Shown one piece after another: positions 1 to 64,000 of a DNA stretch of 64,000 nucleotides (position 1 is its first letter; each line of letters opens with the position of its first letter). Location: the NCBI GenBank assembly GCA_026075535.2, contig AP026542.1:3968001-4032000 (forward strand), given 5' to 3'. The notes under the pieces were generated by a model. The model saw nothing but the letters and a program-made list of their open reading frames with translations, had not been told where the DNA came from and did not search any database. The position numbers were made by a program, and so were the translations under genes. This stretch comes from Tricholoma matsutake (lineage: Eukaryota; Basidiomycota; Agaricomycetes; Agaricales; Tricholomataceae).

Positions 1-2245
1 CAGAAGCAACAGATGTGAAGACTTGGTTTGCAGCAGTCTGAGCGGCGACCCATTCCTGTCTGTTTGTGGGTAAGTGCCTGATGTATTCTTAGTATCAGTG
101 AAGTTGTACCTGCATTGAGAAAGATCGAGCAGTGCGCTGACATATTGTGATTTCAGGGCTGTCATGGGAGATGGTTCTGTGAGGTCCTGGAGATACTTTT
201 TCTCCAATGCAAGGTACTGAATAAATTCTTCATTGGTAATTTCAAATTGGCCATGCAAGATTATGAGCTCAGTCTCCAGAGATTGCACAGCCTGAATTGC
301 TTCTCGATAATGATTTTGAATGAAGCGACCTATCGGCATAATGGAAAATTTGTGAATGCCTTGGGAATAAATCAAATGATCTTACTTAAATTGGCATACT
401 TATCTTGATCCCAGAACATGAAGTGTTCCTCGATAGCTTGATGGTGATGGAAGTGGCTAGCATGACGTGTTCCATGAGCGAGATCATTTGATGATGCAAA
501 CACATGTTCGTATCCCTCACCATCGCTATGACCTGTCCCTTTGATATAAAGAGGATGCCACTCCAGTTGGCAGGCTTGGTTGTGAGCATGGCCATGGAAT
601 GCACCGACCATCATGCAGAATATTGCATCTTTTACCTTCTCAGAAAGACTGCTGTTCTCTAGTGTTGTCGTGAAAGCACACCCAATGTCGTAAGCACAAC
701 CAATCCCGCTGCCAATAATGTCAATCAGGCAATCAACAATTGCAAGTGCATACTTTGCACTTGGTTCCCAATTAGTACAAGATTTATCAGAGATTGATAT
801 GACATACAGTTCCCCGCTTTTCACCATATCACACATGAGCAGAACCAGCCTATGACAGCATGACACTATGAAAATACCAGCTTCTTCAAACATTGCAAAC
901 ATTTTTTTCCATTCCTCGGGACCAGCATTTCACCATCGATCAATACAGGGTAGGCCAGGTCTTTGATTGACATCCTCCCAATCATCCTGAACATCAATGT
1001 CCTCACTCACAGTGTTGTTAGACTAATTGACTCATCAGCACACCAGTAAATATATATTATTTGTGATTCTTACCCAAGATTTTACCTTATCCTTGAACCT
1101 GTTTACCTCTTCATTGGTCAACCAATGATCAGATACAATAGTGCGAGAGTCCAGATGGTTGTTTGTTTGGCAAATGGTAGCACCAAGGCATTTCAATGAA
1201 TTATTTCTGTTGATAGAAACCAAGCACAAGAATTCTAATTTGGGTTCATCTTTCTGTTTATTGAAGCAACATGGGCAAGCTTGTTTGAGGTGCAAAATTG
1301 GGGTATGGAATCCAAGAGCAGTTTTGATTTGGTGGCTAACATGTCAGCAGATATCGAGATACGCATTGTAAGCTGCGGAAAATTGCGTGGAGAAGTAAGG
1401 GGTGTAAGGTACCTGGAAACAGCGGTAAAGAACAAGAACAAGATAGCTGGGAACTTACATACATTGTGCATGTGGCTTAACATTTTACACTGCGCTTCAA
1501 TGCTAAACCATGGACATGTTTGGTGGGACTGGCAATAAGCAGCTAGGGTCCTAAGGGAGATAGCTAACATGGGCTGGACCAGAGAACAGCCAATGTAACC
1601 ATGGCGCAATGGAGTTTCATTTGGATAGACATCACCTGGATAGAGCAGGAAGATTGTTTCATGATGAACTGCAAAAAAAGTTAGCTATAGAATTAGGGTA
1701 GAGTACAAGACATACAGAAGATACCAATAACCACCATACTGATTGGAGGAGCAATGGACTGATCTGATAGTTGATCTGATATCTTAGGCATACCTTCACC
1801 ATCATTGCGAGTATGGGCGTTGAGGTAAGCATCAACCAGTTTTGACATTTGAATATTGCATTGGTGTGTTTGATTTTCTACATGATCATGGCGGTTACAG
1901 TCATCAACACAACGACTGGTGGTCGAGACAAATGAGTGATACAGTGTTCAATGTTATTTTCACTTACTATCCTTTTGATTGAGCAAGCATCTCTATGAGG
2001 TCCTCGAAAACTTCATGTTCTCCACCCTCATGGCTGATATCCAAACCCTCCTTGCCAGGTGGAGCAATATGTGAGATAACGGCGGTATCTTCAGTGGAAT
2101 GGCTGGCGTCAATGTCCATGTTCTCCACAGCCTCACGGTCAGCATGTGACAGTTCTGAGAATACCAAAGTGTCAGTGAAGAAGTGCCCTGATGGTGATGC
2201 ATACCCTGAATAGCACTTTGCCATTCTTGAATTTGAACTGCTCAT
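1..2245 (-). pseudogene. KDZ-family transposase relic (KDZ-A), C-terminus off the window
   Basis: This is a decayed transposase of the Kyakuja-Dileera-Zisupton (KDZ) class, read right to left. Family-typical blocks appear in order: SKLVDAYLNAHTRNDGEG near 1.85 kb, HGYIGCSLVQPMLAISLRTL near 1.6 kb, a cysteine pair with a basic stretch (CPCCFNKQKDEP, then INRNNSLK) near 1.25 kb, YDIGCAF, GAFHGHAHNQACQLEWHPLY and HVFASSNDLAHGTRHASHF between 0.37 and 0.75 kb, and a helical tail (NHYREAIQAVQSLETELI) near 0.3 kb. The blocks lie in different frames, some because of probable short introns and some because of decay, so no intact protein is encoded. The sequence differs from the KDZ relic at 20.9-34.5 kb, so two subfamilies are present. 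The N-terminal end is uncertain; the acidic stretch at 1967-2245 is included because it lies in line. KDZ assignment is from recognised motifs; inactivity is read from the sequence. Confidence 0.85.
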
Positions 2246-3075
2246 TGCTCAGCCTGCCTGCCAGCATGCAGGACACTTGTTTCACATTGCTGGCCTCATC
2301 AAAAGCCATGGCGAAGAATGGCTTTGGAAAGGCCACTATGTCTGGACCTTTTTGGGACATTCAGAAATGCCCCAAGGGGCTGTAGCTGCTTGAAAGAGAG
2401 GAGGAACTCGAAATCAAAGAACTAGGCCTGAGTTTTATGGATATCGGATGTACTGTGGCAAGCCAACAGTGATAGAATCATATCATCCCTGACATGAGAA
2501 AAGCCAGGGACACAATCTGGTGCCTGATCGGGAGCCAACATGGGGCCAAAAAGACACACAATGATTTGAATACATCGTGTATTATAAAGATACATAATAC
2601 AAAGTCCTATGGGTACACGAGTCAATGGCAGATATCAAGCAGAAAGGGACATTATGCACAATGATACTATCCATCATGCAATCTCCCAATTTACCCATAT
2701 CTTCATAACAACTTAATCCAGGAATAATGTCAAAGGATTCAACAGCAACAAGAAAGGAGAGCCGAGGAGAGATGAGGACATTGCAAAGGGAGTGATCAAA
2801 GCGAAGGTGCTGCAGTCTCACATGGCTGTTAGCTAGCAAAACTACATATCTGATGAATGCAATACCTTGAGGGCTATAAGGGAAGGACATTGGCACCCAC
2901 AGCTTCAGAAATAACACCAGTGGCATAGCACCAAATTGTTTCTTGTCTGACAATTGATTGGAGAGGATGGAACAGTGGACAGGGCCAATGTGTATTATTG
3001 AACATAGTAAGCAGCGTAAAAACAGTTGATGGCAGTTAGAGGATGCTGAGAGCATCTAGGATCCCCATGAACATG
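2246..3075. other. No recognised gene; possible 5' part of the KDZ-A relic
   Basis: Open stretches occur on the minus strand (2172-2360, 2422-2625 and 2582-3055) but none has a motif I recognise. Position suggests either the degraded 5' end of KDZ-A or unrelated filler. Confidence 0.3.
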
Positions 3076-3640
3076 AGAAAAGACCAGCGGGAAGCACTCG
3101 GCATTGGATTCGACAATTTGGACGGTGATGACGTGTCGCCGAGCAGTGTGAGAGCAATGTGGCCATGTTAGCGGGTGTTGATGACAGGTCTGAGGGCTGG
3201 ATGATGTTGAAAATGATGGTGATCAGTAAGGAGGGTGAGGAGAGGCCAGAGCAAAGCCCCTGGCATTGGATTCAACGATGTTGACATTGATGATGCATCG
3301 CCAGCAGCGTGGGAGCTATGTTGCCATGTTGGGTGGTGTTGATAATGAGTCTGATACCCGGATGACGTTGAGAATGATGATGTCCTGAGAGTATGAGAAG
3401 AAGCTGGTGAGAAGCACCCAGCATTGAGGTCGACAATGCGGACTGTGATGACATGTCGCTGGGCATCGTGGGAAGTAATGTAGCCATATTGGTGCCGACA
3501 GCAAGTTTGATGTCAAGATCATGAGGGAGGACAAGAAGACACTAGTGAGGAGTGCTTGACATTGGGTTCAACAATGTGGAGAGTGTTGTGGGGAGCGTGG
3601 GAAGCATGGTGGACATGTTTGATGATGATGGATGACGAGT
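3076..3640. repeat. Diverged tandem array, about four units of 100-165 bp
   Basis: Four successive units start near 3076, 3241, 3400 and 3536. Each follows the same order: a GAAGCACTCGGCATTGGATT-like block, a CGACAATGTGGA-like block, a GATGACGTGTCGC-like block, a GTGGCCATGTT-like block, and in the longer units a run of TGATG/ATGATG. The last unit is shorter. The ORFs in the array shift frame from unit to unit and look like shadows. Confidence 0.6.
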
Positions 3641-3756
3641 TGCTGGCGTGTGAAGTGTTCTAAATGTGGAATGAACAGGTGGGAAGGCACATGTATAGTA
3701 TGCAGCAAACACCTACCAAAATGGGTTGAGGTACTTGAAATAATCAAGTCTATATG

Positions 3757-5262
3757 CACCCTGGGGAGGGAAATAGTGCTGGTGTCAGGTTTTGATGGAA
3801 ACGAGTCTTATAATAGTGGGTCAGGCACAGGATCACCCACTATTATAAGACTGGGTTTGTGGGAAGATCAGGTGGCTCACCCAAGTGCCATTTAGACATC
3901 ACCAAGGTAAGCGTACACACTATGCTCACATAAGCATAGGTCCGGGGATGTGCGGGACAGCTTCCTGCCACTGTTCCCACCCCAATCATTGTCTGATCAC
4001 CATCTCCCATGGTTGATCAACACGCGCCACAGCTTTGGCTACCGTTGTGCTCATCATCCCCGACGATGAGCATGCCTGTCCACTCATTCCTGACCCTTTC
4101 CCTTCATTTTTTTTCTTATGTATGTATATATAGTGTCAATATTACAGCTATATTTAGCCCATAACAAGCACTCTCCCTGGTGGAGAGGAGGGAGGGGGGG
4201 TTCTCTTCTATTCATTGAGGGGGTCTGTAATGCATGTGTATGCTATATCTATAACTATTACATGAATGGGGGGGGGTGCTGCATAAGATGGGAAGGGGTG
4301 AAATGTGGAGAAGTGACAGAATGAGGGGAGGAGGTGCCATCTACTGGGCTTGTACACCTTCTACAGCTAAAATAAATGTATGTAAAGGGTAGAGGGATGT
4401 ATGTAGAGGTGGGGATTGATGTTGGGAGAGCTGGGGATAAGGTGCTCTCTGTCAGTGCACCTGTATTGAAAGGGTGGGGTGTTGTCAGATACCTGCATCC
4501 CTAGGCCTTTCCCTGATAAAATGCACATTGAAAGAGAGTATAATGGTCCCAATTAACGACCTGATAGAGCCCCTGAAGGCTCTACAGTTGTCAGTATAGA
4601 CAGAACAGAGGATATGTACTCAGGAGGAGATAGACTTACCCTGTAAGATCTGTGGGTCCAAAGCATTCGATTTTTTCGATTCCTAGGCCTAGTTGTAAAG
4701 TAGAATAAGGGGCAGGAAAGGGGATAGCAGGAGGGAAGGTCCTGGCTCACCAGAGCATGAGCTCCCCATCAACAGAGGTGAGCTTTGCTCACCATAGATC
4801 ACACACCTTTCCTATTGTCCAAATTTTGTTCCAAACAGTTGTACTAGTACATTACCCTCAATTTATAGCCTACATGTGATCCATATAGTCAATATTTCGT
4901 CCTGAAATTATCATCTTCACCAACTCACCTAACCTCCATGCCATCTCATGGGACTCACTAGTGGACTTATATACAGCCATACTGATGTAGTAGGAGTACA
5001 TTTAACACCTTTGAACAGTTCATTATTCTATAAAAGAGTGGCAATAGCACTTCATATTCTTAATGTAGCATTAAAAATAGTGCATAATATGGTATTATAT
5101 GAGGTTCCCTCGAGCTAGATACAGCCCAGATAGTAGGAGAGGCTGAGCTATGCACCAGAGAGCAGGTTGAACCAAGTGTTCCCAAAAAGGCAATAACACA
5201 GAAATAGCTTGACATCAAGACAACACACCATTAATCGGAGAGCATGGGCAGATAGAGGGATA
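3757..5262 (+). repeat. P1 left arm, with an inverted terminal segment
   Basis: From 3880 to 5262 the sequence is the reverse complement of the four right-arm blocks. The outermost 118 bp (3757-3874) contains the family terminus but points the wrong way: it ends at 3874 with GGGAAGATCAGGTG, which is the right-end form. A hairpin sits inside it (TAATAGTGGG ... CCCACTATTA). Either the tip was inverted in place or a separate copy abuts here. Confidence 0.65.
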
Positions 5263-5469
5263 TTTATTCCATAGGAGGCAAAAGAGAGGAGAGGAATCTG
5301 CCAAGAAATGGAGGGAATATGCTCAAGAAAGTGCTGATGAGTGGTTTTATTGAGAGTCTGATTGGATGCACCTCACCCGATCAATTACTGCAAAGTACCT
5401 TGTTTAGCCCATTACTCCCTTGTTTTTCCATGGATTCCCTGGCGGTCAATTTTATTCCCATGCAAAACA

Positions 5470-5842
5470 TCTCCCTCTATCTACCTCTGCCCTCTAATTA
5501 ATGGCACATTGTTTCACTGCCGACATATTTCAAGATTGTTACTATTTTTGGAACACCTGATTCAACCTGCTCCCTGGTGCATAGCTCGGCCTCTCCTACT
5601 ATCTGGGCTGTATATAGCTCAAAGAAACCTCATATAATACCATATTATGCACTATTTTTAATGCTACATTAAGAATATGAACTGCTATTGGCCTTGGGTG
5701 AGTGACTGTACCATATGTCAATGCATTTACTCTCTACCACTCTTTTATAGAATAATGAACCATTCAAAGGTGTCAAATTTACCTTTACTACATCAGTATG
5801 GCTGTATATAAGTCCACTAGTGAGTCCCATGAGATGGCATGG
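5470..5842 (-). repeat. P1 right arm, block 1
   Basis: This is an inverted copy of about 4940-5262: the block with GCATAGCTCGGCCTCTCC at 5579-5597 mirrors GAGAGGCTGAGCTATGC at 5138-5154. It ends abruptly at GGCATGG (5836-5842), where the KDZ-bounded element begins. Between the arms, 5263-5469 is a unique spacer. Confidence 0.75.
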
Positions 5843-6100
5843 CAGCCTATTCAGTAGAAATCTGTGATACATCCGTCCAGTGGATTTCTGCAAAACCACA
5901 ATAGATCCATCAGTAGCAGATTGGGCCCATGGCAGGAAAGACTCGTGTGGGCCCAGGGTGTGATGCATCCATGTGGGCCCAGTATACAGATTCACTGCCA
6001 GCGAAGATTATTCCCAGTGGCAATTGCTGAAAAATTCTCGGTGACAGTAACATCTGAACCACGGCGCTGGCTAGCACGGTCACCATTTTACTACATGGCA
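5843..6100 (+). repeat. Left terminal inverted repeat of the KDZ-bounded element
   Basis: It mirrors 36995-37217. Shared blocks include GTGGATTTCTGCAAAACCA-like sequence, TGTGATGCATCCATGTGGGC, ACAGATTCACTG and CAGTAACATCTGAACCA. GGGCCCA motifs recur several times here and in the other end, a pattern expected of subterminal transposase-binding sites, although that role is inference. Confidence 0.7.
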
Positions 6101-6346
6101 CTGGCGATGATTATCACCAGTGGTAATTGCCTGATCTGTGTGGGCCCAGTGAATAGAATTATAGCACTGGCAGCAACAATCGCTGCCAGTAATTGCTACA
6201 AAAATATGGTCTACCTTTCACCAGTGACGATTCTTGCCACTGGTAATTACTGAAAAGATTGTAATTGCTGAAAAATGGTGCTGGCTAGCATGGTTGGCAT
6301 TATGCATATACATTAAGCAAAACGAAATAAGTTGCTAGTAATAATT

Positions 6347-7765
6347 TTACAATGTCCTTGGTAAAGAATTCATCATCGTCCTGCACTTCTGCTGCATTAA
6401 TTGGGCCATATGGCACATTGCCTCATCAAGGTTGGCGAGCTGCCGGTGAAGGGCATGGTTTACTGCAATGTTGGACTTCACTGTCTTGATGGCCTCATGG
6501 TAGCTGTGTTCAATGGCATCAGAATAAGTTGAAATTTCCTACAATCGTTATTCAGCAGCTCCCGGCCAAAGTTCAGGACTTACTTGGGGGGCCTGCTGGG
6601 ATGTTGCCAGTGTCAATGGAGTACAACCTGGGAATATTGGATGAATGTGGCTGGGTAATGAAAGGTGGATGGTGCGTTGAGGAACATTTTGTGGAGAGCC
6701 AGGAGGGGAATAGACCTCATCTGAATCTCTCTGTGTCACTATTGAACTATGAAAAGATCTAGGCGAGGACAATGTTGGGCTGACATGATCCAGCACAGGT
6801 TCAATATAGGCCATAGAGACATCGACCTCCATGTCACTACCTTCAGTCACCTCAGTAAACCAGAAGTGTGCACTGTCCGCCTCTGGCATGTCAAGACTGG
6901 CAGGGATATAAAGAGTATCCACCATTTGTAATTGTGATGGCAGTGTTGCCAAATGATTAGGACTGCCAGGAATATAAAAAGTGTCTGGGTCAATAGTATG
7001 GGTATGTACTGGCATTGGGGCTGCAAAATCAACTCCAGAACAATCCATGGCTGGCGAGTCAGGAATATGAAACATGTTCAAGTCATGCTGTGCCAGGGAT
7101 GATGTCAAATGAGCAGTGGTGCTCGCCACCAGCAAGTCAGGACTACCAGGAATATAAAATGCATTGGCAGCTGGCGAGTAAGGAATATGAAACATGTCTA
7201 GGTCATGGTGTGCCGGCGATGATGTCAAATGAACAGTGGTGCTTGCCACCAGTGAGTCAGGACTACCAGGAATATAAAATGCATCAGTGGCCAGCAAGTC
7301 AGGAATATGAAAGATATCTAGGTCATGGTGTGCTGGCAATGATGTCAAATAAACAGTGCTTGCTGGGGGCGAGTCAGGACTACCAGGAATACAAAATGTG
7401 TCCAAACCAAAAGATTGGATATTTTTGGTGGGTGGGGTTGCCAAATGGATAATATCTGCAGCTGCTTCAGGAATATCAAAAGCATATGGGGAATGTATTG
7501 ATGCCAGCGGTAGTGGAGAATGAAGAGTACCATCCACCGCCGGTGAATCAGGACTTTTGGGAATATGAAAAGTGGCCAGGTCCAGATTATCTATATTTGC
7601 TGGTGGGGTTGAGATATCAACATTATCCACCACTAGTGAATCAGGACTACCAGGAATATAAAAGGCATTGAGGTCTAGAGTTTGCATATTTGTTGGTGGC
7701 AAATTTGGCAAGTGAACTGATGAGCTGTCTGAATATTCCATGAAGATGAGAAAATTGATCAACAA
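6347..7765 (-). CDS. Gene A: repetitive Pro/Ser-rich protein, intact, unrecognised
   Basis: The gene has two exons: 7765-6584 and 6538-6347. The 45-nt intron (6539-6583) has a GTAAGT donor and a TAG acceptor in phase 0; reading straight through instead would end at a TAA just before the acceptor. The product is about 457 residues. The first exon is built from about ten imperfect copies of a unit with the core (D)AFYIPGSPDS or FHIPDSPA, separated by short Ala/Thr/His-rich linkers. The second exon adds 63 residues that look helical (SDAIEHSYHEAIKTVKSN, then HRQLANLDEAMCHMAQLMQQ). No signal peptide or membrane segment is seen; an alternative start is MEYSDSSS, eight codons in. Unlike its neighbours it has no in-frame stop. 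It lies in the KDZ-bounded element, divergent from gene B. No function is assigned. Confidence 0.6.
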
Positions 7766-7861
7766 ATGCAGTCACGTGAATTTTGAATACAGAAGTTGAA
7801 ACTAACATTGCATTTACTGATGCTATCAACTGCATCCACCCTATGTACAAACGGTTTTACC
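7766..7861. promoter_or_regulatory. Divergent intergenic region between genes A and B
   Basis: Only 96 bp separate the assigned starts of gene A (minus) and gene B (plus), so any core promoter would be shared. No clear TATA box is visible. Function is inferred from position only. Confidence 0.3.
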
Positions 7862-9642
7862 ATGTCTTCTCAGTACACCAAATCCATGGAGCGCACCCTC
7901 AATACATTTTTGGATGGTACTCGGATGACCGCGGATGAGAAATCCATGTTGGAAAAGTTGGTGCGTGATTTTTCTTATGTCCTATGAATCTTTCTCAGAA
8001 GGCTTTGAAGTTGGATTATAGGAAAAAGGTGTTGGCCAAGGAAGTGGCGATGACGCCATTCCTCAAACACATGTTCAAAGTCCTTCATGAGTGGAATAAG
8101 TCTGGCCCAGTGCCTTGGGAATCCATTGACCATAGCATATATATTTGTCCAACTTTGCCCATCGCTGCGCCAAGCAGCACTCTCCCAGCCATGCACATTA
8201 CACTCCAATCTCCCACCATGGCTACACCACCCATCACCATTTCCACATACATTCCCACAACCATGCAAACTATGATGCTGGAAGCTCAGACCAACCAAGC
8301 AGAAGCAGCTGCAAGAGGCCAGAGCAAGGCCAAGGGCAAGGAAAAGGAGGTCATAGAACACCTGGCTCCACCTCAGTTGAAATGCTGAAAGGTGTTGCCA
8401 CAGCTGGTGCCGCCTCACCACCTTGAAATGGAGGACAGCAATGTCACAAAAGAGAAACCCTTCATCCATGCCCCCATGGCAATCATGATGGCCACTCCCT
8501 CTCTACCTGAAGACAATATATGGAGGTCCATTGCGGAACAGCCCACTCCTCTGTGCGACACCTGCAGTTCGAGGGGCCTGCCAATCTGCCGAACAATGGG
8601 TGTCCCGATTGCTTGCGTGACATGCCACAAGGGCAAGACAAAATGCTCATATATGGCATCACGTACAGCACAGTGGGATGAGTTGATAGTGGCAGGGGAG
8701 CTCAAGGGGAGCAAAAAGGTAATTGGGAAGAAAAAGGTGAAGGCAGAGGAAAGTGAACAATGGAGAATGGCACCAAAGAGAAAATGCTGGGCAGAAGACA
8801 CCACCGGTGAGCAGTCAGAAGAGTATGTTCCCATCATGCCAGCCCCAGTCGCCTCGACTTCACACACCTCCCACCGCATACCAATCCCTGAGCCTGTCGC
8901 GTCAACAAGCCTCATGATGCTGCAATCCCTCGACACCATGCTTCCTGCACCACTGCCACCAGGTCATGTCACCCATCCCAGTCGCGTGCCCACTGTCAGT
9001 GGTTTACAATGGGAGCTTCAAGACCTCCACATCCTCATATTGGTCTTGGCACAAAATCAAGGGAAATTGGATGAGGAAAGCTTGATGTTGCGTGGATACA
9101 TGGAAGTTCTCAACATGTTGAAGGAAAAGATGATGGTGAGCATTCCGGCATTGGAGGCTGAGATGAGTGGGTTGAGAGAAAAGGTGCTGGTGAGCATTCT
9201 GGTGCTGGAGGCTGAGATGAGGGGTTTGAGGAATGGGATGGAGTTGGAGAAGATGAAGCAGGAGGTATTGATGTTGCGTGGTCAATTGGTGGCGACGAAC
9301 AAGCGGCTGGCCAAATTGGAGACCGAGGAAAGCTCTGAGGAGGACTCAGAAGATGAACATCCACTGAATGCAGATGCCAAGGTACTGTTGACGATCCATC
9401 TGCTGAAGTCATCAATGTTTGTCAATCCAGCCAATTTGCATGAATCCATTCGCTCCCCACCATCACCTGTTCCCACTATTATGACCACAGCTACATCGGC
9501 AATCCCTAACGCCACCTCTTTTAGCAATGCATATGCAACTTTGACCTCCCCAGATCCAACATCAAAAAACACTATGAAAATGTCTCCCCTCCCACCGGAT
9601 ACCACCATCTCGATTTCAAAAACATCAACAACCCCAGCATAA
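7862..9642 (+). pseudogene. Gene B: zinc-cluster and coiled-coil protein with one premature TGA
   Basis: Exon 1 (7862-7960) encodes MSSQYTKSMERTLNTFLDGT and 13 further residues. A very short intron (7961-7998, 38 nt, GTGCGT...CAG, phase 0) joins it to a frame running 7999-9642, broken only by TGA at 8386-8388 in a context (TGC TGA AAG) that suggests a lost CGA. Total length is about 580 residues. A cysteine cluster at about 8550-8645 (CDTCSSRGLPIC ... ACVTCHKGKTKC) has spacing CX2CX7CX8CX2CX6C, close to the Zn(II)2Cys6 pattern except for X7. Downstream are a Lys-rich stretch, Pro/Ser/Thr linkers, and a coiled coil at 9030-9340 with an internal duplication (ALEAEMSGLREKV / VLEAEMRGLRNGM). The tail is acidic, then Ser/Thr-rich. 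A DNA-binding role is possible but inferred. Confidence 0.6.
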
Positions 9643-10544
9643 TTCTACATTGAATGAAAAATCATGATATTGTTTAGACTAAGCCTATTTGTGTATATAT
9701 TTTGATCAATATATGCATAGTTGTTTCATTGATAGATGGAGTATGAGGTATATATTGAATTAATCAATATATACAGCAATTTTACAGCTGGTAGTGAAAA
9801 TGTTACCATGCAAAAATGGTACATTGTAGTGACTGATGCCAGTAGAGATAAAGTTGGCGCTGGTCTTTTGCATAGCTCTTAAATGAAGAATTGTATGCTA
9901 CTAGTTGCTGGTGGTCACTAGAACATAAATAATAAACACAGCAGTGGTAACATGCTGTAGGAATGTGGAAGGAGGATACAAGGATATATGCAAAAACAGT
10001 ACATTTAAGTGACCGACACCATTAGTGATAAAGTTGCCAGCAGCCATAAGCGTAACACTGTAGCTCAGCAAATGACCGGCGCCAGGTACTGTAGAACCCC
10101 ATGAGCTAAGAAAATGCATATGGGCCCATCCTAACATAATACAGGGAATTGGGCCCATATGAATGATACACTGGATGGAATGTCGTGTGGGCCCATGATA
10201 GTAAAAGAAAAACAGTATTAGCCCACATGACTATGGCATACGGGACTTGAATTACTGCTGTTATTACAAATCATATGTCACCAGTTGGGATGTGATGGTC
10301 CAATGGATGATACACTTGATGAAATGATCAATATGCAAAAACAGTACATTGTAGTGACCGGCACCGGTAGTGATAATGTCACCAGGGTAGTGACTGGCAC
10401 CGGAAAAGATAACCCCATAGCTCTTAGACTTGTATGTTAATCACCGCCAGTGGTCACTAGAACATGGATAACAAAAAGCAATGACATGCTGTAAAACTGT
10501 GGGAGGATACAAGGATATGCAAAAACAGTACATTGTAGTGACCA
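9643..10544 (+). repeat. Satellite-like block inside the KDZ-bounded element, left part
   Basis: It contains several copies of a motif close to GTAGTGACYGGCRCCGGTAG followed by TGATAAWGTCACC (near 9825, 9995, 10350 and 10535). Between the copies lie GGGCCCAT blocks at 10110-10200 and AT-rich TATATATTGAAT-like stretches. No coding potential was seen. The block resumes at 17466, on the far side of two nested elements. Confidence 0.6.
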
Positions 10545-10735
10545 TAGGGCATGGCACGGGTAACCCTCGGGTATATTTTCTTATACCCCTACCCATACCC
10601 ATGAACAGCATACCTGCACGGGTAGGGGTACGGTGTTACCGTGGGTTTTTGTGGGTTACCCATGGTTATTCATGGGTATTGATATGAATATGTATTTTAA
10701 TAATCTAATTACACTAAATTAATATATAGAAAGTG

Positions 10736-11340
10736 ACCCCCCTCTCGTGTTTGGAGTGCGAGGGAGGGGGGGTGGTGCCTGTAGTCACCGAGAACAGAAT
10801 GAGTAACCCCCCCGCTCACATTTGCAGTGAGAGAGGGGGGGGTTGCTGCCTGTAGTTGTCATTCAATCCCTGTTTCCACCCCACGAGCAGTTGGGGGTGC
10901 TATTGTGGTGGTGGTCCTCGGGTCCTCCTCCTGGTCATGGTTGTCATTCCACCCGCTATCCACCCCACAAGCAGTTGCTTGTGAGGCTGGGGTGGGTGGT
11001 GTGCCATTGTGATGTGGCAGCATTGGATTCCATGTGAGCTCCTCATTCCAAGGGAATTCCAACCTAGGAAATGAAAGAAACAAAATAGTTAGTTTATGAA
11101 AAAAGAAACAAATGAAAAAAAAACTTACTGTGGGCCCAAACAATGCAATCACATTGTTTGGGCCTGGGTGACGTGGCACTGTTGGGTGTGTGTTGTTAGC
11201 TGTTGTTGTCCATTGTTATCAGTAGTTTAGAACCTGAAAAAGAAGAAACATAATTAGTTAGTTTACAAAAAACAAGAAATGAAACACAAAAAATGTTACT
11301 ATAGGTCCAAACGACAATTCACGTCGTTTGGGCCATGTTG
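10736..11340 (-). repeat. R1 module, copy A (two tandem hairpin-intron units)
   Basis: Read on the minus strand there are two units. Unit A2 has a hairpin at 11304-11333 (AAACGAC ... GTCGTTT) followed by an intron-like segment at 11299-11234 (GTAACA...CAG, 66 nt). Unit A1 has a hairpin at 11132-11166 (GGCCCAAACAATG ... CATTGTTTGGGCC) and an intron-like segment at 11128-11064 (GTAAGT...TAG, 65 nt). Downstream come GAGCAACTGCTC-like motifs and two C-rich hairpins (10736-10775 and 10805-10845). The same order is seen in the other R1 copies. Confidence 0.65.
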
Positions 11341-11403
11341 TGGCCATTGTGGTTGCTTACTTGTCGTCCTCACTCCCCGTTTCCACCCTGCAAGCAGTTG
11401 CTC

Positions 11404-11505
11404 ACAGTGGTGGTTGGGGGTGCTATGGTGGTGGTTGGGGGTGCTATGGTGGTGGTTGGGGGTGCTATGGTGGTGGTTGGGGGTGCTATGGTGGTGGTTG
11501 GATTG
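11404..11505 (+). repeat. Minisatellite of 21-bp units, about four copies
   Basis: The unit GGTGCTATGGTGGTGGTTGG(G) repeats head to tail about four and a half times with essentially no variation. Because 21 is a multiple of three, every frame gives a 7-residue repeat; these ORFs are not taken as genes. Confidence 0.8.
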
Positions 11506-11709
11506 TCCTATAGTTTAGAATTAGATGTGTTGTGAGTAATCAACAAGGTCAGATGATCACTCACCTGACCAAAATCTGGGTACCGGCATACCCGCACATA
11601 CCCATAACACTGTGGAAAAGGGTATGGTGTTGCCTGGGTATGGCAATCCCATACCCATACCCATGACTGGAAACACATGGTGTTACCTGTACCCATGCCA
11701 TGCCCTAAG

Positions 11710-12021
11710 TGTAAGGGGACTAGGGGGACTAGGGGGGTGCCCTGTGTGTTTCTTCTATTTTTTACAGGTGGAGCACCCCTTCCGACATCTACCCCTTGGT
11801 ATGATGTCATTCGGCAGCCTTGATCTGCCTATCTCCACCTTTTCTATTTTTAGGTTATTATTTGATTTTTGTCATCTTCACATATACTGGGCATCGGCAA
11901 AGGGATCCTTAGAGTTTTCTCTTTGGATTCCCCTTTGCTAGGTGCGTCCCCAATCCCTGTAATATGTAGTATAATTTTAACTTTGGATTTCCCTTTGCTA
12001 GAGGCTGAGGTTGCCCTTATA
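11710..12021 (+). repeat. Gypsy-1 5' LTR
   Basis: 312 bp, matching 17154-17465 with scattered substitutions. It starts TG and ends TA. It contains a duplicated TTTCCCTTTGCTAG-like segment near its 3' end. Confidence 0.93.
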
Positions 12022-12064
12022 GTAGAAAACTCTCTCCTAAGGCCCGAAATCGTGAACACACTGC

Positions 12065-13290
12065 CCAAGATAGGCAGGTATGGAGTGGATGCTTCCCAAA
12101 GCTCCACAGACTCCCTACACACCGTTCCAGACAGTCCCGCCTTTACTGCACTGCCATTTTCGCCAAACGCACCCCCTAGCGACATGGACGCATCAGAGCA
12201 CCTTGACGTGCTTGAAAGCGATGTTTCTGGAATATGCACGCAAATCGATTCACTTAAATCTACAATCAAAAACTTTGTCAGGCCCCTCCAGACTAACCCT
12301 ATGACCAATATTCCCCCCATTGCGACTCCAAGTGCACCCAACAACGACGTGCTGCCAAACATGCACACTAAAGAGTGTGCCCAGATCAAACCGTCTCCCC
12401 CCGCTGAATTTAATGGTGCACGTGCGCAGGGATGTGCATTCCTTAATTCCTGTGAGTTATACATCAGTCTCCAGTTGCATCAATTCATCAATGAGGCTGC
12501 AAAGATTTATTGGGCCTTCACATACATGAAATCTGAACGTGCCTATCTCTACGTGGACTGTATTCTGTGTCAAACTAAAGAACTCGGTTCTCTACCTTTC
12601 TCCACTTGGGGTGACTTTTGAGCCGAGTTTGTATGCCACTTTTGTCCCCTCAATGAGCACCACCGAGCAGTGACATGACTCGAGTCATCCTCTTACCACC
12701 AGGCATGTTGATCCATGGACGATTATATCGATGAGTTTAAGGATTTGGTGGACATGGCAGGATATGGGAGTGGGCTACCAGTTGTGGTGAAGTTCTGACG
12801 GGGCTTCAATCGAGAAATTCAGGACCAGATTGCACAGATGTTGGAAGGGCACCCAGCGGACAATGATATCTATGCTTGGTATGAAGCTGCTTCACTCTGT
12901 GATGAGAACTGACTCACAAATGCAGTGTTTAATGCTGCATTCCGTGCTCCAACTACCACTCATGCGCCCTACACCTTCAATCGAACCCTTCCCCACCTTA
13001 ACCCCATTCCTGTTCATCAGACTCCCACACCAGCCGTCAATGTCCCAGTACCAATGGATGTTGATGCGGCCCGCAGCCGTGCACGTAGGTTGGATCTCTG
13101 CTACCGCTGTGGGGAAACTGGGCACAGGGCTGGAGTGTGTCCCCATCATCAGGATATCCGCATGCTCACCCCTGAGGGGTGAGATGAACTCCTCCAAGAC
13201 TTGTTGGTGCTTGTAGATGTCGAGGAAGTGAAGGATCAGGTTGCAGAGGAGATCAAGTCAGAAGTTGTAGAGGAGCAGGATTTTTCTATT
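12065..13290 (+). pseudogene. gag: Gypsy-1 gag relic
   Basis: A Retrotrans_gag-like capsid segment lies near 12400-12621 (PAEFNGARAQGCAFLNSCEL, then AKIYWAFTYMKSERAYLYVD). A CCHC zinc knuckle (CYRCGETGHRAGVC) lies at about 13100-13140. The frame is broken by TGA at 12619-12621 and 13180-13182, with further TGA codons between. Contexts (TTT TGA GCC GAG; GGG TGA GAT) are consistent with arginine CGA codons changed to TGA. No translation start is assigned. Confidence 0.85.
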
Positions 13291-13298
13291 CGCAGCAA

Positions 13299-16200
13299 GT
13301 GAATTGTACGCCCTCACTGCCTGTCCATAACCACTTTGAAGTCTTGTCAGTTGAATCCTCAGAGAATGAATCCATTTCTGTGACTGTTCCCCTCTCTGAC
13401 CTTTCAAAGTTGGCTGAAGACGTACCTGCTCTTCCCATCTCTCCCTCTGCTCCACACCCCAAAATTAAATCATGGGAGCGTAAACTACCATGCAAATATA
13501 TTGTTGTGTCCACTCCCTCTACACATTCCTTGAACCTAGCAATTGAACTGCAGACGACCGACACTGGACAGATACTCGGTGTCTCTGCGCTTCTGGACTC
13601 TGGTGCGACCAGTCTCTCCATCGATGCCCATCTCACACAACAACATTGCCTAAATACTCGCTCACTCTCGCATCTGATACCTGTGTATAATGTGGATGGG
13701 TCCCCAAACAAAGCTGGTGCCATCCAAGAGGTTGTAGACCTGGTCCTCTGTTACAAAGATCATAGTGAGCGTGCCCTTTTTGCTGTCACTCAATTAGGAA
13801 AGCAAAAGGTAGTTTTGGGCTATCTGTGGCTTTGAGACCATAACCCAGAGGTCAACTGGCATACCGGGGAGGTTACCATGAGCCAATGTCCATCCCGCTG
13901 TCGTACTTGTTTCACAGAAGCCAGGCAAGAACATCATGAACAGAAGGCCATGATACGATGTACTCAGAAGTGTCATGCCGGACCCCTTCCTATACCTGAA
14001 GTGGAGTTGGAAGGGTTTCCTGATCTGATGCGGGACTCGGATGATGATGATGAGGAGCCAGAGGAGGTGGAGGAAGGCGATCGGATCTTCTACACTGTGA
14101 TTCATCCATTGCACAAGGTGTGTGCTACATCAAACATATCCCAATGCCTCGCTGAGGCCTTCCACAAAAACAATGCTGCTAAATCCTCTACTAATTCCTT
14201 GCTCCCTCATCTCCATGAGTTTGGAGACGTGTTCTCCAAGGAATTGTTCGACTCTCTCCCTGCATGCAAGCCATGGGATCACACGATCAAACTCATCCCC
14301 GGTGCAACCCCTTCATCCTGCAAGGTCTATCCTCTCTCTCCTGAAGAACAGCGACAGCTTGACCAGTTCATCGACGAGCACCTGGCCTCTGGACGTATTC
14401 GACCATGGAAGTCACCCATGGCCTCTCCCTTTTTCTTTGTCCAGAAGAAGGATGGCTCACTTTGACTGGTTCAAGACTACAGAAGGCTCAACAACATCAT
14501 GGTCAAAAATTGCTACCCATTACCTCTCATCTCCGAACTCGTGAACCAGCTCCGTGGAGCCCCATACTTTACCAAGCTCAACGTCCATTGGGGCTACAAT
14601 AATGTGAGGATAAAGGATAGAGATGAGTGGAAGGCAGCCTTTCATACCAACTGTGGTCTTTTTGAACCGCTTGTCATGTTCTTTGGCCTTACTAATAGTC
14701 CTGCCACCTTTCAGACCATGATGAATGACATTTTCCACAACCTCATCCTTGAAGGCATTGTTTGCATCTATCTCAAAGACATCCTCATCTTCACTCGCAT
14801 GGTTGAAGAGCACCGTCACATCATGTGCCTTGTCCTAGAATGGCTTCGATGGTACAAACTCTACCTTCATCAGGACAAGTGCAAGTTTGAGAAGACCAAG
14901 ATTGAGTACCTCAGCCTGATTATCTCGGAGGGTCAGGTGGAGATGGATCCTATCAAGGTGAACGGGGTCATGGCTTGGCCAACGCCCATGAACAAGAAAG
15001 AGGTGCAGTCTTTCCTGGGCTTCATCAATTTCTATCAGTGTTTTATCAAGGATTTCTCACATCATGCACAACCACTGTTTGACTTGACAGGAAAGGAGGC
15101 ATGGAGGTGGGATAATGCACAACAGGAGGCATTCAAAAAGCTTAAGGAGATGGTCACTTCTGCTGCCATTCTTACCTTTGCTGATGATTCGCATCCTTTT
15201 CGTGTAGAAGCCGACAGTTCTGACTTTGCGACAGGCACCGTGTTGTCTCAGCAGTCTCTGGAGGACCAGAAGTGGCATCCTGTTGCATTCTACTCCAAAA
15301 GCCTTAGTGCTGTAGAGTGAAATTACGAGATCCATGACAAGGAGATGTTGGCAATAATGCGTGCACTTGAGGAGTGGTGACACTTCCTCGAGGGTGCCCA
15401 ATACAGGGTGGAAATTTGGACAGATCACAAGAATCTCGAGTACTTTATGATGGCCAAGAAATTGAACTGTCGTCAAGCTCGTTGGTCCCTGTATCTATCC
15501 AGATTCGACTTCTCCTTGCACCACCGTCTGGGTCACAGCATGGGGAAGACCGATGCCCTCTCCCGATGTGCAGACCATGGGGATGGCAGTGATGACAACC
15601 AAAACATTGTGTTGTTGCAGCCAGACCTGTTCACCATTCGGGCACTGGAAGGCATTACACCCCAGGGCGAGGAGTGGGACATCCTACATGACATTCATCA
15701 TGCAAACTGTAGTGGTTTACATGAGGATGTTGTTGCCCGAGCTGTTAAAGAACTGAGGAAGGGATCCACCCTTTCCTTGCATGTGGCAGAGTGGGCTGAA
15801 AAAGAGGACTTGTTGTATTTCAGGGATCACATCTACATCCCCAATGACCCAGACCTTCACCGGCGCATCACATCCCAACACCATGACTCACAGATTGCTG
15901 GTCATCCTGGATGCTGGAAGACCTTGGAGCTCACCTCACAGAATTATTGGTGGCCACAAATGTCATGGCTCATTGGTCAGTATTGTCACTTGTGACCTTT
16001 GCTTACACACCAAGATTCCTCATCGCAAACCCATTGGCGAGCTACACCCTCTTCCTGTTCCAGAGAGTTGTTGGGATGTTGTCAGCATCGACTTTGTGGT
16101 GGAGTTGCCAGAGTCGAATGGGTTTGATGTGGTGATGTGCACAGTTGATTCAGTGGGAAAACATGCTCACTTCATTCCCACTCACACCACTGTCAGTGCC

Positions 16201-17110
16201 CTGGGTGCTGCCCAACTCTACCTCCACCATGTGTGGAAATTACATGGACTTCCTGGTGCTTTCCTCTCTGATTGTGGCCCTCAGTTCATGGCAGAGTTCA
16301 CTTGTGAGCTGTACCGACTCCTGGGAATCAAACTCCTTGCTTCGACCGCTTATCACCCACAAACTGATGGCCAGACTGAGTGAGTCAACCAGGAACTGGA
16401 GCTGTACATCCGCATCTTTGACAATGAACACCAGGACAATTGGGACGATCTTCTCCCCTTGGCCCAGTTCAGATAGAACAACCATGTCCATGCTTCCACT
16501 CAACAGACTCCTTTCCTCTTAGACACTGGACGACATCCATGCATGGGATTCATAGAACACATGGGGGATAGCTTGGAGGAGGCAAAGGTAGCCTTAGAAA
16601 AGGTGAAGGACAACATGGCATGCATGCCATTCTCTGACCCCTCAGTACAAGGTTGGTGATTGAGTTTATCTTGACTCCAGTGACATCTCCACAATGCATC
16701 CATCCAAGAAACTCGCTCATCGCTTCCTGGGACCTTTCCCCATTGTCAAGTGTGTTGGAATGCATGCCTATCGTCTATGCCTCCCAGCCTCCATGTCCAG
16801 ACTCCACCCAGTCTTCCATGTTGTCAAACTCCTTCCAGCTCCCCCAGATCCATTCCTGGGATGCCATTCACACCCACCACCACCGCCTACAGTGATCGAG
16901 GGAGAACCCCAATACAAAGTTGAGTCAATCTTGGACAGCCGGTTGCATTGAGGAAAACTCCAGTATTTGGTGCATTGGAAGGGTTATGGGTATGAGGACA
17001 ACTCATGGGTCGAAGAGTCTGATGTGAATGCCCCTCGGTTAGTCAAGGAATTCCACTGATGGCACACTGCTGCACCGCGTCGCATTCAAGTCACGGACTT
17101 TGGTCATATG
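13299..17110 (+). pseudogene. pol: Gypsy-1 pol relic (PR-RT-RH-IN-chromodomain)
   Basis: A single frame runs from 13299 to about 15980, interrupted only by TGA codons (13833, 14463, 15318, 15378). It then shifts by one for the integrase core and again for the chromodomain. The protease motif is LLDSGATSLSI. The RT has FFFVQKKDG and FGLTNSPATFQ, but the catalytic box reads YLKD where YLDD or YIDD is expected, so one catalytic aspartate is lost. RNase H is present (DSSDFATG, then EIWTDHKNLEYF). Integrase keeps STAYHPQTDGQTE and SDCGPQF (the usual R is C, again a CpG change). The chromodomain at 16900-17060 ([17 protein letters not shown]) contains one TGA. Not functional. Confidence 0.92.
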
Positions 17111-17153
17111 CGATTTTGAATGCATCGGGGCGATGCATCTTAGAGAGGGGTAA

Positions 17154-17465
17154 TGTAAGGGGACTAGGGGGACTAGGGGGGTGCCCTGTGTGTTTCTCCT
17201 ATTTTTTACAGGCGGAGCACCCCTTCCGACATCTACCCCTTGGTATGATGTCATTCAGCGGCCTTGATCTGCTTATCTCCCCCTTTTCTATTTCTAGGTT
17301 ATTATTTGATTTTTGTCATCTTCACATATACTGGGCATCAGCAAAGGGATCCTTAGAGTTTTCTCTTCAGATTTACATTTGCTAGGTGCATCCCCAATCC
17401 CTGTAATATGTAGTATAATTTTAACTTCAGATTTCCCTTTGCTAGAGGCTGAGGTTGCCCTTATA
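17154..17465 (+). repeat. Gypsy-1 3' LTR
   Basis: 312 bp, the partner of 11710-12021, ending at the CTAAG duplication. Confidence 0.93.
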
Positions 17466-18060
17466 CTAAGTGACTGGTGCCGGTAGTGATAAAGTCACCA
17501 GTGGTGATAGGCATCCAAGTCAAGAGCTAAGTGAATGACCAGCGCCGGTTACTGTAGAACCCCATGAGCTAAGAAAATGTGTATGGGCCCATCCTAACAT
17601 AATACAGGGAAATGGGCCCATACAATTGATATGCTCGATGGATTGATCATGTGGGCCCATGATAGTGAGAGGAAAACAGTATGGGCCCACATGACTATAG
17701 CGTACAGGTCTTGAATACAGTACATTGTAGTGACTGGCGCCAGTAGTGATAATGTCACTGGGGGTGATAAGCATACAACTTCAGAGCTAAGCAAGCCATG
17801 ATCAGCAACAGTCGCTGTACATGACCTAAAGAAATGCATATGGGCCCTTCCCATACAAGAATATATACAAAAATGGTACATTGTAGTGACCAGTGACAAT
17901 AGTGACAATGGTGGTGATAATGCACTGGCACCTAGGGTAACATATTTTGATGAATATATGCATGGTTATTTCATTAGTAGTAAGGGATATATTGAATATA
18001 TTGATGCATGGCAGCACCAAAAAAAAACCATCTGCCAACCCCAGTGATATGCAAATGCAT
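17466..18060 (+). repeat. Satellite-like block inside the KDZ-bounded element, right part
   Basis: This resumes the block at 9643-10544 after the nested elements. It has the same GTAGTGACYGGCGCCGGTAG-like units (near 17470, 17725 and 17880), the same GGGCCCAT blocks (17585-17700, 17840), and an AT-rich end (TTTTGATGAATATATGCATG) that repeats the sequence near 9700. Confidence 0.6.
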
Positions 18061-18063
18061 GGT

Positions 18064-20694
18064 TTATCCTGCATGTTGGTGTCTTAAGTCAAAAGTATCC
18101 TGGGGTTCAGTAGATGCATCTCCATGAGCTTTTGGTCTTGGCTTTGGATGGAGACTGGGATCCACTGTCACATTCATGGCTTGGACATCAGTGTTGCTGG
18201 GCTTTGAATTTTTAAGCCGCTGGCCATGACTATTGTGGTCATTCAACTGTGCTCTTTCAAGCCTTTTCTTGCTACCTTCCGCTGGTGTACTTGTTCTGGC
18301 ATCCTGTGTTGTAGTGACTTCATTGGTGTTGCAAGCACCAGATCTTGATCGTGTTTTCATCCAACCCTTTCTGTAGTCAGGGATTGCACTATTGGTTGAA
18401 GCAACTGATGTTGCCTCAGGGATGGTATCCATCAGTAATGAAGCTAGTGTCATGTTCTGTTGAGAATTGTGACCTTGCCAAATCACTGGTTGGAGGGCAG
18501 GTGCAGCGTGTTAAGGATAATACCATTTTGCATCCATGCAGGAACAAGACCGTTCATTAAGTGACCCCCATGCTCCAGATCTGCCAGATAGCTAGCATAT
18601 GTAGGCTCGGTCATGTCGACTGCTGTAGGACCACTGGTCAAACCCATCATCACCAGAATATTGTGATCCTCTGCTGTTACATATTGGCTAGGTGGAATTA
18701 GTGCCTTCTGGAGCATGGGATCGATGAAAAGGTCCCATTCCAGCGGCATCAAATCTTTGGGTATCAGTGGAGCTAACCCAGCTGTTTGTTGGTTGATAGG
18801 TGTAATAGCCGGTGGAGTAGTATGGGGCTGCTTTTTCTTTTTTTTGTTTTGGTACTGGTGCACTCTCACTTTTGGGTTGCTGTGTGGTGGCCTTATGCTG
18901 TTTACCTTTGGTTTTCTTTTTTGTTTGCTTGGGCTTCGGCAGATTGTGTGGCAGTGCTGTCATTCCTTCGGGATCCATGTCATCCAAGTCTGTAAGTTCT
19001 TGTAATTGAACCGCTGGCTGAAGTGTTCTCTCCCATGAATTAAGGACATTTGTGAATTCAAAACCAATCTTTCCTTCCTCCTGCCTTCCCATCCAAAGGG
19101 TAAAACATGCCTCGATTTCATGTTTATGCATTCTAGATGGTTCCCACAATAATACAAACTCCCCATCCAGTGAATCATCTGATTCTCCCAGCACTGCACT
19201 CAATGCTCATGATCTCCCTGGTGCCGATGAAGATGTGTAGCTGATTCCTCCTTTCTCCAGAGGCATGTAATCCACCTGGTTGATAAATTTGGGTTGCCGT
19301 GTGTAAATATCAAGCCATGGCACATGACCAGAGGTCCTCCTTGCAGCTAAATCTTGCTGGAGATCAGTATCTTCATTAATCAAACATGGTTCACTCACTG
19401 TACATCCTTTCAAAGTATGCCTGTAAAACTTGCTTTTGGTAATTCAAACACTGGGCATTGTCGCCATGGCAGATAAGACAGTTCACCGGCAGCAGTGGCT
19501 GTCCCTTCAATCCAGTCTCCAGGATTTGTTTAGGCTTTGCCCCACTGGCAGGTCGTATGACCAATTTCTCCTCTTCATCAGTGGTGAGATATTCCTCGAT
19601 GTATGCCTCAAACGTGTCTGCAATAGGCTTTTCATGCCACCCAGGTTTGTCAGCTATGAAATTTGGCTTATTGTTGCCTAGAAAGCTATTTGTTTCAAAC
19701 CTACAAATTCTTCACTAGTCGCCGTTAAATGCCAGGTGAATGTACATACACACTCCATTCCTCTTTCTGGCTGGATTTACCAATCTGCCCAACACAACCA
19801 TTCGAACCCCAAGTTCAAGGTACATTGAATTTTGAAATTCATTCATACGTAGTGTTTCAAGGTCCAGTCTTTTGCTGTTTTGCTGTATCTCAGCAATGAC
19901 TGGATGAAATCATTTCATCAAAGAGAGGACCCCCCATTATTTTCACTTCTCTATCCATGATTAAATTTTGTGATTATATTGACAATCACTGTCTGAATCA
20001 TACATTTTGTGAGTGTTTTCTTGGCATCCCTAAGATCAATTCAGCCAGGTTACTGAATTATGGGTGATACACATACTTTTGCTGAACAGCTGATGGTGGA
20101 CTGGTATTCATCCATTGATGCTGAAGTGTCTCAATCTTTGCATTTTCCTTTGCATCATTGGATATTCTTTTGTTGACTTTTGCCATATTGCCGCAAATAT
20201 TTGGCCATCCAGTCTGGTTGGCCTTTCTCCAGATCTGGTGCCTCCCTTCCAATTGCCACCTCTATTTCTGACCCATACAGGTGGATAATGACTTTGCACT
20301 GTGGAGGGACCTTGCCAACCGCCGCCTTTGGTGGTTTGCAATCATTTTGTCTGTACCAAGCTCTAATATGCTGATAATCATGTTTGTCAAAGAGCAGAAT
20401 ATACATCAATGGTTTATTGCTTACTTCCTGCAGGCCATCCATTGGAGGTTTAACAGGTAGGTTAAATAAGTCCATCATGGCACCTTGTAAGGTTAGTTGT
20501 TGCGCTTTACAGTTTTTCAATGCCTTCCAGTCATCCACTCATCACTGTAGCACATTCAGTTCCTCTGGTGACCACTGATGGGCAACTGGTTGAAATTCTG
20601 CATGCTCATCTGTGTGATTTCCATCATCTGAGCTAGAACTTGAAGGACAGCTGCCAAAGTCTTCCCCGCTTTGATCAGCATCCTCGGTGGACAT
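18064..20694 (-). pseudogene. Gene C: unrecognised multi-exon cargo gene, damaged
   Basis: Translation appears to start at 20694 (MSTEDADQSGEDFG), an acidic Ser-rich leader followed by HQWSPEELNVLQ. Two adjacent TGA codons (about 20542-20547, just before VDDWKALKN) suggest CGA CGA originally. Coding-like segments then follow at 20538-20155 (LMYILLFDKHDYQHIRAWYR), 19680-19390 (DTFEAYIEEYLTTDEEEKLV; CLICHGDNAQCLNYQKQ), 19413-18690 (WLDIYTRQPKFINQVDYMPL; a Lys-rich stretch), 18869-18483 and 18486-18064. The last junction is a one-base shift at 18486. Some changes of frame are probably introns. A 142-bp half-MITE sits at 19850-19991. I do not recognise the family. Its position inside the KDZ ends suggests cargo. 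Confidence 0.5.
19850..19991. mobile_element. Half of a hAT-type MITE
   Basis: It begins TAGTGTTTCAAGGTCC and matches, in reverse orientation, the right half of the complete 302-bp MITE at 57050-57351, up to GACAATCACTG. The other half is missing. Confidence 0.75.
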
Positions 20695-22429
20695 GATAGT
20701 CAATGTGGACGCAGTCTACAGGTTGTGCTGGCAAATACATTAGGTACCTTGATATTGCATCAGACTGTCCCTGAGGACTATTTACAGGTCATATTTCAGC
20801 CCCAATATACCCTAATATACCCTGGACTTCGATTGGTACACCTTTAATCCTCTCAGCACACCTTAATATCCCTGAGCAGAACAGCTAGTAGCGGAGTATT
20901 ATTGCGGTTGCAAGCTGATATCACCGGATTACCTGGCTACTCAAAACCCCAGACATTTCCTACACGTGGATGTATGGCTTTGAAAATATGCATGGAGGAA
21001 GCAGCCATCCTTCTCCAGTTCGCCGCCTGATGTTTGGTATATGCCACAGCTCCTGGTGATGTCCTGAGTCTCCAAGCAGTTAACCCAGACCTCCACTCTG
21101 TGCAGAAAGTAACATGGGATCCAAGCCATTTTATGACTAGTAATTGATAACTTCTCTGACCATCTATCATGTTTAGCATTCACCTGTAACCAGTGCACCC
21201 TGTAGACTAAGTAATAGTGAAGTTGCTCGTTAAAGTGAATTGAGGTGTACTTACATTCTTTCATCATTTTGCTTGCCTCGACATCGGCTTGGACATTAAT
21301 GGTCCAAAACCATGCCAATGGTTCATCCTGTCTCTGGCTTCCACCCTCAGCATTGCCGGTACCACCCCTCACTGCGGCAGTTGAAATCTTGAGTGCATCC
21401 TGGTGCAATACCTGATACTTGGACTGCATCTCAGCTGAACATCCCAGTAATACCATTGCAGCCCTCACAGCATTGTATACCGGACAATGTGCTTGAACCC
21501 GGTGGCTAATAGCATGCACCTTTGACCAAGCCCTTCCCTTTTTGTTCTTGGATGTGGCAAGACATAAATTCTTTCTGAATGAGAAAGATTTCTCACCAAG
21601 GGCCATTCTAACACCCTGGAGCTCATTATTTGCTTGCCCTTCCCTCAATTTCAACTCTTTCTTGGCAAGGGAATCCAAACCAAGCTGAGTAGTTTGCAGA
21701 AAGCCAAATGTAGAGGGAAGAGGTAATGGGTGTGTTTCAGTGGTATGGACTGCTGCTACTGGGGGCCTTGTAATGAACGGGTTGCTTTGATCATCATCAT
21801 CCAAGTGAGTCTGGTAATCAGGAGCTTGTGATGGGAGTACGGGTCTTGGTGGCAAGTCATTAAGCTTTTGCAGTGCATCCAATGTGTCATTGTTCACAAA
21901 TTGTTCTGATTTAGCAATGAAGGAATCCACTCTGGTATCAAGGTTTTGCCATTTTGTTGCAATCTTCACCAGCTTATTGGCCTTAGACAACACTGAATGC
22001 TGCTGACATATAAAGGTCCAAAGGGCCAGTCTGATATTAGTTAGCATAGGAATATTTTGCAATGGCCAGATATGCACTGGGCTTCCTCAAGTTTGAGGCC
22101 AAGAGCAAGCCAGGTGGTTTCACCCTTTCCATCACTGGTTTCATCTTCATTGAGGTCTTTACACTCCCCCATATATTCCACATGGAATTACATGGACTCC
22201 ACATGGACTCCGCGCAGATTTGCAATCCATACAATAAACCATTTTAGCTGTGCAACAGGGTGTGCCAGTCTGCATGGATCCATGCAGACTAACACAGATT
22301 CCACATATTTTACTTGGATTCCACAGATTTCATCCATCCATGTCCATGATCAACCAGGTCGAACCAGCAAGGACAGTCTGCATGCATCCAAGCAGACCAT
22401 TTGAGCTTAGCAAAATAATGTCATGAATG

Positions 22430-22512
22430 GTGTTTGAACTTGTAGCCTCATGGTTAACTAATAAAGTACAGATGCACATTACTGTTACACTATGCAGCCA
22501 GTGGTACATTGT
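22430..22512 (-). other. Possible tRNA-derived segment, reverse orientation
   Basis: On the minus strand TGGCTGCATAGTG resembles an RNA polymerase III A box and, 40-50 nt later, AGTTCAAACAC resembles a B box. It would be the second tRNA-like segment in this element, facing the one at 24032-24115. Confidence 0.35.
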
Positions 22513-22734
22513 CGCTATTGATGCAACTACATATGACTGTTTGGCTTTGTATGACAAAGCACACAGCCGCATCATCAATGTTGCCAGCTCATCACTCACC
22601 ACCACCACCATTGACATTGCCACCTCCCCCCCTCCACTCTACCACCTCCACCACTGTGTGCACACCTGCCACCACCATTCCCACACCCACTCCACCATCA
22701 CCACCACCTTCAAATGAGCCCAAGTAGATGGAAC

Positions 22735-23895
22735 GTGGGCCCAAACGACAGCAACTGTCATTTGGGTTATAGATAAGTTTTTTTCTTTCTTCCTTTTGTT
22801 GTTATTAACTGACTCATTGTATTTTGTTAATTTTTAGGCTGTACACTAATGGTGATGACTGCCAAATGCGAAAAATGCGCAACACACACCCATGGCCACC
22901 CAATACCCCTCCTCCCTGTTCAAATGGGATGTGAGGCTGTCAACATGGGCTAGGAAAGTGCAAAGGGATGCCGGGAGACCCCAGAAGGGGGATACCCACC
23001 CCCTCCTCATGTCCCACATCACTGGACCCCCCTAACCCTCCAAACTAGGAGACCCCTGAAACGGATGATGCACCCACCCCATGCCTGCAAGCCTCTGCTC
23101 CTAGGGTGGATTGTAAGTGTGTGCAGGCAACGACAATGATGATGCCGCTGCCTACCAGCACCAGTGCCCCCAGAATGCGAAGTATGGCTGCCAACCACGA
23201 TGGACGACAATGACAGGGCCAACAACACACCACCCACCTGCAGCCCCACGAGCCACTGCTCGGGGGGTGGATTGCAGGTGGAATGGCAATGACGATGAGG
23301 GGAATGCACAGCGGGAAGCACAACAAGGAGCACCAAGGGACACAGGATGATGGGAACGACACAACAACAGCAACCACACAGGACAATGGGGACCACAATG
23401 GCAACAGCAGCAACAGACAAAAGCCACCCAGGACAACCCCCAGCAGGACGACACAACCAGGAAGATGCACCAACCATGATGCACCAACCACGACACTGAG
23501 GACGGTGCACCAAGGGCAGCGGGGCTGCATCCCCTCTCCCTCCCCCGCATTTTGCGTGGGGAGGGATTTTTAATTATTAAATAGTATTTCACCTCCCCCT
23601 CCCCTGCATACATTTTGCATGGGCGAGGGGATTTTCTTTCTTTTTATTCATGACAAGGCAAGGCCATAGGTAATTTTTTTTTTCTTATTTCTTTTACCAC
23701 AGCAATGCATGCAGGACAACGGGCACCATGATGAGACACCACCAGGCCACCCCCTCCCCCACATTTTTCATGGGGAGGGTTTGTTTTTTGTTTTCTATAC
23801 CTCCTTGCCCGCATCTTATGTGGGTGAGGGGATTTTCTTTTTTATTTATAATTGTTGCCTTCCCCTCACACTGAATGCGAGGGGTTTTAAATATA
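22735..23895 (+). repeat. R1 module, copy B
   Basis: In plus orientation: a hairpin (GGCCCAAACGACAG ... CTGTCATTTGGGTT, 22738-22767), then an intron-like segment at about 22773-22837 with TAG acceptor but donor changed to ATAAGT. Then a GC-rich region follows with CACGAGCCACTGCTCGGGGG at 23247-23266, then five hairpins of the type CCCTCCCC ... GGGGAGGG at 23539-23571, 23591-23634, 23749-23780, 23800-23839 and 23862-23890. Long ORFs here on both strands are low-complexity shadows. Confidence 0.65.
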
Positions 23896-24031
23896 ATCAT
23901 AGTACTCTTTAGTTAATGTTATTTGATTTTAAATATATAACAATGCACCTCCTTTGAGAGGGTTTAAATAATTGAGTTTGAGTTTGAGTTTTGAGTGTCA
24001 TAAATAAACTTTATATTAGTAACAAATAATT

Positions 24032-24115
24032 CTCCTGTGGCTCAACTGGTTAAGCATATTTGTTTGTTATGTGAAGTTAGCATGAGGTCTTAAGTTCAAT
24101 CCTTGCTCTGCACAA
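24032..24115 (+). other. tRNA-like (SINE-type) segment
   Basis: TGGCTCAACTGGTTAAGC fits a tRNA D-arm and A box, and AAGTTCAATCC at 24095-24105 fits a B box. The spacing is plausible for a tRNA-derived SINE head. Folding into a complete tRNA is poor, and no functional tRNA is claimed. Confidence 0.45.
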
Positions 24116-26960
24116 TCTTATTTTGTAGGCACTTCATGACTTTCATACAGTCTGAGAAGCTTGGAACTTGTGAGATATTAACTTGATAACATGAATTCTG
24201 AGTAGACTCGCCTGGATTCTGCATAGTCTGTGTGGACTAATATGGATTCCACATAGTCTGCATAGTCTGTATGGATCCATGCAGAACATATGGGGGAGTG
24301 TAAATTACTGTCTTCATCTTCTAGAAGGTTCATTTGAAGGTTACTTTGTGTTACCACTACCTGACCAGGATTTATACCATAGATGTCCATTGCTTCTGGA
24401 TTGGTTAGATGTCTTGCCTGAGAGTGTTTTTCCAATTCTTTCCAGGTTGCAATCTCCTCAGGGTCTGAGTTTGCTGTGTACTGCAATAGGTCCATGCGAC
24501 TTTCCTCCTCACCTGCCACAGCGGCTCTGAATTGGCAGGCGGTGGTAACCACTGCATCTGGTGGCAAGTCAATCTGGTGCAATGTACAAACATGAACTCA
24601 CCTATGTCCTGCATTTTTTTGAAGTTGGAATCCCCCATATGATCATCCAAGGTTTCAATCTGTCCAGAAATGGTACCATTTTGGGTACTAGGTGAGATTT
24701 CATTCAACATTGACCACAACAATTCAAGGATTTCTCCATCCACTTGTCTGGCACCGGGAATGAAACTCAGTGAAAAGTGTGAGAAACATTGCCAGACATG
24801 GCCACCGACATGGAAAAGACCAATACCATGCAGAATGGCGATGCTGAGTGGTAGCTGGATATATGAGTCTCCTCCATCTGAAGTCTGAGCCTCTTCCAAT
24901 ACTGGCACATTATATCATAAATCAAAATGATTTTCTTGAGTCCGGTGATATTAGTGTTTTTCAAAGCTTCAGATAAAGAATAGTCCATGTTTGCTTGTCT
25001 AGAAAAAGTTACACAATGTCTCTCAAATTGTGAAGATATCTCACCATTCCCCTTTTTGGAAGTCAACCATCGCACTGGGGCAGAAGCAACCATGGCGGCC
25101 ACAAGCAGTTGCACTGACACCAGTTACATCAAGACCCTTGTATTTGATGAAGCGGTCATTTACAGCATGATGCTCATTGTAGGTTGGTTTCTAATTTGGA
25201 GTTAGTAAATACACTGAAAGTCTTTCAAATATCCTACCTCTTTTACTTCCTTAGCAATGGCGAGGTGTGATTTGTAGCGATTTGGCTCGGTCATGAAAAA
25301 ATCTCCATGACTGAGCTTAATATCATGGTGAGCATTTTTGCACTTCTGATGAACAGCGGTGAAGTTTCCATCCATGACAAAAGTCCGAGTGTATGCCATT
25401 CTGAGGGGGGATTACATTAAATACATTCCAATTCATGTGATTTGACTTACTGGTCTGGATCCTCTGTCCAATTTTCTGGCAGATTGACACCTGGCTGAGG
25501 ACATGCAGAACAGAATGTTGGGATGTCAGTCACACCATGCATTGCAGCTGCCGATGAGCCGCCAGCACTGGACTGTGATTCTCCCCAGTGGCCTCTCCAC
25601 TTCAAATGTTTCAACATTCACCATAGCCAGCTTGCCCTGAGAAGCTCCCTGTATCGATCCTAAAGTACCGATGTCAGAGATATTGACAACTGTAGTATAT
25701 CAATCATACCTCCATGGCATTAGGAAATAAGGGTGAAGTCATGCGCTGGAGCTTCTGGTAGTATTGATAGGCTGACGATTTACATTCCAGATTGGACAAT
25801 CGTGCATCATTGAGGACTTGAAATGTGAATATGGTCTTGATATTTTTGTAGCTGACCGGAAAAAGCCCCAATTGCAACAAGTGATTTTCCAGCTCTTGAC
25901 AGGAATTAGGGCAATTACACCACTTGACCCACATACAATGTACACCAGAAATATCGATTACTGTCAATTTGTGGCAATCCATCAGTCTTGGGAAAGTTGT
26001 GGGACCAAGGTCATAAATACTGGTAAACCTTTTCATCTCCTTGATGATGTTGTTGGTTCCATCACCTTCTGTAGCATCATCCAAATCATCTTCATAATTG
26101 TCGGCCTCTTGTCCAACCACATCCGGCACTGAGGGGTGAAAGTAACTTGGGCAGGATGCACCATTGTGACCAAGATGTAAAACTAAACCGACTTGGAACA
26201 ACCAAGCTGGTTCAAAATAGGAACCTGTCCAGTGGTCAATGTGGTGAAATGGGTTTGAAGCATGGTTATCATGGCAGCAGTCAGTACAGAACATGGGATT
26301 GAAAAGACAGTCTCGGCATTGCCAGGTAGTGGCATCATCCCCACACAAATTGAATTTCATGCAATCAGGTACTTCATTGGATAGTAGTGCTTCCAAATAC
26401 ATGACCTTTTTAGGCAGCCATTCTTCAATGTAATCTTGAGGTGTCTGAGAGTAATATTAGCATAGTAAATGTGGTAGCCATAATAAGTCACCTTTGAAGA
26501 GGGGGGATCAAGATCTGCAATGAAATTTAGAGGGTGATGCTCAATTGGTTCATTGGACATCAGAGATGTTATATTGGTGTTGGATGTGGTCGCCGATCCT
26601 GACACTGGTGCACTTCTCTTTGCCTTCTTAGTGTTTTAAGGTCTGGTTCAGTCTGGTTTTTTGACCCCCAAGAGGGGCAACTGGGACCACAACCGGTCCC
26701 AACTGACACCTAAATTACATAGACCACAACTGAACCAATGAGGACCAGTCCTCATCAGTCTGGTTGCCCTCACAAAACCAGTTAAAACCAGTTTTACCAG
26801 TGATTTTTGTCTCTAATTTAAATTTACTGTATATTTAATATAACTAGTTATGTTACCCTGCGAGCAGCAGTGAGAGGTTGTTCACAGAAGAAGAAAGAAA
26901 AAAGAGACCGAAAAAAAAGAAAAAGAAAAAATGGCCCCACCTCGCATGAGAGTGGGGCAT

Positions 26961-27362
26961 TGTTAGGAAACCACCCCATTACCTAATAAAATTTCATTTT
27001 TATTTTATTATGTTGAATTACGCTACATGATGCCAAATGACGCTACACTTTGATAGCATGAGAATTCTATTTCGCACGCATCAAAATGTATGCACATGTA
27101 CGAGTGCATCAGTAACAACAATGTACAATATATGTAACATAGTATATAAACCCTAAATATACGCCTAGGGGACCCCAGTTGTGTTCTCTTAGGTATTCCA
27201 CCTATGCTTTCGGTGTGAAAGGCCTTTGTCAACAAACTCACCTATAAATAACCCCTTGCAGCAAAACCATCAGTTTCCCCATCATGAGCATGGATCCCAC
27301 CCCCTTCTTGTAGAGAGAACCCGCACGGTCTTAGCTAGCAGATAGTGGGTGTCGCCCTAACA
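26961..27362 (+). repeat. Gypsy-2 5' LTR
   Basis: 402 bp, with a probable TATA box (GTATATAAACCC) near 27147-27158 and inverted TGTTAGG/CCTAACA ends. Between the LTR and gag, 27363-27858 is an untranslated leader in which no coding sequence is seen. Confidence 0.93.
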
Positions 27363-27858
27363 GAAGAACACAACTTCCCATATCAGTGCACCTTCTCTTA
27401 CTTGTGCATACATCATTGTTTCACTGCGCCACATCCAATTACTCATCCTTTCGGCATGAGCTGGAAGTACTTGTATATATGTAATCTACCTTTTCTTTCA
27501 TAAGCTGATGCCAGGCCTCGCCTTACATTGCGACTGCCAGTGATCAAGAGGCAGTGCTCATCATTAGGACAGCTGCAACCAGACAACCGATTGGATCTGG
27601 TTTAGTTATGATTTACATCACTCTATTTGGACGACTATTTTAGTTACAAGCTGAATTCAGTGTTATCCCCGAGATCAGGCACTGTTGGAAGGGTTATTGA
27701 TCCGAAGTGTCAAATTAGGTGCCTGACAATTGACAAACAATTGATGAACAATTGATGAATGATTGATGAACCATCACGTGACCTGTAAACATTTGGAGAG
27801 GTCTCAAAGAAAAAATCTTGAATTTGTCAAAGAAGTGATTCATCACAGATTTTACAAT

Positions 27859-28949
27859 TATGTCCGAACCCTAATCCTGGCCCTAATCCTGTTCCCACAC
27901 CAGCACTAGAGGCAAAAATTGATGCACTTACAGTGCAAATGTCCCAATTAGTGTCAGTGTTGGCAGCATCACAGCCCAGACAAGTGGAAGTACAGCCAGA
28001 GATGACAGGAGAAAGAGATGATGAGATGGAGGACATGGTGGAGTGGATGTCACAGGAGGATGAGACAGCAGAGAAATCCGGAAATGGAAAGGCATGCTTA
28101 CCTAAGTACGTGCCCCCGCAAATCTTTGATGGTACCATGGAGAATACAAAATCCTTCATCAGCTCTATAGTATTGTACATCCATGGGAGGAAGCCAGAGT
28201 TTTGTACAGCCAAGTCTAGGATTATGTTTGCTCTCTCATACATTCAGGGGGGGAAAGCACAGTTCTGGAGAAACAAGGCTATTAATCAAATTGCTGCGGG
28301 AAATAAACCATTTGCAACCTTCAAGGAATTTCTGGAGAGATTGGAGGCACAGGTTGGAGACCCTAATCCAAAGGCAACAGCCAATGCTAAATTAAAGACC
28401 ATGTGCCAAGGTTCCCTAACAGCGGTTGAATTTATTTTGCAGTTCAAAGCAGAAGCTTTGCAAACGGATATGGGAGAAGCCGCGTTGGTAGAGTTTTTGA
28501 AAGCAGGATTAAATCCCTCTTTATTCAAGTCTATCTACCAACTACCTTCTATGCCAGAAAAGTTGGACGAGTGGTATAATTGGGCAATGTGCCTTGACCG
28601 GCAATATTGGCAGGAACAGGTGGAGTCAAAGTTGATGTATGGAAGTAGTTAATTTGGAAAGTCATCAGGAGGAAAGTCCAAGAAAGGAAAGGCGCCTCAG
28701 GCACAAGCTCCGAGGGCACAGCCACTGGCCATGGCAGTGACACCTATAGTTACAGAGTCAGCAGCACCAGCAGAGGCAATGGAGGTTGATCAAGCAGGAA
28801 GATGAGCCCCACTTAAATGTTTTAACTGTGGGCAGTTAGGACACATTTCTAGGAATTGTAGGCAGAAAAGAAAGATTAGGGAAGCTACAATCGAGGAAGT
28901 GAAGCCGGAGGAAGGCAAGCAGAAGAATTTTGTGGAAGAGTCCCAGTGA
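27859..28949 (+). pseudogene. gag: Gypsy-2 gag relic
   Basis: Gag-like capsid sequence (LPKYVPPQIFDGTMENTKSF; ALSYIQGGKAQFW) runs to about 28650, and a CCHC knuckle (CFNCGQLGHISRNC) lies near 28820-28860. The start ATG at about 27859 is followed by a roughly 10-nt deletion relative to Gypsy-3, which breaks the frame at once. In-frame stops occur at 28650-28652 (TAA) and in GR-stop-APLKCF near 28803 (TGA). The gag frame ends at TGA 28947-28949 and overlaps pol, which is in the -1 frame. Confidence 0.88.
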
Positions 28950-31900
28950 AGGTTTCCCCATTGGTGACCCAGAATTGTTACAATGTATTAGTATCTGAGG
29001 AAACCCAGAGCAAATCAGAAAAGGAAATCGAGGAGGAGTACAACCGTTCTGAATCACGTGACCAAAAGGAGTACAACTGTTGTCAATCATGTGACAAAGA
29101 AAATTGTCATACGTCATTTCCAAAAACCCCTAAATTCTTTATTCACTCTGCGCGAATCGAACCCGAAATCACCTTGACTGTGGGACTGAAGACAGTGGAC
29201 ATGCATGCAGCAATTGATGTGGAAGTGTTGCTTGATAGTGGTGCTACAGGATTATTCATTAATTGGTCCTTAATTACCAGAAATGGTATTAGCACACACA
29301 AGCTGGTGCAACCTATAATGGTGTACAATATTGACAGAACAGTCAATTGTGGAGGAACTATCAAGGAGGAGGTGACTATGGTACTAAGGTATCAGGAGCA
29401 TCAGGAGCAAGCTGTATTTGAAGTGTGCAATCTTGGGAAAATCAATCTAATAATAGGATGTCCATGGTTACAGAAGCATAAGACCGAAATTGATCAGAAA
29501 AATGGGAAAGTACAAATGACTCATTGTCCTAAGGAATGTAATGTGTATGGGAGGAAGATGAAGAAGGAAAAAAGGAAAAAGAAAGAGAAAGAATGTCCAA
29601 GAAAGTATTCTGTTATGATGGAGGAAGTGGAGGATGAGGAAATGCCAAATGAGGAAGTTCCGGTCATGATTGAGAAAGAAGAGCAGAAGCAAACCTTTAG
29701 AGCAATTCGTGGAGGACAGTCATGGGACAAGAATATTGTGAAGGTGGAGAAGCCAGTGGAGGAATGGGTGCCAAAGGTGTATCATGAATATCTGTCAGTG
29801 TTCCAGAAGAAGGAGTCTGAGCGAATGCCAGTGCGGAAGCCATGGGATCATGTGATCGAGATGAATCCAGGGTTTGTGCTGAAGAAGTCGAAGGTATATC
29901 CATTATCTCCGATGGGACAAGAAGAAGTGGATGCATTCCTGAAGGAGCAATTGCGCAAAGGATACATACGACCTTCAAAATCACTGCAGACATCACCAAT
30001 ATTCTTCGTACCAAAGAAAGACCAAAGGAAGAGGATGTGTACAGATTATAGGTATCTGAATGAGTGGACAGTGAAGAATGTGTACCCCCTGCTGTTGATC
30101 TCAGAAATAATTGACAAGGTGGGAAAAGCCAAGGTCTTTACAAAATTGGATTTACGATGGGGATGCAACAATGTACAAATAAAGAAAGGAGATGAGTGGA
30201 AGGCCGCATTTGCCATGTGTCGAGGATCCTTCAAGCTGCTTGTCATGTTTTTTGGGATGACTAATAGTCCCCCCACCTTTCAAAATATGATGAACAACAT
30301 TTTCAAGGATGTAATAGACAAAGGGGTGGTAATAATATTTATTGACGACATTCTGATATCCACAGCGGATGAAGAAAATCATGAGGCAATAGTGCAGGAG
30401 GTGTTACGGAGGTTGGCGGAGAATGATCTATTTTTGAAACCAGAGAAGTGTGTGTTTGGGGCAAGCGAGATTGAGTTCCTAGGATTATTGATTGGCCCTG
30501 ATGGGATCAAAATGGATCTGATCAAGGTACAGGCAATCACAGATTGGCCTGTGCCCACCTGTGTCAAGGAGGTTCAAGCCTTCTTGGGACTCACAAATTA
30601 TTATCATCGCTTTGTGCACAATTTTTTAAAAATTGCTGCACCCTTACATAACCTTACGTGAAAGGGAGTAGTATGGAGGTGGGGAGAGCAGCAGCAGACA
30701 GCATTTGAGGAGTTGAAGAGGAAGTTTGTGGAGGGACCAATATTAGCCCCAGTGGATTTCACATGCCCTTTGCGAGTGGAATCCGATGCATCTGATTTTG
30801 CTACTGGAGCAGTATTATCAATGCTGTGCAAAGATGACAAATTGCATCCTTGTGCATATTTGTCCCGAGGATTGAATGATGTGGAGAGGAATTATGATGT
30901 CCATGACAAAGAGATGTTGGGGATAATACAAGCATTGGAGGCATGGAGCCATTATTTGGAGGGATGTATGCATCAGATTGAGATCTGGATGGATCATCAA
31001 AATCTGCAATACTTCATGTCTGCTAAAAAGCTTAATCGCTGGCAAGCATGTTGGGCACTATTCCTATTGCATTTCAATTTTCACTTGGTCCACAAAGGGG
31101 GAAGCTTAATGAGGAAAGCAGATGCATTATCCAGATGTATTGATCATAAAAGGGGGGTGGAGGAGGACAATAAAAATGTTACCTTACTCAAACCCAAATA
31201 CTTTCGCATTTGCGCTATGTGTCAAGGGCATCTATTAATAGATAGCTTGGAAACGGAAATGTTGTCTAAAATTAGACAATGTTTGGAAATGGATGATGAA
31301 GTAGTGGAAGCCATGAAAGCTCTGAAGGGATAGAAGAAAGGTAATATCAAAGGAGATGAATGGGCTGAGGAACAAGGGTTGGTGTTGTTTTGAGGAAAAG
31401 TGTATGTACCAAAGGATCACAATTTGCGAAGGGAGATTGTCCAGTTACATCATAATACGCCGACTGCTGGACACCCAGGAAGATGGAAGACGTTGGAATT
31501 AGCAATGAGAAATTATTGGTGGCCCAGAATTTCAAAGTATGTGTTGGGGTATGTGGATGGATGTGATATGTGCATGAGGGAGAAGAAAGTTCCAGAAAAA
31601 CCTGCAGGAAAATTAATGCCAAACCCTATACCTAAAGTGCTGTGGTGAGATATATCTATGGATTTTATTACCAGATTACCTGAGGCTCAAGGGTACTATG
31701 CAATATTCGTAGTATGCGACCACTTTACAAAGGAGGTCCATATTATTCCTACTACTACAGAAACCTCATCATTGGGCTTGGCGTGCCTCTATCTAAATCA
31801 GGTATGGCGGTTACATGGGTTACCCAATACAGTTATCCCCAATCGCGGACCACAATTTGCTTCTGCATTTATGCAAGAACTGAACAACATATTGGGAATT

Positions 31901-32803
31901 CAAACTAAACTATCTACAGCATATCATCTGCAGACTGATGGGCAGACAGAGAGAATGAACCAGGAGTTGGAGCAGTACCTACATATGTTTGTCAACTACT
32001 GACAAACCAACTGGCCCAAATGGCTGGCAATTGCCAAATTTTCCCACAATAACAAATTCCATTCAGCTACTTGTATGTCACCCTTTTTTGCAAATTATGG
32101 ATATCATCCTCACATGGGAGTAGAACCCAGAAGGGAAGTCAAAGTACAGTCAGTAGAAGACTTTGTATCTAAGATGCAAAAGGTACAAGAGGAAGCAGAG
32201 GCAGCATTGAAGAAAGCATGTGATGACATGATGCGACACATGGATCGTACTCGAGCACGCGCTCCAGAGTACAAAGTTGGTGACTTGGTATGGCTAAGTA
32301 CCAAGGACCTGAATATTCCACGACCTTCAAGGAAACTTACGGAAAAACAAGTTGGCCCATATGCAATCTCTAAAGTAATCTCGCCTAATGTGGTAGTGCT
32401 AAAATTACCCTGATCATTCAAGATTGATCCCGAGATTGACGTATCCCACCTATGCCCTTACTGCCCACCCACTATTCCTGGCCAACAAACTACTCCGCAA
32501 CCTCCAATAATAGTAGAAGGTGCTCCAGAATACATAGTTGAAGAAATTCTAGACTCACATCTTCGACGGAACAAATTGGAGTTCTTAATAAAGTGGAAAA
32601 ACTATACTGACGAAAATAATTCATGGGAACCCGAAGAGAATTGTAAGCAAGCACGTAAGGTGATCGCCCAATTCTTTAAACGTAATCCAAATGCTCCACA
32701 TCGCATTGCGAGAATGGTGTATGAGGGGATGAGATTCTGGCCTTACCAAAATTTCACAGAGGGGACAGACACAATATTTTCTTGCCTGGAAGTCGAGGCA
32801 TAA
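28946..32803 (+). pseudogene. pol: Gypsy-2 pol relic, one continuous frame with six stops
   Basis: A single frame runs 3.86 kb with no frameshift. Stops are TGA at 30659, 31391, 31646, 32000 and 32411 and TAG at 31331. Protease has LLDSGATGLFI. RT has FFVPKKDQRKRMCTDYRYLN, FGMTNSPPTFQ and the active box FIDD. RNase H and integrase follow; the integrase motif reads IPNRGPQF where Gypsy-3 has ISDHGPQF, so a catalytic aspartate is Asn here. A chromodomain ends the protein (FLIKWKNYTDENNSWEPEEN, near 32580-32640). Confidence 0.92.
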
Positions 32804-32814
32804 AAGGGGGGTAA

Positions 32815-33216
32815 TGTTAGGAAACCACCCCATTACCTAATAAAATTTCATTTTTATTTTATTATGTCGAATTATGCTACATGATGCCAAATGATGCTAC
32901 ACTTTGATAGCATGAGAATTTTATTTCGCATGCATCAAAATGTACACGCATGTACGAGTGCGTCAGTAACAACAATGTACAATATATGTAACATAGTATA
33001 TAAACCCTAAATATACACCTAGGGGACCCCAGTTGTGTTCTCTTAGGTATTCCACCTACGTTTTCAGTCTGAAAGGCCTTTCTCAACCAACTCATCTATT
33101 AATAACCCCTTGCATCAAAACCATCAGTTCCCCCATCATGAGCGCAGATCCCGCCCCCTTCTTGTAGAGAGAACCCACATGGTCTTAGCTAGCAGATAGT
33201 GGGTGTCGCCCTAACA
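32815..33216 (+). repeat. Gypsy-2 3' LTR
   Basis: 402 bp, the partner of 26961-27362, directly before the GGCAT duplication. Confidence 0.93.
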
Positions 33217-33221
33217 GGCAT

Positions 33222-33860
33222 CGAGGGTGAGGCATCATGTGGTTTATTGTCCACCTCTGCTTGCATTGTTGTTTGTTGCATTGTTGTTCACCTTCCCCCC
33301 TGTTTGTGTTGTCGTGTGTCATCCCCCCGCGTTTGCATTTGCATTGTCCTCCCCATCCGTTTGCATTTGCCTTGTCATTACCATCCATTTGTGTTTGCAT
33401 TGTTGTCCCCATCTGTTGGCATTGGCGTTGTTGTCCCCATCCATTGGTGTTGACATTCATTGGCCCTCCTGTCCATGTCATTGTTTGTCCTCATCCCAGC
33501 CCCATTTGCATTGTCCTTTGGTTGTTGTCCCCACCCAATTGCATTGTCAGTCAGCACCACCATTTCCCCCTACAAGCAGTGGCTCACAGGCGGGGTGGTG
33601 GCGCTATGTGATGTGGCATTGGGTGTGGCATTGAGCATGGTGCAGTGGTGTTGTTGTCAGTTGTTGGCCTGAATGGGACCCGTTGCTGCCCTGTGATCAG
33701 AGGCTCACAGCGGCATCGTAGGGCTCCAGCAGGATACATTGATGAGAGGGAACAAGTGAGATTCTAAAAAGAAAACAAATTGGTTAGTACAGAAAAAGAA
33801 ATCTACAATACTACAGACATACCTCTGGGCCCATGTGTCCTTTCAGTTGCAGTGCATCAT
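33222..33860 (-). repeat. R1 module, copy C (continued from 26860-26960)
   Basis: On the minus strand: GGGCCCAGAG, then an intron-like segment at 33822-33764 (GTATGT...TAG, 59 nt), then the ACAAGCAGTGGCTCACAGGC motif (rc), then a minisatellite of about 30-bp units based on TTTGCATTGTTGTCCCCATC at 33260-33545. The C-rich hairpin end of the module (CCCCACCTCGCATGAGAGTG) lies at 26936-26960, on the other side of Gypsy-2. The large hairpin stem of the other copies has decayed here. Confidence 0.6.
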
Positions 33861-34479
33861 TTTTGAGGTAGGCACAGTGGGTGTCATGGGTGGGTGGATA
33901 GAAGAGTGGGGGAAGTGGCATTGTGGGTCATTGGTGGTCATGAGAACCATTTCGCAAAGTGGTGTCACTTTGTTTTTTGGGCAGCACACATGTCCAAAGG
34001 GTCCATGCACAGCCACAGGCTATATAAACTCTCACCAAATGAGTCCTTTTTCCCCGGGCATGTCCCATTTATTTTATAATGTTAGATATAGTAAATATTA
34101 ATAGTATCTATGTTAGTATACATTCTTTTATTGACTGTAATTTTGAATACATTGGCAATATTATATGTACTGTGAGAAGACCAGTTGCAACCGATTGCAA
34201 CCGGTTTTCAAACAGTTTTGAGATATTTTAAAATTGAGGCAACCAGCAACCCAACCGCCCTCGAAAGAGGGTAACCGCAACCAACGGTCCGGTTACGATT
34301 GGTTGGGTTGGGTTGGGTTGCGGTTTTTTTTTCCACTATGCCTTCTTATGCCTTGGAGTTGACTGAGGACTTTGCCAAACTGGTACAAGGTGGTCCCTCA
34401 TTCCCCATGATGTCTGGGAGTGAACGACAGTCATCTGGGAGATTCTTCCAATGATGGTGCGAGTGTGTCCTCTAGGCAT

Positions 34480-35660
34480 GATGGTTTGTAGACTAATGTA
34501 GAATTATTGAACAAGCATCTCCAGGATTATATAGGCACTGTAGGCAGTGAGGAAACATGGCAACATGGCAATGTAAATGACAATGGTACCATGTAGAGGT
34601 TACTATGGTACTGTTCTATACTACAGCATACTAACATGTTACCTAGGTCATACTCACAAAGCTACCATCGATGTTTCCAATGGAAAATTACACCGGTGGT
34701 GTTTGTGATAACCTTTGGTCAATAGTTTCTTACTACACCGTTGTTACTGTTCTGTACTACCGCAAATCACATATGACATGCTGTAGTTGTGTGAGCCTAT
34801 ATCTTGCTATTTGACCATCGTGGGCCCACCCGGTCACTTCGTGTTGAATGTATTATACATATGGGCCCATGCCCTTTAATTATGTTCAAATGGGCCCATA
34901 CAGATTTCTGGATTGTTGCACTTTTTGACCAATGTGGTTTCTGGGACTGTGGGCACATCGCCGGCAGCACCTGTGATGGTTTCTATAGACCTTGTGCTCA
35001 TTAGCCTGTAATTGTTTCTTGCAATGCTTCAATGTGTCGGAAAACACATGTTTATATAGGGTTGTCTGATCCATCGGCGCCTATGCCATTGCCTGTGAGG
35101 TTCTGTGATTTTTCAGCTCCAGGAAACTTTTCGCTTAGCTCTGACTTGTACGCTTATGGCAGCAGGTGACTTTATCACTACCAGCGTCTATCACCACAAT
35201 GTACTGTTTTTGATATATCCTTATCCTCCCACATTCCTACAGCATACAGCATGTTGCCATTGCTGTGTTTGTTATCCATGTTCTAGTGCACACCGGCTGC
35301 AATTAGCATACAAGTCTTTTAAGAGCTATGTGAATGACCGTCACCGACTTTATCTTTTCCGGTGCTGAGAGATACAGTTAGGAAATAGCTGACGGCCACA
35401 CAAGCGACAGTTGCTGTCCAGCCAGTGTCAGGATTAATCTATGTCTAATCTCATTGGACATTACTACTGTCTTTGACTAATGATTGTTCTCTTGTGTTAC
35501 TTGTCTGTGTATCTTACTGACATCAGCCCACATGCTTCCAGCTGGGGCAACCACTAGCACTTTCCCCAACTTATGCCACTGGTGGAAATTTATATGAATC
35601 AGGGAGTAAAAACTTAAATAGATGACTTGTTAAGTGTCAACGTGCTCCCTAATTTGATTC
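34480..35660. repeat. Upstream region of KDZ-B with an inverted satellite block
   Basis: No gene is seen. From about 34800 to 35370 the block is an inverted copy of the satellite at 9.8-10.5 and 17.5-17.9 kb: GGGCCCA blocks near 34822-34905, then TTTATCACTACCAGCG, CACCACAATGTACTGTTTTT, CTACAGCATACAGCATG and GTTATCCATGTTCTAGTG. Together the two sets lie inside both ends of the KDZ-bounded element in opposite orientation. Confidence 0.55.
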
Positions 35661-35671
35661 CGCACATCCTC

Positions 35672-36660
35672 TCAGTAAGCCAACAATTTCCTGTCCTTCT
35701 GAAGTTGGGCATCATTTTCTCGAACTGTCTCGGTCATCCTTTTCCATGTTGAATGCAGGTCATCGAAGATCTTCATCATTAATTGTATTTTGGCCATGTC
35801 ACCAGCAGCATATGGGACCAGCCATAGGTCTTGCCAGGTGAACGGGATCTGATGAAACTTAAGATAAATTAAAGGACAACAACATGTTACTCGCCTGTGG
35901 CCAATGAACCACCAGGAAGTTGTGTGGAGCAAATGGGTATGAGTTGTAGTTCTCCAGATTGTTCTGTTTACTCCACCAAGAGTTGATATAGCTATCGATG
36001 ATACGGGTGGGGTCATCAGCATCAACCTTTGTATTGCCAGAATGTATTCTAGTTCCAGAAAATCTTTGCCCTCAGGATCATTGCATTCCAAGCACCCCAA
36101 AGTCCCATCCTGCACCATCTTTATGGTTTCCATGATGAGCAGGTGAGTGTATGGAGCACTGCCACCCATAGAGGCATAAATTCCAATGGCCATCAAGAAT
36201 TCCTTCTAAGTTGGTATTGGTGATGAGATAATTGGCAATCACAATATGTTCACTTACAGTCTCGTAAAATATGCCAGACACCCACCCCAACCATGACTCA
36301 TCATAGTCTTCATCGTTCTCTACCACATGGATCCATGCGGTGATTGCCATGTGGAGACGTGATGTTCCATACAACAGCACTTCCTCCCCATGTGCTAGAT
36401 CATTCCATGCTGGTCAGTAGTCCCGTAGTACTCTCTCGAATGCTGAGATCACAAGCCACCTGTTGAGCAGTGATGGCCTGCTCATGGAACTCAGTAGGCT
36501 TGACTGTAGGGTGAGGGTTCTCTAGGAAATCGGTGTTCCTCTGATGCTCGACCTCTATTTGATTCAATGCAGTAGCAAATTTGCCAGCAGTAACAGGGTC
36601 AGGTTGATATGGCTGGCAAGGCATGGATTTGAGGTTTGTATAGTGGGATAGCATAACTTC
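35672..36660 (-). pseudogene. Gene D: unrecognised multi-exon cargo gene
   Basis: Coding starts near 36654 (MLSHYTNLKSMPCQPYQPDP). The frame changes near 36435, with no credible intron, and continues as AFERVLRDY, a TGA, then PAWNDLAHGEEVLLYGTSRL. A 52-nt intron (GTAAGT...TAG, about 36262-36211, phase 0) joins FYET to KEFLMAIGIYASMGG. A 42-nt intron (GTAACA...CAG, about 35893-35852, phase 0) joins FIGHRR to IPFTWQDLWLVPYAAGDMAK. It ends with a charged helical tail (TETVRENDAQLQKDRKLLAY) at 35672. The two clean phase-0 introns argue that it was a real gene. No domain is recognised. It sits between KDZ-B and the right terminal repeat. Confidence 0.5.
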
Positions 36661-36994
36661 AATGCAGTTGTAGATAACGTTTGGACAATTAAGTAATCAA
36701 TGGACAAAATTGTCATTGGCACCGGGAACAAGCACCAATGATATGTCTGTATGGGCCAATGTCTATAGGAAAACCAGTGGTGGGCCAATACAATTATTCC
36801 CTATCAAATGGGATCATCGCATGGGCCCATGTATATGTGGTAAGCAGTTCAAACTCTTAACTATACCCTCTGTCAAGTCGGTCAAATTGTGCGCTCATAC
36901 CTCTGGATTCTGGCCCCTACATTGGGACATTCATTTACATCTAACCATAATCTATAGCAGGACATCACATCAATAATTGGTGTCTAAACAAATT

Positions 36995-37217
36995 GGCTAG
37001 GGCCCATGTATATGTGGTAACATGTAGTAAAATGGTGACTGTGCTAGCCGGCGCCATGATTCAGATGTTACTGCTGCCGAGAATTTTTCAGTGAATCTGT
37101 ATACTGGGCCCACATGGATGCATCACACCCTGGGCCCAATCCACTACTGATGGATCTATCATGGTTTTGCAGAAATCCACTGAACAGATATACCATTGTT
37201 TTTTACTGAACAGTGTG
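36995..37217 (-). repeat. Right terminal inverted repeat of the KDZ-bounded element
   Basis: It is the inverted partner of 5843-6100, with the outer 20 bases CACACTGTTCAGTAAAAAAC when reverse complemented, followed by the GGCATGG duplication at 37218-37224. The region 36661-36994 between gene D and this repeat has GGGCCCA motifs and no gene. Confidence 0.7.
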
Positions 37218-37481
37218 GGCATGGAGTAACAAGGAGGTTAGGTGAGTTGGTGAAGAAGTTACTTTTCAGGACAAAATATTGACTATATTGATCACATGTA
37301 GGCCATAAATTGAGGGTAATGTACTAGTACAACTGCTTGGAACAAAATTTGGACAATAGGAAAGGTGTGTGATCTATATGGTGAGCAAAGCTCACCTCTG
37401 TTGATGGGGAGCTCATGCCCTGGTGAGTCAGGATCTTCCCTATCTGCTACCACATCTACTGACCCTTGTTCTACTTTATTA
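37218..37481 (-). repeat. P1 right arm, block 2
   Basis: It mirrors 4685-4945 of the left arm (for example TGGTGAGCAAAGCTCACCTC at 37380-37399 against the same palindromic block near 4780-4797). It ends at CTACTTTATTA, exactly where the next P1 block (TAAGGCCTAGG at 53950) would continue. Confidence 0.75.
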
Positions 37482-38280
37482 TTATGAGTCCTTACAAAGT
37501 AAGACTCATTCTTTATCATTCCAGAACTTAGTGACTTTTTTCATTCATTGGTTCATTCATTGATTCATAATTTGGACTGCAGCAAAGTATTTCCAAAATA
37601 GGAATGAGACCAAAGTGCATGTAAACTAGTGATGTGCTATATCATTCTGACCCATTTTTTAAGCTGAGTTCAGATATGTTATTTGTTTGGTCATGTGAAT
37701 TTTCCCACATGCTATATTTAGACTTTACTATCAATTGCTAGTATCAATTGTATTGATTAAGTTAATGTAACATAGTAATAGCTATATTTAACTTTGAATT
37801 AGATGTTTGTTCTACTTGTTTGTATTTGTTTGTTTTTCTAAAAGTGGATACAAACTAGCGATGTGCTATATCATTCTGACCCATTTTTAAAGCTGAGTTC
37901 AAATATGTTATTTGTTTGGTCAAAATGGATAGAATTTTCAAACAATGTTCTGATGACAAATCTTATAGATTTATGATGCCAAGCAGATGGTGCATCCAAC
38001 CACATAATTTTTTTTTCAAAATAAATTTTTTCAATTACTATATTGTTTACATGTGTTATTCTCAATAACCAGATAAGTTCTGATGACAAATGTTGCAGAT
38101 TCTGAATGCCAAGAGAATTCTGATTCCAACTATATCATTTTTTCCCAAAAAGGAAAACATGTGATTTGCTTATATAATTACATCAATAACATGTATTTTG
38201 TCATTATTTGACAATTTCCAATTTTGGTAAAAAGATCCTACAAGTCATGTGATTTGTGACCATATCACTACACTGGTCAT
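37482..38280. repeat. AT-rich stretch with two pairs of direct repeats
   Basis: A roughly 70-bp block (GATGTGCTATATCATTCTGA ...) occurs at about 37630-37695 and again at 37858-37925. A second block (TTCTGATGACAAATSTT ...) occurs at about 37945-38020 and 38075-38150. No coding sequence is recognised. Confidence 0.55.
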
Positions 38281-39183
38281 TTTTTTTTTTTTTTGGATTA
38301 AGGATTTATTCCTTTTTTAAAAGGGCACCCGAACACAATCCCCCGGAGGTAGGCTACACCTAAAGAACCCTCCTCATCGACAAGCACCTGAACTGCTACC
38401 ACACCCTCTCAAGCTTGCAGGACTGGCTGATGTGCTTCCTCCCACTATGGTATTCTATACTTCCCAAGCCCGCATGAGCACCGAGGCTTCCAGCTGTCAG
38501 CGAACTGCATAGTTGGTGTACGAACATGGGATCGATCATGGGAAGGCTTAACTTGCACCTGTCGGAAAAGAAAAAATGATTGTGGTTAAACGAATGACTC
38601 TTGCCTTTACTCTGCAGTTCTGCCCCCCATCCCCCTCAACCGATACTCCCCCTGTTCCCCATCTATTCCTCCCATGGTATATATGTCTGCAGTCCACCCC
38701 TTGCCGATGAAGTCCCAAGTCGAGTATGCCAACGCTCTCCCAATAGGGTGTAGGCCATGCAGGGACGGTCCTATGATCGGCTATTGGCGACCTTCCACTA
38801 TTGGTCTTCCTCCCCGAAGGTTGTAGGTCTCTACCCAATCGACAATGGATTGCACCCTTGACACAAGGCCAAGGTCTGCACTAAGCAGAGCTGGTGGCGG
38901 TATGTCAAGGCCTCGAAAATGGTGCCTGAGTCGCATTGAGGGTAAGATGGATAGCAGGGCATTCCTGCCACCAGCAAGAGCATGTGGGGTCCACCACGCA
39001 AATCGTCGTGATGAACTCCGATAAGATAAAATGAAGGGGTAGTTTATAAAGGATGATGGCTTGAGCCATGAGAGAGGCCCGACAGTGATTAGTGAGGAGG
39101 TGTTAGGTAGAATAAAGCACAGTCATAGTGGGGGCACCGAATTCCTATGACCGGATGGTGGTGGTTAAAGATCAAGAAGTGGT
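38281..39183 (-). mobile_element. Poly(A) retroposon or processed copy
   Basis: About 0.9 kb lies between direct repeats ACTACACTGGTCAT (38267-38280 and 39184-39197). On the minus strand it ends in a pure A tract, seen as T(14) at 38281-38294, preceded by an AATAAA signal (GGAATAAATCC). These are the marks of target-primed reverse transcription. A 96-residue minus-strand ORF at 38548-38838 has no recognised domain. It could be a 5'-truncated LINE, a SINE or a processed pseudogene. Confidence 0.75.
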
Positions 39184-39198
39184 ACTACACTGGTCATT

Positions 39199-40250
39199 GG
39201 TGGTGGGCAATCCCTGTAAACAAAATGTAACATTATGTAAGCGGCTTTTGGCGATGTTGATGGCAAATCTCGATGCATCTTGAAGTATGCGTGCCTATCG
39301 TCCTTGCTCCCATCTGCACAGCTCGCTTTCAGTGTGGACAACAATTATATGAATGTTATGTACCCGATTATGTCAAAATACATACTGTACAATATATAGG
39401 AGAGGGCCGATCTTTTCTTTTTGGGTTTCCATCGAAATAAATCATGTATCTTCTTTCCATATGCCATAAGGCCCACAAGGAAGTGTTTTATGAGTCCAGT
39501 GAAAAAGGTTTGTGCGTCGCAACATGTGAATTATATAATCAATAGTGTGCTAAATTCATGAGTTTGACAGCTTGTGCCAGTGATGCAGGACTTCCACCTC
39601 CTCTACTACTTCTGCTAGTATCTGCCTATGACACTCGCGACTTTCCTTTTTGTACTTGGCAATCTAACCGGTTTTCTTCACGCATCATGTGTTAATTAGC
39701 TTATGTAATATGCAATTGCCGGCCATTTCAGAGTTTGCTGACTCTGCATCTGAATCAATATATTTCCTTGAGTTCAGTAGCTGGTACGTGTCTAATCTAA
39801 ATTGTATTTGTACTGTACTGAGCAAATTGCCAAATCTTGGTCCACAAATAGTCATAACAGCTGAGTGAACGAGCAGAAACCCTATACAAAGCCTGAAATT
39901 CACAATTCTGCCCAGAACAATACATGTAGAATATGTTTGTGTACACTTTTCCCCACCAAAACCAGTTGCAAAAGTGTGTGGTTCCTGCTGTGCCAATTCT
40001 TGCCACAAAATGCACTAGTTTTCATCAGCAATGTTGGAGTTTTCCCATGGCAATCTATAGCACACATAGCAAACACACCAAATGACATAGTGCCCATAGT
40101 GCCCATAACGATGACAGTGCTCAATATAGCACTATCTAGCATTTACCCCTTTTAGATTCTAGGAACCACTGCTTTTCCACCACAAAGAACCATGGGAACT
40201 AATCTGCCTGGCCAAATTGTTTTGCCATTGTTGCTGGCATCACTGGCTTG
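39199..40250 (-). other. Degraded coding-like region, unrecognised
   Basis: Minus-strand open segments at 39900-40142, 39685-40008 and about 39540-39660 (the last reads KESRECHRQILAEVVEEVEV) lie in line and may be exons of one broken gene. No domain is recognised. Confidence 0.25.
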
Positions 40251-40499
40251 ACATTTCTGAGAACTCATTTCGATCTTTGTGCTAAGTTGAGTAACCCTGC
40301 CCTAATGTCAAGTCACATGTATGTTGAATTTCATAGAAAATTGTCGAGCTCAGCGTTCCCATCAAGCTTAGCCTTCTGTCCATTCCCCTGTCATTGTCTC
40401 ATCAGATCCTGCCACCTTCCTCTCTCCATCAGGACTACTACCACTCCACCACCACTCGCCGTGCCGAAAGTGTTGCCCATGTGGCAAACATGGTATTTT

Positions 40500-41335
40500 G
40501 GATGCAAGGGAGGCCCAAACAATGGTAGATGTCGTTTGGGCCCTCGGTAAGCTGTTTTTTTATATTTGTTTCTTGTTCTTATCATCTAAATATTGCCTCA
40601 CTTATCTTTTTAGGATGTAAGCTACTCATAACGCCAAATGCGGATGCAAGACGATGCCCAACCATGCCCAATCTATGGCCCTCCCCGTCCAAATGGGATG
40701 TGGGGCTCGTTTATGTCTCGGAGACCAAGTAGCAGCGCTAGGAGAGCCAGGTAAGCCCCACTTGAACCCATTGCCATGCCACATCACAGCTAACCTCCCC
40801 TGAAACCAGGGATGATGAGGCCCAGCGCCTGCTCCCATGCCTGTGAGGTCCCTCTTGCGGTGTGCATCAGTGGTGGGAGAGCCATGTAAGTACCCACCTG
40901 AACCCCATTGCCTACCACATCACAGCTCACCCTCCCCAAAAGAGGAACTGTTTGCCACGAGGCCCAGCTCCTGCCCCAATGCTTGTGAGTTCCCACTTGC
41001 GGCGTGGCCAAGTGCCAGGAGAGCCAGGTAGGCATCCACCTGGACCCACCTCTGCACTATATCACAACCAACCCCCCAAAAAACCAGCACCTGCGAGCCT
41101 GCAGCATGCCTCATCGTGACAGCAGTGGCTCTCGACAACAACACCAGCACCAGGTACCCAAAGACAAGACAATCCCCAGCCTATGTAACGATGGCGATCG
41201 ACACAGCACCCACCCCCCATGCCTACGAGCAACTGCTCGTAGGGTAGTTTGTGGGTGCACCCTCGACATGGGCTGCACAATGTGCAACGACGCGCGTTCC
41301 ATGGAACGTGCCAGGTCGGTCATGTAAGTTTTGTT
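40500..41335 (+). repeat. R1 module, copy D
   Basis: It begins with a hairpin (AGGCCCAAACAATG ... GTCGTTTGGGCCC, 40511-40543), followed by an intron-like segment 40547-40613 (GTAAGC...TAG, 67 nt). An AACGCCAAATGCGGATGC block homologous to copy B follows. Then come three tandem units of about 140 bp starting near 40739, 40876 and 41018 (each with GGAGAGCCAGGTAAG-like and CACATCACAGCT-like blocks), and the palindrome ACGAGCAACTGCTCGTAGGG at 41225-41244. Long ORFs here are shadows. Confidence 0.65.
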
Positions 41336-41520
41336 AATGGACAGATATGAACTTCTCAGTAGACAATACAAGTGTAATAGGTAGTAGTAGTATAATATTG
41401 TGGAATAGATTTTTGTTTCGCTCTTAATGTCTTGAAGATATTGAACATAAAATAGCTGTAAGATTAATAATAGATTTTTGCTGATAGAACCTTGTCTAGA
41501 GAGCACTACGAAGCACTACA

Positions 41521-41825
41521 TGTTGAAATTAATCCCTGATGCATGCTGTATACATGAGGCAATACATGCAGCATACACATGTATACATGAGGCGATACAT
41601 GCAGCATATGCATGTTACTGCGCTTACTGCGCATACATGCGGTAAACACATTCCCGAGTCATGTGACATCCTTAATATTATGTATATAAGGAGAACCTGT
41701 ACCGTAGTAGGAATACAGTGTTCTTACCTCTGCTAACCCTAGCTGTAAGTCTAACTAAACCCCAGGTAGGTTGTAAGGAACGTGTTGTCTCTTCCCCTGT
41801 GCAGCGTATATAGTCTGCTCCAACA
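41521..41825 (+). repeat. Copia 5' LTR
   Basis: 305 bp, with internal direct repeats of an ATACATGAGGCRATACATGC unit and a probable TATA box (TATGTATATAAGG) near 41680-41692. Confidence 0.95.
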
Positions 41826-41843
41826 GGTTATGGGCCCTGCTGG
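41826..41843 (+). other. Copia primer-binding site, half-tRNA type
   Basis: Directly after the LTR, GGTTATGGGCCCTGCTGG is complementary to the anticodon arm of eukaryotic initiator tRNA-Met (GGGCCCATAACC core). Drosophila copia is known to prime from a tRNA-iMet half-molecule with the same core, so this element probably does likewise. Confidence 0.65.
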
Positions 41844-42074
41844 GCACGTCGCGAATGCGCTTTAATTAGCTGCGAACGACGTTGACTTCATCATCTCCAA
41901 ATTATAACCTTGCGCTCTTCGTGAGCTGCATTGCACTCCCTGCGAGCTGCATATAAAACCTAGGTTGACTAGGGTTAACCACTCTGAAGGAGTGTTTTCT
42001 CCTGAGAACGTTAAACGTGTTTTATTGAGTAAAAAGACTGATTGAGCACTTTTAACAGCTGCCACCACAGAATC

Positions 42075-43079
42075 ATGTCTTCAACTCTTGAAAAACTCGT
42101 TCAAACTTTCGACGGATCAAATTACATTCTATGGGCCGACTCAATGAAGGCGTGGCTCAGGTCTCAGGGCCTCTGGCAAATAACTAGCAGGGCAGAGCAA
42201 AAACCGCCCCCGGCGCCTCCTTTGACGGCGACAAACGCTACCTTGGTAGCGGACGCTAATGCCAAGCTCCAGACCTGGAGCAACAAAAATGACCAGGCTA
42301 TTGGTAGCCTAGTGCTCCGCCTGGCCCCCTCCATTCGGCAGTGTGCCAACACAAAGGACACTGCTGAGGAGGTGTGGGTTCTCATTCGCACCGATTATGG
42401 TGTGGATGGCCCCTCCCAAGTCTTTTCGGACTTTAGGTCTGCAATAACAATCAAAATCCCGGCTGTGAACCCCGCACCGGAGATTGCGAGAATGGCAGAC
42501 AAATTTGAGCGCCTCACAGCTGCTAAAGTCGCCATCCCCGAGCTAGTACAGGCGATGATTCTACTTGCTGCGATGCCGCGCGAGTACGACTCATTGTCTG
42601 CAACGGTCCTTAACACGACTGCCACTAGCGCCTTGACATTTAAACATGTCAAGGACTCCATTGTTGCTGAAACCTCAAGGCGCACAGCAGTTGGAAAGCC
42701 CGCTGGCCAGCCTCAGGCCAACAAACTTTCCGCTGTTAAGCGCAAGGGGGGAAACCCCAAATGGCAGCCCAAAGAAGGGCAAAACAGCAACGGAGACTCG
42801 TCCCGAAAACGTGGACGACGTGGGGACAGAAAGACTAAGGAGGAGAAACCAAAGGAGAAACATACCCACCTCGCCTCCAACGCCTTTACCACCATAAATG
42901 GTAATGGCACCATCATACCGCCGATGCTGCTCATACAGCGCATCGAGCGATGCGAACACACTCCCACAAGGGATCCTCACTGCCGACCGCCTGCACAGGC
43001 ATACACGGGTGCGGCCTCCTCTTCTCGCTCGGTTTACACCAAATACCAGCAAGCTCGAGACACCCTCGAGCGCATGTAA
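42075..43079 (+). CDS. gag: Copia Gag
   Basis: It starts at ATG 42075 (MSSTLEKLVQTFDGSNYILW); an upstream in-frame ATG at 42042 adds 11 residues. It is about 334 residues long. The N-terminal half resembles copia-type gag (DUF4219/UBN2-like: FDGSNYILWADSMKAWLRSQ; LAAMPREYDSLSATVL). The C-terminal part is basic (KRKGGNPKWQPKEGQ, SSRKRGRRGDRKTKEE). No CCHC knuckle is visible, which is unusual for copia gag. It ends at TAA 43077-43079, and the same frame then stays open into pol, so this stop may either be a mutation (CAA to TAA) or separate gag from pol by readthrough. Confidence 0.8.
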   Translation: MSSTLEKLVQTFDGSNYILWADSMKAWLRSQGLWQITSRAEQKPPPAPPLTATNATLVADANAKLQTWSNKNDQAIGSLVLRLAPSIRQCANTKDTAEEVWVLIRTDYGVDGPSQVFSDFRSAITIKIPAVNPAPEIARMADKFERLTAAKVAIPELVQAMILLAAMPREYDSLSATVLNTTATSALTFKHVKDSIVAETSRRTAVGKPAGQPQANKLSAVKRKGGNPKWQPKEGQNSNGDSSRKRGRRGDRKTKEEKPKEKHTHLASNAFTTINGNGTIIPPMLLIQRIERCEHTPTRDPHCRPPAQAYTGAASSSRSVYTKYQQARDTLERM

Positions 43080-46000
43080 CTTCCGCGCAGCGCGAAAAAC
43101 CTGCGACCGCTGGAAGAGCACCTTACGGTGCAAGAAGGTAAGAGAAGGAGGATAGAGCCAGAAACCGAGGCAACAATCGAGGAGGTAGAAGACGATACCG
43201 TCTCCCTCGGATCTGAACCTCCAGTAACTGACGAGGAAGTGTGGAAAGCCATCGACGAAATGCTCGTCGATGAACCCCTTGATACAGGGGCGTATGATGA
43301 CAGGTCAGCCCTTTTCCCTGCCACAAGCACTAAGATTAAAATTCCTATGAATACAGCAAACTTTTCATGTGAAATTTTACCGCTATTAAATGTATCATGG
43401 AATTATGTAGATCTTAATATATGTGCTATGTGTGCAAAGGGAGATTGTAAGAAAGGTGCTGACTGGATCATGGATTCAGGCGCATCAAAACACTTCACTG
43501 GTGAAATGAAAGATTTCACTTCTTACGAGCCTTTACCGAGAAAGGACTCTACCTTGGTCCAAATGGCCACTGGTACTACTCATATAGTAGGAAAAGGAGC
43601 AGTCTTCATTAGGCACCAGGTAGTATGTAATGGGAAGTCAGAGACGCGTGAAACGCGACTATACCCCGTCTACTACATACCCGACATTAATACTCGATTG
43701 ATGTCAATGGGGGTCTTTTTACAAGATGGAAGTGATGTGCGTGGTTCCTCCGCATACATTTCATTCATTGAGCATGGAAACCCAATCATGCATTGTGTCC
43801 CTCTAAGGAGGAATGACACGATCTATTGGGCTCGGACTCATATATTGAGCACCAAAAAGGTTAATGTCGCGACCATTTATGTCGCTGACTACTTGACTTG
43901 GCATAGGCGACTTGGACACCCATCCAAAGAGGCGCTAGGGAAAATGCCTAAAAGCACCATAAAATTCCCAAGGAATTTAATTATTCCTAAAGACAAAATT
44001 ATATGTCCAGGGTGTGCAGAAGGGAAAATGACCTCAAAATCTTTTCCCGAGGCAGACTCACGAGCTGACAAATCCTTTGAATTAATACATTCTGACCTAA
44101 AGGAACTCCCGGTACTATCGTACCACAAACATAAATACTTCATTGTATTTCTGGATGACAAAACGTCACATATTTGGGTCCAATGCCTTAGAAAGAAATC
44201 TGACGCTGCTGCAGCGATTAGACAATTTCAAGCGATGGCTAAGACCCAATATGGCGCTACAATCAAGCGCTGGCGTGTCGATCCAGGGGGGGAGTTCAAG
44301 GATCGTGAGCTACAAAAACAGCTCAAGGATTTAGGCATCAAAATAGAGATGTCTGCACCCCACGTTCATCAACAGAACGGGTGCGCAGAGCGCGCCATAA
44401 GGACAATAATGGAAAAGTCGCAAACCCTGCGATTCACCGCTTGTCTACCACAATCATGGTGGGAATTTTGCATAGAACATGCAACACATTTATACAACCG
44501 AACCCCAATAAGGCGCCTGAAATGGCTGACACCTTTTGAGGACCTGACAAAGGTCCGCCCAGATCTAAACAATCTGAAGGTCTTCGGTTGCGGTGCTTAT
44601 GTCTATCTACCAAAGGAAAAACGTCCAACAACATTGTCTCCTCGATCGGAGTTAATGACGTACCTTGGAGTAGAAGATGGCATTAAAGCATATCGTTTCA
44701 TGCGACGAAACGGCGCAATATTCATTGGTGCTACAGCACTATTTGATGAAATGATGTTCCCATGCTGTCCCGGAGCTAAAACTCCTGCCAAGACAGACCT
44801 TGGTGATTTTCCACCAGAACCAGAAGATGACGACCACTCATCTGGAACGGATGGTGATGACCCTATACCGCCACAAAATCCGCCCCTTCCTCCATCATCA
44901 GAAGATGATGATGATGATTTACCAAGCGAGCAAAAGGCACATGATGATGCGACTAACGCTCCTCCTCCGCCGCCTCCAGTTAGCACTGAGGACTTTTGTC
45001 CAAGACGTGAAGATCAACAGGAATGGCAGCAATTGCCCCATCGATCAGGCAGGCAGAGGAAAATCCCAAACCGTCCCGGCAATACCTATGGAGAACAGCG
45101 ACTCCCCTCTGACATAGAGAGAGACATTGCGCGTGATCGATATTGGAAGAAGTCTGTGAGTCAAGATTTGGATCATAACTGAACACAACCATGACCTCAA
45201 CAGCAAGAACCGGTTGCTGGACCGAGTTTGGCACCCCACGAGAGTGTGCCCGATTCCAATAATCAAGAACATGATTACCCAATGGGGGAACCGGACAAAG
45301 CAGGTTATATTAAAAAGATAACCAAGGAAGGTGGAGATGAGCTTATCCACTGGCTGTTGTCAAAAGCAGTCACACCATCAAGCGGAAAAAGCCTAGTTCC
45401 AAACCAATTTCGCGATATTGCACGCCTACCCCGGCAGCAGCAACTTGAGTGGAAACAGGCTTGTCATGAAGAGTTAGAGGCTCTTCGCAAGCGACAAGTC
45501 TATGACATCGTCGATCTTCCACATGATCGGAAGACGATCAAAAATAGATGGGTTTTCTCCGTAAAATCGGACGGAAGAAAACAAGCCAGACTCGTGGCCA
45601 AAGGCTTTTCACAAGTCAAAGGCGTAGACTTTGATGAGATTTTCTCACCAGTAGTCCGCTACGAGACCGTACACCTCATGTTTGCCCTTGTGTCTCTAGA
45701 AGGCATGTATATGACCGGTCTAGATGTAAAAACTGCATTTTTATACGGCAAACTTGATGAGGAGATCTATATGGATCAACCCAAGGGTTTCAAACTCGAG
45801 GGTAAAGAGCACAAAGTAATGCACTTACGCCGAGCATTGTATGGCCTTAAACAGGCCTCACTAGTATGGTGGAAAGAGCTAGAGGCATTTATGCGCACCA
45901 TTGGGTTTGTGCGCGCCAGCTCCGATGCCGGCATCTTCATACACAAGGATCCTAAGACAGGCAGCATCATTATTGCGCTAGTCTATGTTGACGATGGCTT

Positions 46001-46940
46001 GTTCATGGGCAAGAACAAGAAACTTGTGGATGAAAAGAAGAATGCTTGCCTGAAGCATTGGGAGTGCCATAGTACTGAAAAAGTCATGGAATTCTTAGGC
46101 ATGCACATCACCCAGACCGCTGCAAAAGTCAAACTCGATCAAACAGAATATCTCGCCAAAGTGCTTGAGAGGTTCGAGATGACAAATGCCAAGATTGCCC
46201 CCACTCCGCTCCCGACTGGCTACAAACTGTCAGAGAACACAGCGATGCCAAACGCGGTGCTTAGATCGAAATATCAGTCTGTGATCGGATCTTTATTGTA
46301 TCTGATGCTCGGAACGCGACCTGATATCGCTTACGCGGTAATCAAGATGTTGCAATTCTCGGCTAATCCTAGCCAAGAACATCTAGACAAAGCAATGTAC
46401 ATAATGCGCTATCTGGTGGGAACCCAGAAGTACAGTATAGTCTATGATGGAGAGAAATCCGAGGGGCTACAGGCCTTCACAGATTCTGATTGGGCAGCTG
46501 ACACAGTCAAGCGCCGATCTACAACGGGTTACTTTGCTACTCTGGCGAGTGGCATTGTGTGCTGGCAGTCCCGTTTACAAAAAACTGTAGCACTGTCATC
46601 CACAGAAGCCGAATACATGGCTCTCTCCGACACTTGTCGGCAGATAGTGTGGATAGAGTCCTTATTCCAGGAACTTGGATATACACTGAAGCGCGTACCA
46701 ATCTGCGCTGATAATCAAGGATCCATCTTTATTGGATCAAATCCAGTTCAGGAAAGAAGGACCAAACATATAGACATTCGCTACCACTACACCCGCGAAT
46801 GCATAGAAAATGACAAAGTCACAGTCGTTTTCATTCCTGGAAGTGATAATCCGGCTGACATGTTCACAAAGAACCTTGGCGCCGTCCTATTCAGGAAATT
46901 TAGAGACTCTCTTGGAATTACTTTCGAGATTCAAACTTAG
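43080..46940 (+). pseudogene. pol: Copia Pol (PR-GPI-IN-RT-RH), two premature stops
   Basis: The frame is open from 43080 to 46940 except for TGA at 45180-45182 and 45192-45194, both probably CGA originally, in the linker between integrase and RT. Protease has WIMDSGASKHFTG (about 43465). The pre-integrase region has LTWHRRLGHPSKEAL and a CPGC motif. The integrase D, D, E set is retained (HSDLKE; RVDPGGEF, where DNGGEF is usual; ERAIRTIMEK). RT from 45440 has ARLVAKGFSQVKGVDFDEIF and the intact active site YVDDG. RNase H has FTDSDWAAD, SSTEAEYMAL, ADNQGS and HIDIRYH. All catalytic motifs are present, so only the stops appear to inactivate it. Confidence 0.9.
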
Positions 46941-46972
46941 CTGCTTAGAGCGCTGTACAGTTTGAGGGGGGG

Positions 46973-47277
46973 TGTTGAAATTAATCCCTGATGCATGCTG
47001 TATACATGAGGCAATACATGCAGCATACACATGTATACATGAGGCGATACATGCAGCATACGCATGTTACTGCGCTTACTGTGCATACATGCGGTAAACA
47101 CATTCCCAAGTCATGTGACATCCTTAATATTATGTATATAAGGAGAACCTGTACCGTAGTAGGAATACAGTGTTCTTACCTCTGCTAACCCTAGCTGTAA
47201 GTCTAACTAAACCCCAGGTAGGTTGTAAGGAACGTGTTGTCTCTTCCCCTGTGCAGCGTATATAGTCTGCTCCAACA
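46973..47277 (+). repeat. Copia 3' LTR
   Basis: 305 bp, partner of 41521-41825. The three differences are GCATACGC for GCATATGC, CTGTGCAT for CTGCGCAT and CCCAAGTC for CCCGAGTC. Confidence 0.95.
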
Positions 47278-47508
47278 CTACATAGCACTACATAATGGAA
47301 GTATGAGACTATGTAAACAAGGTAGGGTGCTATGGATGTCTACAGAATGAAAGAACCATGCTACGACACTATGATGCTATAGAGCACTATGTAGTGCTGT
47401 GTAGTTGACCCCGACATTACTGATGTTGTAGGTGAGAACTTTGATGTCGGAGTTCAAAATTGGCAGAGATTGCCCACCACCATGGTCATGTCACCAACCT
47501 CTCTTGAC

Positions 47509-49110
47509 CACCTGATCTTCCCACAAACCCAGCTTTATAATAGTGGGTGATCTGGTGCCTCACCCACTATTGTAAGGCTCGTTTCTGTAAAAACCCGACA
47601 TTGGCATTATTTCCCTCCCCAAGCAACGTTCAGACTTACCAAGGTAAGCGTACACACCATGCTCACATAAGCATATAGGTCCGGGAATGTGCGGGACAGC
47701 TTCCCGCCACTGTTCCCACCCCCCGATCACTGTTGATCACTATCTCCCACGGTTGATCAACACGCACCACAGCTTCGGCTACCATCGCACTCATCATCCC
47801 CGATGATGAACATGCCTTTCCTCTCATTCCTGACCATTTTCCCTCGCTTTTTTTTTGATATATAATACTTATATATGTAGTGTCAATGAACAGTCATTTC
47901 CGCTTTTACAGCTATATTTAACCCAGAGCAAGCACTCTTCTTGAGTTTGAGGAGGAGGAGAGGTGTCATCTTCTCATGAGAGTGTTATATTGCATGTAAC
48001 TTGCTATATATTAATATATATGACTATCCGAATGACTGTGGATGGCACTACATGAGTAGAGAAGAGGGGGAACAGGGAGAGGTGATGGAAGTGTGAGACA
48101 GGGTACCCACTGCTGGGCTTGCACACCCTCCACAGCCAAAAAAAATGTAGGGGGGTAGAGGGATGTACATAGATGCAGGGATTAATGTTGGGAGAGCTGG
48201 GAACAAGGTGCTCTCTGTGAGTGCACCTGTATGGGGGGAGAGGTTGTCACTTACCTGCATACCTAGGCCATCCCCTTATGAAATGCACATGGAAAAGGGA
48301 TATAATAGTCAAATAAGACAATACAATAGACCCCCTGAAGTCCCTGTAGTAATGTGGATGGCCATAGCAGAGAACATGGAGTCAGGAGGAGGTATCCATA
48401 CCCTGGGAGATCCATGGCACCAAAGCGTTCGCTTTCTTTGATTCCTGGGCCTTATAGTAAAGTAGAACAAAGATCAGTAAAGGAGATAGCAGGGATATAA
48501 GATCCTGACTCACCAGGACATGGATTCCCCACCTACAGATGTGAACTTTGCTCACCATGTATCCCACACTTCACCTTCTGTACAAAGCTCCTTATAGGCG
48601 TCTATAGTAGTCCTGTACCCCTCGTTTACAACCTACAAGTCATCCATATAGTCAATACTTCACCCTACAATTCAGGATCTTCACCTACTCACCTTTTTTC
48701 CTTGTTACTATATGCCAGCTCACAGGACCCACTGGTGGCTGTATAGATAGATTAACCAAGGTATTATAGGTAGAATCAATACCTTGGAATAGTTCATTGG
48801 TCTGTATTAAAGAGGTGGAGAGTCCATAGATTGAGTTGGAATGCAGTCACTCACACAAGGCCAACAGTACTTCACTTGCTTGGTGTAGTCACAGAATTAG
48901 TGCAAAGTATCATATCACACAAAATTACCTTGAGTTAGAGACTATTCATATGGCAGGAGAGGCCGAGCTATGCACCATAGAGCAGGTTGAACCAGGTGTT
49001 CCAAAAAAGGTAATAATCTTGGAATATAATAGTGAACCAATGCGCCATTGATTGGAGAGCATAAGTGAATAAAGATGAGTAGGTTCCATAGAAAGCAAAA
49101 GGACTGGAGT
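47509..49110 (+). repeat. P2 left arm
   Basis: The outer 1.3 kb is nearly identical to the right arm, while the inner 200-300 bp is clearly diverged. The minus and plus ORFs inside it (48048-48567) are shadows repeated by the other arm. The spacer is about 49110-49310. Confidence 0.85.
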
Positions 49111-50679
49111 CAATCCGTCGAGAAGTAGAGGCAGAGTGCTGAAGAAAGTGTTTACAAATGGAATGATTGGGGTCCATGAACCATGATGATATGATCGGAC
49201 TCGTCTAAATGCCCGCCGCGAACAACCACGCCAAAATGTGTCGTTTTGCACATATCTCACCCAATACTCCATGGATTCCCTCCGGTCCTGTTGCGGCATA
49301 TGCAGAAGACCCCCCTCTATCTACATCTGGTGTTCAATTAACGGTGCACTATGTTGCTGTTGAGCTATCTTCAGTTTATTACCATTTTGGGAATGCTTGG
49401 CTCAACCCTCTCTCTCGTGCATCCTATAACCTCATACACTATATAGATGGTCTTTGATCTAAGGGAACCTGTCTTATGATCGGATTATGTCACTATCTTT
49501 ACACTACATTGTGATGTAGAAGCTATGCAGGCCTTGTGTGAGTGACTGCATTCCAACTCAATCTATGGACTCTCCACCTCTTTAATACAGACCAATGAAC
49601 TATTCCAAGGTATTGATTCTACCTATAATACCTTGGTTAATCTATCTATACAGCCACCAGTGGGTCCTGTGAGCTGGCATATAGTAACAAGGAAAAAAGG
49701 TGAGTAGGTGAAGATCCTGAATTGTAGGGTGAAGTATTGACTATATGGATGACTTGTAGGTTGTAAACGAGGGGTACAGGACTACTATAGACGCCTATAA
49801 GGAGCTTTGTACAGAAGGTGAAGTGTGGGATACATGGTGAGCAAAGTTCACATCTGTAGGTGGGGAATCCATGTCCTGGTGAGTCAGGATCTTATATCCC
49901 TGCTATCTCCTTTACTGATCTTTGTTCTACTTTACTATAAGGCCCAGGAATCAAAGAAAGCGAACGCTTTGGTGCCATGGATCTCCCAGGGTATGGATAC
50001 CTCCTCCTGACTCCATGTTCTCTGCTATGGCCATCCACATTACTACAGGGACTTCAGGGGGTCTATTGTATTGTCTTATTTGACTATTATATCCCTTTTC
50101 CATGTGCATTTCATAAGGGGATGGCCTAGGTATGCAGGTAAGTGACAACCTCTCCCCCCATACAGGTGCACTCACAGAGAGCACCTTGTTCCCAGCTCTC
50201 CCAACATTAATCCCTGCATCTATGTACATCCCTCTACCCCCCTACATTTTTTTTGGCTGTGGAGGGTGTGCAAGCCCAGCAGTGGGTACCCTGTCTCACA
50301 CTTCCATCACCTCTCCCTGTTCCCCCTCTTCTCTACTCATGTAGTGCCATCCACAGTCATTCGGATAGTCATATATATTAATATATAGCAAGTTACATGC
50401 AATATAACACTCTCATGAGAAGATGACACCTCTCCTCCTCCTCAAACTCAAGAAGAGTGCTTGCTCTGGGTTAAATATAGCTGTAAAAGCGGAAATGACT
50501 GTTCATTGACACTACATATATAAGTATTATATATCAAAAAAAAAGCGAGGGAAAATGGTCAGGAATGAGAGGAAAGGCATGTTCATCATCGGGGATGATG
50601 AGTGCGATGGTAGCCGAAGCTGTGGTGCGTGTTGATCAACTGTGGGAGATAGTGATCAACAGTGATCGGGGGGTGGGAA

Positions 50680-52762
50680 TAGTGATGTCCAAGGCTCGGC
50701 CCAAAGCCCTGAAGCCCGGGCTGCCGAGCCCTTGAAGCCCGAGCCGAGCCGGGCCTTACTGAAGGCTTTCTAGGGCTCAAGGCTCGGCTTGTATTATTAG
50801 AAGCCTGAGCCGAGCCCTGAAGCCGCGGCTTTCAAGTGTAACTGTTGTAAAATTGACGCGTTGACTTCATGTCATGTGCTGTAAGTCAATTAAATAGGTG
50901 CCTTGCTCATATCATCAACAGTCATCAACCTGGCGACGCAAGCCTTAATAACTACATACAGCAAATCAAAGCATTACAATCCTGCCGAACCTGATGCTGA
51001 TCTTGCAAGGCCCGAACGCGACGAGGTGGGACTGGTGCGAGCAATCTGTGTCAAGGTATTTCTTCGCATGATTATTGATGTTTTTCCATCTTGACGGTTT
51101 CCATCCTTAGGTGTGCTCCTCTGCGAAGCGTAAACAACGCTTTGCTGATATCCAAACACGAGGTGGCTTGAAGACTACCCATCAGCTTCTTCTCGATATG
51201 GCTGTGCACTGGTCTTCCACCTACGTGATGACATCACGAGCTGAGGCCAAACGTCCAGTATGTATTTCTCCATGCAGCTCATGGGCAATGCTGACAAGTA
51301 CTAGTTTGTTGATACTTTTGTGTATGAGATTGGACGAGAGGAGAAAGACCTCTCGAAACGTAAAAAGATTGATGACCTATTTCTCTCAGATGCTGAATGG
51401 GAGCGCATTGGTTTATTCAATGATCTACTTGCAGTAAGCTGTTACATTTTTGGGTGATCTAATATGTGCTGATGTGGTATTGTGACAGCACGCTGATAAT
51501 GCACAGCAAGCTTTTTCATCAGATAAGGGAAGCACCCTTCATCTCGCATTGCCTGCGCTCGAAGCATTACATAAGGCATGGACCAAACGAGCCGAGTGCA
51601 TCAAATATATTGATTTTGTCCCTGCCCTGAATGCTGGACTGGCGAAAATTGCGGAATACTATGATCGTACAGCTGATTCTGATGCGTATACCTTTGCTAT
51701 GTGTTCAATTACTTCCCTGTGTCCACTAATAAACTATGACACCTGTTTAGTACTTGATCCCTCACAGAAAACAGAACATATTCGCAAATATTGGGGTCAG
51801 GAAAAGTTGGAAAGTATCCTCAAGGAGGCCGAAGAAATGGTCAGTGTCTCAAGTTTGGGAGTTTTGGTGTGCGCTCACAATGATATTATAGTACAAGCAA
51901 CTCTACCTTGGAATGTACAGCAACAATTCAGTACCGGCACTGGCACAGCGTAAAGGAAAGTCAGCGATGCGCAAGGTTGGCATACTAATCTGTGAATTAT
52001 CTGATGACGACGACGAAGATAATAATGGTGTCCAATCCCGTACATCCCCCATCACACCCAGTGAACCAAGTGCTCCTTGGCACAAAGATTTCTTTGAATA
52101 TTTGAACTCAACAGATCAACTCGGCAATATGACAATTGTCAAGTGGTGGGGGGTACGTGTCCCTCACATCATGTTTGATTTGATAGTCATCTGACTTATG
52201 GCGTAGTGGAATACTACACGCTATGATGTCTGGGTGTCTCTTGCATGCGATATGCTCCCAATTATGGCATCGTCGGTTTCAAGCGAACGTGCATTCTCAT
52301 CTGCAGGGATCACAATTTTGAAGCACCGCAGTTGACTCAAACCTGATATCATCGAGGCGTTACAGTTCCTCAAGTGCATGTACCATTGTGAGCTCCTCTT
52401 CTGGGAAGAACCTAGCCCAGTGCTCGAGGTGGAGGAATATGATGATCTTCAGGGAGCCGGTGACAGCAATCTTCATGATGCAGAACAGGTGGGCTGGGAT
52501 GGATTGGTTGATGATCTTGCTGATGATGAGGGCTTCGTCGATCATGATGAAGATGATATATTTGTGCAAGATGTATTGTAGGAGCTCTGAGACTAATTTT
52601 GCCGTGATCTTCACTACAAAGCCAAGGCCTGAGCCCAAGCCCAGCCCAAGCCCAGTCCAAGCCCTTAACTAGGGCTCGGCTCATGTTCTATCCAAGCCTG
52701 AGCCTGGTCAAGCCGAGCCCAAGCCCAGGCTTTCGAGCCGAGCCGGGCCCTATACATCACTA
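50680..52762 (+). mobile_element. hAT element in the P2 right arm
   Basis: This 2083-bp element has inverted ends TAGTGATGT and a perfect 8-bp duplication, GGTGGGAA (50672-50679 and 52763-52770). Both subterminal regions (50690-50835 and 52620-52750) are packed with GCCGAGCC and AAGCCC repeats, likely transposase-binding sites. The target is P2, so it is younger than P2. Confidence 0.93.
50924..52581 (+). pseudogene. hAT transposase, N-terminally truncated
   Basis: Readable exons start at 50924 (VINLATQALITTYSKSKHYN), with an intron at 51056-51110. They continue KRKQRFADIQTRGGLKTTHQ, DMAVHWSSTYVM, then DFVPALNAGLAKIAEYYDRT, DSDAYTFAM and LDPSQKTEHIRKYWGQEKLE. The C-terminal hAT dimerisation region is clear at 52130-52380: IVKWWG, RYDVWVSLACDMLPIMASSV, SSERAFSSAGI, then PDIIEALQFLKCM and an acidic tail. 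The N-terminal BED zinc finger and the first catalytic region are missing, and a TGA (HRS-stop-LKPD, near 52334) again fits CGA to TGA. The element is therefore a defective derivative. Confidence 0.9.
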
Positions 52763-53646
52763 GGTGGGAACAGTGGCGGGAAGCTGTCCCACACATTCCC
52801 GGACCTATATGCTTATGTGAGCATGGTGTGTACGCTTACCTTGGTAAGTCTGAACGTTGTTTGGGGAGGGAAATAATGCCAGTGTCGGGTTTTTACAGTA
52901 ACGAGCCTTACAATAGTGGGTGAGGCACTGGATCACCCACTATTATAAAGCTGGGTTTGTGGGAAGATCAGGTGCTCTTGACCTTGAACCACCACCATCT
53001 GCTTGATATGCATCTTCTGGCTCAACCGCTTGCTCAAATCACTTGGTTCTTTTTGCTATGGCTTTTGTGGCTTCCTGGGCATCTTTTGGGAGTGTTCCCA
53101 CACCATCCCCATTTGGGCATTGCTATGTCTTCTGCTGTACCTTGCTTTATAGAATCTTTTGTATTGCAAAGTAAGTTGTTATTGTATTTTTTTTGTTTCT
53201 TTGTGTTGGATGGATTATATAATAAAAACAATCAAAAAAGAACTTGTATTCGCCACACGAAGTGGTGGCCCACTCCCCCCATGTGGATTGCTGGACTTGA
53301 AAAGTCTACCAAAAAGAAATGTCCAGATTGTTCTAGCAAAATGGTTGAGCAACAGTATTATACTACTGTTCCAAAACTAATGGTATTTGAATATCCAAAT
53401 ATGGATATCAAAACTAGTCGTTGCATCAAGTTCAAAGACAAAACAGTATTGAATTTGAGAGGTATCGTATACCATGGTGATAATCATTTTACTTGTAGAA
53501 TTATTTCACCTGATGGACATATATGGTTGCATGATGGAATATCAACAGGGAGTGCATGTGAGGATCATGGAAATTTACAGACTATATCTGACAAAGAGTT
53601 GAGAACTTGTCAAGAAAAAAGCTTAGTTATTGCTGTATATGCTTAG

Positions 53647-53949
53647 AGTTATGTACTTGTAGTATGTTGTTGAATATGTATTGATAGATTATAGCAAATG
53701 TAATTGGCTTTCTGTCTGAGTAATGAATGGCATAATAAATTGAGGTCATGTGATTATATAAAATCACATGACTGAAGCTGGTTGTCATGCACAGCCACAT
53801 TATGTACTTATAAAACTTTTACATTTGTAATATGAGAAAATAAATTATTATAATCAATTAATTATTATTCTGCTGCTATATCTATCAGTTTTAACTTAAA
53901 TAAATGGACGAGTATTTGCCACACACAGTGCTGGCCCTCTACCCCCAAG
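53647..53949. other. AT-rich sequence, no gene seen
   Basis: It includes a palindromic TCATGTGATT ... AATCACATGA at about 53747-53770. A 40-bp segment at 53910-53949 resembles the sequence at 53229-53270 (GCCACACGAAGTGGTGGC-like). Possibly the 3' part of gene E plus the end of the inserted segment. Confidence 0.4.
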
Positions 53950-54258
53950 TAAGGCCTAGGAATTGAAGAAAGTGAACAATTTGGCCCCACGGATCTCACA
54001 AGGTAAGCATACCTTCTCCTGAAAACATGTTCTCTTTTATGTCTCTACTAACAACTGCATGGCCTTTAGGGGGTCTATCAGGTTGTTTATTAGGACTATT
54101 CTACCCCACATCCATGCTCATTTTGTAAGGGGAAGGCCTGGGTATGCATGTAAGTAACAACCTCTCCCCCTCCCCATACAGGTGCATTGACACTGAGTCC
54201 CTGGTTACCAGCTCTTCCTACATCACTCCCCACCTCTACATACACCAATCTACCCCTC
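53950..54258 (-). repeat. P1 right arm, block 3
   Basis: It mirrors about 4400-4685 of the left arm (TAAGGCCTAGGAATTGAAG; GGTGCATTGACACTGAG). It is cut by the next insertion at CCCTC. Confidence 0.7.
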
Positions 54259-54439
54259 TGTAAGAGTTCCTCTTACATCAGCAATCCATTATCACATGCA
54301 TCCATTATCACATGTTATTCCACTGGTATATAGTCTATACTTCAAGTATTGTACTGTATCTTAGTTCTTCCCTCCAAATATACTAAGTTCCTAACATGTC
54401 TCGTTCTCCCTGAGTGTTGGAAGCTCTGGCTTCCTTCCA
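54259..54439 (+). repeat. First 181-bp LTR of the non-autonomous element
   Basis: It begins TGTAAGAGTTCCTCTTACAT, an internal palindrome, and ends TTCCA. It matches 63138-63318 with only a few differences. Confidence 0.9.
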
Positions 54440-54602
54440 CTTTTTTTTTGTTATGAACTTACTATCCACACTCTAGTACTCTCTCTCATGACACGCATCT
54501 TTTCCTTACCCCGCCGACCCTGAAATTTCCAAAACAGTCATTTTTTTCACACCAGACAGAGAACAATAGCACTCCCTGAACTATCATCAACTACATACTC
54601 TC

Positions 54603-55004
54603 TGTTAGGGTGACACCCACTATCTGCTAGCTAAGACCATGTGGGTTCTCTCTACAAGAAGGGGGCAGGATCTGCGCTCATGATGGGGGAACTGATGGTT
54701 TTGATGCAAGGGGTTATTAATAGATGAGTTGGTTGAGAAAGGCCTTTCAGACTGAAAATGTAGGTGGAATACCTAAGAGAACACAACTGGGGTCCCCTAG
54801 GTGTATATTTAGGGTTTATATACTATGTTACATATATTGTACATTGTTGTTACTGACGCACTCGTACATGCGTGTACATTTTGATGCGTGCGAAATAAAA
54901 TTCTCATGCTATCAAAGTGTAGCATCATTTGGCATCATGTAGCATAATTCGACATAATAAAATAAAAATGAAATTTTATTAGGTAATGGGGTGGTTTCCT
55001 AACA
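54603..55004 (-). repeat. Gypsy-3 3' LTR
   Basis: 402 bp, same family as the Gypsy-2 LTRs; the polypurine tract lies at about 55005-55017 (AAAAGGGGGGTAA on the minus strand). Confidence 0.93.
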
Positions 55005-55015
55005 TTACCCCCCTT

Positions 55016-58000
55016 TTATGCCTCGACTTCCAGGCAAGAAAATATTATGTCTGTCCCCTCTGTGAAATTTTGGTAAGGCCGGAATTTCATCCCCTCATAC
55101 ACCATTCTTGCAATGCGACGTGGAGCATTCGGATTACATTTAAAGAATTGGGTGATCACATTATGTGCTCGCTTACAATTGTCTTCGGGTTCCCACAAAT
55201 TATTTTTGTCGGTACAGTTTTTCCACTTTATTAAGAACTCCAATTTGTTCCATCAAAGACATGAGTCTAGAATTTCTTCAACTATGTATTCTGGAGCACC
55301 TTCTACTATTATTGGAGGTTGTGGAGTAGTTTGCTGGCCAGGAATAGTGGGTGGGTGGTAAGGGCGTAGGCAGGATACATTAATTTCAGGATCAATCTTG
55401 AATGATCGGGGTAATTTTACCACTACTGCATTAGGTGAGATCACTTTAGAGATGGCATATGGGCCAACTTGTTTTTCCATAAGTTTCCTCAAAGGTCATG
55501 GAATATTCAGGTCCTTGGTACTTAGCTACACCAAGTCACCAACTTTGTACTCTGGAGCGCGTGCTCGAGTACGATCCACGTGTCGCATCATGTCATCACA
55601 TGCTTTCTTCAATGCCGCCTCTGCTTCCTCTTGTACCTTTTGCATCTTAGATACAAAGTCTTCTACCGACTGTACTTTGACTTCCCTTCTGGGTTCTACT
55701 CCCATGTGAGGATGATATCCATAATTTGCGAAAAAGGGTGACATACGAGTAGCCGAATGGAATTTGTTATTGTGGGAAAATTCGGCAATTGCCAGCCATT
55801 CGGGCCAGTCGGTTTGTCAGTAGTTGACAAACATACGTAGGTACTGCTCCAACTCCTGGTTCATTCTTTCTGTCTGCCCATCAGTCTGCGGGTGATATGC
55901 CGTAGATCATTTAGTTTGAATTCCCAATATGTTGTTCAGTTCTCGCATAAATGTGGAAGCAAATTGTGGTCCATGATCGGAGATAACGGTATTGGGTAAC
56001 CCATGTAACCGCCATACCTGATTTAGATAGAGGCATGCCAGGCCCAATGATGAGGTTTCTGTAGTAGTAGGAATAATATGGACCTCCTTTGTGAAGTGGT
56101 CACATACTACAAATATTGCATTGTACCCTTGAGCGTCAGGTAATCTGGTAATAAAATCCACAGATATATCTTGCCATGGTGCTTTAGGTATAGGGTTCGG
56201 CATTAATTTTCCTGCAGGTTTTTTTGGAAATTTCTTCCCCCTCATGCATGTATCACATCCACCCACATACCCCAACACATACTTTGAAATTCCGGGCCAC
56301 CAATAATTTCTCATTACTAATTCCAATGTCTTCCATCTTCCTGGGTGTCTGGCAGTCGGCGTATTGTGATGTAACCAGACGATCTCCCTTCGCAAATCCT
56401 GATCCTTTGGTACATAGACTTTTCCTCAAAACAACACTGACCCTTGTTCCTCAGCCCATTCATCTCCTTTAATATTACCTTTCTTCTCTCCCTTCAGAGC
56501 TTTCATGGCTTCCACTACTTCATCATCCATTTCCGAACATTGTCTAATTTTAGACAACATTTCCGTTTCCGAGCTATCTATTAATAGAAGCCCTTGATGC
56601 ATAGCACAAATGCGAAAGTATTTGGGTTTGAGTATGGTAACATTTTTATTGTCCTCCTCCACCCCCCTTTTATGATCAATATGTCTGGATAATGCATCTG
56701 CTTTCCTCATTAAGCTTCCTGCTTTGAATAGTGTGCAACGTGCTTGCCAGCGATTAAGCTTTTTAGCGGACATGAAGTATTGCAGCTTTTGATGATCCGT
56801 CCAGATCTCAATCTGATGCGTACATCCCTCCAAATAATGCCTCCATGCCTCCAATGCTCATATTATCCCCAACATCTCTTTGTCATGCACATCATAATTC
56901 CTCTCCACATCATTCAACCCTTGGGACAAATATGCACAAGGATGCCATTTGTCATCTTTGCACAGCATTGATAATACCACTCCAGTAGCAAAATTGGATG
57001 CATCTGATTCCACTCATAAAGGGCATGTGAAATCCACTGGGGCTAATATTAGTGTTTCAAGGTCCAGTTGGGTTGCAGTCTTTTGCACTCTTTTTAAAAT
57101 TTAAGCTGCCTCCTACTACCTCAAACAATAAGATAAAATCATGAAAATATTTGAGCAGATAGATCTAGCCAAAGACTGGGGGGTCATCTCAGAACATAAG
57201 GATTCTGGTCAGTGATTGTCAATATAATCACAAAATTTAATCATGGATAGAGAAGTGAAAATAATGGGGGGTCCTCTCTTTGATGAAATGATTTCATCCA
57301 GTCATTGCTGAGATACAGCAAAACAGCAAAAGACCGGACCTTGAAACACTAGCTAATATTGGTCCCTCCACAAACTTCCTCTTCAACTCCTCAAATGCTG
57401 TCTGCTGCTGCTCTCCCCACCTCCATACTACTACCTTTCACATAAGGTTATGTAAGGGTGCGGCAATTTTTGAAAAATTGTGCACAAAGCGATAATAATA
57501 ATTTGCGAGTCCCAAGAAGGCTTGAACCTCCTTGACACAGGTGGGCACAGGCCAATCTGTGATTGCCTGTACCTTGATCAGATCCATTTTGATCCCATCA
57601 GGGCTGATCAATAATCCTAGGAACTCAATCTTGCTTGCCCCAAACACACACTTCTCCAGTTTCAAAAATAGATCATTCTCCGCTAACCTCTGTAGCACCT
57701 CCTGCACTATCGCCTCATGATTTTCTTCATCCTCCATGAATATCAGAATGTCGTCAATAAATATTATTACCACCCCTTTGTCTATTACGTCCTTGAAAAT
57801 GTTGTTCATAATATTTTGAAAGGTCAGGGGACTATTAGTCATCCCGAAAAACATGACAAGCAGCTCGAAGGATCCTCGACATGTGGCAAATGTGGCCTTC
57901 CACTCATCTCCTTTCTTTATTCGTACATTGTTGTATCCCCATCATAAATCCAATTTTGTAAAGACCTTGGCTTTTTCCACCTTGTCAATTATTTCTGAGA

Positions 58001-58920
58001 TCAACAGCAGGGGGTACACATTCTTCACTGTCCACTCATTCAGATACCTATAATCTGTACACATCCTCTTCCTTTGGTCTTTCTTTGGCACGAAGAATAT
58101 TGGTGATGTCTGTGGTGATTTTGAAGGTCGTATGTATCCTTTGCGCAATTGCTCCTTCAGGAATGCATCCACTTCTTCTTGTTCCATTGGAGATAATGGA
58201 TATACCTTCGACTTCTTCAGCACAAACCCTGGATTCATCTCGATCACATGATCCCATGGCTTCCGCACTGGCATTCGCTCAGACTCCTTCTTCTGGAACA
58301 CTGACAGATATTCATGATACACCTTTGGCACCCATTCCTCCACTGGCTTCTCCACCTTCATGATATTCTTGTCCCATGACTGTCCTCCACAAATTGCTCT
58401 AAAGGTTTGCTTCTGCTCTTCTTTCTCGATCATGACCGGAACTTTCTCATTTGGCATTTCCTCATCCTCCACTTCCTCCATCATAACAGAATACTTTCTC
58501 GGACGTTCTTTTTCTTTCTTTTTCATTCTTCATCTTTCTCCCATACACATTACATTCCTTAGGACAACGAGTCATTTGTACTTTCCCAGTTTTCCAATCT
58601 ATTTCAGGATTATGCTTCCATAACCACAGACATCCTATTATTAGATTGGTTTTCCCAAGATCACACACTTCAAATACGGCTCGCTCCTGATGCTCCTGAT
58701 ACTTTAGTACCATAGTCACCTCCTCCTTGATAGTTCCTCCACGATTGACTGTTCTGTCAATATTGTACACCATTATAGGTTGCACCAGCTTGCGTGTGCT
58801 AATACTGTTTCCAGTAATTAAGGACCAATTAATGAATAATCCTGTAGCACCACTATCAAGCAACACTTCCACATCAATTGCTGCATGCATGTCCACTGTC
58901 TTCAGTCCCACAGTCAAGGT
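55016..58920 (-). pseudogene. pol: Gypsy-3 pol relic
   Basis: Read from 58920 to 55016: protease (LLDSGATGLFI), RT (FFVPKKDQRKRMCTDYRYLN; active box FIDD near 57740), RNase H (about 57000-56740, interrupted by the MITE), integrase (HHNTPTARHPGRWKTLEL; ISDHGPQFAS with its aspartate intact) and chromodomain (FLIKWKNCTDKNNLWEPEDN). Unlike Gypsy-2 it has frameshifts, for example near 58500 and 55500. Stops after LHNL(M/T), after VLF and after VNY fall at the same codons as in Gypsy-2. Confidence 0.88.
57050..57351. mobile_element. 302-bp hAT-type MITE in Gypsy-3
   Basis: The ends are TAGTGTTTCAAGGTCC in inverted orientation, and the flanks are a perfect 8-bp duplication, GCTAATAT (57042-57049 and 57352-57359). 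No ORF is present. It is the youngest layer of this nest. Half a copy lies at 19850-19991. Confidence 0.92.
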
Positions 58921-59107
58921 GATTTCGGGTTCTATTCATGCAGAGTGAATAAAGAATTTAGGGGTTTTTGGAAATAGTGCTTGGCAATTTTCTTGGTCAT
59001 GTGTTCGCAACAGTTGTACTCCTCCTCGATTTCCTTTTCTGATTTACTCTGGGTTTCCTCGGATACTAATACATTGTAACAATTCTGGGTCACCAATGGG
59101 GAAACCT

Positions 59108-60204
59108 TCACTGGGACTCTTCCACAAAATTCTTCTGCCTGCCTTCCTCCAGCTTCACTTCCTCGATTGTAGCTTCCCTAATCTTTCTTTTCTGCCTACA
59201 ATTCCTAGAAATGTGTCCTAGCTGCCCACAGTTAAAACATTTAAGTGGGGTTCGTCTCCCTGCTTGATCAACCTCCATTGCCTCTGCTGGTGCTGCTGAC
59301 TCTGTAACTATAGGTGTCACTGCCATGGCCAGTGGCTGTGCCCTCGGAGCTTGCACCTGAGGCACCTTTCCTTTCTCGGACTTTCCTCCTGATGACTTTC
59401 CAAATTTACTACTTCCATACATCAACTTTGACTCTGCCTGTTCCTGCCGATATTGCTGGTCAAGGCACATTGCCCAATTATACCAGTCATCCAACTTCTC
59501 TGGCATAGAGGGTAGTTGGTAGATAGACTTGAATAAAGAGGGATTTAATCCTGCTTTCAAAACTCTACCAACGCGGCTTCTCCCATGTCCGTTTGCAAAG
59601 CTTCTGCTTTGAACTGCAAAATAAATTCATCCGCTGTTAGGGAACCTTGGTGCATGGTCTTTAATTTAGCATTGGCTGTTGCCTTTGGATTAGGGTCTCC
59701 AAACTGTGCCTCCAATCTCTCCAGAAATTCTTTGAAGGTTGCAAATGGTTTATTTCCCATGGCAATTTGATTAATAGCCTCGTTTCTCCAGAACTGTGCT
59801 TTCCCCCCTTGAATGTATGAGAGAGCAAACATAATCCTAGACTTGGCTGTACAAAACTCTGGCTTCCTCCCATGGATGTACAATACTATAGAGCTGATGA
59901 AGGATTTTGTATTCTCCATGGTACCGTCAAAGATTTGCAGGGGTGCGTACTTAGGTAAGCGCACTTTTCCATTTCCGGATTTCTCTGCCGTCTCATCCTC
60001 CTGTGACATCCACTCCACCATGTCCTCCATCTCATCATCTCTTTCTCCTGTCATCTCTGGCTGTACTTCCACTTGTCTGGGCTGTGATGCTGCCAACACT
60101 GACACTAATTGGGACATTTGCACTGTAAGCGCATCAATTTTTGCCTCTAGTGCTGGTGTGGGAACAGGATTAGGGCCGGGATTAGAAGTTGAAGGTTCGG
60201 ACAT
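59108..60204 (-). pseudogene. gag: Gypsy-3 gag
   Basis: It starts at 60204 (MSEPSTSNPGPNPVPTPALE), with an intact capsid region (IFDGTMENTKSF; ALSYIQGGKAQFW; FGDPNPKATANAKLK), and a CCHC knuckle (CFNCGQLGHISRNC) near 59240. A single frameshift near 59557 separates the two parts. It keeps the start that Gypsy-2 has lost. Confidence 0.88.
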
Positions 60205-60707
60205 AATTGTAGAATCTGTGATGAATCACTTCTTCGACAAATTCATGATTTTTTTTTTTTTTTTGAGACCTCTCCAAATGTTTATGGGTCACATGATCAT
60301 TTGTCAATTGTTCATCAATTGTTCATCAATTGTTCGTCGTTTGTTGGGCGCCTAATTTGACACTTTGGATCAATAATTCTTCCAACAGTGCCTGATCTCG
60401 GGGATAACACTGAATTCGGCTTGTAACTAAAATAGTTGTCTGAATAGAGTGATGTAAATCGTAACTAAACCAGATCCAATTGGTTGTCTGGTTGCAGCTG
60501 TCCTAATGACGAGTGCTGCCTCTCGATCACTGGCAGTCACAATGTAAGGCGAGGCCTGGTGTCGGCTTATGAAAGAAAAGGTAGATTACATATATACAAG
60601 TACTTCTGGCTCATGCTGAAAGGATGAGTAATTGGATGTGGCACGGTGAAACAATGATGTATGCGCAAGTAAGAGAAGGCGCACTGATATGGGAAGTTGT
60701 GTTCTTC

Positions 60708-61109
60708 TGTTAGGGTGACACCCACTATCTGCTAGCTAAGACCGTGTGGGTTCTCTCTACAAGAAGGGGGCAGGATCTGCGCTTGTGATGGGGGAACTGA
60801 TGGTTTTGATGCAAGGGGTTATTAATAGATGAGTTGGTTGAGAAAGGCCTTTCACACTGAAAACGTAGGTGGAATACCTAAGAGAACACAACTGGGGTCC
60901 CCTAGGCGTATATTTAGGGTTTATATACTATGTTACATATATTGTACATTGTTGTTACCGATGCACTCATACATGCATGTACATATTGATGTGTGCAAAA
61001 TAAAATTCTCATGCTATCAAAGTGTAGCGTCATTTGGCATCATGTAGCATAATTTGACATAATAGAATAAAAATGAAATTTTATTAGGTAATGGGGTGGT
61101 TTCCTAACA
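60708..61109 (-). repeat. Gypsy-3 5' LTR
   Basis: 402 bp, partner of 54603-55004. The leader 60205-60707 before gag has no coding sequence. Confidence 0.93.
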
Positions 61110-63137
61110 CACTCGGTTATACACTGCCTACACCCTGTCTCAACCCTGCCCATCTCACTTGGCTCCAGCCACTTCAAATGACCCAGCACAAACCCCACCT
61201 TGCTTCCCAATGACTCGAGTGATGCCCAATGACCCCCTAACAACTCCCCACCTGGCTCCTGCCATCCCTTCACTCAAAGTGGCCTACACCTCACCCACCA
61301 GGATCCCCATTCCCATATCCACCATTTCCATATTGGCCCCGATACCACCGCTCCTTCCACCAAAGTCCCATTCTCACCCACTATCACATCAATGAAACCC
61401 CTCAGCATCTTCTACCACCTCGTCCACATCCACAACACCACTACCATTTCCACTTCCACCACTACGAGTGTAACCACTGACACCCCCGCATCCAGGTCGC
61501 GGTCACATTCCACCTCGTCTTCTTCATCTTTTCCCTCAAACTCTAATTCCAGTTCACCTTACACTACTACCTCAACAACCTCTTCCATACAACCCAAAAC
61601 ACCCATGACCCCTCCATCACTCTATTTGGCTTCTTCACCCTGTTCCAAAACTCATCCAGAGCACCCACCCTCTCCTTCAACCCCCACTACTGTGCTGGCT
61701 TCTCCATCCCGTATCCCCAGACTGTGACAAATGTCCCATTCCTGCTCGATGCCACTCTCTCGGTCCCTCCTTACCAAACACCCAGAATGGATCTACTGTC
61801 ACCCCGAACCACATATTCCATCTGCATCCTTGCCCTTGTCTCCTTCCCCTCGTCCACACACATGATCCACATCGTCCCACAACAGACTGCACCTGCAGAC
61901 AGGGTACCACACACCCAGATCACCACATCCACACTCACACTCATACTCGCACTCACCTCCTAAGCCCAGCACCCAACACCTGTTTTTTGCCAATGTGACC
62001 TTTCTACACACCCCCAGCCCCATTTTTTGCCATTGACACCTTCCCCTCAAACACGACACCTGTTTCTCACCAACACGGCCTTCCCATACACCCCAGACCC
62101 CCCATAAATGCACCATTTGGGTGTTGTCTGTGTGGTACACCCCTGCCAACGCTGCCATGTCACTGCCACTGATGTCTGCACAGCCCCCATCAAAGCTACC
62201 GATGTTGTTGACAACGACGACAACGACCTCTTCCCCACCTTTTGAAACTGCCCCCAGTGTCTCAAAAACAACGCAACACACTGCCAGGTTGACCCATAGC
62301 ACCACTATTGAGCCCAGGACCCTTGTTTGCCCACTCTGGCCCCCACCATTCTGATGTCACATCACTGCTGGCAATGGTGGCCACTGCTGTGGCATCCACC
62401 ACTGAAATGACTGCTGGGGCGATGGCTACCACTCAAGCGATGTCTGAAACTTCTGGACTCTATTGATGGGCCCTACAATGTACAGGGACTGTCTAGAGCC
62501 AAGGAAACCAACCCTGTCCCCCATTCCACACCTGGAACCACCCCATCCCACTGCCTTGTCATCGTCGACATGTTTGTCGACAACGACCAAGCCCCCTGCT
62601 CTGCCTCACTCTGGACCACTGGCCCCAGTTCCTAGATGATGACACGCTTCTAGAGCCATCGGAACACCCACATGGCCCATTCTGACCCCCCAGTTTGCCA
62701 CAGAACCCCCCAAAACAAACCGTTTTGCTGCCACCTGCATCCTACACCCCTGCAGCATCACTAATGATGCCGTTGATGCCTGACAACACCCCCTGCTCAC
62801 CGTCTATGCCCACATTTCCATCCATACACCCCAGCTCGCCCCAGTTCAACCATAAACATGCTGTTCCCCACCCTGTACTTGCCACTGTTCCCTGCCCTTG
62901 CCCTGTCCTTGCCACTGCAATCAGCACCAGCACTGTCCACGTCACCAGCACTGTCACCAGCCCATCCATGTCCTTGTCCTCACCCATCCATGTCCTTGTC
63001 CCCGCCCATCCTTGTCAACGCCCACTTATGACTCAGTGTTCTTGGGAACACGTAAAGTTATTTTTGGTTACCACAACCACGTTTACCTTGCCACCTGCCC
63101 CCCCCCCCCCTGGTCATTTTTTTGGAGTATGAGAGAG
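61110..63137 (+). repeat. Internal region of the non-autonomous LTR element, C-rich low complexity
   Basis: Two kilobases of strongly C-rich plus strand with many CCACC, CCCC and ACCACC runs. All long ORFs (61159-61395, 61392-61727, 61724-61963, 62695-63132 and others) are Pro/Ser/Thr-rich, break at short intervals and overlap in several frames, so none is called as a gene. A repeated CATCCATGTCCTTGTCC(T/C) unit occurs near 62960-63005. Confidence 0.55.
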
Positions 63138-63318
63138 TGTAAGAGTTCCTCTTACATCAGCAATCCATTATCACATGCATCCATTATCACATGTTATTCC
63201 ACTGGTATATAGTCTATACTTCAAGTATTGTACTGTATCTTAGTTCTTCCTTCTGAATATACTAAGTCCCTAACATGTCTTGTTCTCCCTGAGTGTTGGA
63301 AGCTCTGGCTTCCTTCCA
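63138..63318 (+). repeat. Second 181-bp LTR of the non-autonomous element
   Basis: Partner of 54259-54439, followed by the CCCTC duplication. Confidence 0.9.
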
Positions 63319-63950
63319 CCCTCTACATATACTGCTTTGGTTCCAGAGGGTGTGCAAGCCCAGTAGACAGTACCCTGTCTCACACTCCCCTCACTTCTCC
63401 ATACTTCCCTTCTTCTACACCCCTGTAGAGCCTTCCCCAGTCATGTACTGATCTAAATACATCATTCCCTAGCCCTGTATATGTAGTGGAACCTCTCAAT
63501 GGGAAGAAGAGACCCCTGCTTATCCCTTGTTCAAGGGAGAATGTGATTGCATGCTTAGACATAGGTGAAAAGGCGAACATAGATGCTATATATACATACA
63601 TAAGTACTATATACAAAAAAAAATGAAGGGAAAGGGTCAGGAATGAGTGGACAGGCATGCTCATCATCATGGATGATGAGCACGATGGTAGCTGAAGCTG
63701 TGGTGCGCGTTGATCAACCATGGGAGATGGTGATCGGACAGTGATCGGGGTGGGAACAGTGGCAGGAAGCTGTCCCGCACATCCCCGGACCTATGCTTAT
63801 GTGAGCATAGTTACCTTGGTGATGTCTAAACGGCACCTGGGGAGGGAATTAATGCTGGTGTAGGGTTTTATTGAGATTGAGCCTTGTGATGATAGGTCAC
63901 AAGCATGATGACCTACTATAATAAGGCTGTTACTGTGGGAAGGTCAGGTG
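63319..63950 (-). repeat. P1 right arm, block 4, to the element terminus
   Basis: It mirrors 3880-4400 of the left arm and ends GGGAAGGTCAGGTG at 63950, one base different from the P2 terminus. A subterminal hairpin (GACCTATCA-like against TGACCTACT, 63883-63925) is present. The last 50 bases of the window are flanking sequence. Confidence 0.7.
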
Positions 63951-64000
63951 AACAATCTTGTACTATATTGCCCAATTGGTCTGAAATCTCCCAGGGAGTC

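What the first reader, a model, noticed from the sequence alone, without database searches (positions are those of the whole stretch)
5843..37217. A 31-kb KDZ-bounded element carrying four cargo genes
Inverted ends of about 200-250 bp, a GGCATGG duplication and perfect continuity of the host element (P1) across it define one mobile unit. Inside are a CxC2-type KDZ transposase relic and genes A, B, C and D, none of which I recognise. KDZ elements are known for association with TET/JBP genes; I see no such gene, so this cargo set looks different. Gene A is uninterrupted while everything else is broken, which could mean selection, or only chance.
Basis: partly seen in the sequence, partly recalled or inferred. 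Interest (0 to 1): 0.9.

Follow-up and report, generated by a model that had tools for sequence, protein, structure and literature searches.

The report
Multi-gene KDZ transposon family in matsutake
The 31-kb stretch is one old, insertion-riddled copy of a high-copy jumping-gene family of the matsutake mushroom that travels with the same extra genes beside its transposase, and its ends carry a short palindrome at a fixed distance that other, otherwise dissimilar families of the same transposon class in this genome also carry.

Summary
Window 5843-37217 is one mobile unit: ~250-bp inverted ends, 7-bp target duplication GGCATGG, host palindrome continuous across it. The assembly matches T. matsutake TMA_r1.1. 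The 31 kb is a ~15-kb element swollen by nested insertions. The genome holds 90 left and 90 right ends; 56 pair correctly (median 16.9 kb); 16 of 20 tested pairs have perfect 7-bp duplications (0 of 380 mismatched controls). Of the 56, 52 contain gene B, 50 gene C, 54 the KDZ transposase, 47 all three: standard equipment of the family, not cargo captured by this copy. None of the genome's 61 Tet_JBP matches lies in the 56; many lie beside other KDZ transposases. "Gene A uninterrupted" is compatible with chance (P=0.20); evidence for selection is mixed. New here: the palindrome TGGGCCCA lies 80, 106 and/or 132 bp from each end, and a TGGGCCCA ~80 bp from an ACTGAA-N5-TG terminus occurs 241 times genome-wide against 0 for the reversed pattern, also at TET-carrying KDZ families without other similarity there. 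Best reading: a Kyakuja-like multi-gene KDZ transposon with palindromic subterminal recognition sites.

The parts
5836..5842 (.). left copy of the 7-bp target-site duplication GGCATGG
   Evidence: 16 of 20 other pairs tested have perfect 7-bp duplications
5843..6097 (+). left terminal inverted repeat, starts CAGCCTATTCAGT; TGGGCCCA palindromes at 5922, 5948, 5974 (80, 106, 132 bp from the end) and 6141
   Evidence: 90 genome copies of the first 30 bp with up to 3 mismatches
6548..7741 (-). gene A: about 397 codons from its first ATG, with 40-aa tandem repeats (FYIPGSPDS / LDxFHIPDSP); no known domain; not disrupted in this copy
   Evidence: A-like ORFs in 19 of 20 fetched loci, one ORF spanning nearly all of A in at least 7 of 20
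7862..9642 (+). gene B: exon 7862-7960, likely intron 7961-7998, exon 7999-9642, with a premature stop at 8386-8388; cysteine-rich motif and coiled-coil-like stretch
   Evidence: 24 of the 53 matches that span at least 405 of the 417 query residues have no stop, the window's own included; 100 of 148 candidates scored; no homologue found; exon borders and motifs read by eye
9951..10543 (.). internal repeat block with TGGGCCCA at 10121, 10150, 10188
10549..11709 (.). stretch with inverted ends (AGGGCATGG...CCATGCCCT) that is not found at this place in the other copies; probably a further nested insert (borders approximate)
11710..17465 (+). nested LTR retrotransposon (LTRs about 95% identical, flanking CTAAG duplication); not part of the element
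17466..17720 (.). internal repeat block with TGGGCCCA at 17584, 17613, 17652, 17682
18067..20720 (-). gene C, several exons (borders read by eye); disrupted here; carries a 148-bp insert 19850-19997
   Evidence: 6 homologues in public metagenome-derived proteins, 38-65% identity
20928..26630 (-). KDZ transposase gene: CxC2 (25704-26456), KDZ pieces (about 24405-25404), long C-terminal part (20941-22086); broken by the insert 22151-24310 and frame disruptions
   Evidence: PF18803 E=8e-23, PF18758 E=2e-12; 76 family matches of the KDZ exon at >=87% identity over >=134 aa, 67 of 76 without a stop (150 of 550 candidates scored; counted by eye)
22151..24310 (.). nested insertion with a 7-bp direct flank TCTTCAT; not seen at this place in the copies compared
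26631..34335 (.). nested insertion (flank duplication near TGCCTTCTTA) that itself holds an LTR retrotransposon at 26944-33217; not seen at this place in the copies compared
34821..34898 (.). internal TGGGCCCA cluster (34821, 34862, 34891)
35672..36661 (-). gene D, at least two exons; no known domain
   Evidence: 4 metagenome homologues 61-78% identity over 54-69% of the query
37021..37217 (-). right terminal inverted repeat, ends TTTTTTACTGAACAGTGTG; TGGGCCCA at 37131 and 37105 (80 and 106 bp from the end)
   Evidence: 90 genome copies of the last 29 bp with up to 3 mismatches
37218..37224 (.). right copy of the 7-bp target-site duplication GGCATGG

Best explanation
A decayed copy of a high-copy, multi-gene DNA transposon of the KDZ superfamily (closest in target duplication and termini to Kyakuja) in Tricholoma matsutake. 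SHOWN: the unit between the ends moved as a whole many times (paired ends, 7-bp duplications, recurring gene content), its DNA carries a strong CpG-decay signature, and palindromes TGGGCCCA sit at fixed distances from both ends and in internal clusters. INFERRED: the CxC2-KDZ transposase recognises the terminal CA-N5-TTCAGT together with the subterminal TGGGCCCA sites, cuts the element out and inserts it with a 7-bp stagger; genes A-D are helper genes of the element (DNA binding, assembly of the transposition complex, or counteracting host silencing), doing without a TET/JBP dioxygenase. The 31-kb size is due to later insertions.
For: Ends and duplication; 90+90 ends, 56 correct pairs, against 3 opposite-strand and 2 wrong-side combinations; 16 of 20 pairs with perfect 7-bp duplication, 0 of 380 mismatched combinations; gene content B 52, C 50, KDZ 54 of 56, 47 all three, while the spans make up 0.7% of the genome; KDZ and CxC2 domains; C and D homologues in other public sequences; TGGGCCCA 15 and 24 times in two complete copies against 0.5 expected, at 80, 106 and/or 132 bp from the ends; 241 terminus+palindrome places against 0 reversed; CpG C>T 22-28% against 1.3-1.8% outside CpG; in six gene pieces the window copy has 3 new stops where 14.8 are expected.
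Against: 4 of 20 tested pairs lack a perfect duplication. Constraint on the genes is not established: codon positions 1/2/3 outside CpG segregate 229/204/238 (p=0.25); over all copies 63 new stops against 82 expected is only a mild deficit (nominal p=0.017, copies not independent); naive median dN/dS of 0.33-0.80 is not trusted because of CpG bias. Gene A was followed only in 20 fetched loci, gene D only in 3 copies plus the window. Gene B has no homologue in the protein database. No function is known for any accessory protein; structure models of C and D are useless (mean pLDDT 37 and 39). Two Kyakuja families of Laccaria are described as having no TIRs, unlike these.
Confidence: 0.85

Rival explanations
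1. A composite or one-off capture: two KDZ ends happened to enclose unrelated host genes, which would be cargo of this copy.
For: Four genes without known domain between the ends.
Against: B, C and KDZ on the expected strands in 45 of 56 paired copies; largely collinear DNA in most of the 20 fetched loci.
Confidence: 0.02
2. A member of another KDZ branch (Zisupton or Dileera) rather than Kyakuja.
For: Long TIRs here; two Kyakuja families of Laccaria are described without TIRs. No named reference sequences were available for a tree.
Against: Zisupton and Dileera make 8-bp duplications; here 16 of 20 pairs are perfect at 7 bp and none at 8; termini CA..TG as in Kyakuja.
Confidence: 0.2
3. TGGGCCCA is a host transcription-factor or chromatin site enriched in these elements, not a transposition site.
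For: Internal clusters lie between genes; recalled, not from a call: plant TGGGCC/T site II elements are promoter elements.
Against: Fixed 80-82 bp distance from the very terminus, in both ends of this family and in other families; the ~9.8-kb gene-poor relative L074, whose ORFs look like repeats (not scanned against Pfam), keeps it.
Confidence: 0.25
4. Genes A-D are non-functional passenger ORFs that merely hitchhike; only the transposase matters.
For: No codon-position signature of constraint among these copies; gene A openness compatible with chance; A, B and C show about as many new stops as expected over all copies (7 of 8.4, 18 of 21.7, 20 of 24.3 and 10 of 10.3 expected).
Against: Recurrence in most copies; 24 of 53 long B matches without a stop; C and D homologues of 38-78% identity, open over 148-482 residues, in other public sequences; in the window copy 3 new stops against 14.8 expected over six pieces.
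Confidence: 0.15

Closest known systems
Kyakuja DNA transposons (KDZ superfamily), e.g. Kyakuja-1_LB and -2_LB of Laccaria bicolor as described by Kojima 2025, PMC12730594 (section 3.2 read)
   Same: KDZ transposase, 7-bp target duplication, 5'-CA..TG-3' termini, Agaricomycete host
   Different: No TET/JBP gene; about 250-bp inverted ends where those two families are described as having none; extra genes A-D; the passages seen do not mention subterminal palindromes, and its supplements were not readable here
TET-carrying KDZ families of the same genome (L072, L073 and places)
   Same: KDZ transposase (36-44% identity to ours over the matched stretch for hits near Tet_JBP), terminus ACTGAA-N5-TG, TGGGCCCA 82 bp from the right end
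   Different: Tet_JBP nearby; no DNA similarity at the ends beyond the motifs (14 of 62 positions between the two motifs; the best local end alignment is the palindrome itself)
Zisupton and Dileera (KDZ)
   Same: KDZ transposase class
   Different: 8-bp target duplications against 7 bp here
Multi-gene DNA transposons with a helper DNA-binding protein (Harbinger/Nuwa with Myb/SANT protein, mentioned)
   Same: Transposase plus separate proteins in one element
   Different: No Myb/SANT match in the ORFs scanned

Membership tests
KDZ superfamily | KDZ transposase domain PF18758 | tested here: met
   window 24405-24911 E=2e-12; copy L029:337-861 E=5.8e-21
KDZ superfamily | CxC cysteine cluster associated with KDZ transposases | tested here: met
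   PF18803 CxC2 E=8.4e-23
Kyakuja | 7-bp target-site duplication | tested here: met
   16 of 20 pairs perfect, 0 of 380 controls, plus the window copy and two complete copies read by eye
Kyakuja | 5'-CA..TG-3' termini | tested here: met
Kyakuja | no terminal inverted repeats (as described for two Laccaria families) | tested here: not met
   ~250-bp inverted ends; a description of two families, so I file the element under KDZ and call it Kyakuja-like only
Kyakuja | transposase falls in the Kyakuja clade of a tree with named references | not tested
   no named reference sequences at hand
Zisupton / Dileera | 8-bp target-site duplication | tested here: not met
   0 of 20 pairs perfect at 8 bp
TET+ KDZ transposons | Tet_JBP gene inside the element | tested here: not met
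   0 of 61 genome matches of PF12851 inside the 56 paired spans; PF20515 rang nowhere, controls included, and says nothing
Cargo-capturing elements | variable cargo between copies | tested here: not met
   47 of 56 pairs hold B, C and KDZ

The most novel reading that the evidence does not exclude
KDZ transposons of this genome share a terminal code, CA-N5-TTCAGT at the tip and a TGGGCCCA palindrome 80-82 bp inside, kept by families whose end DNA is otherwise no more alike than chance and whose transposases are only about 40% identical. The code is the docking site of the KDZ machinery; families may therefore mobilise each other, and TET-less multi-gene families such as this one live beside TET-carrying ones, either using helper proteins A-D in place of TET or profiting from TET made in trans.
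Probability: 0.35. Interest if true: 0.7.

Novelty: new variant of a known kind. Interest (0 to 1): 0.55.

Why it matters
KDZ transposons are known mainly for their association with TET/JBP dioxygenases, which may counter DNA methylation. Here a KDZ family reached about 90 detectable copies of each end without TET, with a recurring set of other genes, in a genome whose other KDZ transposases often sit next to TET genes. That is a natural contrast for asking what TET does for a transposon. The palindrome at a fixed distance from the tip, shared by several end types, is a concrete and directly testable candidate for a recognition site of KDZ transposases.

Tried and rejected
Tried without result: Pfam for genes A-D (only matches below the curated cut-offs); homologues of B (none among the 7994 candidates scored); solved structures for B, C, D (none for B, one chance-like match each for C and D, E 0.96 and 0.41); structure models of C and D (mean pLDDT 37 and 39, so no fold search was made). 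Literature: TGGGCCCA with transpos-: one unrelated paper in the listing; Kyakuja, subterminal, Agaricomycetes, accessory genes: of the 10 listed of 72 papers only PMC12730594 holds Kyakuja; KDZ terms, listings; Tricholoma, listing. Papers: PMC12730594 abstract, sections 11, 18 and 26 and find passages; PMC7473861, PMC9674265, PMC10211490 passages only; PMC6980582 find without a hit. The original KDZ paper of Iyer and colleagues was not seen.

Rejected: selection on gene A as the reason for its open frame (P=0.20 open by chance); dN/dS as proof of selection, because CpG decay biases it and the codon-position test outside CpG is flat (of nine pieces only the N-terminal one of C has p=0.021, uncorrected). 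Rejected: the 10-bp AGTAACAAGG at the right flank as an excision scar. KDZ loci L001-L008 (0 of 8) show no TGGGCCCA, a result against generality, but they hold only about 1.5 kb of flank and need not reach the ends; the KDZ group at 47-49% identity to ours could not be tested for the palindrome.

Rows dropped: unpaired ends (34 of 90 left, 34 of 90 right). The 20 pairs were chosen by me from the 56. Of the 150 rows, 91 were used as this family (36-49%) as other families; six rows at 55-78% were used in neither. In one search loci with 60% or less of a piece were left out. In one search only the first 100 of 241 places are listed, the first 100 rows (50 places) of 430; the split 65 family / 35 other was made by eye on the printed letters.
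Full report
WHAT WAS CHECKED. Positions 5843-~6097 and 37217-~37021 align in opposite orientation over about 250 bp with length differences. The termini read CAGCC...GTGTG, flanked by GGCATGG on both sides (5836-5842 and 37218-37224). The flanks, joined, restore a palindromic host element; a 10-bp stretch that one arm lacks is present in two other copies of that element in the window, so the continuity is real.

HOST. The genome that holds the window has 161,040,721 bases in 13 contigs. The total and the lengths of contigs 11, 12 and 13 equal those printed for Tricholoma matsutake TMA_r1.1 (passages of PMC10211490), so the host is matsutake.

FAMILY. A 30-base pattern for the left end and a 29-base pattern for the right end, up to 3 mismatches, each occur 90 times; the same patterns read backwards occur 0 times. 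56 left-right pairs lie within 60 kb in the correct order and orientation, against 3 opposite-strand and 2 wrong-side combinations; the median span is 16.9 kb, and 33 of 56 measure 14.7-18.8 kb, 4 are shorter and 19 longer. Of 20 pairs that I chose and whose flanks I fetched, 16 have a perfect 7-bp duplication, one matches at 6, one at 5, one at 3 and one at 2 of 7; no pair is perfect at 8 or 9 bp, and 0 of 380 mismatched combinations are perfect at 7. Two complete copies (E14 on C2, 14.8 kb; E28 on C4, 16.6 kb) have CAACTGA and AGTGTGT (by eye). The window copy measures 15.75 kb without the inserts 11706-17465, 22151-24310 and 26631-34335, and about 14.4 kb if 19850-19997 and the stretch 10549-11709, which the other copies lack at this place, are inserts too.

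GENE CONTENT. In most of the 20 left-end loci (10 kb each) the interior is collinear with the window interior; L020 keeps only the end, L025 and L027 are interrupted within gene A, and L022 has an internal inversion. A-like ORFs occur in 19 of 20, and one ORF spans nearly all of A in at least 7 of 20. Genome-wide, inside the 56 paired spans, gene B occurs in 52, gene C in 50, the family's KDZ exon in 54, all three in 47, and all three on the expected strands in 45; the spans are 0.7% of the genome (from, whose lists are capped at 100 of 148, 112 of 182 and 150 of 550 scored candidates). Gene D was seen in the 3 copies read to or near the right end and in the window. These are therefore standard genes of the family, not cargo of one copy. 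The transposase gene runs on the minus strand from about 26630 to 20928: CxC2 (PF18803, E=8e-23), the KDZ domain in pieces (PF18758, E=2e-12 in the window and 6e-21 in copy E14), and a long C-terminal part without a Pfam match. 67 of 76 family KDZ exons (>=134 aa, >=87% identity) have no stop (counted by eye); so have 24 of 53 gene B matches that span at least 405 of 417 residues.

WHAT THE EXTRA GENES ARE. A: tandem-repeat protein. B: two exons, cysteine-rich motif and coiled-coil-like stretch (by eye); no homologue found. C: multi-exon; six homologues in public metagenome-derived proteins, 38-65% identical over 79-96% of the query. D: four homologues at 61-78% over 54-69% of the query. No known domain passes its cut-off, no solved structure is convincingly related, and models of C and D have no confidence.

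TET. PF12851 (Tet_JBP) has 61 matches in this genome, all 86 candidates scored. None lies inside the 56 spans. Of 53 KDZ hits of other families (36-49% identity to ours), 34 lie within 20 kb of a Tet_JBP match: 34 of 40 among those at 36-45%, 0 of 13 among those at 47-49%. PF20515 rang nowhere, controls included, and carries no weight.

DECAY AND SELECTION. In aligned pieces of A, B and C, cytosines in CpG have become T in 22-28% of cells (against the majority base), outside CpG in 1.3-1.8%; CpG observed/expected is 0.30 in the window copy, 0.41-0.44 in E14 and E28, and 0.46 in the rest of the window. This is the mark of methylation decay or a RIP-like process. Signs of constraint are mixed. 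Against: outside CpG the three codon positions segregate alike (229/204/238, p=0.25); gene A in the window stays open with probability 0.20 by chance. For: over the six pieces whose reference came from another copy, the window copy has 3 new stops where 14.8 are expected (nominal p=0.0002); over all copies and seven pieces it is 63 against 82.1 (nominal p=0.017, copies not independent). A fair reading is that frames were kept open while the lineage was active and decayed freely after insertion. The naive median dN/dS of 0.33-0.80 is not used.

SUBTERMINAL PALINDROMES. TGGGCCCA occurs 15 and 24 times in E14 and E28 against about 0.5 expected; in the window it occurs 20 times, all inside 5843-37217: 17 in the element's own DNA, 2 in nested inserts and 1 (11131) in the probable insert. 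In E14 and E28 it lies 80 and 132 bp from the left end and 80, 106 and 132 bp from the right; the window copy has 80, 106 and 132 on the left and 80 and 106 on the right. All 20 fetched left-end loci keep sites at 80 or 106, and at 132. Within one family this symmetry could be inherited with the inverted repeat. The telling point is that other families share it. A TET-carrying KDZ family ends ...ACTGAAGGGGCTG with TGGGCCCA 82 bp inside, and its gene-poor relative L074 has it 82 bp from its right end and, if its left end is where a 6-of-7 duplication suggests (by eye), also 82 bp from its left end. The pattern TGGGCCCA-N60-74-ACTGAA-N5-TG occurs 241 times in the genome and its reversed form 0 times. 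Of the 100 listed, 65 look like this family and 35 do not (by eye); 23 of the 35 lie within 8 kb of a Tet_JBP match and 0 of the 65 do. Between the two motifs, ours and the TET family agree at 14 of 62 positions, which is chance; three further end types agree with ours at 26-33 of 62 and so are probably related ends. Arrays of TGGGCCCA with 33-43 bp between occur 215 times, reversed 0; of the 22 clusters listed (chromosomes 1 and 2 only), 11 lie within 7.2 kb of Tet_JBP, 4 within 5.4 kb of this family's ends or transposase (one of these, C2:10340901, has units of the TET-family type), and 7 by neither, of which two are the two ends of L074. Result against generality: none of the eight other KDZ loci L001-L008 shows the palindrome in 3.6-4.0 kb, but these stretches need not reach the ends.

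MECHANISM. Shown: movement as a unit, target duplication, recurring gene content, fixed cis sites. Inferred: the CxC2-KDZ transposase and perhaps B bind the tip and the palindromes, bring the ends together, excise and insert with a 7-bp stagger; A-D assist. The internal palindrome clusters could serve regulation by the same protein. Recall, not from a call: KDZ transposases are held to have an RNase H fold.

VERDICT. A confirmed observation, an interpretation that is half right, a family not met in the listings and passages I saw, and one new and testable regularity.

Noticed in passing
window 408-761 (-): Another KDZ transposase stretch, E=6e-39, in a 323-codon frame without stops (C5:3968408-3968761), not part of this element.
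   Followed up: no
window 26944-33217 and 54601-61109: Two copies of one LTR retrotransposon in opposite orientation, about 93-94% identical over the longest pieces; the first is nested in this element.
   Followed up: no
window 47708-50684: A long palindrome with 1,166-bp arms 99% identical around 645 bp, a relative of the palindromic element into which the KDZ element is inserted.
   Followed up: partly
window 22151-24310: A 2.2-kb insert with 7-bp direct flanks TCTTCAT and short inverted ends (TTTACACT/AGTGTAAA); unidentified.
   Followed up: no
window 10549-11709: A ~1.2-kb stretch with inverted ends beside the nested LTR retrotransposon, absent at this place from the other copies; unidentified.
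   Followed up: partly
L074 (C2:13075001-13085000): A ~9.8-kb gene-poor element full of repeats with an end like that of the TET-carrying KDZ family; C2:13639304-13648709 looks like a second copy.
   Followed up: partly
whole genome (G000): 61 Tet_JBP matches; at least two arrangements relative to KDZ, about 5.6 kb away on the same strand and about 2.5 kb away on the opposite strand.
   Followed up: partly
L014 around 7991-8835: An ~840-bp segment present in several copies (L009, L010, L014, L022, L028 among them) but absent from the window copy and from L013: probably two subfamilies.
   Followed up: partly
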